Shown here in pieces: positions 1-64,000 of a stretch of DNA of 64,000 bases. Source of the DNA: Kalaharituber pfeilii (Eukaryota; Ascomycota; Pezizomycetes; Pezizales; Pezizaceae); contig WHUZ01000088.1 in NCBI GenBank assembly GCA_015179045.1, positions 62,001 to 126,000 on the forward strand. The letters are read 5' to 3'. The notes beneath the pieces were generated by a model that did no database searches, was not told the origin of the DNA, and worked only from the letters and a program-made list of their open reading frames with translations. Every line of letters begins with the position of its first letter. Positions within the stretch are counted from its first letter, which is position 1. The position numbers were made by a program, and so were the translations under genes.

Positions 1-131
1 ACTTTTGTATTATGTTACTGAGGGCGAAGTGCGTGCGGAGTGCCGAATATACGAGCTCTAAACTACAGACCGGGAAAGGAGATGTATGCGGCCTCACCAA
101 GTTTGAAGTCAGGAATTGCCCGTATGCGTAA

Positions 132-559
132 TGTCACGTCGCCTACCCATTAGCAGGATATCCACTCGAGATGCACCGTAAAGCTGCTGAATGACAGTTC
201 GGCCAATCGACCGAGAGCTTACAGTAAGGCACGAGCACAGGAAAACAGCTGGTTAGGAGCTTTTTTTTTTTTTTTTGTGTATCACTAACCCCGCTTATCG
301 CTGTCCGCTATGGCAGGCCCCTGGGCCGAAACCCTCGATGCTCGGAGGCAGGCATTTTGGTTAGGAGCTTGGGGGAGTATTAAAAAGACGATCTATGGTT
401 ACGAAAGTGGCTGGAACCACTGAATGCAAGCTAAAGATTATATTATTAGAGAGAAGGCCTCATAGATGCCTGATAACGGCGCTATAGAGAAGTCAAGCTC
501 CAAGCGTTCCAGTAAGCTACACCTTGCAATACGCTGCATATCGTAGTTTCTGTAAGACT
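132..559 (+). repeat. Diverged solo LTR
   Basis: The segment starts TGTCAC and follows the 4987-5413 LTR in order: the CCTACCC block, the GATATCCAC block, the CGACCGAGAGCT/CAACCGATAGCT block, an AAGCTCCAAGCG block and a TCGTAG block near the end. Similarity is patchy, so this is an old copy. No internal retroelement sequence flanks it and no target duplication is clear. A LINE tail is inserted inside it. The right boundary is approximate. Confidence 0.55.
263..357 (-). mobile_element. 95 bp LINE 3'-tail insertion (tail family B/C)
   Basis: Poly(T) is followed by the reverse complement of a LINE 3' end (ACCCCGCTTATCG, CTATGGCAGG, CCTGGGCC), like the end of the long LINE at 16985-20784. It is flanked by a perfect 13 bp duplication, TGGTTAGGAGCTT, at 250-262 and 358-370. 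Only the 3' end of the parent is present. Confidence 0.85.
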
Positions 560-2573
560 CTAACCGTAAAGAATGTGAGTGCATTATAGACAGCTACACA
601 TATATATTCAGGACGTATATAGGGTAAGTACTGTGCATGCTGCTGGGTGTGGCAAGTAAATATTTTTCATATGCAGCCTCTGAACTCCTCTGACGAGGCA
701 CGACCGACGTGCGAGCCTGCGCTTGTGTTAGGATGGGTTATGCATAATATGTAGTCGAGGGGGATTAAGTATGCAGTGTAAGAGGAGAGCGATAACAACT
801 ACTATCCTCAGAAATGACCGGAAGGTTGAGAATTGGCGGAATACACATACAAGACTTGTATTCACATGCAGTAGTTGCATGGGGCCCTGTAGAGTACAGT
901 GGTGTGCGAGCGACGGGACGAACGGCTCAAATTCAGTTACTATATGCGAACACCACATTATTAATTAAAAACTAAAATAACTATACCTATGGTAGCATAT
1001 AAGCTTAAAGGAAGCAAGATTGGCTAGATTTTGGCAGGACTTATTATCACTTCGTTTGATGAAATCCCCGGTAGTCTTTCCATACTAACTCCCACCAGTA
1101 CAGAGCTACTCGGCGTTTGATTAGAACCTCATATCGTTTGCTGCCTAGATGCCCTCTTCGTAATAACGAGATTCAATATCCCCAGGTGATAGTTATTTAG
1201 AATTCTTTCAGTTCGAAGTACTGCAATTATTGCACTTAGTGCTGCCAAATGGGTGCCTGTCTATGTTGTTTCCTCTCGGAAGTGACCTCGCCATAGCCCA
1301 CAGGGCGGCATGCGAGTAATGAAATAAAAAAAAAAAAAAAAAAAAAAATCTCGGAAGTGAAAAACATACCCCTGAACATGAACTTCTCTCTCCACAGCAA
1401 ATGATCCCATTGAAATCAACCACTTCAGATATCAAAGACATGCAGGAATAAGTTATGTAAACCCTGGTACCATTGTTTCACATAATTACAGTAATATGCG
1501 AAGAGCCTGAAAATAACGAGTTTCATTTTACCCGCATGGAAAATTGCGCTATTTGTTCCAATTGGCGAACTGAGGTCCAAGGTATACTTTATATATTCTC
1601 TAAATTTCGCAAATGCATTCCGAGCCTATTTAATAGTAATTTGGACTGACAGGCATTGTGCGATGTAGTGCTCGAAAGTGTTCTGTCAATATAATACTGC
1701 ACTGTCAAAGTCACAAGCGATGAGAGCCGCGGATGAGTGGTAACACACCCGAACCTTTTCGGAACTGTCATCACATCACTGCACACCAAGATCAGAACGG
1801 GTTACCAATCGAATAATGGCAACTATGTTCGAGTTTGTTACGCGATGCTGTCCTTGTAGGCACTCCATCAATCCAAAGAGACCCACATCCATCAGATTTG
1901 TTTTTTGTATGCCGGGGAATATACTTGATTAGCGAGTACAACTATGCACCTGGCTCAACTTAACAGTGAAATACCCAGAATGCTGGGAATTGTATACAGA
2001 GTGCTCTACAGTACACAGGAGTAATATCGGTGAATTTGAATGTGTCGCGACACATGTCCTTGCAATCGAGTACAGGTGTAGTGGCATGCAAGCTCGTGGC
2101 ACCTCTGCATGCAAAGGAGAACTACTGTACTGCAATTCATAATAGTCCACGAAGACTGTACAGGGTTAATGCGAGAAAAAAAAAAAAAAAAGCAAACTGA
2201 GAACTTGAACGCCACACATACCGTACAAACTTTTAACATACTGTATTCGTCCCTTCTCTACTTACTGTCATTCCCATCTAACCAATAATAACATAAACAT
2301 CCTTGAGCAGTAATTATTGTGCGCATTTGCAGGGGAGTCCACGCAGGCGGCAACCTGGCACATGGGTGGCCTGCCAAGAACGGAAAATGGGGATGACTGC
2401 ATAATGTACGTAGCAATGAGAGGTGTGAGTCTACGCTCTCCGCCCACCTACCAAGGGTTCAATATAGTACTTGTAGAGTGATTTTTCCTGCTTTGCAATA
2501 ATTCCTACACCCAGTGCACTCACTCATGAAATCAAGTTAAAGTTTTCAGTATTCTCCAGCAACGGCATATACC
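560..2573. other. Intergenic, no supported gene
   Basis: Open frames here are short (under 80 codons), overlap on both strands and show no recognisable domain. The only structured feature is the hairpin-tail insertion at 1286-1348. From about 2340 the sequence resembles the region upstream of the second BTB gene (from about 10900), so this part belongs to the duplicated segment and probably holds the BTB promoter. Confidence 0.5.
1286..1348 (+). mobile_element. 63 nt hairpin-tail micro-insertion (LINE A tail)
   Basis: The insert is only CCTCGCCATAGCCC, a short loop, GGGCGGCATGCGAG, TAATGAAAT and poly(A). It is bounded by a perfect 12 bp duplication, TCTCGGAAGTGA, at 1274-1285 and 1349-1360. 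The two GC-rich blocks can form a stem. The same tail ends the longer LINE copies at 3849-4611 and 41489-41867. Confidence 0.92.
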
Positions 2574-3584
2574 ATGGAGTGCGTATAATCAATCCTGTCT
2601 GAGTTGTCTATCCTTACCCTCACTCTGCTAAGCATCGTGCCATAGTCCAACTTTGGAATACCTATTCTCTCCCTTCTTCACAATCGTACTGAAGAACCCC
2701 CAGGGTGCTGATACTACCAATGACACTACGGCTGCGACCAATTCAGCACTACCTCAGAAGCGCAAATTTTATGTGCATAGGAGCTTGCTAGCATCACTGT
2801 CCCCAGAGCTGGAGAAACATGCAAACAACATGAAGCAGGGCCTGGAAGGTGTCATGGAATTGAGTGATGTAGAAGAAGCAACGATGAAGGCACTCCTTGA
2901 GTGGGCATATACAAAGGACTACACAATGTGAGTACCTGTATTGCCCTTCACTACAATGTTCATTGAGGGCGACGACATCAAATGTGCTAAAAGATATATA
3001 GTCCAAATCCAACATCTGCTTCAGCTCTGCCCAAACACACCAAGCTTTACGCACTCGCTGATCGCTTTAATATTGAAACTTTAAAGGACCTAGTGTATTC
3101 GAGAATTACTAAACTTCTCACTGATCTTGGGAAGATGGAGGAGGCGGCAAACATTGAGGCACTCCTGTCTGCAATTACGTACGCATTCGACAACCTCCCA
3201 TCCTGCACTGCCAATTCGTCCGACGGCATTCAAGCTGTACCCTCGGATAGGTTGCTCAAGTACTTCGCGCAATATAGTGCATGGTTACTTAATGTTCTTA
3301 AGGACAAGAAAGAATTCTGCAAGCTGCTTTTATCTTGCACAGACTTTGCCAGAGCTGTGCTCTTCGTATCCAGGGCAGCAGCAGCACCTCCCTGGGTGGA
3401 CAGGGAGGGAGGAGTCGCGGAAATCACCGTGACGCTTGATGGGGTACCCGTCACCGTACGTGGCCAGTATCCAGAGTCTGGTCCACCAACCTATCAGGGT
3501 TCAGTACAGCTTCCGTTTTACTGCCCCAGTTATAGCCATAGTACTTCCAAGACAGTGACGGTGAATGTGCAAGGACACTTATAA
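2574..3584 (+). CDS. BTB/POZ-domain protein (copy 1)
   Basis: Three-exon model: 2574-2578, 2646-2927 and 3002-3584 (870 nt, 289 residues). Exon 1 codes only ATG plus GA. Intron 1 runs GTGCGT...CATAG and intron 2 GTGAGT...TATAG, and all phases fit. The N-terminal half has BTB features: a strand rich in F/T/I/V, then FYVHRSLLASLSPEL and a MELSDVEEATMKALLEWAYT helix pair. A BACK-like helical part follows (YALADRFNIETLK). The C-terminus is a strand-rich stretch that I do not recognise. BTB proteins are usually dimerisation modules or Cul3 adaptors; no partner domain is visible here. An AATAAA lies just after the stop. A paralogue is at 11229-12261, where the same exon structure is visible, which supports the model. 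Confidence 0.75.
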
Positions 3585-3635
3585 TGGAAATAAAGCTATG
3601 CAGCGTTAGAAGGTTACTGGTCTACGTTAGAGTAG

Positions 3636-3637
<2 letters not shown>

Positions 3638-3678
<41 letters not shown>

Positions 3679-3725
3679 TTTTGGTCACGTAACCACGCAA
3701 ACAGGCTACCAGCCTATAGCAGAGA
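3638..3725 (-). mobile_element. LINE 3'-tail fragment (tail family C)
   Basis: A run of about 40 T is followed by GGTCACGTAACCACGC and GGCTACCAGCCTATAGCAG. This is the reverse complement of the tail that ends the LINE at 5854-7531 (ATAGGCTGATAGC, GGGGTTACGTGAATAAA). It is absent at the matching place after BTB copy 2. No clear target duplication was found. Confidence 0.65.
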
Positions 3726-3848
3726 TAGTATAACAAGAAACTAGTTGTTTAGTCAGTATATATGTAAATTTGTTGCCATTTATGATGAAAAAATATGTAA
3801 ATATACGTATAGCGCCCAGTAGCAACGCAACTTCACTGAGTTGAGCTT

Positions 3849-4611
3849 CCCAGGCCGCAATCCAGAGCATCACACGTATAGCCGAGGGCAGACACACACC
3901 GGGAGGGGCGGCACAAAGAGTAAGAGGCGCCTGGGAAAAAAGAGTGGAACGGGAAGGACTAAACGTCGCCATCATGTGGAAAAAATCTCACATCGGCATC
4001 AAGGGCAACGAGAGAGCCGATCGAGCGGCGAAGGATCGGTGCCTTCATCCAGTACCAAACGGAGGTGGTAACGGAGGCCGGAATCCGGATGGAATGCAAA
4101 TCCCGAAAAGCCGAAGAACGGAACCGACTGAACTTGAGTTATAGACTACTCCAGCGACTGGGGACGCTAACAGGCACGCTCGCAGGACTACTGGGCCTGA
4201 ACCACTGGAGGTTCAAGATCGGAAACACCGGATCACCGGAGTACCGCTGGTGTGGGGAGGAAGAGGAAACGCAAGACCACTTATGGGAACGGTGAAGGGT
4301 TTGGAAATGCAGGTGGCCGGGGGGAAAGGAGGGGACAAAGGAACCAAGGGAAAAGACAGGGGAGGACAAACTGGTGGGCATGCTCAGCTGGGCGAGCACC
4401 TAACGGGCATGCCACCGTTCACCGGGGGTCAGGAAATACTGGTCTAGTTATTCACTTTTGATTTTCTTTCGTTATGCTATTTCACGGGGGTCACCTTAGC
4501 CTAGTCACCATCTCTATCTCCATCCCTTTTCCTTATTATGTAATTATCCTCGCCATAGCCCTAGGGGCGGCAAGCGAGTAATGATATTAAAAAAAAAGAA
4601 AAGAAAAAAAA
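3849..4611 (+). mobile_element. 5'-truncated LINE A copy
   Basis: Flanked by a perfect 11 bp duplication, GAGTTGAGCTT, at 3838-3848 and 4612-4622. Broken frames hold the end of ORF2: an RNase H C-terminal piece (HIGIKGNERADRAAKD) and the Cys/His piece (YRWCGEEEETQDHL). It ends with the hairpin tail and an A-rich run. The duplicated region after BTB copy 2 lacks this insertion, giving an empty-site check. Confidence 0.85.
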
Positions 4612-4986
4612 GAGTTGAGCTTATATATTACATCGTACGCAGGTTACCACATAGGTACTCTAGCTTACTTATGTAGGCTTAAGTACGCTGGTGTATTTTG
4701 TTAGGTACATGGCAGAGTTCGCGGAGAGTGTACTGAGTGAGCTGCTGGGTACGAGGGGTTTAAATTGCAAGACCGCGCCGGATACAAGGTTCATAACTAC
4801 TCAGGCCCTGTTTGGTTGACCACGTATAGCCGAGATTTCAAGCGGAAACTACGGCAACCAAACGATTTCTACGTTTCGCTAGGGTCGTTTCACACAAAAC
4901 TGAACTGTGAGTTTCTGCCCGCAAAAATTGGAACTGACCAACAGAGGTGAGTATAGCCATGTATCATTTCGCTTGCCATAGCAAAC

Positions 4987-5413
4987 TGTCACGGGCCTAC
5001 CCAGAGATGCTGGGGATATCCACCTGAGTTGACCCGTAAGGCTGCTAGTGACCATTCGGCCTGATCAACCGATAGCTACAGCAGGGCAATACAATTGACA
5101 GGTCGGGTCACGGAAGCGTATCACAAGCGGAGCACATGGTTGAGTGAGTTGCGCCACTGAGTGGCAAGAGTACGCGTAGGCTTGTTGTGCACAGCCTCAG
5201 ACATTGTTATTGATTGTTAAGCATTGATACCGATTGTTAAGCATTGATATCGATTGTTAAGCATAGATAGCATAAGCAATAGAACATACAGTGGGCATGC
5301 GCGGGGAGCTGGCTATATAAGGAGGGTCTTCTGCCTTCGAGAGATGGTCAAGCTTCAAGCGTGGTCCTAAGTTACACCCTCATTTTAGCTACATCATCGT
5401 AGACTCCGTAACA
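4987..5413 (+). repeat. Solo LTR, 427 bp
   Basis: It begins TGTCACGGGC and ends CCGTAACA, with a perfect 5 bp duplication CAAAC at 4982-4986 and 5414-5418. A TATATAAGG box lies about 110 nt before the end. The homologous element at 40967-42071 reads straight through this site (ATAGCAAACTGCA), which is the empty site. The internal part was lost by LTR-LTR recombination. Confidence 0.9.
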
Positions 5414-5591
5414 CAAACTGCACCACACTATTGCATTGCATCATGACATCGACATTGCATCATAACATTGACATTGCATTGCACTACTATGGCAGAACTC
5501 AGCTCATGATATCCTCACTATGGACCTGTTATTGGCAATTGGAATAGAAATAACAGAGTACATGCTGTTATTTTACAACAAAACTCCAGGT

Positions 5592-5648
5592 GTGATGCTA
5601 GCTACTCCTTTCTCCCTCGAGGGAACGAAAGGAGTAGCTACGCATCAC
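5592..5648. repeat. Near-perfect palindrome inside the transposon
   Basis: GTGATGC-AGCTACTCCTTTC pairs with GAAAGGAGTAGCT-GCATCAC around a short loop containing CCCTCGAGGG. The homologous copy near 41215 lacks this block, so it was gained here or lost there. Confidence 0.8.
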
Positions 5649-5971
5649 TTACGGACATTAGCATTGCAACGAAAAGTGTACTTACAGGAGCTCTATTTTT
5701 CAGCAAACCCACGGTGTCCTATATATGGAAGGTCCCCTGTGGCCGTGGTTCTGACATTTTGGGTAGGCTGATTGAGTGCTATAGCAGAAAGCATAGACAG
5801 TGGTAGTGATAGCAATATGGTGGAGGGCACCAGTAAGGGACCACCTGTAACATCCGCAAATGCGCTGGTGCAGTTCAAGGGGCAGCGAGAGTAAAGGTCG
5901 AGGCTATTGCTGGGGTAGAGAGTGTAACGACGATCCTCGATCAAGGCCAAGCAAGGTATGCACTGAGATCA

Positions 5972-7394
5972 GTGAGGGTCCCTACAGGAGTGGGGGACCT
6001 GTGGCCTGAAAGCTTCAGTGGAATGGTAACCTCAGACCCAGACAGAGAGGGTGAGAGGGGGAGGGACTGGAGAGACTTTAGCTTGGGTTATGCTATAGGC
6101 AAAAATGATGGATTTGAGTCAGTAGCCGGAAAGATTGCCAGCACTTTCGAGGTCGATGAGGAGGAGAGAGTGTCCTGGGGACGAGATGTACACCTACTGC
6201 AGGCAGACATTGAGGTCATTGACCTCAAGCTGTGCAAGGAAGACGCCCCAGCTAAATGGGAAAAGGCTATCAATGAGGCTAAGAGTGACTCGGTGGCTAT
6301 TTTCACAGATGGCAGCCGCAGTGAGGAAGGCGGTGTTGGTGGTGGATGGTGCTGGAGGCAGGTGGTAGCAGGTGAGTCAGAAGGGTCCCGGTGGGTAGGC
6401 ACAAAAGCAACTGTGTGGGACGGCGAGGTCTCAGGAATGGGGGGGTGCGAGGTGTGGAGGAAGAGACTACCGAGAGGAGAGGAGGGACTAAGGGGCCGAT
6501 AAGGGATGAGGGGGTTAGGGGGGAGAAATGAGGCTGGCGGAGGTGATGGACTGGGCGGCAGAGTAGACGGAGTGGTGCAGGCACGCTCGATGTTGCGACG
6601 TTGTTTTTTACTTTTTCTGTGATGTTATACTCTGTTTATTCGTTGTTATGTATTTATATCCTCGCCATAGCCTACAAGGCGGCATGCGAGTAATGACATA
6701 AAAAAAAAAAAAAAAAAAAGAGGTCTCAGGAATGAAGAGTGCCCTTGAAGCAGTTGATGGCAGTGCAAAAGTGCTACTACTCGCAGACTCTCAGGCAGCT
6801 ATCAGTGCAGTCCAGAAAGCAGGAAAAACTGGCAAGGCAAGGACCGCAGATCTAGCGCGGGTGATAGAGTTGATTGCAGAGAGGCGGCAAAGGCTAAGGG
6901 AGGCGGATGCAGTGAAGCTGGCATGGGTCAAGACCCACGTGGGGATAGAAGGCAATGAGAAGGCAGATGAGTTGGCCAAAGAGGGGGCCAAGGGCATGAG
7001 GTATGATGGGCAGGCCACTGAGGGTGGGCTGCGTCAAGAGTTAGTTCGAAAAAGAAAAGAGGAGAGGGAGTGTGCAGGGTTTGGGAAGGGCAAATTCGTT
7101 AAGTGGGGCAGGAGAGCACTCACAAATTACACATGGCTGCGGACTGGAAAAGGCGGAACTAGGTGGAGGAGGATGGTTAGTGGCGAGGAGGTACAATGTA
7201 CATGTGGTGAGGCATGGAGTGCTGAGAATGTGGTGTTCAGATGCACCGAACTGGAGCGGCCCCAGAGGAAGGACAAAGATGGGGCGCATGTCACCTGGCA
7301 GTCCTGGGAGGACCTAGAGGAGAAAGGGTGGAAGCAAGAAGGTGTGGAAGGTGACCCGGTCGAGTACTGGTTTACCTGCCTCGATCTGGGGTAG
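5972..7394 (+). pseudogene. LINE ORF2 C-terminus: RNase H and Cys/His region, split
   Basis: Two pieces, 5972-6439 and 6735-7394, are one reading frame split by the insertion at 6440-6719. RNase H landmarks in order: FTDGSRSEEGG (first Asp), WDGEVSGMKSALEAV (Glu, crossing the insertion point), LADSQAAISAVQKAG (second Asp) and WVKTHVGIEGNEKADELAKE (last Asp region). Then comes a C-terminal CTCGEAWSAENVVFRC cluster. Reverse transcriptase and endonuclease are missing. It cannot act alone. Confidence 0.85.
6440..6719 (+). mobile_element. 280 bp LINE A fragment nested in LINE C
   Basis: Flanked by a perfect 15 bp duplication GAGGTCTCAGGAATG at 6425-6439 and 6720-6734. It contains an ORF2 end fragment (GTGCGAGGTGTGGAGGAAG), a 3' UTR and the CCTCGCCATAGCC hairpin tail with poly(A). 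It interrupts the RNase H frame, so it is younger than the LINE C copy. Confidence 0.92.
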
Positions 7395-8258
7395 CCGGGG
7401 ACGGAGAGCACTGGGTGCTCAAGGTGTGCATATAGATTCCGTAGTTAGGTGTTCCAAACCTGGCCCGGGTATATGGGTCCCTACCATAGGCTGATAGCTT
7501 GTATGCGGGGTTACGTGAATAAAAAAAAAAAACCTGTAACATTCAGCCGCCTGCTGACTAATACACCAAATTGCAGCCCTTTCATCCCACTCTCTTCGTT
7601 TGGCACCTCATATCTCTACATCGCAATGGTTTTTTAATTTCGGACAACTTGAATAAAGCTTCTACAGGTGAGTGCAACATTACACTCGTAATAATTGTGA
7701 GTATAATTTTGATGCTTTACGATTAACAATTCCTCAAGGTCTTAGTTCTGTTCCAGATGTTACTATTAATCGGTTCCTTTATAAGTGTTTACGTACTATG
7801 AAGGCTTATCGGGATGGTTGTAGATTAGTCTCGTAACCAGGTTGTAGATATGGTGCTGATGAGTTCACACAACATGTATATAAGAGTCATCGAAGAGTTG
7901 AGTAGATCTTTTCTCTATATAGTAATTTTTCTTCTGCACTAGTACTAATTCTGCATTCTTGGCTCGTTTGGCATGTAACAATTAAAGGGCCTCCCATACA
8001 AAGTACAAATTTTTTAATTTTTTATTTCTCAACACCACATAAATTTTTTTTTCTAATTTAGACAATGAAGAGTTGTAGAGCAGACGAAATAGTACATGCC
8101 TACATTGTTTGATTTTTAATCAGAATAGAGTTGCAAGTTCCGGTTCATTATTTTGGTCGCGGGTGGTCCCTTACTGGTGCACTCCACCATAGTAGCTTGA
8201 GACTCGGAATCCAATAGCTGCTGCAGTTGACAAGTTTGACATTGCTGGCCGCAGGATG

Positions 8259-8292
<34 letters not shown>

Positions 8293-8496
8293 CCCACAAT
8301 GAGAATGTAGCAAACGAACTTTCAGGTTGCCGAATTTTTTTGCACTGCATATCTGTAGTTACGTAGTCAAATTGTAGCAAACAAACACTTCCCCAGTTCT
8401 AATTGCACCTCTTACGTCGTATCTCGCCTTGGCCATTCATACTGATGCTAGGTCTAAACTATTTGATACGACCTACTGCAACCAAACAGGGCCTCA

Positions 8497-9040
8497 GTCT
8501 CTCCCGCTTTCGAGTCAGGATCTTACCCAGTTTGCATAATGCAAGTATTTCCTTTTTAAGATAACTCCTAAAGACTACGATGATTGTAAGTCATTAAGTA
8601 CTTGTACACGACCGGAATGCTACTTCGCGAGGGTTGAGCGCTGCAGCAGTGCGGTTAGGTAATGTTCTGGGCTGCTGTAGCGGGTTGTGCCTCCGTCTTT
8701 CGGGGTGCATTTGAACACATTTTTTCAGACATGTCTCTAGAGGACCCCACTTGCTTCGCTCGGGGGAGGGTGAGCACCAGCCGCCGGGGGGCGAGGTTAG
8801 CATTCGTCGGCGTACATTTCCCTTAGGTATATAGGATTACGAGGTTACGATAGCCAGGTGCATCGGTAATGACTTATCCCTTAATTCAACTATTGATAAC
8901 ACATCAAAAATCTCCGACCTATATATGTCTACCGGTTCTCTAGTCTCGTTCCCTTCCCTACACTCTTTTTTTTTTGTTTCTTTGTTCCTAAATCTTGTTC
9001 GCATTACTTTATTCGCATTATTCTCAACAGTACTTTTAGG
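8497..9040. other. Intergenic, no supported feature
   Basis: Only short overlapping open frames without recognisable domains. I see no repeat or structured element before the transposon end at 9041. Confidence 0.5.
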
Positions 9041-9172
9041 CCCTGGTTGGTTGCAATTTTTTTTTTTCCATCACATAACCCCTCTTGCAGCTGTTCGCCA
9101 TGGCAGAACAGTTGGTTGCAGTAGGTCGTATCAAATAGTTTAGACCTAGCATCTGTATGAATAGCCAAAAAA
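9041..9172 (-). mobile_element. Terminal fragment of the GGCCCTG transposon family with nested LINE tail
   Basis: TTA precedes GGCCCTGGTTGGTTGCAGTAGG, and the sequence continues as the reverse complement of 8440-8493. It is a solo end, not a complete element. A 53 bp LINE B tail (9058-9110: poly(T), ATCACATAACCCC, CGCCATGGC) is inserted inside it with the 10 bp duplication GTTGGTTGCA at 9048-9057 and 9111-9120. Confidence 0.8.
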
Positions 9173-10900
9173 CAAAATAAATGTTGTTAAGAGCACCAAT
9201 GTCAATTTGTCAATTGTCACAGTACCACTCTACACCATGCACTCTGGAACAAATGCAGGGACATGTCTGCCATGTGAAGTAATTTACTTCTAAAGGATAC
9301 TGTCAGTTTGCAGAAAAATGGACCTCCTGTAAGTACGTGTTTCCTTGCGACACTAATATCTACAAAGAGTTTATTGTAAATAACAACATGCCCTCTGCCA
9401 CTTCCATTCCAATTTCCAATAATTCACCTGGAGTGACGATGTTGTCTGGGTTGAGTTAGCAGTGCAACGTAGAGTACCTGACAGGCTTGGTATGAGACTA
9501 GCAGTGCAATGACTCCGCGTGATTCGCCACCGTGCTTGGTTATTCTTGACTCCATTCTTATTACGATACTGAATTGTGCGAAGCGTGTGAGTATGCAAGA
9601 GTGCGAGTTCTGCGAGTTGTGTGAGTTTATGCTAGTCCAAAGATGCCCAGAGCTGCCTAAAGATGCCCAAGATGCTCAAGATGCAAGTTATCGTATTTTC
9701 GTTCTTTAGCCAACTCTCCGGTCGAAGGGACCAATGTAAGATAGAGAGATAGTATCAGCTACTGCCTTTCGATGGACCGGAGCAGTGAGAACTGGGGGAA
9801 CGAACGTACGGCCAAATGCGCATGCGAGTGCGTGGGTGCGAAAAGAAAAGAAGAGAAGGTTGTTCATTGTATGCGCTACATTACAGAAAGTCTATATATA
9901 ATGATATCGCCTCACATGCTGCCCTTATCTCCCGTGCCTTCCATGCCAAGCTTACCTTTACTCATTCGTCGTTGTCACCACAGCACTTCATACCGCGAAA
10001 CATTATTCCGAGGCAGAGAATTTTTTGCAAGATCACACCATTGTGTTAAGCCGAACATCCGTTGCGGATTAATTTATTAAAGTGGGTGATTGTTCGCAGC
10101 ACATTTACTCGGTAGAGCTTGGCTCAGTAGGTTCAGTACAGGGCTAGATTGCGGCGGACCTGCAGACTTGCTTAGTAAGTTGCTATGTCTGTGAACGCTT
10201 GGCACCCAGAGACCATGGCCCAGGGACGGCTGCAGTTGATCAGGCTCATGTTATCGGTACAAACCTGCTTCGTGGATCTCCCTTCCTATCGTCACCCACA
10301 GCAGGAATACGGCACCACAACGATCGTCCTGTGAGGAGAACAGATGTTTCAAGTTTAATCAGTTTTGGCACCACATCTTGTTTTTTGCTTTCTCCGTCTC
10401 TTTTCAACTTGAATAGCCTTGCTGGACTATGAAGATCGGTGTCACTCTTACAAGTGCACCTCTTAACCAACTATCTTGATTCTCGGATCTTCTAGAGATA
10501 AAGATACTGCCTGTCTCCCTACACGACATATGAAAATACCTTTAAGATGTGCGTTCTACCGCCGTACGGCCAGTTACTAGCCGCCTCCGCACTACATTCG
10601 GAACCGTAAATCTCAAAATTCAGAACTCTGTAGGGGAGAGGAGGTGTGGGTGAGTTGGGACGTATATGGTAATCTCTCATTTCACGCATATATACATAAA
10701 AGTGCAGCACAGGAAGGACAGGTTCTTCCTAGCATGGACTCAAATTTGCATTTTTCAACGGGGCCGGTACTTACTTATAGTTTTTAGGGGAATTCAAATA
10801 TGTGTATCTATAAAAAAAAAAATTGAACCTACAAGTCATAGACACTGAAATGGAGATGCTGATTCCAAGTGGAGACACACCTTAACAATGGGCATGCACA
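9173..10900. other. Intergenic, no supported gene
   Basis: Open frames reach about 100 codons (for example 9772-10080, plus strand) but show no domain, signal peptide or splice pattern I can support. Short GATGCCCA/GATGCTCA-type repeats lie near 9640-9685. The duplicated BTB segment begins near the end. Confidence 0.45.
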
Positions 10901-12600
10901 GGTTATACGGTACTGAGGACCGATAGCGTGACAGATGGGAGGTCTGCCAAGAGCGCAAATAAAGGCAAACTTCCCCAATTGTAAAAACGACCTAGCAAAT
11001 TTATATTTAGAAATTGAGGAGCACCACATGGATGATATCATGAATTCTGGCTGCGTCATTAGCGCTCCCTCTGCCCATTTGCTAAGGTTCAATTCAGTTC
11101 TGAGAGATAATACTCGAGTACAGACTAGTTGCGCATCGGTGTTTGTGGTTTTTGCATTCTTCCGCACAGTACGCCCGAGCTTATTAAAAACGTTTAATAA
11201 AGACCATTCTCCGGCGGTGTTATATACCATGGAGTACGTATCAACCCTTTCTCAGCTGTCGTTAGCCTTGTCTTCGCTCGCTAAGCATCATTCTCTAGTC
11301 CCACTCTGGAATATTTATTCTCTCCTTTCTTCACAATTATACTGAAAAACCCCAAGAGTACGGATGTTGCGAATGATGCCGCCAATGAGACCAATTCAGG
11401 ACTTCCTGAGGAGCGTAAATTTTATGTGCATAGAAGCTTGCTAGCATCACTGTCTCCAGAGCTGGACAAACATGTGAACAACGATATGAAGGAGGGCCTC
11501 GAAGGTGTTATGGAATTGAGTGATGTAGAAGAAGCAACAATGAAGGCTCTCCTTGAGTGGGCATATACAAAGGACTACACGACGTGAGTATCTGTGATGC
11601 CCACTAATAAGATTTGTCATTCAATATGAGAATGCTGTTGGTGCTAAAGGAAGTACAGTCCAAATCCACCTCTGCTTCAGCGCTGCTACAACACACCAAC
11701 GTTTACGTGCTTGCCGATCGCTTTAATATTACAATTCTGAAGGAGCAGGCATATTCGAAAATCACTACACTCCTCAACACTGTTGGGAAAATGAAGGAGG
11801 CAGCGGACATTGAGACACTCCTTTCCGCAATTACATACGCCTTCGACAACCTCCCATGCTCCACAGCCAGTTCGTCCGACAGTATTCAAGTTATACCCTC
11901 AGAGAAGCTGTTAAAGTACTTTGCACGTTACAGTGCATGGTTACTTGATGTTCTTCAAAACAAGAAAGAATTCAACATGCTGCTCTTGCATTGTGCTGAC
12001 TTTGCCAGAGCTGTACTCTCAGAATCGAGGGCGGCTGCAACACCCCCTTGGGTGGAAACTAAGACCAAGGGGAGTAAGGTTCAGTTTACCTTGACAGTTG
12101 ATGGGCAATCCGTGACGGGCACCCTACATGCGCAGTCCGACTCGGATCCACCATCATATCGAGGCTCAGAGTACTGCCAGTTTAAATGCAACTATTTTCC
12201 TTCTGGCAGTAGTAATTCTCATTCCAAATCTGTCACGGTGAATGTGCATGGATACTTGTAATAAAAAGACCAGGAACCTGTTTGTTAAATGGGAAAACTT
12301 AAGTAAAAATAAGAGCCAATTGCCATTTGTGATGGGAAATATTAGAGCCCAGTAATAATGTAACTCACAGGGTTAACCGTCTCTTACATCGCATGTTTAG
12401 CCCACTGAGGCACAAGTACGCCGATGTATTTTCTTATGTAGATGGCACAGGTCGCAGAGAGTGTATGAGAATTTCTCTGGTAGTTCCTGAGCAGGTTCTT
12501 CCAGAGGAGTATTTAATGCCTTTAGTGTCACTTCCGCAAAATTTTGATAGCCCAGTTTGAGGGTTTAGATTGCAATACAAGAAAGAAAATATACTCACCC
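10900..12600 (+). repeat. Segmental duplicate of about 2340-4790
   Basis: Matching landmarks occur in the same order in both places: an upstream GGTCTGCCAAGA/GGCCTGCCAAGA block, the BTB gene, a downstream TTGCCATTTRTGATG block, a GCCCAGTA block and a GGTGTATTTT/GATGTATTTT...GATGGCA block. The first copy has gained the LINE tail at 3638-3725 and the LINE at 3849-4611. The boundaries are approximate. Confidence 0.75.
11229..12261 (+). pseudogene. BTB/POZ-domain protein (copy 2), frame broken at exon 2/3
   Basis: Homologous to the gene at 2574-3584. Exon 1 is ATG plus GA at 11229-11233 (donor GTACGT), exon 2 is 11299-11583 (acceptor CTAG, donor GTGAGT) and exon 3 starts at 11659 after TACAG. 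Exons 1 and 2 total 290 nt (phase 2), but exon 3 opens in phase 0, so the conserved splice sites leave the frame one base out. The cause seems to be one base fewer just after the acceptor (TCCACC against TCCAACA in copy 1). The rest of exon 3 is open to the stop and keeps the same domain order. Either this copy is non-functional, or it uses another acceptor that I cannot see. Confidence 0.65.
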
Positions 12601-12800
12601 TTGCCGTCCTTGGGGTCAGTGAACTGATCCCACATACATAGACTAAGAGCGCTTTTTGGGAGGTCACATATCCCCGCATACAGGGTATAAGTACTTAATT
12701 TGACTCAATAGCGGCAGTCAACAAGGCGGGCATGAACGGGAACGCAAACTCTTTGCAAAATTCGTATAGGTGATGTCGAAAATAGTCTATTCTAGTAGCC
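12601..12800. other. Spacer between duplicate and LINE
   Basis: It contains a GTCACATATCCCCGCATACAGGG motif resembling a decayed family B/C LINE tail, but no poly(A) or duplication. Confidence 0.3.
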
Positions 12801-13734
12801 ATATATATATATATATATTTTTTATACATTACTCGCTTGCCGCCCTGTGGGCTATGGCGAGGTTCTAGATACATAGGAGATAAGTGAGACGGGAATAGAA
12901 AAATGAATAACAGAGTAACAGAGAAATGAGTAACCGAGTAACAGAATAACAGAATAACAGATTATGAGTAATAACAGAATTAACAGATTATGAGTAACAG
13001 AGTAACGGAGTCATCTAGTACTCCTCCAGCTGTTCCAGCAGTTTCATGATTGAACCCATGTTCTACTTCGGGGGTCTCATTAAGCCTTAGTGAGCGGCAC
13101 GAGCCGAGCCAGCTCGAGCCAGCTTAGCTGATAGTAGTGAGAAAGATGAAAATTCAGCTTAGTTTAGTTTAGTTTGTCAATATAATCAATCCAGGCTCGA
13201 GCTAGCTCGTGCCGCTCACTATTAAGCCTTCCCTTCCCCCTGGCCATATTCTATCCTTCCATGCCCGGCATTCATCTAGTAGGTGCTTGGTGGTTTCTTC
13301 CCGCTCGCCGCACCACCGGCACTCCGGTCCATCCGTTTTCCCTATGCTGTATCGCCAAGCGCATAGGCCTTTGCCCCCGAGGAGTGCCGCCAGGGTCATG
13401 ACGTGTGCGCCTAGGAGTTGCAAAGGTCTGTAACTCAGCTGCCAGCGGTTTCCCTCTTCCGCTCTTTTTCTTTTGCGTGCTGGCGAAGTCCGGGTTCTAT
13501 GACTCGTTCATGGTGGTATTGCAGGTACGTTCCCACCTTGGCCACCCTGTCCGCTTCCGTGTTGCCCTTCAGCCCCTTGTGGCCCCTGACCCACATCACC
13601 GCGACGTCATGGTCCCCGCGAGCGCTCCTATCTGTCCAGGCCCTCCTCACTGCATTTGTGGCTCCGTCTGGCGTGGGATGGCCCTGCGCTGTCTTTATCA
13701 TCTTGCTTATCGCCACCTTCGAGTCTGTAATAAT
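12801..13734 (-). mobile_element. 5'-truncated LINE A copy
   Basis: On the minus strand it holds an RNase H piece (IITDSKVAISKMI, then WVRGHKGLKGNTEADRVAK) and the Cys/His end (CRWCGEREETTKHLLDEC), then a 3' UTR and the hairpin tail (CTCGCCATAGCCC...GGGCGGCAAGCGAG). The poly(A) position holds AT repeats. The 5' end abuts a CAGTGTTCCCAAC terminus at 13735. The reading frames are broken, and a MITE is inserted at 13088-13221. Confidence 0.85.
13088..13221. mobile_element. hAT-type MITE, 134 bp
   Basis: Inverted ends TAGTGAGCGGCACGAGC, with a perfect 8 bp duplication TTAAGCCT at 13080-13087 and 13222-13229. The interior is too short to code. An 8 bp duplication and a TAGNG-type end are typical of hAT elements. 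It sits inside the coding end of the LINE. Confidence 0.85.
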
Positions 13735-14372
13735 CAGTGTTCCCAACGGGCCGGCCAGGCCAGGCCATTCAGGCCATTCAGGCCGGTCCAGGCCATTGAG
13801 GCCATTCAGGCTACAGTGTGAGTTAAGTTATATTCAGAACGTACTCTAAATTCTACTCTAATGTTTAGGATTTTGCTTGCTGACACCGCCAGTATCGCTT
13901 TCCATTAGCCATGCACAGCTTCACCATACTGTCAAATCCAACTTTGTCGCACCAGATTTTTGTAACCCAAATTCCAGAAGACTCGATATCGGCATCAGAT
14001 GGGACTGCAGGGAATCGTCGATGCAAGATCAAAACTTGAACTGCACTATGGAGAGTGAAGAATAGTAGAATACTAAAGGAATCATCATCGCCAGTACCGG
14101 TGGTTGGATGTCTGTCTCTGCAATACTAATAAGAAATCAGTATATAGTCAAGCGATACAAAAAAAAATTACTTACCTGAATACCTGCGAAAAGGGCTGCT
14201 CAATAAAAAAAAGTCTAGATAGTTATCCGAAAATATTGAAAGGTTCATATTAAATCCGTGTCCAAGTAAGGCCCCTGAAATAGCCTCGTAACCAGCCCTC
14301 CTGCCCCTGAAATTGCTTGAACGGCCTGGGCGGCCTGGACGGCCTGGGCGGCCTGGCCGGTTGGGAACACTG
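13735..14372. mobile_element. 638 bp TIR element with GGCC-rich subterminal repeats
   Basis: The left end CAGTGTTCCCAACGGGCCGGCC mirrors the right end GGCCGGTTGGGAACACTG. Both ends continue inward into imperfect 9-10 bp repeats of the type GGCCTGAATG or GGCCTGGGCG. TA follows the right end, while AT precedes the left. The flanks come from different elements (LINE left, Copia right), so a clean insertion cannot be shown. The interior has no transposase. Confidence 0.55.
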
Positions 14373-16851
14373 TATACTATATAGCACCCTACCATCACCA
14401 ACTGTAATCCCTATGTGGGCCAGAACTGGATTTTCTAGGTGGGTAGAGTCAGCGGTGATATGGTGTGAGGTGGCTGTGTCAAAGAACCATACCTCTTATG
14501 TTTTGTCTGATGCACTTTTCAGCGCAGTATTACCCTGCGGTTGAGAGGCAATGATGGTGTAACCAAGCGAGATATCAGAGGATCTAGAGAGATTGGAGGT
14601 AGGGGCGGAGGTGCAGTCGGAAGTGCAGTCGGAGGTGCAGGCGGAGGTGAGATTTGCTGTACCAGTTGCAGAGGCTTTGAGCGTGGCAAGTTTTGACTGA
14701 AAGTCCTTGAGCTTAGTTTTTTTTTTTTTTTTTTTTTTTTTTATCATTACTCGTATGCCGCCCTATGGGCTATGGCGAGGTATAAGTTAACGAAAAGAAG
14801 GAAAAACCAAACTAAACACTAAATACATGTATTGCCCGCGTGTCCTTCGTGATGCGGGTAGCTAAACACACCCAGAGTCGTGTCTGTGACCTTCCTACTT
14901 CCTTCCCCTGTCTGTCTCATACACGTTGGTCTTCAACCACCTTCCTCCGAGTCTGACTTTCCCGATTTCCGTTGGTGTCTCCAGGTAAACTACCACGGAA
15001 CTTGTCTTCTTGCCCTCCTCGAGTAGGATTGTCTTCTTACGTAGCCATCTGATCCCGGTGATCTTGCCTATGTATTGTTGGACGCCTCCAACCATCTTTG
15101 AACATTCCCCAAGTCTTTCCTCAGGGCTATGCCGTGTACGACAATGCCTTGTCTCGCGATGGGGCTTTCAGGGCGGGTCGGGGGCTGGAATCTGGCTTTG
15201 GGACGTGGGAGGGGGGTCCGGGGTCGTGGGTCAGATTCTGGTGTGGTTTGAGTGTTCTGGGCGGTGGCGGGCGCAATGCCTGCCGGTGTCTGTGCCGCAG
15301 CGACAATTCTTTCGGCTTCCTTGTCGCTCAGCTGGCGCTTCAGGGCGTATGGGTCTTGTGCCGATGGCGTCTTGCCCTTGCGCTTCCGGGTGTTCGTCTT
15401 TGTGGTGTGCTCCGGGGTGGGGGTCGGCGCTTCCGAGTGTATATTGTGAGCCGCCCTATGGGCTATGGCGATGTCCCTATAACTAGTTATGGCTAACAAT
15501 TGACATGAGAAATAAAGAAGTAGTACAAAAGAAGTCATTCGCTGCCCCCTTATGTCCCCTCTTCATTCAGTAACTCTATCAATCGCCGCAACGGGTCGCT
15601 TTCTCCCTCCGTCGCCTTCGGTGGGTGTCGTATGTCCTCCATCCCTCCTGGCCATCTTCTCCGCCACACCCTGCACTCCTCTAGCAAATGTCCTGTCGTC
15701 TCTTCGTTCTCACCGCACCACCTGCATGTCGGGTCCGTCACTTTCTTCACCTTAAATCTCCAACCCCGTAATCCCTTTGACCCGAGGAGGCCTGCCAATG
15801 CTGCGACGTAGTGTCCTAGTCTTTGTAGGGGTCGGTATGACAGCCCCAGTCTATTCCTCTCTTTCGCTCTCAGTTGTCTTGCGTACTGCCTCATGCCTGC
15901 TTCTGTTAACACTTCCGGTTCGTATTGCAGGGCGGTTCCGATTTTCGCGGCTTTATCGGCTAGCTCGTTTCCTGGGATGCCTCTATGCGCTTTTACCCAC
16001 ATTATCGCAATACTGGAGCTTAGTGCAGGTGGCGTGAATATGACCAATGTAGTTGAGGCCTTGCTTCTTGCACCAATTGCATTCATTGGTCCAACATCAG
16101 CCTTCACTTTCTCTTTATTCTATTGCTTGCCTTTGCTGGGGGGCTTATTTCTCTACTTCTTATTGTCACCAGCCACAAGAGCATTTCCAGAGGAAGTGGT
16201 GGTATCTCCTTCAAGTGAGGTCCGCTAGTCATTATAGGTGAGATTAGGGCGAGCGAGCAGAGTTTCTTTCATTCGTTGCTTAGATGGTCAGAGAGGATGA
16301 ATGAGGAGGTTCATTTTGAATTTCTCATCTGTCCATACTAACTTAAAGCCTTGTAGGTATGCATCATGGGTCTCTTTCAAGGAGTTGATTCTATGGGCGA
16401 ACCAGTCCCAGTAGGCTTTCCAGTTTTGTGTGTGGTCGATCATAGAGGTTGATTCATCCTTCTTGAAGTCGAGTATGATGAAGAGGGAGGTGAAGATAAA
16501 TACCACATCCTTGCGGTCAAACTCAATCACTTTCCATGCTGTAGCAGCCGTTTCATTTTGTGAGATCAAATGGGTATGTTGATCCTCTACCATTTGCAAT
16601 AGAAGCGACTTTGCGAAGTTATTCTTTCTTTTCCGGTTGTTGTGAGGATCAGAGGTAGGCTTACTTTCGCTACCTTTAATGATGTCCCAAACTTCTACTA
16701 TTTCCAGGTGTATTTTAGCTTGCATTGCCCAGGTCTGATAGTTGGACTTGCCAGATAATTTGGTGAAGTCCTCTATCTTGTATGCTGGCAGGTTCCAGGT
16801 GGCGGTGGCAGAAGTAGAAGTTGTGGAAGAGGAGGAGGAGTCTTGAGCCAT
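14373..16851 (-). pseudogene. Copia gag-protease remnant, interrupted by a LINE
   Basis: The start is at 16851. The N-terminal part is a Copia-type gag (NLPAYKIEDFTKLSGKSNYQTWA and HLEIVEVWDIIKG), followed by frame breaks. A zinc-knuckle-like CNWCKKQGLNYIGHIHATC lies near 16040-16100. After removal of the 14717-16015 insert, the frame runs on at 14707 through FQSKLATLK to a protease motif, WFFDTATSHHIT, near 14490. It ends where the TIR element begins at 14372. Integrase, RT and RNase H are absent. Stops and frameshifts make it inactive. Confidence 0.8.
14717..16015 (-). mobile_element. Chimeric LINE A insertion: ORF2 end plus hairpin, then ORF1 piece plus tail
   Basis: A 9 bp duplication GAGCTTAGT lies at 14708-14716 (sharing a T with the poly(T)) and 16016-16024, and removing the insert restores the Copia frame. 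Read on the minus strand, the order is the ORF2 C-terminus (AIMWVKAHRGIPGNELADKA, then CRWCGENEETTGHLLEEC), a 3' UTR, a hairpin tail without poly(A) near 15452-15478, a Pro/Lys-rich ORF1 fragment (LKRQLSDKEAERIVAAAQ; GIRWLRKKTILLEEGKKTSS), a second 3' UTR, the hairpin tail and poly(A). So two LINE pieces, head to tail, were inserted as one unit. Confidence 0.8.
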
Positions 16852-16968
16852 TTGAAAATTAGAATAGTAGAAAGCGAGAGAGCGAGAGCAGGAGAAAATA
16901 GAAGAAGAGACTTATCAAACAGCGGAGGGCGTAGGAGGTTATGGGTCGTAGATTGTATTTCGGCGTCA

Positions 16969-16984
16969 AGCTGGGCTCATAACC
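16969..16984 (-). promoter_or_regulatory. Primer-binding site of the broken Copia
   Basis: The plus strand reads CTGGGCTCATAACC, matching the anticodon-stem half of initiator tRNA-Met (CAT anticodon). The minus strand is therefore the half-tRNA PBS used by Copia-like elements. The same motif adjoins the 5' LTR of the intact Copia at 37804-37819. The LTR expected next to it is missing. Confidence 0.7.
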
Positions 16985-19900
16985 GGGGGTGAGGTTGGGA
17001 GATGTTTTTGGGGACGGAGGCCTGCTTGATGGGGGGTGGGAAGCAGAGAGCAGCGGGGTACCCAGACCAGTATGGTGAAGGTAGGGTACCAGAATGTTGG
17101 GGGATCGTCGGTGGGGGGGCATGTGTGGAGGGAGACCATGTTCAAGGAAGGGTGGGACTTGGGCTTTGAGGGAGAAGTGTGGAAAAGGGAAGAAGTGGGG
17201 GGATGGAAAGTGGGGGGGCACCCGAGTCTGAAGAGGATCGGGGGGGTCGGGAAGGAGACGAGGGTGGTAGGATGGGAGCGGAGAGAGGGGAGAGGGGGGA
17301 GGAGGGGCGACGGGAATATAGTATGGGGAGAGAGGGAGGGGGTGGCAGTAGGGGGGGTATATGTGGATGGGAGATGGAGGAACGAGGAGTTTGAGAGGTG
17401 GCTGGAAGGAGTGCTAGAGGTGCAGGGCAGGTGCGTCCTAGTGGGGGACTGGAACGCGCACAGCCCGGCATGGAGTCTGGAAGGGGTGGAGGAGAGTGGG
17501 AGGGGCAGGATTCTGAGGGAGAGGATGGAGGGGGCTGGCTTCACCTTGGTGGGAGAAAGGGAAGCAACGTGGAGGAGGGAAGTGGAGGGGAGGTTGAGAG
17601 AGTCGAGGATCGACTTGGTGTGGGTAAGGGGAGTGACGGTGGACCGGGTGGGCCTGGTGGATGTGGGGTCGGACCACTCGGGGCTGGTGGTAGAATTCAG
17701 GGGAGAGGGGGAGGTGGAAGAAGGGGAGAACAGGGTAGTGAGGGTTGACTGGGAGAGGATGGAAGAGGAGGTAGAGGGGTGGGGGGGGAGTGGGGGGAGG
17801 AGGAAAGGAAGGAGTGGTTGGAAAGGGTGGGGGGAGGGACCGCATACGAGAGGCTGAAAAGGTGGAAGAGGTCCCTAGAGAAAGAGGTGAGAGTGGGGGG
17901 GAGGAGCAAGAGGTGGTGGACGGAAGAGATAGAGGAGATGAGGAAAGAAGTCAACAGGCTGGCACGGGGGGGGATAGGGGCCAGAGCGAGGTTGACGGAG
18001 GGGGAGAGGGTGAGGGGTTGGAAGGCGGCGGTGCAAAGGATGAAGTGGAAGATCCGGGAGGAGAAGAAGAAGTGCTGGAGGGAGTTCGTAGAAGAGGAAG
18101 GGTACAGCGACCCATGGAGGGTGGTGAGGGTGGCGAAGGACCCTTTCGGAGGAAAGGAGAGGATGGGAAGGTTGAAAGATGAGGAGGGGAGGGAGTTGGA
18201 GGGGGACGGAGAGAAGGTGAGGGCGCTGGTGGAGAGGAATTTTGCGTGGAGGGAAGAGGGGGAGGCAGAGGCGGGGGAGGAGGTGGGGGAGGGGGAAGCG
18301 GAGGAGGAGGGGGATGAGAGGGAGAGGGAGAGAGTAGAAGGAGAAGTGAGGGCTGCGTTGCAGGGCACCAAAAACAATTCGGCACCGGGACCCGACGGAA
18401 TCGGATACCGATTGATCAAAGCTGCCCTGAAGACTCCCATCGGGGATGAGTTAGTGAGGGAGATCGCCGAAAACTGGATCCGGAACAGGACCCCAGCGGA
18501 GTGGAGAGAGATGAGGGTCGTCATGATACCGAAGCCGGGCAAGGACATCAAGACGGCGAAAGCGTGGAGGCCAATCAACCTGATTAACTGTATCGGGAAG
18601 ATCGGGGAGAAAGTCATGGCCAGCAGGCTACAGAAAGAAGACCGACTCTTCCACAGGCTCCAGCTGGGAGCACGCAAGGGGAGGAATGCGATCCAGGCGA
18701 TGGCGAGGGCGGTAGCAAAGGTGCAGAGGTGCCTGCACAGGGGGGGGAGAGCAGCGTGGGTGACGGCGGATGTTAAAGGAGGCTTTAACATCGTGAGGAA
18801 GGAGGTGGTTCTGAGAAGGATTGAGGAGAGGGGGAGCGAGGGGTGAGAAAGAAGCGGAGGTGGCTGGAGGAGTTTATGGGAGGCAGGGAGTTCGGAGTGT
18901 GGTGGGACGGCGAGGAGAAAGGGAGGGGCAGGTCGAACGTGGGGGTTCCGCAAGGGTCACCACTGTCACCGGTCATCTTCCTCATCTTCATGGCACCCAC
19001 CATTGAGAAGATGGAGAGAAGGCTGAGGGGGGTGGCGATGGGGGCGGAGGTAGAAGTGCCATCGTATGTTGACGACCTGGCAGCAACGATCCTAGACTGG
19101 CACGGGTACTGGGATATGGGGCGGCTCAGGGAGAAGGTGAAGGTGGCGATGGCGGAGGTGGCGGAGGAAGACCAGATCCCGCTGGAGGAGTCGAAGTGGG
19201 AGATGATAACCTTCGGGGTGGGAAAGAGGTGGAAGAAAGAGGGGGAGATGCTAAAGTGGTTAGGGGTCATCTTCGATGAGAACTTGACCTTTGGCGCACA
19301 TTGGCGAAACAGGCTGAGCCGAGCGTGGAGGCTGGCGGGGGCTCTCTCGGGACTGGGCAACCGGAACTGGGGGATGTCTCCACGCAGCTGGAGGCAAGCC
19401 TACACGGGGATGGTGAGGGCGGTTGCAATGTGGGGAAGCGAGATCGGGTGGAGGGGACAGAAGGAATGGAGGAAGGAGATGGAGAGAGTCCAGCTGCAGG
19501 TGTTGAAGAAGGCGGCTGGAGGAGGGAGAGGAGCGGGGGTAGGAGGGGTGAGTGCGGTGTGTGGAGTGGAGGACGTGGAGACGGTCCTGGATGGCGCGCA
19601 AGCGAGGGCGATCGTCCGGGAGGTGGAGGCGCCGTCAGAGCTGGCGGAGCTTTGCACGGGCGACTTCGGAGGGAGTGAGGAGAGAGAGGAGGAGGCGAGA
19701 AACTGGAGAGACTGGGGGGTGCAGTGGGCGGTGGTCGAGAATGAGGGGTATGAAGCAGTGCTGGACCGCTGGCAAGGTCAGTGGGCGAGGTTCTCGGAGG
19801 AGGGGGAGGAGATCTCGTGGGGAGGGGGGTGTGAGAAGGTGGAGGTGGAAGTGGTGGAGAGGCGGAAAGGAGAAGTGGAGACGAGGGGGGAGTGGGAAGC

Positions 19901-20751
19901 CGCGATCGGGGAAGCCGGAAGAAAAAGGGCAGTCCTTTTCTCCGACGGCAGCAAGATCGAGGACAGCAAGGTGGGAGCAGGGGTGTGGGGGAGGTCGGCA
20001 GCCGTGGCGGAGGTGGTGGGGAGAACGGCGACGGTGTTCGATGGGGAGGTGAGGGGAGTGAGAAAGGCGCTGGAGAGTGTGGAGGTGGAGGTCCCTGTAC
20101 TGATCTGTTTAGATTCTGAGGCTGCCGTCATGGCGATCCAGAAGGCAGGCAGGGAGGGAAAGGGGAAAACCGAGGATGTGAGGAGAGTGGTGGATGCCGT
20201 AGCGAGGAGGAAGAAGAAGGGAGGGGATGCGAAGCTGATGTGGGTCAAGGCTCACATCGGAATCGCAGGAAATGAGAAGGCGGATGAGTGGGCGAAGAAG
20301 GGGACGGTGATGCAGGGGAAGGAGGTGGCCACCGGAAGTGGGGTGCGCCAGAGGGTGAAGGCGTGGAGGAAGGAGAAGAGAGAAGTGGACGGCTTTGGAG
20401 GAGGAAAGGTCATGGAGTGGAGTAGGATGGCGACATCAAACTTCACTGCATTGCGACTGGAGCGAGGAAGGTGTGCTAGGTGGTTGAAGAAGCTAGGGGT
20501 GGCGGAATCGGATAGGTGCAGGTGTGGGGAGGTGCAAACGGGGGAGCATCTCGCTTTCCGATGCAGAAGTCAGGAGAACCGCCCAGAAGGTTTTGAGAGG
20601 TGGAGCGACATGGGAAAGGAGTGGAAAAGAAAGGCGGAGAATGGGGAGGAGTATGATGTTTTAGAGAATTTCTTCGCCGGGGTCAAGTTCCCCGGGCTAT
20701 GAGGGCTTGCCCAGGGACCCTGCCATGGCTTAGTGCTACAAGCGGGGTTAT

Positions 20752-20784
<33 letters not shown>
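16985..20784 (+). mobile_element. Long LINE B copy (EN-RT-RNase H), 5'-truncated
   Basis: A 3.8 kb non-LTR retrotransposon, strikingly G-rich on the sense strand. It starts in the last codons of ORF1, whose stop overlaps the ORF2 start (ATGGTGA at 17072-17078). It ends GGGACCCTGCCATGGC...GCGGGGTTATGTGATTT and poly(A). No target duplication was found; the left end abuts the Copia PBS at 16984. This tail type recurs at 263-357, 9058-9110, 28617-28670, 40814-40966 and 42615-42711. Confidence 0.88.
17072..20702 (+). pseudogene. LINE B ORF2: AP endonuclease, reverse transcriptase, RNase H
   Basis: Three overlapping frames: 17072-17857, 17779-18846 and about 18843-20702. Frame 1 is an APE-type endonuclease with GDWNAHSPAW, SRIDLVWV and GSDHSGLVVEF. 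Frame 2 begins RT with NSAPGPDGIGYRLIKAAL, WRPINLINCIGKI and LGARKGRNAIQAM. Frame 3 has VPQGSPLSPVIFL, the catalytic YVDD (SYVDDLAAT), then RNase H (FSDGSKIEDSK, FDGEVRGVRKALE, CLDSEAAVMAIQKAG, HIGIAGNEKADEWA) and a C-terminal CRCGEVQTGEHLAFRC. The shifts fall at G-runs near 17780-17805 and 18830-18845. One-base indels are the likely cause, though programmed shifting is not excluded. All catalytic motifs are otherwise kept, so the copy is young. Confidence 0.88.
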
Positions 20785-20856
20785 TTTACAAGGATAAAAA
20801 CGAGCCAAAAGATGCAGAATTAGATGCATCAGTATATTCATCAATCAACCCTTCTA

Positions 20857-20878
20857 TGATATTAATAAAAAAAAAAAA
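20857..20878 (+). mobile_element. 22 nt micro-insertion (LINE tail end only)
   Basis: TGATATTAAT plus poly(A), flanked by the perfect 12 bp duplication TCAACCCTTCTA at 20845-20856 and 20879-20890. TGATATTAA is the last few bases before poly(A) in the LINE A tail, so the hairpin itself is absent. Confidence 0.85.
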
Positions 20879-20890
20879 TCAACCCTTCTA

Positions 20891-21504
20891 GCAGAGGGTC
20901 TGAATACTAGAAGGGGGGGTGGGTAGAAGAAGGTTCCAATAGCAGATTTGAGCCATAGGTCTCTTCTGTCATACCTGGCACCTCAGAAGGAGTTACTGTT
21001 ACCACCCCTAGTGCTTCAACTACTACAACTTCAAGTCCCGGTATTCCTGAATCACTTGAGGAGTCTAGGAACACTGAAGGTCAGATCAAGGTATGGAGAT
21101 TAGCTCAGGAACATAAACTACTTCTATACAATTGAAGGTGCACTGCATCCCACATGATCTGTATACGCAATATTGACTTTTAATAAAAAGTCCAGCCCTA
21201 GATGGATGAGAATTACTAGTTTTCTATATAATTTTCCTGATTTCGAGGATGTTGAGCTATACTCTATACAGGGAGAGCTCAAATTAGGTGAATAATAATG
21301 AATTTGGTTGTAAATAATGGAATTTTGATTTTTTCCTCATTATAATAGCGAATTCTGATTCAGCGATGTCAAATTGGTATAATGTTAAGCAATTTCTATA
21401 GTTGCAATATATCCAAAATAAGTAGTAGAGCGAGGAATGTATGACGAGGAGTGCCCAGAGAATGGATCGTTACAGGGGGGCAGATCGTTACCACTTCGGG
21501 CACG
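20891..21504. mobile_element. Single arm of the 54.1 kb foldback family
   Basis: From GAGGGTCTGAATACTAG to GATCGTTACCACTTCGGGCACG this matches one arm of the element at 54071-55949 base for base over long stretches. The opposite arm is missing, so this is a truncated copy. It codes for nothing intact. Confidence 0.8.
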
Positions 21505-21587
21505 TTAGGCGTAGGCATGCAAATTGAGAGGCGGGGATGGGCGGGGGTGGAGACCCTGTTACAGCTGCTGAATGAACAGGGGTGTTT

Positions 21588-21660
21588 CTTTTTTTTTTTT
21601 TTTAAATAAACTATTATGAAGTAACCCCGCATACCGCGATTCACTAGCGTAAGGGAGTTC
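21588..21660 (-). mobile_element. LINE tail fragment (family B/C)
   Basis: Poly(T), then GTAACCCCGCATACCGCGA and TCACTAGCGTAAGGG, a decayed reverse complement of the GGGGTTAC tail. No duplication found. Confidence 0.45.
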
Positions 21661-21785
21661 AAAAGTGGGTGGAATTGTGGAGTTTTCGAACCGGCCCATG
21701 CGTAATATAGGTGTATCTTTTCTACTGAATTGAAAATTTATTGAATAATATTATGTATAGAATGTAAATATGATGGGGAGAGAGA

Positions 21786-21822
21786 TTTTTTTTTTTTTTT
21801 TTTATATATCATTTATCGCTTA
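21786..21822 (-). mobile_element. 37 nt micro-insertion truncated in the hairpin
   Basis: Poly(T), ATATATCATTTATCGCTTA, which is the last part of the LINE A tail. It is bounded by the perfect 13 bp duplication ATGGGGAGAGAGA at 21773-21785 and 21823-21835. Confidence 0.88.
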
Positions 21823-22189
21823 ATGGGGAGAGAGAGCAAAGAAGAGTAGAACAGGAACCATTGGCACCCCCCGACACAGCACAGCTCCCACGGACTGGTC
21901 AGGTACCTCAATCCGGTAATTGCTGAACTAGATACACTCATACATGTCATAATCATACATCGTACCCAACAGCCGCCTTAGTCATCTCCTCACAAAGTGG
22001 AACGCTGGTGTCCTTAGTGATGGAGGTAACAATAATCGCCATAGACAGGTATAGCATTATGGGCCCTAGCATGGTTCGAGTTCGATTTCGAGGTGCGGAG
22101 GAGGGTTGTCCAGCATCTGTCTGAAAAAGATGGACTATAATGCTCTGGTTCAAACTATGCATCAAACGCCTTGTTTGGGCCGGGGAGTA

Positions 22190-22194
<5 letters not shown>

Positions 22195-22220
<26 letters not shown>

Positions 22221-22257
22221 CATTACTCGCATGCCGCCCTGGGGGCTATGGCGAGGT
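22195..22257 (-). mobile_element. 63 nt hairpin-tail insertion with AT-repeat tail
   Basis: Reverse complement of the hairpin (CATTACTCGCATGCCGCCC...GGGCTATGGCGAGG) after an (AT)n stretch where poly(T) would be. The 13 bp duplication GGGGAGTATATAT lies at 22182-22194 and 22258-22270. The AT-rich tail may be a mutated or expanded poly(A). Confidence 0.85.
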
Positions 22258-22270
22258 GGGGAGTATATAT

Positions 22271-24100
22271 CTTGTTTTGATTTTTTTTTCTTTTTTTCAT
22301 TATTACGACTACTGTACCTCAGTCGTGCGTGGCAAACCTTGCACTAGTGCTCTAGAGCCGCTTTTTTCCTGATCTCGCGCCGTATCGGTCAACAACAATA
22401 GGTCACATTGCTTGTTAAGCCGAATGATGTAACAGCCATATCGTTCAAAAAGAATTTCCAATGCATTGGTGAATAATGCGGACCTACTGTATGTCGGTCC
22501 AACACTTGAACCATCCGAGGATAGACCAACCCATCGGCCACTCGTATCCATTCCTGAATCCGTCACAACAGATCTTTGCTGAGCGCCTAAGTACCTAGTA
22601 TATTCGTAGCTGGGGTTAGTTAGTAAACGCGGTTCGTGCCATTCGTTGCTCACACAATCTGAAACGCAACATGGAAGCCAGAAAATAGCATTGTGTGAGG
22701 TTGCTCGTATTTTGGTACTTCGCAAATGTATTGGGTGTAACACAATCTCCACTAAATTAGATTACATTTTTTTTTTTTTTTGGCATGAGCATAGTCGGTA
22801 TAGCCGTTAATCTATCCAAGAGTAACGTTCAAGCCCTTTTCTTTATAGGTGCTTGACGAAACGGTGATCGACAACCAAGTGCCTAGATACTCTATGTGGT
22901 GTGCAACCTTAGAGTCGGGGGGTGCCTAAACGAGATGTTTCTCCGCATCATATCTATTTTCCTTCTGTATATTTTCCTCGATGGTAGGGCTCGCATATAA
23001 TTTACGGGTGCGAGAAAGGAAGGTACATGTTCGCACAGTAGGTATCACCGAATTAGGAAACCTTTCAAAAAACCAAGTTATTGCTGTTCGGAGATTTACC
23101 CACTATACTACAGCTAGTTAATTGCCCGATCGGAATATTCTACCCCACCACCACGCAATCATGGCGGTAATCTAGAATGCAGATGCATAGCCGGCAGCGC
23201 CATCCGCCGATGCTGCTTGCGCCCCCAGGTGTATTATTACCACGGATGAACTTTAATATTCAAATTAACGTTAAGATTCTCACCTGCGTCGGATCTAAGA
23301 TCCATAGTACGTTCCTGGGTCACACACAGCTAGTCCCTGCTTATAAGATGTTAAGCTGTTACTTGATTGGACGTTGAATGGCAGAGATACCGCTGTCATT
23401 ACACAGTTTATAGGGCTCATGCAATTTCATGGGAATTGCCGAATTTCAGCCTGACCCTGGAAGCTCAAATGGTATATGAGTAGTAATTAAAGCGTGCGGA
23501 GTATAGGCGCGAATGACGTAAGTTTCAATTTAGCAATGTAAACTTTAGATTGCGATGTATGCACTTTGATCCATCTACAGGGCTTCGCAAATGTCGTTTG
23601 CAGATTTACCAATGTTTGAACAAATTTGCAAACACGAGGCATTGTCAATTCCTAATGCAGTGTGACAACCTGGTGATTTTTCTCTTCAGCTTTGCGGCAG
23701 TGAGTTTCGGCATTTCCGTGCGTGCGGCATCCCCAACCTAAATATGAGTCGCTGAGGGGGAGCGCATAGCTTAACTCTATTTTTGCATTACTTACCTAAC
23801 TCGGACTGAGCGATGCAGACAAGACATCGGACCAATGCGGTAGTAAAGCAGTCCTCAAATTGCATCACCCTGGTTCGTCTTAACCGCTCTCACCGAAAAC
23901 GAGCCTCACCACCTTGTACTCAAATTCCCAAATTCACGGAGATATGCGATGCGCGAGGTGTCCATGCTACAATCGATCTCCATGTCACGCCGCACATCTC
24001 GCCTGAGCAGCAGTCCTTCCGTTCTGCGAAATCGCATTGTATTACAGCAACTACCACGTAATGTTATGATATTTCTTCCTGAATATCACGCAATGACTGG
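22271..24100. other. Intergenic, one unsupported ORF
   Basis: A 147-codon open frame on the minus strand (22309-22752) has no domain, signal peptide or homologue that I recognise, so I do not call it a gene. The rest holds only short overlapping frames. Confidence 0.4.
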
Positions 24101-24111
24101 CCCTGGAATTG

Positions 24112-24118
24112 TATAAAG
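24112..24118 (+). promoter_or_regulatory. TATA box of the secreted-protein gene
   Basis: TATAAAG lies about 215 nt before the ATG at 24328. The stretch between is pyrimidine-rich (CCCTCCTC, CTTCCTTCTTCCC, CTCTCCTC), as in highly expressed fungal genes, and suggests a long 5' UTR. Confidence 0.6.
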
Positions 24119-24327
24119 AGAACTCAAGTTCCCTCCTCGACCGCTTCCTTCTTCCCTCACCACCCACCGAACAATCAATCCTCCCTTCCCATCATTCTTC
24201 TCTCCTCAGAACTTCATTTGAGTGTCAACCCCGCCACTTTAGCTCCGAACATCTCTTAGTCGCGACTTGACACCCTACTTGGAACCAACTTATCAAGTCC
24301 TAACTTCGAATCTCAAGCACATTCAAA

Positions 24328-24975
24328 ATGAAGTTCACCACTGCCTTCCTGGCTCTTGCTTTCTCCGCCATCGCTGTCAACGCCCTTGCCATCCCGGCAG
24401 TCGAGGTCAATGCTCGCGATATCCAGGTCGCAGACTCAACTCTCGCCAAACGCGAGGCTGCTCCGGCCCCTGCTGCGGCGCCAGCACTTGCCGTGAATCC
24501 TGTACCCCCAGTGGAGGTTGATGATGATGAAGATGTCCCTGAGGTCCCAGAGGATGAGAACGATGTTGTGAAGCTCGCTGACCCTGAGGAGGAGGAATTC
24601 CTCCGCAGCCTTGCCAACCTTCCAGAAGATGATGACGATGATGATGCACTCGAGCGCCGTGACTCCATTGAGAGAGGTGGGATTGTCGACAAGATTGTGC
24701 AGATCCTCCTCAAGAAAATCAGCAAGACATCCCTTGGCAAGAAGGTCTGGAATGCTCTTGGTGGTGGCCTGCGAAAGTTCATCACAAAGTACTTGAAGAG
24801 CAAGGCCAAGAGCCTCAGCAAGATCACCAAAGCGCACAGGAACTGGCTCAAGAACATGATCAAGGGTACCTTGAAGAAGGTCTTGAAGAGCATCGTTGGT
24901 AGCTGGGCAGCTGGTAAGGTGTTGGACATTGTTGCCCCATGGGTGGTGGATAGTATCCTTCGAATTATCTACTAA
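24328..24975 (+). CDS. Secreted preproprotein with cationic, cysteine-free C-terminal domain
   Basis: Single exon, 215 residues. Residues 1-21 form a signal peptide with a hydrophobic core ending in Ala-rich sequence. A KR pair at 41-42 followed by EAAPAPAAAP resembles a Kex2 site with dipeptide trimming. Residues 63-108 are very acidic (runs of D and E). An RR pair at 110-111 is a second Kex2-type site. The remaining ~104 residues hold about 19 Lys and 4 Arg against about 5 acidic residues, no Cys, and alternating hydrophobic/Lys spacing that suggests amphipathic helices. The acidic part may hold the basic part inactive until cleavage. A cationic antimicrobial or effector-like role is an inference; I recognise no family. 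A TATA box and a 3' UTR intron support expression. Confidence 0.85.
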   Translation: MKFTTAFLALAFSAIAVNALAIPAVEVNARDIQVADSTLAKREAAPAPAAAPALAVNPVPPVEVDDDEDVPEVPEDENDVVKLADPEEEEFLRSLANLPEDDDDDDALERRDSIERGGIVDKIVQILLKKISKTSLGKKVWNALGGGLRKFITKYLKSKAKSLSKITKAHRNWLKNMIKGTLKKVLKSIVGSWAAGKVLDIVAPWVVDSILRIIY

Positions 24976-24997
24976 ATGTGATCCGAGGTTACGGATG

Positions 24998-25060
24998 GTA
25001 AGTTAGCGCCATTAACGTAGATGGGCTTATTTGAAAGAATACTGACTTCTGGAATGCTAG
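24998..25060 (+). other. Predicted 3' UTR intron
   Basis: Donor GTAAGT at 24998, branch-like ACTGAC at 25041-25046 and acceptor GCTAG ending at 25060 give a 63 nt intron, 22 nt after the stop codon. Confidence 0.55.
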
Positions 25061-25325
25061 GACATGACAAACTACGGACAACGAACAGAGCACACGTCAA
25101 CCTACAAAGGGGATGATTATACAGTCGGAAATGAATGTTCTCAAGATGACTGGCGGTTTAGGAATATGATAACCATTTAGTCCACAATGGACTACAGATT
25201 TCCTATTCTTCGAACTCTCATTGATTTTGGTGGTATTTTATATACAAAATGCAATATTATATATGTCAGGGGGCAAGTGGATCTGGGATCTTGTTTTGCG
25301 GTTGCTCTTGATTTGCTTTTTTCCT

Positions 25326-25382
25326 ACCTCGCCATAGCCTATCAGGCAGCACGCGAGTAATGATATAAAAAAAAAAAAAAAA
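25326..25382 (+). mobile_element. 57 nt hairpin-tail micro-insertion
   Basis: ACCTCGCCATAGCC...CAGCACGCGAGTAATGATAT and poly(A), with the perfect 13 bp duplication TTGCTTTTTTCCT at 25313-25325 and 25383-25395. The stem carries changes, so it is older than some copies. Confidence 0.9.
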
Positions 25383-25395
25383 TTGCTTTTTTCCT

Positions 25396-26806
25396 GATTC
25401 CGTTGCATTTTTTTCCAAGTTTCCCTTAGGCTAGTGTTTCAGAGGCAGGATTCCTCATGTTCAGGATATTGGTCAGATGGTAATAGTGGGATAATTTCGT
25501 GGAATTGGAAGAAATTTTTGTTCTAGTAATAGTTATCAAAGTTAGCTGGTTAACTTTGAATTCCCTCCGCGGGAACTGAATTTACTCTCAAATACAGCAA
25601 TGTCTCGTTGATGAAATTCATCATCTGCGACTAATGGTGAAGAACACAAACGCAGTGCATATGTGACTTCATCCCCTCTATTGCATGCTAAGTCTCTGGT
25701 GTAGTATGGCTGAGCTGAAGCAGGGGAGTCTGTGCGCATGGTCAGTTAGTGATACTTCCGAAAGTGGTAACGGCCCGCTATGAGGCTGAGATTAGATATC
25801 GATATATCAAGAATGCCCCTTGCATAATATTCCACTCATTTGGGCGCATCTATGGTCATAAGACCTATGCTACGTAGATCGATCTGCGGGCCAAAGCCCG
25901 AATACTATTCCCAGGACTCTTTTGGGCTTCATGGATTTAGACACTGCCTCCTAAACTTTGCAAACCCAACGTAGATTGCCGTCGAGTAAGTGAGATCGTG
26001 TACCAAATACTGACAGGCCACCAACTACCTTCAAGCGAGGAGAGAAAGATGATTTGCTCATACCTCTATGCAGACAATATTTCCCAAAGAAAACTCATGG
26101 AACTCTCAGCAATGAAGTGCATGGTAGAACGGGCTCAATATGACCTGCACGACGGAATGCTCTGAACGGCGAAGTGGAACAAACTTAATTCACCAGTATG
26201 GCAGTATGCTGTCAACTGCAGTTTATAGCGGAACGCCTCAACTGTCAGATCTGGACTCATAGCTCATATCATAAACATCACACGCAGACAGTTTGGTCAT
26301 GCGGCCAGACATACATACGATATCAATCATGACATCACATACAGAGAGCGACGCAACGACGGCAGGCGCTAGAGGAAGAAACACGGGCAGGAGAGGAGAA
26401 GAGAAAGTGAGCATGAAAGCTGTAGGAAAGAACATGCGACAAAATTATTGAGGAATCAAATAGAACAGTTAGGAAATGGAGCTTGAGGAAAACGGCTGGA
26501 AATGTCACGTGTTGGTTAACGCATGAAGCAGATGGATAAGCCAAATGAAAATAATGAGAAATAGAAGCGCGGAAAATCCCCCATGGGACAGTAAGGATGA
26601 TCAAGACACACTACTATGGTCTACCGGGAGATAGTGCATGTGAGATGGGAATCACAGAATCGTAATATCAATACTCAGACATGCCATACCATTGGCTGCA
26701 CATAATCAACAATCCTTACTTGAATACCCTCATTTCCGCAGTTTTGCCCTTGATCCACTTTCAGTCGGCTCTATTGTACCAATGTCATGGCATTCATTGC
26801 AAGCTC
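25396..26806. other. Intergenic, no supported gene
   Basis: Short frames only, on both strands. No repeats from the families seen elsewhere were found. The last bases are the 3' flank of the lectin gene. Confidence 0.45.
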
Positions 26807-27736
26807 TCAAAAGTTTGGATCAAACGCCAGATATCCCATATTGGTCGAATACATTCTACTATCACTCCAAGTGTCTGCGCGCCACAGGAACCCATACTGA
26901 TTCGTCTCCGGCCCCTCCACGACTTTTGTAGCAAGCCTGAAGGAGGTGCCTGCCCAGAAATCGCAGCTGCTGATACCGATAAAGATTCTGGGCTTGCTTC
27001 CAAAAGCCGTCTAATACGGTTGCAAACAATGTTAGTTTCCGTGTACATTTATGGGGAGTGCTAAGTGTTGAGGATACGGCCAAAGACCTACCTCTCCGAC
27101 AAACGACTTGTACCATGCATTACTCGGTTGGGGGTTCTCCCAAGACCGGAAAAGATTTGTGGAGACATCTCCACTGGTGATCCCTGGGGTCCCCTCCGGA
27201 TACGCAACCCATGTCACGCCTAACTCCAACACAATCGTGTCCGCCCAAGTCCACAGCTTCAGTGTGAACCCGTTGTCAGTTTCATCAATTGCCCCCACAC
27301 CTACCCTCCAATTATGATTCTTATCAAAATGTATCCCATTCAAAAACACGGCCACTTTTGCCTTCCTGATAAACGGTTGGGAGAACTGGATTGGGATGTG
27401 CTTGGGCCCATCTGCGAGAGTGAGTGGTTCAGTCATGTTATAAGTCCCAGTGCGGAGGACTGGGTGATTTGCGGGAATCTCGAGCCAGCTGCAGGTTGCG
27501 GAGTGGATGATAGCGTTTCGGGAGTCGAGGATAGCATTGTAGGTGGGGTGGGAGCCTTTTTCAATCCATTGATAGGAAGCGGAGAGGTGAATATCGGTTG
27601 TGCGGGAGGCATCAAGGCCAGTGAGGGCAAAGGCGAGGGAAGGAAGGGGGTGCCCCGCTTGGATGGGTCGGGTCCAGTAAATGGAGGTGGCTTTGGGGTT
27701 CTTTTGGTCCCAGGTCCGGATGTTGACAGTTGACAT
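26807..27736 (-). CDS. H-type lectin-domain protein with three modules
   Basis: Two exons, 27736-27092 and 27010-26807 (849 nt, 282 residues). The donor is GTAGGT; the acceptor is TTAG with an ACTAAC branch 20 nt upstream; the intron is 81 nt and phase 0. Stopping at 27032, the simple open frame misses the last module. Each module follows the H-type lectin pattern: a FSQPF/FGSKP start, a V-FLNGIHFDKN or I-FIGISSCDFWAG strand, R at the centre, then GFTLKLWTWADT or GFLWRADTWSDS and a closing V-W-A-Y or MGYLAF strand. Module positions are roughly 30-95, 125-190 and 215-280. H-type lectins bind GalNAc/Gal-type glycans; no signal peptide is visible, so the protein is probably cytoplasmic or non-classically exported. 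Confidence 0.8.
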
Positions 27737-28390
27737 TATGGAGGCTGATAGTTCTTATAAAGAGGAAGAGTATCAAAAAGAGGTACAATCTGTGGAGCTT
27801 TAACGCAACCTCCAGGCATGTTATAGAATATTCCATAATTACAATCAAGTGGCGGGGTTGTCGCCTCATCGCGCAGCGCCAAGGAAAAATTAACAACCTG
27901 ACGGCCATATGCAGTGTTACTTCCCACAGAGCAGGGAATTCAAACTGGCAGTTTAAATTGGTGCGCCGCTGAGCATTGCGGTGTTACTTCAATTGAGATC
28001 TTCGTGTCAATTTGATGCTAATGGGGGCTATGCAAGTGAGCAGTAAATGGCTACTATATACTTAGCTATCTTTTTTTTTTGGTCAAGCAACCCCGGCTGC
28101 CAGCGAAATACTTAGCTATCGCCAGCCTGTTAGCAGCCTGTACCTTATTAATCTCCAAGCTAAGTAAGTATCGAGTGTGCCTGGGCCACCCAAGTTAATT
28201 TTTTGGACAAATTGGTCAGTGGCCCAGGCTATTCGACGGCTGGCTCTATTTTTTTAACTCGTTATCACCAGTGTGCTCAACGGACAATATGACAAATGCT
28301 GTAGTTCAACTTCTGAAATGCTATAGACGTCAGTCAGCTATTGTAGTTTTCAGTACGTTGTCACTTGGGCCTCTATTGTAATCAGTCTTC
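27737..28390. other. Intergenic with one LINE tail
   Basis: Upstream region of the lectin gene. Apart from the 28071-28107 insertion there is no coding or repeat structure I can support. Confidence 0.4.
28071..28107 (-). mobile_element. 37 nt LINE C tail micro-insertion
   Basis: Poly(T), GGTCAAGCAACCCCGGCTGC, CAGCGAA, a decayed reverse complement of the GGGGTTACGTGA tail. It is bounded by the perfect 13 bp duplication ATACTTAGCTATC at 28058-28070 and 28108-28120. Confidence 0.85.
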
Positions 28391-28453
28391 ATCGCCATAG
28401 CCCACAGGGCGGTAAGCGATAAATGATATAAAAAAAAAAAAAAAAAAAAAAAA
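28391..28453 (+). mobile_element. Hairpin-tail insertion without clear duplication
   Basis: ATCGCCATAGCCCACAGGGC, GGTAAGCGATAAATGATAT and a long poly(A). It is the LINE A tail with a changed lower stem that still pairs (ATCGC with GCGAT). No target duplication is evident. Confidence 0.7.
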
Positions 28454-28616
28454 TTGCGACCTTATTGAATTTTCGGTTGGCATCGCCTATTTAGGCGAAT
28501 ATTAGGTAGTCACTAAAACTCACCTGGGCCATCAATGCCTCTATCATGACCAAATCATTGCCAACAGGATGAGGGCATGCAAACGACTCCAACTAATGAT
28601 GCATGGGGTGAAGGAG

Positions 28617-28670
28617 GCCCTGCCTTGGCGAACAGCTGCATGCGGGGTCACGTGAAAAAAAAAAAAAAAA
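28617..28670 (+). mobile_element. 54 nt LINE B tail micro-insertion
   Basis: GCCCTGCCTTGGCGAAC, AGCTGCATGCGGGGTCACGTG and poly(A), between two copies of GGGGTGAAGGAG (28605-28616 and 28671-28682). It splits an unrecognised short reading frame (28674-28988). Confidence 0.9.
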
Positions 28671-28892
28671 GGGGTGAAGGAGAAGCGGGCCTTCCTCGAA
28701 CTGCTGCAAAAATACAGTGCAATGGACGTCAAAGAGGACAAAGGGGTCGTATTGTTGGACGATGCGCAGTGGGAAGAGGAACCACTAGGAGTGTTGACGG
28801 GTCGAAATATTGATGAAAGGGGCGTGAGAATGTGTACACAATGCGTGCTACCTCAGCGTAGCAATAAGAGAATACCGAAGGGAGTACTTGCC

Positions 28893-29285
28893 TTTTTTTT
28901 TAATATATATATATATAAAAATCAATACTACCGCACTGGGGAATACGACGAGATTAGTTACATAGGAGATAAAAGGAAAATAAAATAAAACAAGAGATAA
29001 TAGCATCAAGCCGCCAATATCGTCAAGATACCTGGCACCCACTCTCCCGTATGCCCTCAATGACTCCAATGTGACGTCCAGTCGACAGCCATCATCTTTC
29101 TATCCATCTCATGACCTGCACCAGTGGATCTGCCTCATCCTCCTTTCCTTCTGGTGGAGATCTGATTGCATCCCGGTCCACTGGTCGCCCTAGGCTCCTC
29201 CGTATCTCACACCTGCACTAGATGTGTTCCATTGTTTCCTCCTCCAGTCCGCACCTTCAGCAGTACTCGTTGTTATTGATGTCAT
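28893..29285 (-). mobile_element. Decayed LINE A 3' end
   Basis: On the minus strand, a YCRCGLEEETMEHI-like Cys/His remnant with stops and an EGKEDEADPLV-like end precede a degraded tail and poly(A) near 28893-28950. The hairpin no longer pairs. Its 5' edge coincides with the left edge of the segmental duplication at 29289. Confidence 0.6.
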
Positions 29286-29288
29286 TAA

Positions 29289-31504
29289 GTCTATTGAATG
29301 AAGAATTGCAAGAAAAATATACTAATATACGTCAATGTGGCACAAAACGATCTTGTTACGGATTGCAACTGGCCGATTTGCAAACCGTTGCACCAAAAGG
29401 TAGAACTACCAGTGACCGCCGGTAGTACGGTCGTCCGAATATATAGGAGTATCCGTCGGTCGCGCGCCTCGGTCGCGCTGCCGCATGCCACCTTGGTCAT
29501 GCCCCATGTCACGCCACCCCGTCGTGACAAACGTTGTACAAAGTAACATAAGCGCCAGGTGACAGTAGGCGCGTGATGGATAAAAACAGTGAAACGAAGC
29601 ACACGTGAGGGACGGATGATCTGCTTTTACAGTGTGGGGGGAAGAAGAGAAGGAGGAATCTGGTGGTTGGAGCATTAACGTGGTGATAGATTGTGAGGGT
29701 ACTCGCGTCTGTCCCCTCGTAGGTAATGGGCTCGAGGCCGAGGGCACGAGGCGAATAGCACGAGGCGAATAGCACGAGGCAGCATAAGATGTATATTGAA
29801 GTCTAGAGAAAGAACAGTCCAGGAGTTTCTCCTCCCTGAAATACCCTCCATACCATCTCGCTATCGTCACTACCCGAAGAAGTAAGGACCCTCCATGCCA
29901 TCGTGCTACTACCCTAAGAGGTAACATCTCACTACTACCCAAAGAAGTAACCTCACATAGACGTTATAATGAGCTAATTTTTGTATGCTCTACGATTATT
30001 TTGCGAGTATTGATCCAGAATGAGAAGGACAAAATCCAATAAATTGAAAAGAATACTTATCCCACCGTTTACTGATCGTTCAACATACGATAATGTAAAT
30101 GGACGACTCAGGTACCTTGCCCCCTTTCCAACAAAGTAGGCCTGAATCCGATACAAGTGCAGTTAGAAAACGCCCCGGAAAATGTACAGACTCAATGTAC
30201 GTTGCAGCCTCTCCAGAGTTATGAAGCCAAAATTTCTCCCGGCTACCGCACGTTTCACTAGATGTAAAGCCCAATGAGTCGGTAAGGCTCAGGTATGCAA
30301 TCGGGAGACTGTTTGTCTGGAATGAAAACATGCCGTTTGGGTGCTTTACGATAGTGAAAGTCTCGTCCGGACCAGATTTTGAGGTCGCTGATGCCTTCCC
30401 ATTCCTAACCGAAATAAATTTGTCGAAGTGTGGTGACTTGAGCATAACCTGTATTGGCCTAAAGGTTTCGTACTTGACTCTCATTTCTTCGAGATCCTTC
30501 TCCAATTGTTTCTTCTCGCTTGCGATCTTCTGGTTGTACTCTTGGTACTCTTCACGTGCATTTAGCTTCACCTCCAGCTACAACGTTTGTCTTCTCTCAC
30601 CTTGAATCTTCTTTCCCTCTTGCCCTTGCAGTAAATCCATGTGGTTAATCCGTTCCTCTAGCTGCTTTATAATCGTTTCCTTCATTTGCAATGTATCTTT
30701 CATATGGTTGATCATCATTTGTTTTGTTTGCAGCGAATCATCTGAAATTGCGAGCTTCGTTTGTAGCTTTGCGATGGTCATTTGGTTTGTTTGCAATGAA
30801 TCATCGGAAATCGCAAGGTTTGTTGGTAGTTTTTCTATGGGTGTTCTGTGCTCGCTATGGTGTGGCTGTTGTTGTACTTCAGGGATCGCCGTGCTTTCGC
30901 CCAGGGTATCAGAGCGGGCAGGTGTGCACATTGCGTGGTCAGGTACAAGCAAAAGCCTTTCGCGGTAAGGTTTCCGCGCCTACGTATCAACTTAGTCAAT
31001 TGCAAAAATCAGTTCAAAATGAAATGCCATAATACAGCGTTGATAAGCTTTGCGAAAATCACTTGGGGATGAATGTTGTTGAGATTCCCCACACAGAACC
31101 ATTCCCATAAACTGTCGAGCTTCTCCTCAGTCAGGAAGTCATCGGCCTCCGGTGCCAAGTCGCGGTCGCGTTGTGGAACTTCCAGGAGGATTCGCGACAT
31201 GGCGTTAGTATATACTGAGAGGAACGGCTGATTGTAGGAATAATGATTTCTGTAATATGCAGTTGAGAAACTATGAGAACAGGGCGAGAAAATGAAACTT
31301 GATCTTCGTCCCAGGTTGTCGAGTTAGGCTTACGCGTCAGGCCTCCAGCCATTTATTCGGGACCAAACCCCCGATCGCTGATGTCAGGACGCAACCAAAT
31401 GGGACCTCCACCAGTATCATTGGTATGCAACTGACTGGGTTTACCAAAATTAATAAATCGCCAGAAAAAAGCAAAAAAGGATAAAAAAAAAAGCATATGC
31501 AATA
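29289..31504. repeat. Segmental duplication, copy A (about 2.2 kb)
   Basis: From GTCTATTGAATGAAGAATTGC to GCATATGCAATA this matches 38259-40516 in the same orientation with few differences. Copy B has gained a hairpin-tail insertion. Both hold the coiled-coil/trefoil gene. The foldback element starts at the right edge of copy A. Confidence 0.92.
30080..31200 (-). CDS. Coiled-coil protein with putative beta-trefoil C-terminus, copy A
   Basis: Three-exon model: 31200-31063, 30979-30601 and 30549-30080 (987 nt, 328 residues). Intron 1 (83 nt) is GTGATT...CGTAG with a GACTAAG branch. Intron 2 (51 nt) is GTGAGA...GTGAAG with GCTAAAT, and it removes an in-frame TAG that both copies share. The N-terminus is acidic (LTEEKLDSLWEWFCVGNLNN). 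The middle is a coiled coil with a repeated NLAISDDSLQTNQMTIAKLQ unit. Residues ~200-328 look like a fascin/trefoil-type beta domain: HFDKFISVRNGKASA, SGPDETFTIVKH, GMFSFQTN, AYLSLTD, REKFWLHN. The role is unknown. The paralogue keeps every exon in frame although indels separate the copies, which supports the model. Confidence 0.65.
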
Positions 31505-33004
31505 CCAGTACCGTATGGGTAACGATGTGACACACCGGTAACGCTGCGCACCTTGGCGCTGGTTTTGCACCCTCCTCAACATGAAAATGTCAGGCATATC
31601 TCACAGAATATATTTCTAATATGTATGATGAATTAATTATAGACTATATTGACTGCGCTGATTCTGAATTTGAAGGGAAAAAAGTGAAAATGCTACTTCT
31701 ACGGCATCTACAGTTGCCTCACCCCTCTACCTTATGAAATAACCTCCTCTAGCACCTACTAGCAAATACCAACTCACTGCAATGCTCTACCTGCTCATGC
31801 AATAGTAGGAATGGTAGCAATGGTGCTACCAGTGCTATATTACAATACATGAGTAGTAATAGCTTGAGATCTGTAACATAGCACTGTATGCTCCTGTAGC
31901 AAGAAATTGTGCATAACTAAGAAATTGAGTATTTCCGGATGTGATAACAAAGAATTTCTGTGAGTGCAAATAGCTCTCAAGGGGGCTCAGATTGAAGCCA
32001 GAGCATGGTGGAATACATGGAATTATCTTCCGCATATTCATTGAGCCAATTCCTAGGAGATGAGTAATCACCTATTTGGAATATCCCAAATCCTATGCTA
32101 GACATACTCTGAGCAGCCAAGTGTCTATGATCCTACCTAAGATCTTATTTATCTTGACATATACTCTATTACCTATTCTGAGGAAGCGTAGCTAGTTTGG
32201 TCGTGTTTGGCTACATCATGGGGTCATCATGGGCTATAGAGTAAGCAGCCTGCCTATGTTAGTTAGGTATGCCACATCGTGACTAGTTTTCAGCTACCCA
32301 AAACTATTAACCCATACTACCAGCTGTATTAAAATATCTTCTTCTATATGTCTTTATATTTGTAGCTTTAGAGAGTATCTACGCATCAGTTGTACTCTAC
32401 AACAGTGTAGTATTAATATGTACCTGCATAACCGACAATATACTATTGATATGACAGCCCCACTCTAGATATGAAACTAGATACCTATGATACTTGGCAG
32501 CTCAGAGTATGTCTAGCATAGGATTTGGGATATACCAAATAGGTCACTACCCATCTCCTAAAAATTGGCTTGATGAATATGCGGAAGATAATTCCATGTA
32601 TTCTACCATGCTCTGGCTTCAATTTGAGCCCCCTTAAGAGCTCTTTGCACTCACAGGAATTTTTTGTTGTCACATCCGGAAAATGCTCAATTTCTTAGTT
32701 ATGCACAATTTCTTGCTACAGGAGCATACAGTGCTATGTTACAGATCTCAAGCTGTTACTACACATGTATTGTAATATAGCACTAGTAGTACCATTGCTA
32801 CCATTCCTACTATTCTATGAGCAGGTAGAGCGTTGCAGTAAGTTGGTATTTGCTGGTAGGTGCCAGAGGAGGTTATTTCATAAGGTAGAGGGGTGAGGCA
32901 ACTGTAGATGCTGTAGGAGTAGCATTTTCACTTTTTTTCCCTTCAAATTCAGATTCAGCGCAGTCACTACGGTTTATAATTAATGCATCATACATAATAG
33001 AAAT

Positions 33005-33299
33005 TCTAACGTTTTTATGGAGAGAGGAGAGTTTATTGTGCTTGCTCGATTAGCTTCGGGAGCTCTGCTACATACTACTGCTATCTACATTTTTCTGGCG
33101 CGATACGCCCCCTTTTTATATTCTCGCTCCTTCAGCCTTCAGCCTCCGTTCATTTTTAGCAACTTGAATTTTAGCCCTGCGAGGAAAGTTGAATTTTAGC
33201 CCTGTGAGGAAAGTTGAATTTTAGCCCTATGAGGAAAGTTGAATTTTGACCCTATGAGGTTTAGCTCATTGACCGGGGGTGAGAGGCTACATTCTTACA
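33005..33299 (-). repeat. 3' LTR of the Copia
   Basis: Identical by eye to 37820-38114. It contains four tandem copies of a ~24 bp unit (TTGAATTTTAGCCCT...GAGGAAAG) and a TTTTTATA motif. Confidence 0.95.
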
Positions 33300-33309
33300 C
33301 CCTCCCCAG
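33300..33309 (-). promoter_or_regulatory. Polypurine tract of the Copia
   Basis: CTGGGGAGGG in the sense strand, directly before the 3' LTR. It is the expected plus-strand primer. Confidence 0.75.
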
Positions 33310-33354
33310 CTTCGAACACCCGGTCTAACAGTTCTAAATCCTCATTACTGTACC

Positions 33355-36300
33355 CTAGGTCATGCAACCATCCTTCCAAATCGTCATCTGCAGCCTGTCC
33401 TTCCATTCCTTCATTGGCTTCTGAGGGATTAGCTTCGTCAACGGATCGGCAAGATTGTCTTTCCCTGGGACTTTGCGTACTGTCAGTAGTTGCCGTTCCA
33501 CCTGGTCCCGAATATAGTGATATCGATTGTCTATGTGCCTCGTTCTCCGGTGAAAGGACTTGTTCCCACTGAGCTTCGCCGTTGCCTCGTTGTCTGTGTA
33601 TAGTATTGGAGTGGCTGATATCCCCCATTCGTCTAGTAGTTGTCGAATCCATGCAGCATCCTTGGCTGCTTCCGCTGCAGCTATGTATTCTGCCTCGGTA
33701 TTTCCGGTTGATGCTACTGCTTGCCTTCGAGTATACCACATTACTATCTGTTGCCCTATCATGGCTATTGTGCCCATGGTAGCCTTGGCTTTTTCGGCAG
33801 GATATGATGCGTCCGTTATTATTTCGACATTGAGTGAATCTCCCTTTTCGATAGGGATCGCTTCGAACCGGGTAGAGTATAAGTATTCCAAAACTCCCCG
33901 CGCTGCTAGCATATTGGATTGGCTGGGATCCTGAGCTCTCCTTCCTAGTAGATTCACTACCAGCGAAATGTCTGGTCTGGTCATCCTGACTATATAGAGA
34001 AGGCTTCCGACTATTTGTTGATACTTTCGCTTGTCGCATCTCGGTTCTTCGGGCCTTTCGGCATAGCAGTCTGGGTCGAGCGGCAGCCAATTTCGCCCTC
34101 CAGTGATACCTTGGGACTGGGCTGTTCGTTCTATAAGGCGAGTTTGAGTTAGTATTACCTTATTCGTTCCCTGCCAATTCCATTCCATGCCCATGAGGTC
34201 AGTAGGTTGATCTTTCCGTTCCAGCTCTACCCATTCCTCTAGTACTTGTTCAGTCTCATCCAGCAGTTCTTCCGTAGCTGCGATTCCAAGGAGGTCGTCG
34301 ACATGTTCAGCTAGGATCTGGTCCTTTTCTTCTGTAACAAAGCACCCCTCGTCACTGATGCAGGGATAAAGCCGGGCATTGTTTAGTAGTCGCTTGAGCA
34401 TTTTATTCCATTGATACCCGGCTTGCTTAAGTCCGTATAGTGCTTTGTGGAGCTTCCAGTACTCAGTTTCGCCCTTCTCATTAACGTCTATTACATAGAC
34501 CTCGTGTTCCAGTGGAGCTTGAAGGTAGGCTGCCACAACGTCCCATTGCCTCATTTTCCATCCATTGTGTAGTGCTATTACTGTCATTATGCGCCATGTT
34601 TCTGGTCGAGCCATCTGCGCATATGTCTCATCATAATTAATACCCTTTTCTTGTGAGAACCCTCTTCCTACCTTTCGAGCTTTATATTTGTTGATACTAC
34701 CGTCAGGGTTTCTTTTTACTACATAGACCCATTTGGTATCAACAGGCTTCACACCATCAGGTAGCTGACTGACCACAGTATACACCCCATAAGTTCGTAA
34801 TTGTTCTCGTTCAGCTTCTCGAGCTTTGGCCCATTCCCATCGATCTGGCCGGTTCATTACTTGTTCTTCGGTCGGATGATCTTCATCGGCTCCTACTGTG
34901 AGCAATCGGCGTCGCGGTAGGTTTTCTCGGTACTCTCGTGATTCAGCCGCTTTCCTTGATTCTTTTCTTTCTCGACCAGATCGACGGGGACTTGGTTCTG
35001 TAGTTTCTTCGAGGGAGGCTGGGCTGACAGGCTTAGGGACTAGAGTCTCGCCGGGTCCTTTGGCACTTGGTGATGGTGCTCTGGGTGGTATTGCTTCGTG
35101 TTCTTCTCGTTTGTTCGAGCTTTGCAGTGGTATAGGCGAAGCTTCTTCATCTTCGTCGTCGCTTTCTTGCTCAATAGGCCTTGGATTTTTTGCCATTACT
35201 AGTTGGCGTTCATCCGTAATTACCCGGTATATTCCCCATGTATTTGTATATCCTACAATTCGTCCTGTAGTTGCTCGGGGTGCAAACTTGGAATGGACAT
35301 CATACTTATGTATTGCTACTTTTTGTCCAAACGCTCGTAGGTTGGCTCGTTCTTCTATAATGTTTGCCTTTGGTCGAACTCGGAGGAGTGGTTCGATGCC
35401 TGTGGTCTTATGGGGAATTCTGTTCTTCGTGTATACTGCCCATCCGACTGCTTCTCCCCATAGACTTGTTTCAGCTCGAGCAGCTATTATAGCAGTCCGT
35501 GCCATTGTTATGATGGTGCGATTACTCCTTTCGGCTATGGCATTCGTCTCGCTATGCCTTGGGACTGTTTCCTTCAATATGATCCCTCGTTGCCGTAATT
35601 CGGTTTCAAGCTCTTGGTTTCTGAATTCTCTACCCCAATCGGCTTTAATAGCTTTTGTTCGGCAGGCGCACAGTGTTTCGAGGGTATTAATGATGTTGAT
35701 TAGGGCTGTACCGGTATCCGACTTATTTCGTAGGAGTGCAGTAGATGTATATCTACTGTAGTCATCTGTGACGATCAGGGCATATTGTTTCCCATCTCTG
35801 GTAGGCTTCTGCGGCCCTACCAGGTCCGCATGGATTACCTCAAGCGGATCATGGGTTCGGACCTGTAGATCTTGCTTTCTTGCTGGAGGTTTCGTGCTCT
35901 TACCTTTTATGCACGCGAGGCATGGTTTGGTAGGTCTTCCTCCTCTTGCTTCTGGTAGTTTAGCGATGGTATCAAAAGAAATGTGTCCATACCTTTCGTG
36001 TAGCTCTTGCATATTATCATAGCTAAGTATTTTCAGCTTTTCCTTGTTTTCAGATCCATCAGGAATTACCCAATTCGTATACTTGTGATCATGCGTAGTG
36101 TAGAAGAACCCAGCATCTGTTTTAATAATCGCTCCTGAGGCGACCTCTTTCCAGTCCTTAGGCCTGAGTATCTTCGCACTGATGAGATTGCTGAAGCTTG
36201 GGTGGTATAGGACATCTTGAAGTCGAATGGTTTGTGCTTTATGTTTGAATTCTATGTCACCAATCCATTCGCAGTTCGTTTCATGACCATCGTGTCCCTG

Positions 36301-37377
36301 GGTAGTGATGTTGATTCGTTTGGGATTGATGAGCCAGTCTTTCCTGAAGGTAGTATGGGCATCGGCTCCGGTATCATACTCAAACCATTCCCGGTCCCTT
36401 GCGGTCTTGTTGATTCGAATGACATGTATTTCTATCCCTTCGTTATCACTCGCTTCGTCCTTTTCGACCTTCTTTGCCTCCTTCTTTTTCTTCTCGTCAC
36501 GTTTTTTTGTATAACATTCCTCTTCAGTATGCCCTCGGCCTCGCCATCCTTTTACTTCTTGACAATATCTACATGTTTTATCCGTATTCTTTCTCTTAGT
36601 CTCTGCCTTAAGTACTATTGGGTCATCTGATGTTCCTTGCCCTCCGTTCTTCTTTTTGCGTTTGTCGGGGATATATTGTTCGAGCTCCCTTACAACGTCA
36701 CCATATGTGAATTCTCCTTTCGCACGGATGTTGCCAACAGTATTTCGGTAGAAGGGAGGTATTGTCAGAAGCAAGAATTCGGCCTTACAATAATCGTTAG
36801 CTGAGATCCGCTGCATACATTCTCCCAGCTCTTTTTTCTTTCCCTCAAAGGATGAGCTTGCGAGTGTTGACTTCATAAAGTTCCATCCTTTCTCATACTC
36901 AGCGATGTGTTCTTTGATGGTGGTCGTTCGGTCGTCGAAAACAAATTGAAACAAGCTTCCGAGTACTGCTCCTAGATCCGTAATAGTTTTCCCTTCGTAT
37001 TTGGACAGTAGTATCTCATATACTTCAGAGGCTTTCTTGCATAGACCGATCGATGAAACTACGTCTTGTTCGCAATTCTTGACCATTGTTAGGATCGCAA
37101 AGTTGTTGGCTCGTTTATATGTTCGTTCATCTATGCAGTCCACAGTTGATCCATCTTGCTTTTTCACTTTTCCAGTCGGTTCGATGTCCCCTGTTACGAT
37201 GTCCCAAATTGACATATTTGCACCAAGTTCATAGAGGGACAGCATCTGCTCAATCAGATTTATCCACTCAGCATAGTTGTCTTGTCCCCTCAACTTGTGA
37301 TCTAGCTTCGGAAGGGATTGCATAGTGAATGGAGAGTCTTTGGATTCTGTCTTAGTTGATGAGCTTTCTCCAACCAT
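33355..37377 (-). CDS. Copia gag-pol polyprotein
   Basis: 1340 codons in one frame. Gag occupies about 1-250 (LRGQDNYAEWINLIEQML). A zinc knuckle of unusual spacing, CRYCQ...GHTEEEC, lies near 269-288. The protease site is EYDTGADAHTT near 338. The integrase has an HHCC region (HERYGHIS ... CLACIKGK), then DLVGPQ, ADWGREFRN and SETNAIAERSNRT. The RT runs from KWVYVVKRNPDGS through QWDVVAAYLQAPL to EHVDDLLGI (the VDD site). RNase H has EIITDASYPAEKA, NTEAEYIAAAEAAKDA and YTDNEATAKL. The order PR-IN-RT-RH defines Copia/Pseudoviridae-type elements. No stops or frameshifts are present. How gag is made in excess over pol is not visible. Confidence 0.96.
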   Translation of the reverse strand: MVGESSSTKTESKDSPFTMQSLPKLDHKLRGQDNYAEWINLIEQMLSLYELGANMSIWDIVTGDIEPTGKVKKQDGSTVDCIDERTYKRANNFAILTMVKNCEQDVVSSIGLCKKASEVYEILLSKYEGKTITDLGAVLGSLFQFVFDDRTTTIKEHIAEYEKGWNFMKSTLASSSFEGKKKELGECMQRISANDYCKAEFLLLTIPPFYRNTVGNIRAKGEFTYGDVVRELEQYIPDKRKKKNGGQGTSDDPIVLKAETKRKNTDKTCRYCQEVKGWRGRGHTEEECYTKKRDEKKKKEAKKVEKDEASDNEGIEIHVIRINKTARDREWFEYDTGADAHTTFRKDWLINPKRINITTQGHDGHETNCEWIGDIEFKHKAQTIRLQDVLYHPSFSNLISAKILRPKDWKEVASGAIIKTDAGFFYTTHDHKYTNWVIPDGSENKEKLKILSYDNMQELHERYGHISFDTIAKLPEARGGRPTKPCLACIKGKSTKPPARKQDLQVRTHDPLEVIHADLVGPQKPTRDGKQYALIVTDDYSRYTSTALLRNKSDTGTALINIINTLETLCACRTKAIKADWGREFRNQELETELRQRGIILKETVPRHSETNAIAERSNRTIITMARTAIIAARAETSLWGEAVGWAVYTKNRIPHKTTGIEPLLRVRPKANIIEERANLRAFGQKVAIHKYDVHSKFAPRATTGRIVGYTNTWGIYRVITDERQLVMAKNPRPIEQESDDEDEEASPIPLQSSNKREEHEAIPPRAPSPSAKGPGETLVPKPVSPASLEETTEPSPRRSGRERKESRKAAESREYRENLPRRRLLTVGADEDHPTEEQVMNRPDRWEWAKAREAEREQLRTYGVYTVVSQLPDGVKPVDTKWVYVVKRNPDGSINKYKARKVGRGFSQEKGINYDETYAQMARPETWRIMTVIALHNGWKMRQWDVVAAYLQAPLEHEVYVIDVNEKGETEYWKLHKALYGLKQAGYQWNKMLKRLLNNARLYPCISDEGCFVTEEKDQILAEHVDDLLGIAATEELLDETEQVLEEWVELERKDQPTDLMGMEWNWQGTNKVILTQTRLIERTAQSQGITGGRNWLPLDPDCYAERPEEPRCDKRKYQQIVGSLLYIVRMTRPDISLVVNLLGRRAQDPSQSNMLAARGVLEYLYSTRFEAIPIEKGDSLNVEIITDASYPAEKAKATMGTIAMIGQQIVMWYTRRQAVASTGNTEAEYIAAAEAAKDAAWIRQLLDEWGISATPILYTDNEATAKLSGNKSFHRRTRHIDNRYHYIRDQVERQLLTVRKVPGKDNLADPLTKLIPQKPMKEWKDRLQMTIWKDGCMT

Positions 37378-37803
37378 CTTGGATAAGGGTTCAGTTTCGC
37401 TTTGCTCGTGTTCTGACTGATAGGGAGTTTCCGCTCTGGATTCCAGTTTTAGAGTTCGATTAAGTCGTCAGGCTCTGTGAACTGCTCTTTTCTGAGGCGA
37501 TCGATTGCAATGGGTCTTCTTCGAGGAACTTTCACTGATTGTGCTGGTTACGAGGTTCTCTTGGTGCCTTAGCGATTTTCGCGTTGAGTTGCTCGTTGGC
37601 TTTTTGAGTGAGAATTTCGTTAAGTGCTTCCTCAGATTCAGCTTCGTTGTAGTGGCGGGCTACTTCTTCGAATTTTGGGCAGTGGAGAAGTTGAAGGTCG
37701 TTGGTGTATGTGTATCGGTTCTGGTTGGGAGGTCAAGATTTGGTCGTTATTCAGTAGTATTTTCGTGGAGGGTCGCTTGTATTCGCTTTCAGCTTTGGCG
37801 CCA

Positions 37804-37819
37804 CACCGGGCTCATAACC
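37804..37819 (-). promoter_or_regulatory. Half-tRNA primer-binding site of the Copia
   Basis: The plus strand CACCGGGCTCATAACC is the sequence of an initiator tRNA-Met from the anticodon stem to the CAT anticodon loop. Its complement directly follows the 5' LTR. Drosophila copia and yeast Ty5 are known to prime from such cleaved tRNA halves. Confidence 0.85.
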
Positions 37820-38114
37820 TCTAACGTTTTTATGGAGAGAGGAGAGTTTATTGTGCTTGCTCGATTAGCTTCGGGAGCTCTGCTACATACTACTGCTATC
37901 TACATTTTTCTGGCGCGATACGCCCCCTTTTTATATTCTCGCTCCTTCAGCCTTCAGCCTCCGTTCATTTTTAGCAACTTGAATTTTAGCCCTGCGAGGA
38001 AAGTTGAATTTTAGCCCTGTGAGGAAAGTTGAATTTTAGCCCTATGAGGAAAGTTGAATTTTGACCCTATGAGGTTTAGCTCATTGACCGGGGGTGAGAG
38101 GCTACATTCTTACA
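37820..38114 (-). repeat. 5' LTR of the Copia
   Basis: Same 295 bp as 33005-33299. It should hold the promoter for the genomic RNA. Confidence 0.95.
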
Positions 38115-38410
38115 GAAATATATTCTGTGAGATATGCCTGGCATTTTGATGTTGGGGAGGGTGCAAAACCGGCGCCAAGGTGCCCAGCGTTACCGGTGTG
38201 CACATCGTTACCCATACGGTACTGGTACGTGAAATAAAAAAAAAAAACAAAAAAAAAAGTCTATTGAATGAAGAATTGCAAGAAAAGTATACTAATATAC
38301 GTCAATGTGGCACAAAACGATCTTGTTACGGATTGCAACCGACCGATTTGCAAACCGTTGCACCAAAAGGTAGAACTACCGGTGACCGCCGGTAGTACGG
38401 TCGTCCAGAT

Positions 38411-38467
38411 TGTTTTTTTTTTTTTTTTTCATTACTCGCGTGCCGCCTTGCAGGCTATGGCGAGGGG
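38411..38467 (-). mobile_element. 57 nt hairpin-tail insertion absent from copy A
   Basis: Reverse complement of the LINE A tail (CATTACTCGCGTGCCGCC...GGCTATGGCGAG) with poly(T). The 12 bp duplication GGTCGTCCRGAT lies at 38399-38410 and 38468-38479, one mismatch. The matching place in copy A near 29430 is empty, so it inserted after the segmental duplication. Confidence 0.93.
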
Positions 38468-39116
38468 GGTCGTCCGGATCTATAGGAGCATCCGTCGGGC
38501 GCGCGTCTCGGTCGCGCCGCCTCATGCCACCTTATATAAGCCCCATGTCACGCCACCCCGTCGTGACAAACGTTGTACAAAGTAACATAAGCGCCAGGTG
38601 ACAGTAGGCGCGTGATGGATACAAGCAGTGAAACGAAGCACACGTGAGGGACGGGTGATCTGCTTTCAGTGTGGGGGGAAGAAGAGAAGGAGGAATCTGG
38701 TGGTTGGAGCCTTAACGTGGTGGTAGACTGTGAGGGGACTCGCGTCTGTCCCCTCGTAGGTAATTGGCTCGGGGCCGAGGGCACGAGGCGAATAACACGA
38801 CGCGAAACGCACGAGGCAGCATAAGATGTATATTGAAGTCTAGAGAAAGAGCAGTCCAGGAGTTTCTCCTCCCTGAAATACCCTCCATACCATCTCGCTA
38901 TCGTCACTACCCGAAGAAGTAAGGACCCTCCATGCCATCTTGCTACTACCCTAAGAGGTAACATCTCACTACTACCCAAAGAAGTAACCTCACATAGACG
39001 TAATAATGAGCTAATTTTTGTATGTTCTACGATTATTTTGCGAGTATTGATCCAGAATGAGAAGGACAAAATCCAATAAATTGAAAAGAATACTTATCCC
39101 ACCGTTTACTGATCGT

Positions 39117-40231
39117 TTAACACAGAATAATGTATATGGACGACTCAGGTTCCTTGAACCCTTTCCAACAAAGTAAGCTTGAACATACAAGCCCCGATAG
39201 GAAACGCCCCGGAAAATGTACAGACTCAATGTTCGTTGCAGCCTCTCCAGAATTGTGAAGCCAAAATTTCTCCTGGCTGCCGCACGTTTCACTCGATGTG
39301 AAGCCCAATGAGTCGGTAAGGCTCAGGTATGCAATCGGGAGACTATTCGTCTGGAATGAAAACATGCCGTTTGGGTGCTTTACGATAGTGAAAGTCTCGT
39401 CCGGACCAGATTTTGAGGTCGCTGATGCCTTCCCATTCCTAATCGAAATAAATTTGTCGAAGTGTGGTGACTTGAGCATAACCTGTATTGGCCTAAAGGT
39501 TTCGTACTTGACTCTCATTTCTTCGAGATCCTTCTCCAATTGTTTCTTCTCGCTTGCGATCTTCTGGTTGTATTCTTGGTGCTCTTCACGTGCATTTAGC
39601 TCCACCTCCAGCTACAACGTTTGTCTTCTCTCACCTTGAATCTTCTTTCCCTCTTGCCCTTGCAGTAAATCCATGTGGTTAATCCGTTCCTCTAGCTGCT
39701 TTATAATCGTTTCCTTCATTTGCAATGTATCTTTCATATGGTTGATCATCATTTGTTTTGTTTGCAGCGAATCATCTGAAATTGCGAGCTTCGTTTGTAG
39801 CTTTGCGATGGTCATTTGGTTTGTTTGCAATGAATCATCGGAAATCGCAAGGTTTGTTGGTAGCTTTTCTATGGGTGTTCTGTTCTCGCTATGGTGTGGC
39901 TGTTGTACTTCAGGGATCGCCGTGCTTTCGCCTAGGGTATCAGAGCGGGCAGGTGTGCACGTTGCGTGGTCATGTGCAAGCAGAAGCCTTTCGCGGTAAG
40001 GTTTCCGCGCCTACGTATCAACTTAGTCAATTGCAAAAATCAGTTCAAAATGAAATGCCATAATACAGCGTTGATAAGCTTTGCGAAAATCACTTGGGGA
40101 TGAATGTTGTTGAGATTCCCCACACAGAACCATTCCCATAAGCTGTCGAGCTTCTCCTCAGTCAGGAAGTCATCGGCCTCCGGTGCCAAGTCGCGGTCGC
40201 GTTGTGGAACTTCCAGGAGGATTCGCGACAT
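39117..40231 (-). CDS. Coiled-coil protein with putative beta-trefoil C-terminus, copy B
   Basis: Exons 40231-40094, 40010-39635 and 39583-39117 (981 nt, 326 residues), using the same splice sites as copy A. Indels relative to A are in multiples of three within exons. An internal ATG that could start copy A is ACG here, so the real start is likely the upstream ATG at 40231 (MSRILLEVPQ). The C-terminus differs most (FLSGLVCSSLLCWKG against FLTALVSDSGLLCWKG). The shared TAG falls within the predicted 51 nt intron. Function unknown; a paralogue by recent duplication. Confidence 0.62.
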
Positions 40232-40516
40232 GGCGTTAGTATATACTGAGAGGAATGGCTGATTGTAGGAATAACGAATTCTGTAATATGCGGTTGAGAA
40301 ACTGTAAGAGAACAGGGCGACTTGATCTTCGTCCCAGGTTGTCGAGTTAGGCTTACGCGTCAGGCCTCCAGCCATTTAAACCCCCGACCGCTGATGTCAG
40401 GACGCAACCAAATGGGACCTCCACCAGTATCACTGGGGTGCAACTGACTGGGTTTACTAAAATTAATAAATCACCAGAAAAAAGCAAAAAAGTATACAAA
40501 AAAAGCATATGCAATA

Positions 40517-40813
40517 GTGGACCTACCAAGGAAAAATTTTGTTGTTTGTGGAATACTACTGGCCTGATTGTCTGAAGAACTGTTGAAAGGCTGCGGAGTG
40601 GCTGCTGAAACGTCTGCTGAAGGCGCGGTTCGTTGGGGTGGTTCGACGGAATGGTATGACGGGGCTTCGGAGGGCCGTCCAAAAGATGGTGGAGCGGAAG
40701 TCTGAGATGCCGCTACAGCTGCTGGAGGGGTTGTTGGAGGCGTTGTCAGGTGCTGTGCACTGCGTTGATGCATATGGTGCAGCCGATGCATATGGTGCAG
40801 TCGATGCATATGG
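40517..40813. other. Short spacer with trinucleotide-like repeats
   Basis: ATGCATATGGTGCAG-type 18 bp units repeat near 40765-40812. No gene supported. Confidence 0.4.
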
Positions 40814-40846
<33 letters not shown>

Positions 40847-40966
40847 ATAACTCCGCTTGTAGCACGTGGCCATGGCAGGGTCCCTGGGCAAGCCCTCATA
40901 TGTTAGAACTTGACCCCGGCGAAGAAATTCTCTATGATAAAACGTCATACTCCTCCCCATTCTCAC
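40814..40966 (-). mobile_element. LINE B 3' end, about 150 bp
   Basis: Poly(T), then the reverse complement of the last ~130 bp of the 16985-20784 element, including the ORF2 end (EEYDVL, ENFFAGVKF with small indels) and the GACCCTGCCATGGC tail. It abuts the transposon fragment at 40967. Confidence 0.85.
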
Positions 40967-42071
40967 GTCTCGCTAGAGTCATTTCGCACGAAACTAAACT
41001 GTGAGTTTCCGCCCGCAAAAATTGTCCAACAGAGGAGAGTATAGCCTTCGCTTGCTATAGCAAACTGCATCGCACTATTTTATCGCATCATGACATTGAC
41101 ATTGCATTGCACCACTATTATGGCAGAACTCAACCCTCACAATATCCTCACTGTGGACCTATTATTGGAATAGTATTTAAATAACAGAGTAAATGGTGTT
41201 GTTTTACAACAAAACTCCTATGCGGACATCAGCATTGCAAGGAAATGTGTACTTACAGGAGGTTTATTGTTCAGCAAACCCGCGGTGTCCTTTGGAAGGT
41301 CCACTTTGCATGTAGGTCTGACATTTCGGGTAGGCTGATTCAGTACTATAGCAGAAGGCATAGACAGTAATAGTGACAGCTGTAGTAGCTTGAGACTCGG
41401 AATGCAATAGCTGCAGTTGACAAGTTTGACATTGGTGGCAGCGGGGTCCAAATTTTTTTTTTTTCCTTTCTTTTGCACAATGAGAACGCGACTCGCCGGA
41501 GTGCAGGTGGTGCGGCAAAGCCCTAGAGAACACCAACCACATACTCAACGACTGCGAAGTGTGGAGGCGAAAGTGGCCCGGGGGTGAGACAGATCTGCGG
41601 GCCCCACCAAAACCCGAAGAGGAAGGGGAAGGAGACAAACTGGCGGAGCTACTGGAGTGGGCAGGGCGGGTTTAGACAGGGGACTTCTACCTTGACACTT
41701 CTATTTCCGTCTCATTTTAATTTCCGTCTATTATCATGCAATATTTTCGATGGAGGAGAGACTTCGACATTTTTCATTCCACTTCCTTTCATGTACTTAA
41801 CCTCGCCATAGCCCCCAGGGCGGCACGCGAGTAATGATATAAAAAAAAAACAAAAAAAAACAAAAAAACAATGAGAACGTAGCAAACGAACCTTCAAGTT
41901 GCCGATCTTTTTCGCACTGCATATCTGTAGGTACGTAGTCAAATTGTAGCAAACAAACACTTCCCCAGTTCCAACTGCACCTCTTACGTCGTATCCGAGT
42001 CCCGCCTGGGCCATTCAAACTGATGCTGGGTCTAAACTATCTGATATGACCTACTGCAACCAAACAGGGCC
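40967..42071 (+). mobile_element. GGCCCTG transposon family, copy 2
   Basis: Matches 4871-5840 and then 8180-8493 in order, ending CAACCAAACAGGGCC followed by TTA. The left terminus is missing, and the central part present in copy 1 is deleted. It carries a LINE A fragment. It is the empty-site control for the solo LTR at 4987-5413. Confidence 0.82.
41489..41867 (+). mobile_element. 379 bp LINE A fragment
   Basis: Bounded by the perfect 12 bp duplication ACAATGAGAACG at 41477-41488 and 41868-41879. It holds the ORF2 end (SPECRWCGKALENTNHILNDC, shortened here to the Cys/His part, and KLAELLEWAG), a 3' UTR, the hairpin and an A-rich tail. Copy 1 at about 8293 is the empty site. Confidence 0.92.
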
Positions 42072-42614
42072 TTATAATTTCCGAACTGCCCTACGCCTTG
42101 CCCCACTGTTAGTCTTGTAGCAAACGGCACTAGGAGGGCTGATAACCCCAGTGGCAAGAAATTGCACAATGTGCCCATACGCTGAAAATAATAGTGTTCT
42201 TTGATACGAAAAATGCAACAAGTGTGGCAGAAGTGGATGGCCTGAGGATTAGTACAAAATCCTGTCAACAGACTCCTTTCAGAGTGCGCTCAACCTTACA
42301 GGTACGACTGTGCTGAATTTAACAAGTATGGCAGGCCTCCCTCTACGGCGGGAGATGTGGTAGAATGAGCTGAATTGAACGGGTACGGCAGGCCTTCCTC
42401 GATAGTGGATGATGAGTTGCATTTCACAGGTATGGAAGGTCTCTCTTGACAACGCGAGAGGTGGCAGAATGAGCCGAATTTGGCCGGTATGACAGGTCCT
42501 ACACGGTGTGAGATATGGCAGAATGAGCTCAATTTCATAGGTATGGAATATCTCCCTTGAGGGCCCGAGAGGTGGCAGAATGAGCTGAATTTGACCGATA
42601 TGACAGGTCCTATA

Positions 42615-42711
42615 TCAAGCCTGCCTCCGGGCTTTGAGGGTTTAGACCCAGGGGCCCTGCCATGGCGAACAGCTGCACGCGGGGTCACGTGATAAAAAAA
42701 AAAAAAAAAAG
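42615..42711 (+). mobile_element. 97 bp LINE B tail insertion in the minisatellite
   Basis: Ends GGGGCCCTGCCATGGCGAAC, GGGGTCACGTGAT and poly(A). The perfect 13 bp duplication GACAGGTCCTATA lies at 42602-42614 and 42712-42724. Confidence 0.92.
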
Positions 42712-43005
42712 GACAGGTCCTATACGATGGCACGGGATATGGGAGAATAAGCTCAATTGAACAAGTATGACAGTCTTCTTGACGGCAGGAGATGTAGCAC
42801 AATGAGCCGAATTTGACAGCTATGTCAGGTCCCATACGACGGCCCGAGATATGGCAGAATGAGCTCAATTTAACACTTATATCAGGTCCTATACAACTAT
42901 ACAAGATGTGGCAACAAGAGCTGAATTTGACAGGTATGCACAGCGTTTGACAGGTATGCACAGCAGCCCTCGACGGCGCGCGATGAGGGAACATGAGCTC
43001 AATTC

Positions 43006-43094
43006 CGTCACTTCTTTTCACCACCCATGTAACTATACCTCGCCATAGCCCACAGGGCGGCAAGCGAGTAATGATGTTAAAAAAAAAAAAAAAG
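43006..43094 (+). mobile_element. 89 bp LINE A tail insertion in the minisatellite
   Basis: A short 3' UTR piece, the hairpin and poly(A), with the perfect 11 bp duplication GAGCTCAATTC at 42995-43005 and 43095-43105. Confidence 0.92.
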
Positions 43095-43197
43095 AGCTCA
43101 ATTCAACAGCTACAGGTTGCTCGAGGGTTGAATCTGCGGCGGGATAAGAACATGTGAAGGCAGTAGCATCATAGATGATGACATGCAATGGTGGAAT

Positions 43198-43198
<1 letters not shown>

Positions 43199-43228
<30 letters not shown>

Positions 43229-43279
43229 CTATCAGTACTCGCATACCGCCCAATGGGCTATGGCGAGGTTTTATTTCAG
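43199..43279 (-). mobile_element. Hairpin-tail insertion, first of a pair
   Basis: Poly(T), CTATCAGTACTCGCATACCGCC and the rest of the hairpin, then GTTTTATTTCAG. ATGGTGGAATG occurs at 43188-43198 and 43280-43290. Confidence 0.88.
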
Positions 43280-43291
43280 ATGGTGGAATGA

Positions 43292-43369
43292 ATTGTTTTT
43301 TTTTTTTTTTTTTTTTTTTTATCAGTACTCGCATGCCGCCCAATGGGCTATGGCGAGGTTTTATTTCAG
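43292..43369 (-). mobile_element. Hairpin-tail insertion, second of a pair
   Basis: Nearly identical to the preceding one, with the same GTTTTATTTCAG end. ATGGTGGAATGA precedes it and recurs at 43370-43381, making three copies of the target with two inserts between. Confidence 0.85.
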
Positions 43370-43735
43370 ATGGTGGAATGATAAGAGGGCATCTGTATAT
43401 ATATTATAGACCAGGATAGCTAGTTTTTAATGAATAAACAATTGATTTGTCAAACATGATATTATGGCATGGTAGAATGAAATCTGCGTAAGCACAAGAC
43501 GCGCGAGTAGCCGACTACTACTGGATGACTTTCACTAGCCCAGATTCCCAGATTCCTAGATCCCAGACTCCCAGATTCCTACACCAGCCACTGCCAAGGA
43601 CGTCGCAGATTTTTCAGACCCCCTTCCAGATTCCTAGATTCCCAGATTCTGGCAGACCACCCCCCCCCCCTCTGCCAGACGGTTTTCGCAGATTCTCAGA
43701 TTCTCAGACCTATCCACTAAACTCGATTCAGCAAA

Positions 43736-44956
43736 ATGCAACCTATACTCCATAATGGTCATGATGATGATGATGAAGATATCTATATCGCAGTCGGTTT
43801 AATAGCACTCTATGGCCTGCAATTACAGCGCGAACAACGAAATCGCTTCTACCTGACGCGCGTGTGTTTACCACTGCCAACATCCTCAGCTTGGAGTTCT
43901 CTATATCACAGTCGCAATGTTAAAGGGTTCATTGTTACTATGGGAATAAGTCCAGTTACATTTGATAAAATTTTATCAGCTGGATTTGAGGAGAAATGGG
44001 TGGTGAGACGACCAGAGTCAAAGCCACGTACTGCGACAAGAGTATTAGATGCAGCTGGTACTCTAGGTCTCGTTCTACACTACCTTAACTCAACAATGAT
44101 GCAGTTTTCGCTACAGCAAATTTTCAGTATCTCACCAAGTACATGTAGCCGATATCTTCTACATGGAATTCAAACGTTATTATCTACCTTGCGTTGTATG
44201 GAGGAAGGTTCTATTCATTGGGCTATAAGTAATGATACCTATGCGTATTATTCTACTTTGATACAAGATAAATACCCTCTACTCGAAAATGCATTTGGTT
44301 TTGTTGATGGTTGTCATCTTCCTATTCAAACATCAAATGATGTCGATATTCAGAATGCATATTATAATGGTTGGGTTCATAGCCATTTTACTTCAAATGT
44401 ATTCACATTCGCACCAACTGGTATTCTTCTACATGCCGTCATCAATGCACCTGGTAGTTACCATGATGCTGCTGTTGCTCGAGAGCTTTTTCAGCTACTT
44501 CAACGACATACACCTACATCTTATTATTTGATTGCGGATACAGCTTTTCCACGTGGTTCCGGCAATCGAATTCAAATACCATTAAAGTCTGACTTCAACC
44601 GGTGGCCTGCAAATCCTATCGAGAAGGCTCTACTACTGCGGAGGAATACACAATTAGTTTCTGCAAGACAAGCAGCTGAGTGGGGGATGCGTTCTTTACA
44701 AGGTTCATTTGGACGGTTGAAAATCCCACTGCCAGCTTCAGACAATTCACGAAGGCGAGCTATTCTGGAGCTATGTTGTAGAATGCATCAAATACGAGTT
44801 CGGTGTGAAGGTATCAATCAAATTCGCAATGTATATGAGCCAGCATGGAGAGAATATGGTAGAGAGATCTATGAAGACTTCGCAAATCTTATGTTCAAAG
44901 ATATTCAATGTAATGATCGAATTGCTCGTTTCTATCATCATCATGTATTTACTTAG
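43736..44956 (+). CDS. Harbinger DDE transposase
   Basis: 406 residues, ATG at 43736. The DDE_Tnp_4-type core has the first Asp in NAFGFVDGCHLPI, the conserved APGSYHDAAVARELF, then YLIADTAFPRG (second Asp region) and the Glu in AAEWGMRSLQGSFGRLKI. The N-terminal part has ITMGISPVTFDKIL and a TATRVLDAAGTLGLVLHYL helical region typical of these enzymes. It cuts and joins the element ends. The stop overlaps the end of the convergent Myb-like gene by 8 nt. No introns are needed. Confidence 0.93.
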   Translation: MQPILHNGHDDDDEDIYIAVGLIALYGLQLQREQRNRFYLTRVCLPLPTSSAWSSLYHSRNVKGFIVTMGISPVTFDKILSAGFEEKWVVRRPESKPRTATRVLDAAGTLGLVLHYLNSTMMQFSLQQIFSISPSTCSRYLLHGIQTLLSTLRCMEEGSIHWAISNDTYAYYSTLIQDKYPLLENAFGFVDGCHLPIQTSNDVDIQNAYYNGWVHSHFTSNVFTFAPTGILLHAVINAPGSYHDAAVARELFQLLQRHTPTSYYLIADTAFPRGSGNRIQIPLKSDFNRWPANPIEKALLLRRNTQLVSARQAAEWGMRSLQGSFGRLKIPLPASDNSRRRAILELCCRMHQIRVRCEGINQIRNVYEPAWREYGREIYEDFANLMFKDIQCNDRIARFYHHHVFT

Positions 44957-45935
44957 ACTCCTTATCCTCCTCAGAACTGTCAGATTGATACTTCCTCTTA
45001 CTACCGCGTTTTATAAGATTAAGCTCTAATCGTAACATATCAACCTTTGCCTCCAGCCTTGCATTCCGACGTTCAGATTCACGTAATTCCCGACTTAATT
45101 CCCGATTATTCTCTCTCTCTTGACTTAATTGAGCCTCTAACAACCTTTGATAGTTCCGTTCTGACTCTCGTTCTGCACGCTTCTCAGGATTCAAATGATC
45201 CAAAAGCAAAACCTCTAAATCTTTACCCCTGTGTGTAGACCTGACTCTAGAAGGAGGCCTTGGAATAGCTGAGGACTCTCGTGGGACAGGCGTGCTAGAG
45301 AACTCTCGTGGGACAGGCGTGCTGGAGAACTCTCGTGGAACAGGCGTGCTGGAGGACTCTCGTGGAACAGGCGTGCTGGAGAACTCTCGTGGGACAGGCG
45401 TACTGGAGGAGTCTCGTGGAAGAGACATAGAGGTAGCTTCGGAGGAAGTAGCGGAGGTAGCAGAGGTAGCGGAGGTAGCGGAGGTAGCAGAGGTAGCCTG
45501 CGTGATTGGTATTGATGAATCCAGCCCTTCCTCAAGCTCTAATAGAGAATAGTCATCTAGGCTAACCATTTCTACCTGCTCTCGTATAACTCGATCAAGG
45601 CGTTTAGCTCGTCGAACATCATCAGGACAGGTAGGATCCCCGGTTGGCTTCGTGCAGTTGATCAAAGAGCTCCATTTTTTGCGCAAGCTTGCAGTATCTC
45701 TACTACAGCGTCCATTATCATTTGCATATACCACATATTGCTCTCTAACTCTCTCCCATGCATCCTGCGATGTCGGAAGTACTGCTTCAATCGCGTCTAG
45801 TAAGGCATCTTTATCGGCTTGAGAGTAGTTCTGTGAACCTGCATCTCGGCCTTTCTTTATATCCTGTGATTGTGACATTTCTCCTGGCTGTGATGATGGA
45901 GCTGGAGCTAGGTTGCTAAGGGGTCGATTACGCAT
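44949..45935 (-). CDS. Harbinger Myb/SANT-like accessory protein
   Basis: 328 residues, start at 45935. Residues ~35-110 are a Myb-like helix set (NYSQADKDALLDAIEAVLP, AWERVREQY, RDTASLRKKWSSLINC). Next comes a low-complexity section with (ATS)n and imperfect STPVPRE(S/F) repeats coded by a ~24-30 bp minisatellite. A basic coiled-coil end follows (ERESERNYQRLLEAQLSQ and KRGSKRKYQ). In this superfamily the Myb-like partner binds element DNA and helps carry the transposase to the nucleus. Confidence 0.88.
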   Translation of the reverse strand: MRNRPLSNLAPAPSSQPGEMSQSQDIKKGRDAGSQNYSQADKDALLDAIEAVLPTSQDAWERVREQYVVYANDNGRCSRDTASLRKKWSSLINCTKPTGDPTCPDDVRRAKRLDRVIREQVEMVSLDDYSLLELEEGLDSSIPITQATSATSATSATSATSATSSEATSMSLPRDSSSTPVPREFSSTPVPRESSSTPVPREFSSTPVPREFSSTPVPRESSAIPRPPSRVRSTHRGKDLEVLLLDHLNPEKRAERESERNYQRLLEAQLSQERENNRELSRELRESERRNARLEAKVDMLRLELNLIKRGSKRKYQSDSSEEDKESK

Positions 45936-46187
45936 GTCGGAGTGTTCAGGGGGTGGACAGCGGGTAGAGAGCGAGCGCAGGTGTTGGGAGAGTAGAGGGT
46001 GTTCAGTAGCACTCGTTAGCTTTAGGAATCTGGGAATCTGGGAATTTGGGGGGTTCCTAGTGAAAACGGGGTTTTGCCCAGAATTATCCTAGACGTGCAA
46101 ATGTGGCGAAAATCTGAGTCTGGGAGTCTAGGAATCTGGGAATCTGGGCTAGTGAAAGTCATCCACTAATTCAGGTCACACTTGAGG

Positions 46188-46340
46188 TTTTTTTTTTTTT
46201 TTTTTTTTTTATATATCATTACTCGCTTGCCGCCCTGTGGGCTATGGTGAGGTCTAGTTACATGAAAGTTAGAATAAGTCAAATAAGGAGAAAGGAAAAT
46301 AAAATAAGATAACGGAAGAAGTATTGTCTGAAATCAAGCC
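46188..46340 (-). mobile_element. LINE A 3' end, boundary uncertain
   Basis: Poly(T), ATATATCATTACTCGCTTG, CCGCCCTGTGGGCTATGGTGAGG, then an A-rich stretch resembling the 3' UTR at 12866-12960. The 5' end and duplication were not found. Confidence 0.6.
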
Positions 46341-46818
46341 CATCATGAAATGAAGTAACATGAATAAATCGATATACTGCCAAATGAAGATTATGAACGA
46401 AATAGCTGTCAACGTTCTCATGTCTCGCCTTCGCTTAGCATGTCCATCAGTGTCTGTAGCGGGTCTCGGTCACCATCCGCTGTCTTGGGGGGCCTGCGGA
46501 ATGTCTCCATCCAGTCACTTTTCTGACTGGATGGAAGTAGGGATAAGAGGCGCTAGCCAGATATATATTTAAAGCATCCGCTAGCCTACTAGTACATACA
46601 ACCCATGTACGCCACAATACAAGGATGCATGGATATTTCGAAAAATTTGAACAATGCTTCCTTCGCTTCCTTCACTTCCTTCACTACCTCCCTTCTGCTA
46701 CCGGTATTGCTTCAGCTTACAACTCGTCTCATACAACCTCGCCTCATAGAACCTCGCCTCATACAACCTCACCTAAAGCCTCGCCTTACACTATCTCGGC
46801 TCCAATTATCTCTCTTCA

Positions 46819-47958
46819 ATGTCTGTATCTCTTCTCCGTGCCCGCGAAATTATTGCTGCTATGCTGGCTGCATATTTAATAAAGCCTGAGAAGGGGGAAA
46901 GATATGGGCTAAACCCCAGTGCTGCGAAAACCCGTTTGCAGGCTTATGCCTTTTCTCATGGCTTCTTGATTTTGGTGGCAAGTGGCTCAGAGCAATGTGG
47001 AAGGATCCGCTATAGATGTGTCTACTATGGTGATGCTCCTCGCAATCGCTATAGTTTAACAGCCACTGCTGTGACCCAAAAGGAATATAAAGCTAGTGAT
47101 GGTATGAGCAAGACTGACCCTGGAAAAAAGCTTCGTCAATGCCAGGCCTTGGTAAGTTAATTATAAATATATCTTTTAGTTTGGATATTAACTATTGAGG
47201 TAGCATTGACACCTTGGCTGCAAATGGGAGATATATATATCCCTACAGAAGATGGAAAAGACCAGCAAAGGTAGCATTCCAAAGGAATGATTTATAGGAG
47301 TAAAGCAACTTGAGCATACCCATGAGATGGCAGAAAATTCATTTGATTATCCGGAACATTTTACATTCAGCTAAGACCATGAGAAGCTTCTTGCAGAAGC
47401 TCATCGTCTTAAAGAAGCTGGTGTTAGTCATACACAAGCAAATAATATCCTTCTTACACCTATTGGGCATAAAACCTATTACAATAATAGTAATCCAGTT
47501 TGTGAGATGCTGATAGCATCTCACAAACTATGAATCGCATTTTTCAGTTGTTAGACAATGCAAATATGCATTGTATTCCACGCTATACAACAATTCAGCA
47601 ACAACAACTGGAACCTGAGGTCCAATGCCTAGATGCCCTTTTCTTTACATCTAATAGCCAAATTCATCGAGCAAAACGCTTTCCATCCGGTTTTATGATG
47701 GAGTTGGATACTACATTTCTTACGAATAAGGATAAGATGCCCCTTCTATCAGTTGTTGGAGTTACCAACTCTGGTGCTACGTTTCTTATTGGCTTGTGCT
47801 TTATTCGTAATGAGAATACAGCTGATATTGAGCATGCTTTAAAAGCTATGCAGCAACTGATATGGAATGACTACAAGCCACCAAGTGTTTGTATGACTGA
47901 TCAAGGACTAGCTCTACAAAGTGCAATTGCGAGTATTTATCCTGAAATGAAACATTAG
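46819..47958 (+). pseudogene. Mutator-like (MULE) transposase remnant
   Basis: Two separated open pieces. 46819-47160 resembles a FAR1/WRKY-type DNA-binding region (YAFSHGFLILVASGSEQCGR, YRCVYYGDAPRN). 47530-47958 carries the MULE transposase core: MMELDTTFLTNKDKMPLL (first Asp), SVVGVTNSGATFLIGLCFI and VCMTDQGLALQSAI (second Asp). The part between is out of frame or lost, and the catalytic Glu region and C-terminus are missing. Terminal repeats were not found. Confidence 0.75.
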
Positions 47959-48649
47959 TTATGTACTTAGCATACTAGCATGTAGCCACCTCGCGACCGC
48001 GAGGGTGAGTGTAGGTGTAGCGGTAGTGGATAAGGGACCCGTAAAGTCGGCGTCAAGTGACTGTACACTCTTTACCAGTTCCATGACCGTACAATGTCGT
48101 TTCTTTGCATTTATTCATATCAGTATATTCTCATTGTTATTTATAATATTATGCAATCCTACTCCTGCATCCAGGGAGCTCTAGTACCAAATGTAGCTTC
48201 AGAAGGTTAATTTTATATATTTTGTGGAGTATAATGCTAATAATTGTAGAACCTATGGATAGCGAAACCCTCGTTACAGCCCATAAACTCTACCTAAATT
48301 CCGGTTAATATCTACCCACAATAATATTGCTCAGATGTCCAGCATATGTCCTTTTAGGTGTACCCAGCTTCCTTATCCGCCCTCTAGACCCACGTATAAA
48401 TGCTATGCAAGTGAGAATATTAACAGGTGCAAGGTAATTAAAAAGTTACAAAAGGATATAACTAATACAGCTGGGATGATGGCAAGAGTATATAAGAAAG
48501 TGGAAGAATTGAAGGCTGAGGGTGATGATGAAGAGTAGACATAGCTATCGCTATCTATAGAGTGCTTGCGATTTAAAAAACAGTGAAGGGTGGGGAATGG
48601 AGCCTGAGTCAGTAGGTACTGTAGTAGCTGATGATTGTAACCTTTGGCA
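47959..48649. other. Downstream flank of the MULE remnant
   Basis: A 67-codon frame (48335-48538) with a Lys/Glu-rich end may be the last piece of the transposase gene, but this is not supported by a motif. Otherwise empty. Confidence 0.35.
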
Positions 48650-49641
48650 GGTGCCCCTTTATCACCCCGCCATGCTATACCAGTCTAGCGCATTCTCAAT
48701 TTGCTCCATCTCACACCATCGAGAGTAATCTGCCATACCTGTAAAATTGTAAATTGAGCGCATTTTGGCATATCTCGCACCATCAAAGCAGGTCTTGTTG
48801 TATCTGTCAAATTGAGCCATACCGCGTCACTTTGCACCATAAAAAGGGGCCAGCCTTAACTGTGAATTGAGCTCATTTTACCATGTTCCACGCTGCCCAG
48901 TGCGTCCTGCCGTACCTGTCAAATTTGGCTCATTCTGCTGTTCTCACACTGTGGAAAGAGTCCGGTGATACTTGTCAACTTGAGCTCATTTCTGCCTCAT
49001 CTCACGCCATCAAAAGAAAGCTGTCATACCTGTTAAATTGAGCTTATTCTGCCTCATTTTTGCCTGTCAAGGTCATATCGGTCAACTTGACCACATCCAT
49101 CCTCATCTTGCGCCATTGAGGGAGACTGTTATACCTATTAAATTCAGCTCATTGTTCTGCATCTCACACCATTGAGAAGCTATCATACCTATCAAAGTGT
49201 CTGTCAAATTCGACTCATTTTGCTGCATCTCGTGAGGTGAAATAGACCTACCATACCTATCACATTTGACTCGTTCTGCTGCATGTCGCACCATTGAGAA
49301 GCTGTCGTGCCTGCCAAATTGAGGAGCTGTCGTGCCTGCCAAATTGAGGAGCTGTCGTGCCTGTTAAATTGAGGAGCTATCGTGCCTGTCAAATTGAGGA
49401 GCTGTCGTGCCTGTTAAATTGAGGAGCTATTGTGCCTGTTAAATTGAGGAGCTGTCGTGCCTGCCAAATTGAGGAGCTGTCGTGCCTGTTAAAGTTCCTG
49501 TCAAATTCAGCTCATTTTCCCGCAACACGGAGGGACCCGCGGGCAATATATGTAGTTAGGTAGTTAGGATTGGTGTTCTTTTTTCTACTTTCTCTAATAA
49601 AGACCCTCGCCATAGCCCGTCGGGCGGCATGCGAGTATTGA

Positions 49642-49677
<36 letters not shown>

Positions 49678-50780
49678 GCTCATTTTGCTGCATCTCACAC
49701 CATTGAGGAGCTGTCATGCCTGTCAAAGTGTCTGTCAAATTCGGCTCATTTTGCTGCATCTCGTGAGGTGAAATAGACCTATCATACCTTATCACATTTG
49801 ACTCGTTCTGCTGCACCTTGCACCATTAAGGAGCTGTCGTGCCTATCAAATTGAGGAGCTATCGTGCCTGTCAAATTGAGGAGCTATCGTGCCTGCCAAA
49901 TTGAGGAGCTGTTGTACCTGTCAAAGTGCCTGTCAAATTCGGCTCATATTGCTGCATCTCGCGGGGTGAAATGGACCTACCATACCTGTCAATTTGACTC
50001 ATTCTGCTGCATCTCACACCATTGAGGAGCTGTCATGCCTGTCAAAGTGTCTGTCAAATTCGGCTCATTTTGCTGCATCTCGTGAGGTGAAATAGACCTA
50101 TCATACCTTATCACATTTGACTCGTTCTGCTGCACCTTGCACCATTAAGGAGCTGTCGTGCCTATCAAATTGAGGAGCTATCGTGCCTGTCAAATTGAGG
50201 AGCTATCGTGCCTGCCAAATTGAGGAGCTGTTGTACCTGTCAAAGTGCCTGTCAAATTCGGCTCATATTGCTGCATCTCGCGGGGTGAAATGGACCTACC
50301 ATACCTGTCAATTTGACTCATTCTGCTGCATCTCACACCATTGAGGAGCTATCATACCTGTAAAGTGCCTGTAAAATTCGGCTCATTTTGCTGCATCTTG
50401 CGAGGTAAAATAGACCTACCATACCTATCACATTTGGCTCGTTCTGCTGCATGTCGCACTCTTGAGGAGCTGTCGTGCCTGTCAAAGTGCCTGTCAAATT
50501 CAGCTCATTTTGCTATATCTCGCGAGATGAAATAGACCTACCATACCTGTCAAATTTGACTCGTTCAGCTGCATCTCGTGCCATCGAATACCAGTCAAAT
50601 TGTACTCTTATACTTGTTAAATTCGGCTCACTCTGTTACTATTGTGCTATGGAAAGCTGCTGCTATACCTGTCAAATTGAACTCGTTATACTTCATCTTC
50701 TGATGGTAAGAGAGATATACTATACCTATAAAATTTGGCTCATTCTTCTGTATCTTATGCCGAGAATGTTGAGGTTCACA
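48650..50780 (+). repeat. Minisatellite array, about 55 bp unit, forward orientation
   Basis: Diverged units of the type CTCATTYTGCTGCATCTC, ACACCATTGAGGAGCTG, TCATACCTGTCAAATT. Between 49317 and 49500 it has expanded as a 25 bp sub-unit (TTGAGGAGCTGTCGTGCCTG). A 319 bp block occurs twice in tandem at 49687-50005 and 50006-50324, identical by eye. It is in opposite orientation to the array at 42290-43180. Confidence 0.88.
49519..49674 (+). mobile_element. 156 bp LINE A tail insertion in the minisatellite
   Basis: 3' UTR piece, CCCTCGCCATAGCCCGTCGG, GGCGGCATGCGAGTATTGATAT, long poly(A). The perfect 12 bp duplication TCAGCTCATTTT lies at 49507-49518 and 49675-49686. Confidence 0.93.
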
Positions 50781-51424
50781 AGAATGTGAACATTTCACAT
50801 AAAGGTATTGATAGATACGGCCAATTGCAACTCCTCATTGTCATGGTGTCCATTTCCGTGAAGGTTGATTTCATACGAAATGTGATAGAAACTCTTGATA
50901 TAGGTATTGTTGGGCGTTTGGCATATTCCACATTAATATGTGCCTTATGACGAAGGTTCAGGGGTATGTTGAGGTTTAGGAGTATGTGAACATTTCACAG
51001 GTCTTTTTTTTTTCAGGGGTTAGGTAGACGCCAAGGTCTTTTTTTTTTTCAAGGGTTAGGTGGCCGCCAAGAGGGATGTAACTCAGTACGTTGAGATGGT
51101 TGGTTGTTGCCAAGGTCGTTTTTGACAGGGGTTAGGTGCCCGCCAAGAGGGATGTAACTCAGTACTATAATAGATGTATCAAAAACCAAGTCCTTGTAAA
51201 ACTTGTTCCATAATATTGTGCCATTGATTCCATGCCAGCACTGACCTTACGTAACTTAACCCAGCCTTCCATTTCCCATTTATATGGTGTGATCAAGACT
51301 TAGGTTACAGTTTCAGGTGTTCCGTTCTATTCACCACTGCTGGCGATTCACCAAACGTTGGAAGTATCCACCATTGTCGCGTTGCTACGTCGCTGACTCA
51401 TCAAGGATTCAGCACTGTGGGGGA
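50781..51424. other. Intergenic with short direct repeats
   Basis: AGGGGTTAGGTNNNCGCCAAG units recur near 51013, 51053 and 51126. No gene supported. Confidence 0.4.
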
Positions 51425-51785
51425 TTTTTTTTTTTTTTTTTTTTTTTTTTATTTCATTACTCGCATGCCGCCCTACGGGCTATGGCGGGGGTTTATTTGA
51501 ACAGAAAAGAAACTAACTAAGCTTAAGTACATAGGGCCCGCGGTTCGGCATGTGTTGCGGGGATGTGACCAGCATTCTGTCTTATCTCCTTCCTCTCTCC
51601 TTCTCGTACTGGTTCGCCTTGAGCCATCTCCCTCCAAGTCGCACCTTGTCAATGTCTTGTGGGTCTTCCAAGTACACCACGATGGAGCTTGTCTTCTTGC
51701 CCTCTCCGATGAGTATGTCTTTTTTCCGAAGCCAGCGAATCCCAACTACCTTGGTTGATTTACTCCTATGTAGTCCTGTTGGACT
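51425..51785 (-). mobile_element. LINE A ORF1-only copy
   Basis: Hairpin tail and poly(T) at the left. The minus strand then carries the same ORF1 segment as the chimera at 14717-16015: GIRWLRKKDILIGEGKKTSS, VRLGGRWLKANQYEKERGRR. It passes directly into the 3' UTR with no ORF2 between. The 5' boundary and duplication are unclear. Confidence 0.75.
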
Positions 51786-52409
51786 ACTGTAGGACACTGC
51801 ATGGCTGATGTATAGGTATGAGCAAATCATGTACAGTACATAACTAAGCAATATGACTTAGACCCGATCTACCAGGGAAACCGTGCGCAAGCATGTAACA
51901 TCGACCCCATCACCCATCATACAAATGGTATTCAGTTTTCTTTTCTCCCCTGGAAATGGAGAAATCATGAAAATGGAGAATCATGGAATTGGAATTCTCC
52001 AGATGGGTCGCTCATTTCCGATTGTCTGCAGAGAACTTTCTTATTTTTTTCCAGTCTGAAGGCTACGTAGAAATTTCGCTTTTTCTCTAGTTCCAGTTCT
52101 AGAAGAGTTCAGGTGACTTAGCTACACCGACTTTAGCTTAGACCAAAAGCCGATGCATGACCTAAAATCTGAACCGAATACAAGGTACCGGTTTCTTGTT
52201 CCCTGTGTCGATTTTTTGTCGATATCTGGAAGGGGGATTTTAATTGTCGGGAATATTTGTTCGCAAGAAAATGAATTGAAGCAAGTGTTAAAAATTTTTT
52301 AGAATACCGCCATAATATTAGTACTTCTCAAAATTTTATCTTCCAGCATATTGGATCACTTTCTGGTAGAAAGAAAAAAAAATCACATCATCAATTGACT
52401 TCAAAGTAC
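51786..52409. other. Intergenic, no supported feature
   Basis: Nothing recognisable on either strand. Confidence 0.4.
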
Positions 52410-52870
52410 AATTTTCCCTTGCTATGCATATACTGGACCTCGTTGTACCGGAAACCTTGGTTACCAGATGCTCTCAGGTTGCTACATCCCGCTCCCATAC
52501 AAAATCCTCCTACTATACCAGACGCACTAAGAATACCGGACCGGACAGGAATTGCCAGGCACTTACCCCGCTGTCTCCATACAAATAATATTTGCTATAC
52601 CGCATACACTAACACTGATACATCCAATCTTGGCTACCGGTACCCCACATTGCATTCACCTTGCAGATACTTATTAAACTTAACAATACATAATTAAATT
52701 AGGCTGTCGTTGTCGATCCACTTCCCAGTTACATTATTTTTGCTGCCCATCCCTATTCTATTCTGCCAAGCATTTTATTCTATAACGGAAGCTTGCTATA
52801 CCGGACGAAAAGGGCCGGTTTTTATATAGCAAGGAAAACTGTATATAGAGAGGTCAAGGTACATAAGGGC
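52410..52870. mobile_element. Decayed pogo/Tigger-like remnant
   Basis: CCTTGCTATGCATATACTGG, ACCTCGTTGTACCGGA and, on the other side, TTGCTATACCGGACG and TATAGCAAGG look like the TACCGGA-rich ends of pogo-type elements. No coding sequence remains. The call rests on motif style only. Confidence 0.35.
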
Positions 52871-52913
52871 GCGTTGTTACCGACCGTTTCACAAACTGTT
52901 GCAACAAAAAGTA

Positions 52914-54009
52914 CTAGCCGGAAAAAAAAGTATCCGGACAGGGGATCAATGGATATTATGCGCTTTACAGTATTTGGTATGAACTAGCATATTTTCGTAT
53001 GGTTAGCTGGGATCTCCATGAGACCAGTCCAAATTTCATGATGTTAGAGGTATCCGGACAGCTGACCTAATGAAAGCCACCGGACAGCTGACATAATAAA
53101 TTTAGGACTGTACATCAACATGATAGATAGGGCTTAAGATTCCGAAAAACTACTCTGAGTGGCGACTGGCCTAGGAGCTTTCCAAGGCTATCCCGAGGGC
53201 TCTTCCATAGGCTGCTCCGGAGGCAGAGGCTGTTCCGGATGCCGTTCTGAATGCCGTTTCGGAGGCGGTCCCGGAAGCTGCCCCGGAGGCTGTCCCGGAG
53301 GGCTATTCTCACTCCTATTATATTCCAGGTATTAATCAATGTTAATTTATATACATATGGGCATCATGCTACACGATTATTCCCACCACCAGCATTAGAA
53401 TAGCACTACAATAGTAGTGAAATAAAATAGCAGTATTCTCCCTCTGGTGGTGATACTCTCATTTGCACCTCTCACAGCTTCAAGATTTGTAGATAACTTA
53501 GCACACATGTGTGAAACTGTTAGAACCACATTGTCAATGATTTCAGCATACTTCAATTTCGATATTCTCAACTATTTTCGAGATCGCCCTCATTGAAATG
53601 GCTTGCTCATGCTATTCAGTACTGTATATGCAAATAAATTAATGCCACAATAGCTGCTCTTTCCTGGGGAATCATTTCAGGGCCTATGAGAATATTAGTA
53701 TCTTCCTTACTGAGTCTTTACCTACCTTTTTTGCTTGCCATCCTTGTAATATTATTATTATGTATAGACCTTGTTCTTGTGGTTAGGCTAGGGCACAAAG
53801 TATTGAAGACGAAGACCCAGATTCATTATGTCAGCTGTCCGGATACTTCTGACATAATAAAAATTGGACGCTATCACGAAATTTGGACTGGTCTCATGGA
53901 CATCCACAGCAAACATACTGCACGAAAATATGCTAGTTCATACCAAATACTGCATAGCGTATAATATCCATTGATCCCCTGTCCGGATACTTATTATTTT
54001 TTCGGCTAG
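52914..54009. mobile_element. TA-flanked inverted-repeat element, 1096 bp
   Basis: Ends CTAGCCGRAAAAA and inverted arms of ~190 bp. TA lies outside both ends (52912-52913 and 54010-54011). Empty versions of the same host sequence occur in the 2.2 kb duplications (near 29400 and 38369: CAAAAGGTAGAACTACC). The arms contain repeated ATCCGGACAG motifs, candidate transposase sites. No transposase is present. Confidence 0.85.
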
Positions 54010-54070
54010 TAGAACTACCAGTGACCGCGGGTTACACCGTCGGGATAAGCACCTGGCGTGCGGGGTTAAC

Positions 54071-55949
54071 CGTGCCCGAAGTGGTAACGATCTGCCCCCC
54101 TGTAACGATCCACTTCTCTGGGCACTCCTCGTCATACATTCCTCGCTCTACTACTTATTTTGGATATATTGCAACTATAGAAATTGCTTAACATTATACC
54201 AATTTGACATCGCTGAATCAGAATTTGCTATCATAATGAGGAAAAAATCAAAATTCCATATTTACAACCAAATTCATCATTATTCACCTAATTTGAGTCT
54301 CCCTGTATATATAGCAAGCTCAATCCTCGAAATCAGGAAAATAATATAGAAAACTAGTAATTCTCATCCATCTAGGGCTGGTCTTTTTATTAAAAGTCAT
54401 AATTGCATATACAGATGATATGGGATGCAGTGCACCTTCAATTGTATAGAAGTAGTTTATTCCTGAGCTAATCTCTATACCTTAATCTGACCTTCAGTGT
54501 TCCTAGACTCCTCAAGTGATTCAGGAATACCGGGACTTGAAGTAGTAGTAGTTGAAGCACTAGGGGTGGTAACAGTAACTCCTTCTGAGGTGCCAGGTAT
54601 GACAGAAGAGACCTGTGGCTCAAAATCTGCTGCTGGGAACCTTCTTCTACCCACCCCCCCTTCTAGTATTCAGACCCTCCTATCTCATGAACTAAAGATC
54701 TTTCCACAGCCCCAGCCTTGCATGTGAGTTTCCTCTATGGTGTCCTTTTTGTAGATTACTCAAGCTGTAGCCATCTCTCTCTATTTTTCGTTCTTCTTTT
54801 GCCTTGCTTTCCCTCTGGTCATGAGTCACCCGGTCGGGTGGCCGATAGAGCGTATATGCAATGCATGCGAAATGCGACAGCAAATATATGGGATGCAGGT
54901 GCGTATTGCTAAATGAGCTATGCAGAGGACTAGTAAACGTCACTAGTCAAGTGTCTTTTCACTGATCTGGTAGGATGCGGTTCTCTGCGCCCAAGACACT
55001 CAAGACGCTATATTTACTCACTTCCTCCTATACCGCCTTGAGCTGAAGTTAAAGCAATACTGGAAATAGAAGGAAAAAAATAGTAGGAAATGTCAAAAAG
55101 GAAACAGTGAAGGTCAGAAAGGAGGAAGAGAAACTTCAGAAGGTGTGAAAATAGTCTAGGATAAGAAAGAAGCTGCTGATATGCAAAGTAGTTAGTAGCG
55201 ATGGAGCGAGAAGTAAGGCAAAAGAGGAACGAAAACAGAGAGAGATGGCTGCGGCTGAACAAGCTACAAAAAGACACCATAGAGGAACTCACATGCAAGG
55301 CTGGGGCTGGGAAAGATCTTTAGTTCATGAGATAGGAGGGTCTGAATACTAGAAGGGGGGGTGGGTAGAAGAAGGTTCCAGCAGCAGATTTGAGCCACAG
55401 GTCTCTTCTGTCATACCTGGCACCTCAGAAGGAGTTACTGTTACCACCCCTAGTGCTTCAACTACTACTACTTCAAGTCCCGGTATTCCTGAATCACTTG
55501 AGGAGTCTAGAAACACTGAAGGTCAGATCAAGGTATAGAGATTAGCTCAGGAACATAAACTACTTCTATACAATTGAAGGTGCACTGCATCCCACATGAT
55601 CTGTATATGCAATTGTTGACTTTTAATAAAAAGACCAGCCCTAGATAGATGAGAATTACTAGTTTTCTATATTATTTTTCTGATTTCGAGGATGTTGAGC
55701 TATACTATATACAGGGAGGACTCAAATTAGGTGAATAATGATAAATTTAGTTGTAAGTATTGGAATTTTGATTTTTTTCCTCATTATGATAGCAAATTCT
55801 GATTCAGCGATGTCAAATTGGTATAATGTTAAGCAATTTCTATAGTTGCAATATATTCAAATAAAAGTAGTAGAGTGAGGAATGCATGACGAGGAGTGCC
55901 CAGAGAGTGGATCGTTACAGGAGGGCAGATCGTTACCACATCGGGCACG
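54071..55949. mobile_element. Foldback element with about 700 bp arms
   Basis: Ends CGTGCCCGAAGTGGTAACG and mirror image. The left arm 54071 to about 54775 is the reverse complement of about 55245-55949, with a few percent difference. The arms include an open stretch (54497-54727) followed by a GTGAGT donor-like site. The centre (54780-55240) is Lys/Glu-rich when read rightward and may be a decayed transposase C-terminus. A one-arm relative lies at 20891-21504. Confidence 0.85.
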
Positions 55950-56168
55950 CTAGGTTGCTTCGTAAGCTGCGTATTACCAGTGCCTCGGGACCCATGAAAG
56001 TGCGTCTGGCGTATGATACAGACTTGCCGCGCTCGCCTACCGTGCCAAACCACCACGCCTTACGACATTTCGTCCATGTCGCGCAACCCATGATCCGCGC
56101 CTGCGCAATTCGAAAGTTTCATCGCAGGATATGGAATCAGCTTGGTAGGTACGAGGGCAACCATATGG

Positions 56169-56229
56169 TTTTTTTTTTTTTTCTTTCTCTCTTAATATCA
56201 CATAACGGCCTGTTTGCCATGGCCATGGC
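56169..56229 (-). mobile_element. 61 nt LINE B tail insertion
   Basis: Poly(T), ATATCACATAACGGCCTG, TTTGCCATGGCCATGGC. The 15 bp duplication AGGGCAACCRTATGG lies at 56154-56168 and 56230-56244, one mismatch. Confidence 0.88.
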
Positions 56230-56332
56230 AGGGCAACCGTATGGGATCAACAGGTGCTGTGGTATGAAGGTTGCACACAAGGCCGTTGAATCAGCACTGC
56301 CGAGAACGCCAGAAGATCATCTCTTATTTTTT

Positions 56333-56396
56333 TTTTTTTTTTTGGGGGGGGGAACCGCTTACACGGATACAGGCTACCAGCCAGGCACGAGATAAG
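56333..56396 (-). mobile_element. LINE C tail fragment
   Basis: Poly(T), a G-run, AACCGCTTACACGG and GGCTACCAGCC, a decayed reverse complement of the LINE C tail. No duplication found. Confidence 0.5.
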
Positions 56397-56640
56397 ATGC
56401 GAATCGCGGGTCTTGCACGTGTGAACTGATTGCGGGATCTGATTGCGGGAAAAAACAATAAGCCGGAGGCTGAGAGAGCTTGAGGGGGAGGGTGCAAGGA
56501 CGTGAGGAGTTCGTGTTGGCGGAGTCGGAGGCCTGTGCAAGTGGGCACTGAAAGATCAACGGCGGAGAAGGACGGATGGGTATACGAAACCAGGATGGGT
56601 AGGCACGTCGGAGGAAGGGGCCTTCTTCAGCGCATGCTTA

Positions 56641-56659
56641 AAGAAAAAAAAAAAAAAAA
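56641..56659 (+). mobile_element. 19 nt poly(A)-only insertion
   Basis: AAG followed by 16 A lies between two perfect copies of TCAGCGCATGCTTA (56627-56640 and 56660-56673). The 14 bp duplication marks it as a target-primed insertion that kept only the poly(A). Confidence 0.8.
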
Positions 56660-57179
56660 TCAGCGCATGCTTACGTTAGCCGTCCCTCTGCAATCGCTTC
56701 GCATGCATACGAGTGCTCCGGAAATAGACTACCCTATGACGAAATAAGGTACACTTCGTTCCGAAGGTATAATGGCAACCTCGTTACAAAAAAAAAAAAA
56801 AAAAAAAAAAAAGCAGTTCTTGTTACTGATAACCTCGCGAACTCAGCGACACTAGCAGTTCGCGATAAGGCCTATTCAGGAACAGAATATCCTTCAAATC
56901 ACCTGAATTCTCCTGCTCGGGTGGGGCACTTACCTCTCGCCTCTTCACGCAGCTCATCTTACCATCGGCCATTCTAGTTCTCGTATACGCCTTCCTATAT
57001 ATTCGCCGCTATACTAAGGCCATGCCGACGCCTAGAATGCAAAGGATTCACACAGCCTCAATTACGGATAATTCCAAGCGGAAGCGTATAGAATACGCAC
57101 AACCGGTGTTTAGTAAGTCTGTCCTTCGCTTTCTAACGCTTGCCAAAAACGTGTTTCCAATCTGAATGCGAAGGATGGC

Positions 57180-57181
<2 letters not shown>

Positions 57182-57220
<39 letters not shown>

Positions 57221-57257
57221 TCATTACTCGCATGCCGCCCCATGGTCTATGGCGAGT
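57182..57257 (-). mobile_element. Hairpin-tail insertion with T-run then A-run
   Basis: About 24 T followed by 16 A, then TCATTACTCGCATGCCGCCC and the rest of the hairpin. The perfect 11 bp duplication AAGGATGGCTT lies at 57171-57181 and 57258-57268. Confidence 0.88.
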
Positions 57258-57325
57258 AAGGATGGCTTACAAATTGAGAAACATTTGCTGCAGGATATCA
57301 CAAGGACAGATTATGAGGGGAAATG

Positions 57326-57363
57326 TGCGGCACGCGAGTATTGATATAAAAAAAAAAAAAAAA
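57326..57363 (+). mobile_element. 38 nt micro-insertion truncated within the hairpin
   Basis: TGCGGCACGCGAGTATTGAT, AT and poly(A), i.e. only the 3' half of the hairpin. GAGGGGAAATG at 57315-57325 and GAGGTGAAATG at 57364-57374 form an 11 bp duplication with one mismatch. Confidence 0.85.
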
Positions 57364-58040
57364 GAGGTGAAATGTATTTCCATTTAAACACGTATTAGGA
57401 CCTACACTCATATTAGCTTATAATCATCAGCTCCTCCGGGGTAGAACATAGGAACTAGAAGTGCTAAAATTAAACTTCCAACGTATCACTGACCACCACC
57501 GGCGCCGTTGTTGTGGGCGGGATTACCTCTCTTTGGCTGCAACAGTTGCAATACTAGTATACTCCAGGTACAGGCATACCCTCCAATGAGGGGTAATATC
57601 CATACGTATATCGGTTATATTCTTAAATTGAGAGACATGGTAAATACACGCAGGACGGATACAGAAGCATGGGAAAAGCTCGTTTGGGGGCATAGGAAGT
57701 TAGAGAAAATGCTTTGAAAGGTAAAGGGGCTTAATAGAGGGGTAAATACACTTGGCGACATTGCAACAAAGGGTGAATAAGGAAGTGAGTAGCGTAGACA
57801 GAGCTGTTAACAATCGGGAGGGGGCTACACAGGAATAATTCTCATCGATAAGTGCCCAAAATAAACGTAGATAAGTCTCGTTACAAGCCCATATACAAAC
57901 AAACGAAAAAAAAAAAAAAAAAATAAAGCAAATGCTAATACGAAAATACCGTTATTTTGCACTTCAGATCGGACATTGTATGTTGATATCGAGGGTATGC
58001 TGATACCGAGTATGCTTAACATACCTTGTGGCTTTTCCAA

Positions 58041-61000
58041 TCAAGGGTGGGATGATACCTTCGGGACAGTGAGACTTGGATCGGCCCCTCGATCCAGGAG
58101 GATTTTGACAATTTCTTCATGTCCCCTTGAGGCAGCTGCCTCCAGGGGAGTTCCATACTCGCCACCCGCAGAGTTCACATCAGCCCCTCGATCCACCAGG
58201 AGTGTGACAATTTCCTTACGTCCCCGATATGCAGCTGCACCCAGGGCAGTTCCATATTTGCCACTTGCAGAGTTCACATCAGCCCCTCGATCCAGTAGGA
58301 GTGTGACAATTTCCTTATGTCCCCAATATGCAGCTGCACCCAGGGCAGATCCATACTCGCCACCCGCAGAGTTCACATCAGCCCCTCGATCCAGCAGGAG
58401 TGTGACAATTTCCTTATGTCCTTCAGATGCCGCTGCACCCAGGGCAGTTCCATACTCGCCACCCGCAGAGTTCACATCAGCCCCTCGATCCAGCAGGAGT
58501 GTGACAATTTCCTTATGTCTTTCAGATGCCGCTGCACCCAGGGCAGTTCTATACTCGCTACCCGCAGAGTTCACATCAGCCCCTCGATCCAGCAGGAGTG
58601 TGACAATTTCCTTATTTCCCCCGAGTGCAGCTGCACCCAGGGCAGATCCATACTTGCCACCCGCAGAGTTCACATCAGCCCCTCGATCCAGCAGCAGTGT
58701 GACAATTTCCTTATTTCCCCCGAGTGCAGCTGCACCCAGGGCAGATCCATACTTGCCACCCGCAGAGTTCACATCAGCCCCTCGATCCAGCAGGAGTGTG
58801 ACAATTTCTGTATTTCCCTGATATGCAACTGCACCCAGGGCAGTTCCATACCAGCCACCCGCAGAGTTCACATCAGCCCCTCGATCCAGCAGGAGTGTGA
58901 CAATTTCCTTACGTCTCCGATATGCAGCTGCACCCAGGGCAGATCCATACTCGCCACCCGTAGAGTTCACATCAGCCCCTCGATCCAGTAGGAGTGTAAC
59001 AATTTCCTTATGTCCCCGATATGCAGCTGCACCCAGGGCAGATCCATACTTGCCACCCGCAGAGTTCACATCAGCCCCCCGATCCAGTAGGAGTGTGACA
59101 ATTTCCTTACGTCCCCGATATGCAGCTGCACCCAGGGCAGTTCCATATTTGCCACTTGCAGAGTTCACATCAGCCCCTCGATCCAGTAGGAGTGTGACAA
59201 TTTCCTTATGTCCCCAATATGCAGCTGCACCCAGGGCAGATCCATACTCGCCACCCGCAGAGTTCACATCAGCCCCTCGATCCAGCAGGAGTGTGACAAT
59301 TTCCTTATGTCCTTCAGATGCCGCTGCACCCAGGGCAGTTCCATACTCGCCACCCGCAGAGTTCACATCAGCCCCTCGATCCAGCAGGAGTGTGACAATT
59401 TCCTTATGTCCTTCAGATGCCGCTGCACCCAGGGCAGTTCTATACTCGCTACCCGCAGAGTTCACATCAGCCCCTCGATCCAGCAGGAGTGTGACAATTT
59501 CCTTATTTCCCCCGAGTGCAGCTGCACCCAGGGCAGATCCATACTTGCCACCCGCAGAGTTCACATCAGCCCCTCGATCCAGCAGGAGTGTGACAATTTC
59601 CTTATTTCCCCCGAGTGCAGCTGCACCCAGGGCAGATCCATACTTGCCACCCGCAGAGTTCACATCAGCCCCTCGATCCAGCAGGAGTGTGACAAGTTCC
59701 TTATGTCCTTCAGATGCCGCTGCACCCAGGGCAGATCCATACTCGCCACCCGCAGAGTTCACATCAGCCCCTCGATCCAGCAGGAGTGTGACAATTTCCT
59801 TATGTCCCCAATATGCAGCTGCACCCAGGGCAGTTCCATACTCGCCACCCGCAGAGTTCACATCAGCCCCTCGATCCAGCATGTGTTTTACTATCCATGT
59901 TTCTCCGCTCATAGCAGCCAAATCAAGCAGGGATTCATGGTCACTGTTCCGTTCGTGCATATTGATCTCCTCTGAACACCACAACTGGCTAATCAACTCT
60001 CCCAGGCCACCCATTGCCGCGGCAAAAACGGGTCGTAGCGGGGTTGACCTCACTGACTTCCTGATCTGCCACTCATATAGCCCCCTTAACGATTCTACCC
60101 ACTTCACGTAAGCTTCACTTGGGGCATTCAAAGAACCCAAGAAGCTGTGCAGCAATTTGAGTTCCCGAGGATGCCGTGAAGCAGCCGCTGTTGTATCGGC
60201 TGCAGGTAAGGGCGTAATTAAACACTGATAAGACCGGCAGTGTTTAAACCAGGAGCTGGCGGAGTATCCATACAGAATATGTGGGACGTGCACATTCTTT
60301 TTCTCTTCTGAGCGACCCTTGTACACTTCTGACCTATCCTCAGAGCCTGTTAAAAGCCATTCTCGAAAGATTCTAAGCTATTCTCGTACCTTTGGAGGAT
60401 CCATAAACAAGCCTCAGCGACAAGAAGTTGAGCGTCCAAAACACTCCACCCATCAATCCTTGTTTCTAGATATTCTTGTACGGACAAGTGCGCAAAGCGA
60501 ACGACACCAAGAGACTTGTCTAAAACAAGTAATCCACAACAAAAGCAGAGAAGATCCTCAACTTCAACCTCTACGCCTGTAGTTTCTGTGTCTTCACCGG
60601 TTTGATCTATGGGAAGCTTTGAGTCGACATCCGAAGCTGCGCACAATTCTCCAGGCCTCAATGGTCTAATGGAAACTAGCATCCACTTCAGGGCACGCTC
60701 TGCAAGAATAGCTTCACTGCCAGGTTGGGATTTTATTGAAGCCATGATTTCATTATAAACTTCGGTCAAATCCTTAGGAAGCTTTCCCAGCCGCACAAGA
60801 ACATCCCGCTCAAGACGTAGGCTACAGAGCTCTTGTAACTGATAATCAACCCAGAGGAACCTATTGTGGTTATAAGCATCTTTAGAAATCAATAGCAGTC
60901 GCTCACTTTCAAGGTATTATGGTATCATAAAGAAAGCATTTCATATAACTTACATTCCATTAGCGCCACTTAGAAGTACTTCCTTGATCTTTGTTCTAAG

Positions 61001-63416
61001 GTTTGGTGACACCTTTCCCTGGAGTAGCCTCTTTGCCTTGATTCGGGTATCTAACTCAGTTTCCACATAATTTTGAATATCCTGAGCATTGTCTCGTGCT
61101 TCAATGCAGACATGAGGAACATTCCGCATGCGAATCTCAATATCTAGGCTGTGGCGGCTGGACACCAGCACCTTCACAGAAACCTTCGAAGCCTTCATGA
61201 TGGTGAAGAATGCATCGAGAATGTCAACAATGGTCTTTTGGGGACATTCATCTAAAGCATCTAGGGCAATGATGGGTTCTCGGTAGCAGTCTACCAATTG
61301 GGTAAGAAGGGTAGTTGTTGCATCAAAGGGAAGATGCTTTCTTGCAGAAGGATCTTTCTGCTCCTTCTCGTAACTTTCCTGTACTATCGTACAGATTGTC
61401 TCATTGTCAGGACATGCAAGCTGTTTCACTAGAGCGAGTAAAATTTGCTGCCTATCCCGCCGGAGCTCTTCGTCCCGCTTACAATAGAAGAATGAGACTT
61501 TGTCCACTTTTGGTTGCAGATGATCAATAACAGCAGAGCTGTTTATTACCAAGGTTATATTAGCAGCCTGCCTTGCAAATATAGGACTTAATACTCACAC
61601 GAGCTTTGTCTTTCCGGCACCAGCTGAATTCGGTTGGTTAGCAATTCACTTTGTGTAGGGATGATGGCAAGTTCAACTCACGAATTCCGTGCAGCCATAA
61701 CATTTCTGACTGCTGTGACCTCAGCCAACTTTGAAATTCTTGTCGTTCAAAAAGCCATTGTCCAGTTCCCTTCACACGGCCCTCTTGTGAATAGTCATGG
61801 TGGCCTCGATACGGGATATTGGAGAACCATTCAAGGATCTTGACTCTCTCCGTGTCTAAACACCAGGAACAAGTCAATATTGCATGTACATGGTTCAATG
61901 AATACTTATTTACCTTCAATTCTCCGGTACATCTTAGCAACAGTCGTATCCACTCGGTTTAGGATAGCCTCAAAGCTTTTCAGAAGCATTTTGAGATCCT
62001 TGAAAGCTTCTGAATAAACCGCGAAGTTTAGAGTGAATATACCATGCATAGTGATTGCAACCCCGCACCTTTATGGAAAAGTCTTGACTCTGCCTGATCT
62101 GTATTCCAAGTGGTACAGCTAAATTAGTGGCAGAGCATCATGAAAGTGTTATTGGAGGAAACCTACAGCACGATTCCACTACACCAGCTGCTGTGTTCAC
62201 TGCGGACTCTGGACCATCTAATGCCTTCAGTTTTTCTATAATGACGCCCGGATTGCTTGCACTCCTTAGAATATGTTCCACTAATGTATATAAATGATTG
62301 TTGCATTGTACTTAGCAGACGTATAGCCATATAGTATAGGAGCATACCACGTACCTGTGTTACTCATAAAATTTTGCATGAGAATGCTCAACAGAGTCAG
62401 GATCGCTGCATATAACTTTATAAGAGCTCTGTAAAGGGTGTTCGTTGCATCCCTCTCCTGGGTAGACGGTTCCTCAATTGTTAGATATAACTGCTCATAT
62501 ATGGTACCTTGGCTAATGAGCATAGTAATGCGTTCCATTCCAATGAGTGCTGCTTCCATAGATTCCTGTCTGTCAACAATGATCTGGCGGACCAAATCCT
62601 GTTAGTATTCTGGCAACAACCTGCCTCAATCCACCACATGATAGATAGATAGGTGGTCTCTACCCCAAAGACGCAAAAACGCGGCTGTATCGAAATTTAC
62701 TTACCTGCAAGATAAATCTAACCCCCGCCCAAGGCAACGCAGCATGCACTGGATCATATTGTATGACTATATCCCCAATAGTCTTGAACTTATCAATCCA
62801 GCAGATTATTGCTTGCATCTTTTGACCCAAATCTATTTCCATGCTCCCAAACTTAAATTTTCCACTTTTCGCTTCCGCTTTCTCTTTTGCCTCCTTTGCA
62901 ACACGCAGAACTTCATCCAGAAATCCGGTTTGGCTTGATTTTGCATCGATGATTATTCCGCATTCCATCAGGATCCTTTTGTTTTCCTCCGGAAGGCTTT
63001 CATGCGCTTCTACCCATAAATTGATAGAAATATTGTCCTGCTTTCCGGCTGGCGCAGTCGGAAGGCTGGTTTGGCAAGGTTTGTGGTGAGGGTAATGCTT
63101 CTCCTCCTCCGCATCTGATGCTAACGAATTAGGTCTCCTCTCCCGGAACTCTATTTTTTGGGGCGACGAAGGGGGGGGTTGAACCTTTGGCATCCCGCTG
63201 TCCTGCGGGGTCAGCAGCATTCACCTGCTCTTCTTTACCCGCTTTTCCTTGTACATTCTGAGGAGATTGTTGAACATGCGCAGGCGAAATTTGATCCCCA
63301 TCACTACGACTTGGGGAGCGACTTCGGTTGTCTCGCCTGAATGGCTTCAGGAACCGATCCCTTTTTCTTTGCTTGGAGACCGATGCTTGTGTGCTGATTT
63401 CTTTCTCTCCGACCAT
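58041..63416 (-). CDS. NACHT-ankyrin STAND protein (NLR-like)
   Basis: Ten-exon model: 63416-62705, 62598-62355, 62280-about 62183, 62093-62069, 62009-61914, 61855-61682, 61623-61599, 61538-60954, 60860-60390 and 60333-58041. Every intron has GT..AG ends. Total 4723 nt, one base over a multiple of three because of a C8 run at 63171-63178 that shifts the frame; with seven C the product would be 1573 residues. The basic Ser/Arg-rich N-terminus (RFLKPFRRDNRSRSPS) precedes a helical STAND-associated domain (ALPWAGVRFILQ). The NACHT module has a P-loop GIPGAGKTKLV split over a 25 nt exon, KVSFFYCKRDEE, Walker B IIALDALDEC and VLVSSRHSLDI, then GANGMFLWVDYQLQELC and RFAHLSVQEYLE. A helical linker and 18 ankyrin repeats follow. 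Fungal proteins of this build are linked to non-self recognition; a specific role is inferred only. Confidence 0.85.
58098..59879 (-). repeat. 18 tandem 99 bp ankyrin-coding repeats
   Basis: Each 99 bp unit codes DRGADVNSAGG-YG-ALGAAA-G-KEIVTLLL. Units are nearly identical in DNA. Variation is concentrated at a few residues (E/K/W before Y, T/S before A, and YWGH, SEGH, LGGN or YRGR). Repeats 3-8 and 12-17, counted from the N-terminal side, show the same order of variants, so a six-repeat block (594 bp) was duplicated. Confidence 0.93.
63171..63178 (-). other. C8 homopolymer that breaks the NACHT frame
   Basis: Frame from 63416 runs through this Pro-coding run (VNAADPAGQRDAKG before, SSPQKIEFRERRP after), but the two sides are in different frames. 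One base fewer would join them. Confidence 0.7.
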
Positions 63417-64000
63417 CGTTATTAGCTGCTGCAAGGTTGTGGTGTATTCTGGATGGGAGATTTTTCGCTAAGTGTTACTTGTAAGTCAGTAGTGATTGTT
63501 TGTGGGATTGCAACTATGATCGTCTCTTCGTGTGATGGCGATTCAGAGCCTCAGCACTGCAACTTTCACGCTAGGCCAACCTAGGATGTCAATCTTTCCC
63601 AGTTCAATACCGTTCTACTACATGAGTACGTGACCCCGTCCTCTACTGGGTTTTTCTGAAACATACTGCAGGATACACCAGCTGTGCGGCTTGGCACACA
63701 GTTTGCAATTTAGCATAATATTTCAGCGCGAAATAGTTAACGATCACTTGTACGTAGAGTATCAGCGAAGTAATAGATCCATTTTAAATCCAAAATGTCC
63801 AGGTATGATTACACACGCAGGTGCCTAGGCTTCAATGCTCGGGGCTGCCTGTTGCGGGGTTGGTGCAGGCAAGGAGCTGAGAGCGGGGTTATGCACCTCC
63901 TCGGTCGGTTTAGTGCCACAAGCATCGATGCCGAGTGGAGACTTGAAAGCACGCATACACAATAATCTTGTTGCACGGCCTCAGTGCAAGGCAAATGCAC
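63417..64000. other. Upstream region of the NACHT gene, no second gene seen
   Basis: Probable promoter and 5' UTR. The minus-strand frame at 63809-64000 is cut by the window end and has no recognisable feature. Confidence 0.4.

Follow-up and report, generated by a model that had tools for sequence, protein, structure and literature searches.

Very short LINE-tail insertions beginning at or within a few letters of predicted hairpin feet suggest that trimmed RNA scraps are pasted, too, into the genome of Kalaharituber pfeilii

Why LINEs are mostly truncated at the 5' side is an old question, answered either by an enzyme that falls off its template or by an RNA that was already broken. Among the closest described systems, proteins of stringent LINEs bind a 3' stem-loop (excerpt of PMC4176376), and MGL, a LINE of the fungus Magnaporthe, changes from one template to another at fixed positions next to predicted hairpins (excerpt of PMC2104539). 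For templates that carry a stable fold at their 5' end, this fold has been argued to form a barrier to 5'-3' exonucleases (excerpt of PMC11331408). For the terms used, our search of open-licence literature listed no title or abstract start on insertions that set in at the foot of a hairpin. With about 40 nt and a poly(A) tail, retroposons of the size considered here would be the smallest known to us.

Insertions in the 64-kb window

The window, by which we mean the whole 64,000-nt stretch of contig WHUZ01000088.1 that was analysed, carries the following insertions and the LINE listed last.

1286..1348, + strand: micro-insertion, tail A; begins CCTCGCC at the hairpin foot; 12-bp duplication
25326..25382, + strand: micro-insertion, tail A; begins ACCTCGCC; 13-bp duplication
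57182..57257, - strand: micro-insertion, tail A; 11-bp duplication; unusual T16A23 tail
38411..38467, - strand: micro-insertion, tail A; duplication with one mismatch, by eye
22195..22257, - strand: micro-insertion, tail A with AT-rich tail; duplication ggggagtatatat, by eye
28617..28670, + strand: micro-insertion, tail B; begins exactly GCCCTGCC at hairpin 1; 12-bp duplication
9056..9110, - strand: micro-insertion, diverged B tail; 10-bp duplication
56169..56229, - strand: micro-insertion, diverged B-like tail; 15-bp duplication with 1 mismatch
42615..42711, + strand: tail B insertion; starts 2 nt above hairpin 2 (AAGCCTGCCTCCGGGCTT); 13-bp duplication
263..357, - strand: B-like insertion; starts roughly at hairpin 2, as judged by eye; 13-bp duplication
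43006..43093, + strand: tail A insertion, 88 nt; starts above the hairpin; 11-bp duplication
49519..49674, + strand: tail A insertion, 156 nt; 12-bp duplication
6440..6719, + strand: tail A insertion, 280 nt, within an older LINE reading frame; 15-bp duplication
41489..41867, + strand: tail A insertion, 379 nt; 12-bp duplication
3849..4611, + strand: tail A insertion, 763 nt; 11-bp duplication
43199..43369, - strand: two adjoining tail A units, possibly one insertion plus local duplication
20857..20876, + strand: 20-nt insertion of only TGATATTAAT and an A-run (resembles the end of tail A); perfect 14-bp duplication
56641..56659, + strand: 19-nt insertion, nearly pure poly(A); perfect 14-bp duplication
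21786..21822, - strand: 37-nt insertion, limited to the 3' half of hairpin A; perfect 13-bp duplication
28071..28107, - strand: 37-nt insertion, another tail; perfect 13-bp duplication
17030..20784, + strand: LINE with endonuclease, reverse transcriptase and RNase H (Pfam); tail is a sibling of B/B2; the start given is that of the open frame and may not be the true 5' end

The sequence-only reading of the window had named twelve intervals, each of which, read with its flanks, holds an insert, and the tiny inserts with target duplications that it described proved to be real and common. The duplications of the very short hairpin plus poly(A) insertions are mostly 10-15 bp long. Among its nine short inserts, an automatic scan of A-runs recovered the duplications of six (at 1286, 25326, 28617, 9056, 56169 and 57182); those at 22195 and 38411 were missed by the scan and are visible by eye, and 43199-43279 may be a local duplication, the two units at 43199..43369 being 97% alike over 89 nt, flank included. 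The three longer inserts, 6440-6719, 3849-4611 and 41489-41867, show duplications of 15, 11 and 12 bp by eye. The scan also revealed insertions missing from that reading, namely 56641-56659, 20857-20876, 21786-21822 and 28071-28107. What did not hold was the assignment of all inserts to the same 3' tail: a single shared tail is rejected since hairpins A and B/B2 are unrelated, and no fewer than three LINE tail types (A, B and B2) gave rise to the micro-insertions. The flank of 42615..42711 recurs at copy L182, which makes it part of a duplicated segment.

Start positions in three tail families

Hairpin A reads CTCGCCATAGCC..GGCGGCANGCGAGTAATGA and hairpin B/B2 reads [GA]CCCTGCCATGGC..GCGGGGTYAYGTGA; copies were sought in 78 Mb of the assembly. 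The strict A pattern returned 1412 copies, the B pattern 2335 at up to two mismatches and the B2 pattern 732 at up to three, and the reversed patterns gave 0 matches in all three families. In swapped-flank controls, chance duplications in family A amounted to 0.2% at score 7 and 1% at score 6 near the hairpin (n=2910 pairs) and to 2.3% at score 9 farther up (n=386 pairs); they numbered 1/1577 in family B and 4/660 in the A-run scan. Target duplications and poly(A) ends, as expected of LINE (non-LTR) insertion, were found in the samples of A, B and B2. The tails are shared with elements coding for endonuclease, reverse transcriptase and RNase H, the LINE of the window having a sibling tail, and tblastn detected LINE protein in the upstream sequence of some long copies of A and B.

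At the level of the genomic copies, 5'-end positions, target duplications and junction letters can be read directly. In family A, 20 of the 98 sampled copies start 1-6 nt above GCCATAGCC (one of these, L085, being weak), none was placed at 7-30 nt, 31 are broadly spread at 31-753 nt, and 47 have no accepted duplication and are unplaced. Family B was more exact: the duplication ended at hairpin 1 in 52/80 copies and on one and the same nucleotide in 25 of these 52. Relative to the G of GCCCTGCC, the ends fell at -2 (3 copies), -1 (12), 0 (25), +1 (5), +2 (3), +3 (2), +6 (1) and +10 (1); the last case, L127, reads as 0 by eye. No duplication was accepted for 19/80 B copies, and some unplaced ones show a duplication by eye (L116, L135). 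At hairpin 2 of family B, starts at offsets -2 to +2 were recorded in 11/24 distinct copies. Among the 20 copies of B2, likewise more exact than A, ten start at the A of ACCCTGCC of hairpin 1 (two by eye), four at the T of TAGCC in hairpin 2, and six carry longer shared sequence; no start was found elsewhere in the stretch between hairpins 1 and 2.

A peak at the hairpin base for insert lengths around 55-65 nt, as against a smooth decay, had been set beforehand as the test, and the samples give a peak. An explanation by ordinary random 5' truncation together with a biased sample, which would account for the broad starts of family A farther up (31/98) and could draw on its 47/98 unplaced copies, is therefore extremely improbable. 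The search patterns are blind to starts upstream of the hairpin, yet no A copy was placed at 7-30 nt, and none of the 20 B2 copies starts between the hairpins. Furthermore, A-runs chosen without regard to a hairpin show the same peak: a duplication was found in 47/174, and the start lay 34-46 nt before the A-run in 23 of these 47. Six of the 47 matches start merely 3-27 nt before the A-run, and by the same scan inserts also begin below the hairpin, down to nearly pure poly(A). The broad spread of 5' ends expected from random stops was thus not seen overall, although the longer A copies do spread. Truncation had been proposed as an extreme 5' loss; in its plain random form it is insufficient because the starts peak at the hairpin feet, and as sole cause it is rejected by the pile-up in A, B, B2 and the A-run scan.

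Junctions, hairpin folds and candidate mechanisms

We favour, at slightly better than even, the explanation that the micro-insertions arise by target-primed reverse transcription when the template is a short LINE RNA fragment cut back to the foot of a hairpin. LINE transcripts would be cut or trimmed from the 5' side up to a hairpin foot within the last ~100 nt. Trimming would stop either at hairpin 2, where the reading frame ends, or at hairpin 1, right before poly(A). The remaining hairpin and poly(A) would still be recognised by the LINE protein, which would nick the target and then copy the fragment through to its 5' end. From the positions of the starts we infer an RNA-level origin of the boundary, with the LINE protein or the fold protecting the fragment and a nuclease presumably at work.

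The favoured trimming of RNA draws on the sharp start, on the lack of LINE letters above it and on extra junction letters unlike the LINE. The exonuclease barrier argued for in PMC11331408 and the pile-up on the 5' side of the hairpin also speak for it, as do foot pairs that vary while the start stays in place. Of the B copies, 71 lack hairpin 2 by a fuzzy test (70 if L206, which proved to be LINE-length, is set aside); among them GCC is preceded by G in only 6, though the LINE has GGG there, and the 18 letters above the start match the LINE no better than shuffles. At hairpin 1, ten B copies carry 1-3 extra letters, a string that in no case equals that of the LINE (G, GG, GGG) and in one case shares its last letter. 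At hairpin 2, where 2/5 extra strings equal the LINE letter (L147, L222), the comparison is uninformative.

These letters also bear on abortive target-primed reverse transcription, in which the enzyme, working on full-length LINE RNA, releases after copying the hairpin it holds, much like abortive initiation. The binding and template switching cited above (PMC4176376, PMC2104539) lend it some ground, and so does one insert, L049, that starts directly after the 3' side of hairpin 1 (CACGTGA plus A-run). Copying begins at poly(A), so a hairpin acting as barrier to the reverse transcriptase should stop it on the 3' side, and the pile-up sits 5'; abortion would require the enzyme to halt on the distal side of the hairpin, often with single-nucleotide precision, and to do so once more at hairpin 2. 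The extra letters at hairpin 1 differ from the LINE template, and the motif of MGL (GCC before the break, in the excerpt of PMC2104539) is absent above the starts, with GGG above hairpin 1 and mostly GAT, GGT or TTT above hairpin 2. Hence we consider abortion unlikely.

Other features of the junctions proved less discriminating. The micro junctions of family B (n=52) comprise 25 direct ones, 15 with an overlap of 1-2 nt and 12 with extra letters, and the long A copies (n=16) overlap by 0 nt in 8, 1 in 6 and 2 in 2, so that junction types do not separate micro from long copies. Overlaps of 1-2 nt in 15/40 B junctions may exceed chance, with P from 0.008 to 0.12 for chance rates from 0.20 to 0.28; microhomology as cause of the fixed start is weak, as this P hinges on the chance rate. 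G before the nick is scarce (0/19 A micro, about 5/27 A long, about 4/51 B micro copies). Nick preference as proof of a shared enzyme was dropped, since our scoring cannot tell an A before the nick from the tail.

A conserved 3' stem-loop with compensating changes, as in stringent LINEs, was found mainly in the foot pairs of A and hairpin 2. Of 93 distinct sequences of hairpin A, 65 have C-G as the foot pair and 20 have A-T, and the foot of hairpin 2 reads AAGCC/GGCTT in B and TAGCC/GGCTA in B2 with the start staying at the foot; other stem pairs hardly vary, the copies being counted irrespective of kinship. The predicted folds of B and B2 are unexceptional (z +0.7 to -1.8), and that of A is better (z -2.9 and -3.4; -1.8 for a longer piece). 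A different fold is predicted for the isolated 40-nt piece of hairpin 2, and stem 1 within its LINE context can add one predicted pair below the cut. Rfam families gave no match in the window (gathering score) or in L150 (up to E 5), with A and B2 tails covered inside the window; no HDV-like ribozyme was seen there at the cut site, and a known ribozyme or other Rfam family was rejected on this basis. Against the trimming of RNA we count the unexceptional folds of B and B2, the less exact starts of A, the missing exact parent of the C variant described below, the A-run hits at 3-27 nt, the undiscriminating junction types, the additional pair of stem 1 and the different fold of the isolated hairpin-2 piece. 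A 5'-3' exonuclease would often leave a few nucleotides before a stem, which also counts against it.

Trimming could instead act on the cDNA, the free 3' end of a long cDNA being resected to a DNA hairpin before joining. This would yield identical starts at both hairpins as well as end-joining extra letters, and by sequence it is indistinguishable from RNA trimming; it would, however, discard kilobases of cDNA in most family B events, and we know of no precedent. We regard it as highly unlikely.

The possibility of a transcribed micro-SINE of ~45 nt, also raised in the sequence-only reading, turned out not to be the best fit, with one variant of hairpin B speaking for it and the rest mostly against. 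Such a ~38-nt unit plus poly(A), transcribed independently and mobilised by a LINE, would be discrete, with a fixed 5' end, and its copies would number well over a thousand if the sampled exact copies are typical. Family B has few long copies. Its hairpin shows the C variant in 28/71 hairpin-1 starts versus 0/11 long copies; two verified long copies with this variant (L228, L229) bear other hairpin changes, the exact C-variant hairpin was sought and not found in a verified long B copy, and C347, the sole exact match with LINE-like letters, proved not to be LINE-length. A C variant without exact long parent speaks for a micro-SINE. On the other side, the A and T variants do occur in long B copies (L117, L143), micro A copies do not differ from the remaining A copies in the free hairpin letters (permutation p 0.40, 0.36, 0.67), and there are two start points and three tail types that follow one rule. 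No tRNA, 5S or 7SL head with internal pol III promoter was seen in the window or L150 (Rfam), the unit being the LINE end only. To our knowledge, ~38 nt is too short to house any known internal pol III promoter, which counts against it further. A true micro-SINE thus appears quite unlikely.

Significance and comparison with known systems

The start positions record a hairpin-foot boundary in three tail types, which makes the idea of a broken template directly testable by mapping RNA 5' ends. If RNA trimming is true, poly(A)-joined RNA 5' ends are expected at the G of GCCCUGCC, the A of ACCCUGCC, the A of AAGCC and the U of UAGCC. With a little less than even confidence, we further propose promoterless retroposons of ~40 nt plus poly(A), made recurrently from protein- or fold-protected 3' footprints of LINE RNA, whose 5' end would be set by RNA decay and not by transcription; the genome would then keep a nearly single-nucleotide map of the stops of LINE RNA trimming. 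Extrapolation from the B counts suggests that the genome contains over a thousand inserts whose shortness puts them out of reach of much of repeat annotation, each of which duplicates about a dozen bp of target and adds poly(A).

As with R2 elements, whose RNA has an HDV-like ribozyme at its 5' end and whose 5' fold favours insertion, extra letters occur at some junctions; in the excerpt of PMC11331408, however, the fold lies at the 5' end of a long RNA, whereas here a 3' hairpin is left after the rest is lost, and no ribozyme match was obtained in the window or L150. Like SINEs with a LINE 3' end (stringent pairs; Mg-SINE of Magnaporthe, excerpt of PMC2104539), the micro-insertions are short, share the 3' hairpin, have a discrete 5' end and would depend on a LINE; unlike SINEs of the Mg-SINE type as excerpted there, they show no RNA-gene head or promoter and consist of the LINE end only. 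With tailless retropseudogenes, derived from truncated tRNA or SINE RNA (excerpt of PMC3747384), they would share truncated RNAs as templates, but the retropseudogenes lack poly(A), whereas the micro-insertions have retained it and lost the 5' side. Copies of 5'-truncated non-LTR elements (LINEs) are alike in the poly(A) end, the similar duplication length and the tails shared with long copies, and the micro-insertions differ from them in that many starts lie at two hairpin feet instead of being spread and many inserts hold <45 nt of the element.

Hairpin families in the window and the assembly

The inserts named in the sequence-only reading are present in the window when read with their flanks, and an automatic scan picked up six of its nine short ones together with their duplications. 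The single common 3' tail that it had proposed does not hold, as two unrelated hairpins occur, one in LINE tail type A and one in tail types B and B2. The family B copy at 42615 shares a flank with locus L182 and represents the same single event. A further partial hairpin A (TGCGGCACGCGAG..) followed by an A-run at 57326-57362, with an 11-bp duplication (one mismatch) recognized by eye, was missed by the scan, and an older LINE frame at 5837-7394 is split by a 280-nt tail A insertion at 6440-6719. Other elements of the window are:

33355-37467, minus strand: Copia-type frame (type by eye), within 33005-38114, between two identical 295-nt repeats
43721-46088, opposite strands: DDE_Tnp_4 frame beside a DUF6818 frame (domain matches), probably a PIF/Harbinger-type DNA transposon
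57981-61594: array of a 99-nt unit lying in a frame of 778 aa (ankyrin-like, by eye), beside an NPHP3_N domain frame, which we take to resemble fungal NLR-type genes

The searched assembly (G000; 78.0 Mb, 360 contigs, the window being C348:62001-126000) contains 1412 exact copies of the strict A hairpin, 2335 copies of the B hairpin at up to two mismatches and 732 of the B2 hairpin at up to three, and the reversed A, B and B2 patterns gave 0 matches each in the same assembly. Samples were taken in list order among the matches listed and comprised 98 of 100 copies for A (the flank or duplicate filter removed two; the sample comes entirely from contigs C1-C8), 80 of 100 for B and 20 of 100 for B2, the sampled B and B2 places being exact matches whose hairpin letters are alike by selection. 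On contig C1 (3.0 Mb) the matches listed include 15 exact A hairpins, all in the first 0.49 Mb, five exact B copies at 0.39-0.50 Mb and one B2 copy at 2.6 Mb; the A and B hairpins among these matches are unevenly spread along C1, perhaps owing to repeat-rich compartments.

Start points of the inserts

In family A, the duplication of 20 of the 98 copies ends 1-6 nt above GCCATAGCC (one of them, L085, weak). These end points span the foot of the stem CTCGC/GCGAG, the lowest lying within the foot and the highest 3 nt above it. The duplication lies 31-753 nt above GCCATAGCC in 31 of the 98, one scored doubtful, no start was placed at 7-30 nt, and 47 showed no duplication within about 760 nt. With swapped flanks, 1% of 2910 pairs reached the near threshold score of 6 and 0.2% a score of 7, and 2.3% of 386 pairs reached the far threshold score of 9; false placements may thus number about one near and about two far.

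Family B has two stems, hairpin 1 just before the poly(A) and hairpin 2 further up, at the end of the LINE reading frame. By a fuzzy test, hairpin 2 is missing in 71 of 80 copies. Of these, 52 show a duplication at hairpin 1; the 19 that show none include L206, which is LINE-length with a deletion. The remaining nine of the 80 are five hairpin-2 starts with duplication, two long copies and two ambiguous ones; one of these two, L167, coincides with L158, which begins at hairpin 2. Counted from the hairpin foot, the 52 hairpin-1 starts lie at offsets -2 (3 copies), -1 (12), 0 (25), +1 (5), +2 (3), +3 (2), +6 (1) and +10 (1), the last (L127) being at 0 by eye. A second set, picked for sequence above hairpin 1 (264 copies, 20 retrieved) and pooled with loci already collected, yielded 24 distinct copies: 11 hairpin-2 starts, at offsets -2 (1), -1 (1), 0 (5), +1 (1) and +2 (3), 11 with LINE letters above and two odd ones. 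Half of the 20 family B2 copies start at the A of ACCCTGCC (L212 and L217 aligned by eye) and four at the T of TAGCCTGTCTCCGGGCTA (offsets 0, 0, 0, +1), while in six the shared sequence extends 80 nt or more further up, and one of these six has a duplication at 237 nt; no start fell elsewhere in this stretch among the 20.

A scan of A-runs covered the window and the loci collected by then, which had been selected by hairpins, the counted runs themselves not. Removal of 216 runs of the search patterns left 174, and removing exact copies reduces hairpin-bearing inserts of every length. At a score of at least 8, duplications accompany 47 of the 174 runs, against 4 of 660 with swapped flanks; one is spurious, and the others lie 0-12 nt (3), 13-33 nt (3), 34-46 nt (23), 47-64 nt (4), 65-90 nt (6) and 91-160 nt (7) before the run. 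The tiniest inserts are nearly pure poly(A), and the four at 47-64 nt also start, by eye, at the feet of longer tails. Among the 23 are a strongly diverged tail (L111) and a piece without hairpin (L045), and the 91-160 nt class includes some composites and a pattern copy seen on the opposite strand (L157). The L045 insertion (minus strand, 52 nt, 12-bp duplication) joins poly(A) to sequence resembling the part of the LINE A tail above the hairpin, perhaps through early polyadenylation.

Stem structure

Of 93 distinct A-like hairpins, 65 have a C-G foot pair, 20 A-T, 4 T-G and 4 A-G, and one of the inner pairs is C-G in 82 and T-A in 7, the remaining pairs being nearly invariant; the first pair of 31 distinct B-like hairpins is G-U in 23, A-U in 7 and G-C in 1. 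Hairpin 2 reads AAGCC/GGCTT in B versus TAGCC/GGCTA in B2, and its foot remains the start point. Predicted folds of two A micro sequences beat most shuffles (z -2.9, -3.4), a longer A piece is weaker (-1.8), B and B2 pieces fold ordinarily (z -0.7 to -1.8), and a 40-nt hairpin-2 piece taken alone folds differently (z +0.7). Within its LINE context stem 1 is predicted to allow one extra pair below the cut.

Origin of the micro-insertions

Copying begins at the poly(A), and a hairpin blocking the enzyme would be expected to give inserts starting on its 3' side, whereas most here start on the 5' side. At about position 120 on the plus strand of L049, CACGTGA followed by an A-run forms an insert that starts directly after the 3' side of family B hairpin 1, which is the pattern expected if the hairpin stops reverse transcription. 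Ten of the 52 B copies bear 1-3 extra letters at hairpin 1 (C, C, C, T, C, TC, AT, TG, ACT, CGC); the LINE has G, GG or GGG there, which none of these strings matches, although one shares the last letter, and the letter preceding GCC in the 71 copies is T in 33, C in 22, A in 10 and G in 6. A template ending at the start fits, since the extra letters at hairpin 1 differ from the LINE and no LINE letters stand above the start. Of the five extra strings at hairpin 2, two match the LINE letter and so carry no information. A hairpin-2 start at L157 (about 975-1000), flanked by a 12-bp duplication, is preceded by ~16 T, which may reflect addition of A to the end of the cDNA, or a template switch.

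On balance, we lean slightly towards micro-insertions being products of LINE RNA trimmed to the hairpin foot, and give close to an even chance to their being promoterless retroposons of ~40 nt plus poly(A), with a 5' end set by RNA decay and not by transcription. Trimming of the cDNA instead of cutting of the RNA is an unlikely alternative. A micro-SINE, transcribed by itself and mobilised by the LINE, appears improbable, its standing having been raised, and that of RNA trimming and of promoterless retroposons lowered, by the hairpin variants. Among the 71 hairpin-1 starts, the C variant (GCTGCACGCG) occurs in 28, A in 26, T in 16 and G in 1, and the C variant is absent from all 11 long B copies of the 24-copy set. 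It is found in six of 28 copies listed with LINE-like letters above hairpin 2; the sole exact C hairpin among them, on contig C347 (L227), is not LINE-length, and L228 and L229, which are, both carry additional hairpin changes. As none of the verified LINE-length copies bears the exact C hairpin, the parent of the commonest micro variant is not secured. In family A, micro copies and the rest are alike in the free letters of the hairpin (p 0.40, 0.36, 0.67 by permutation).

According to PMC4245944, full-length inserts are directly joined more often than truncated ones. The 52 B micro junctions comprise 25 direct ones, 15 with a possible 1-2 nt overlap and 12 with extra letters, and long A copies lack overlap in 8 of 16; junction type therefore does not distinguish micro copies. 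Across three tail types and at two hairpins, many inserts start at the foot of the stem, a combination that was not found in the literature searched; stem-loop LINE tails, 5' truncation and extra junction letters are parts already known.
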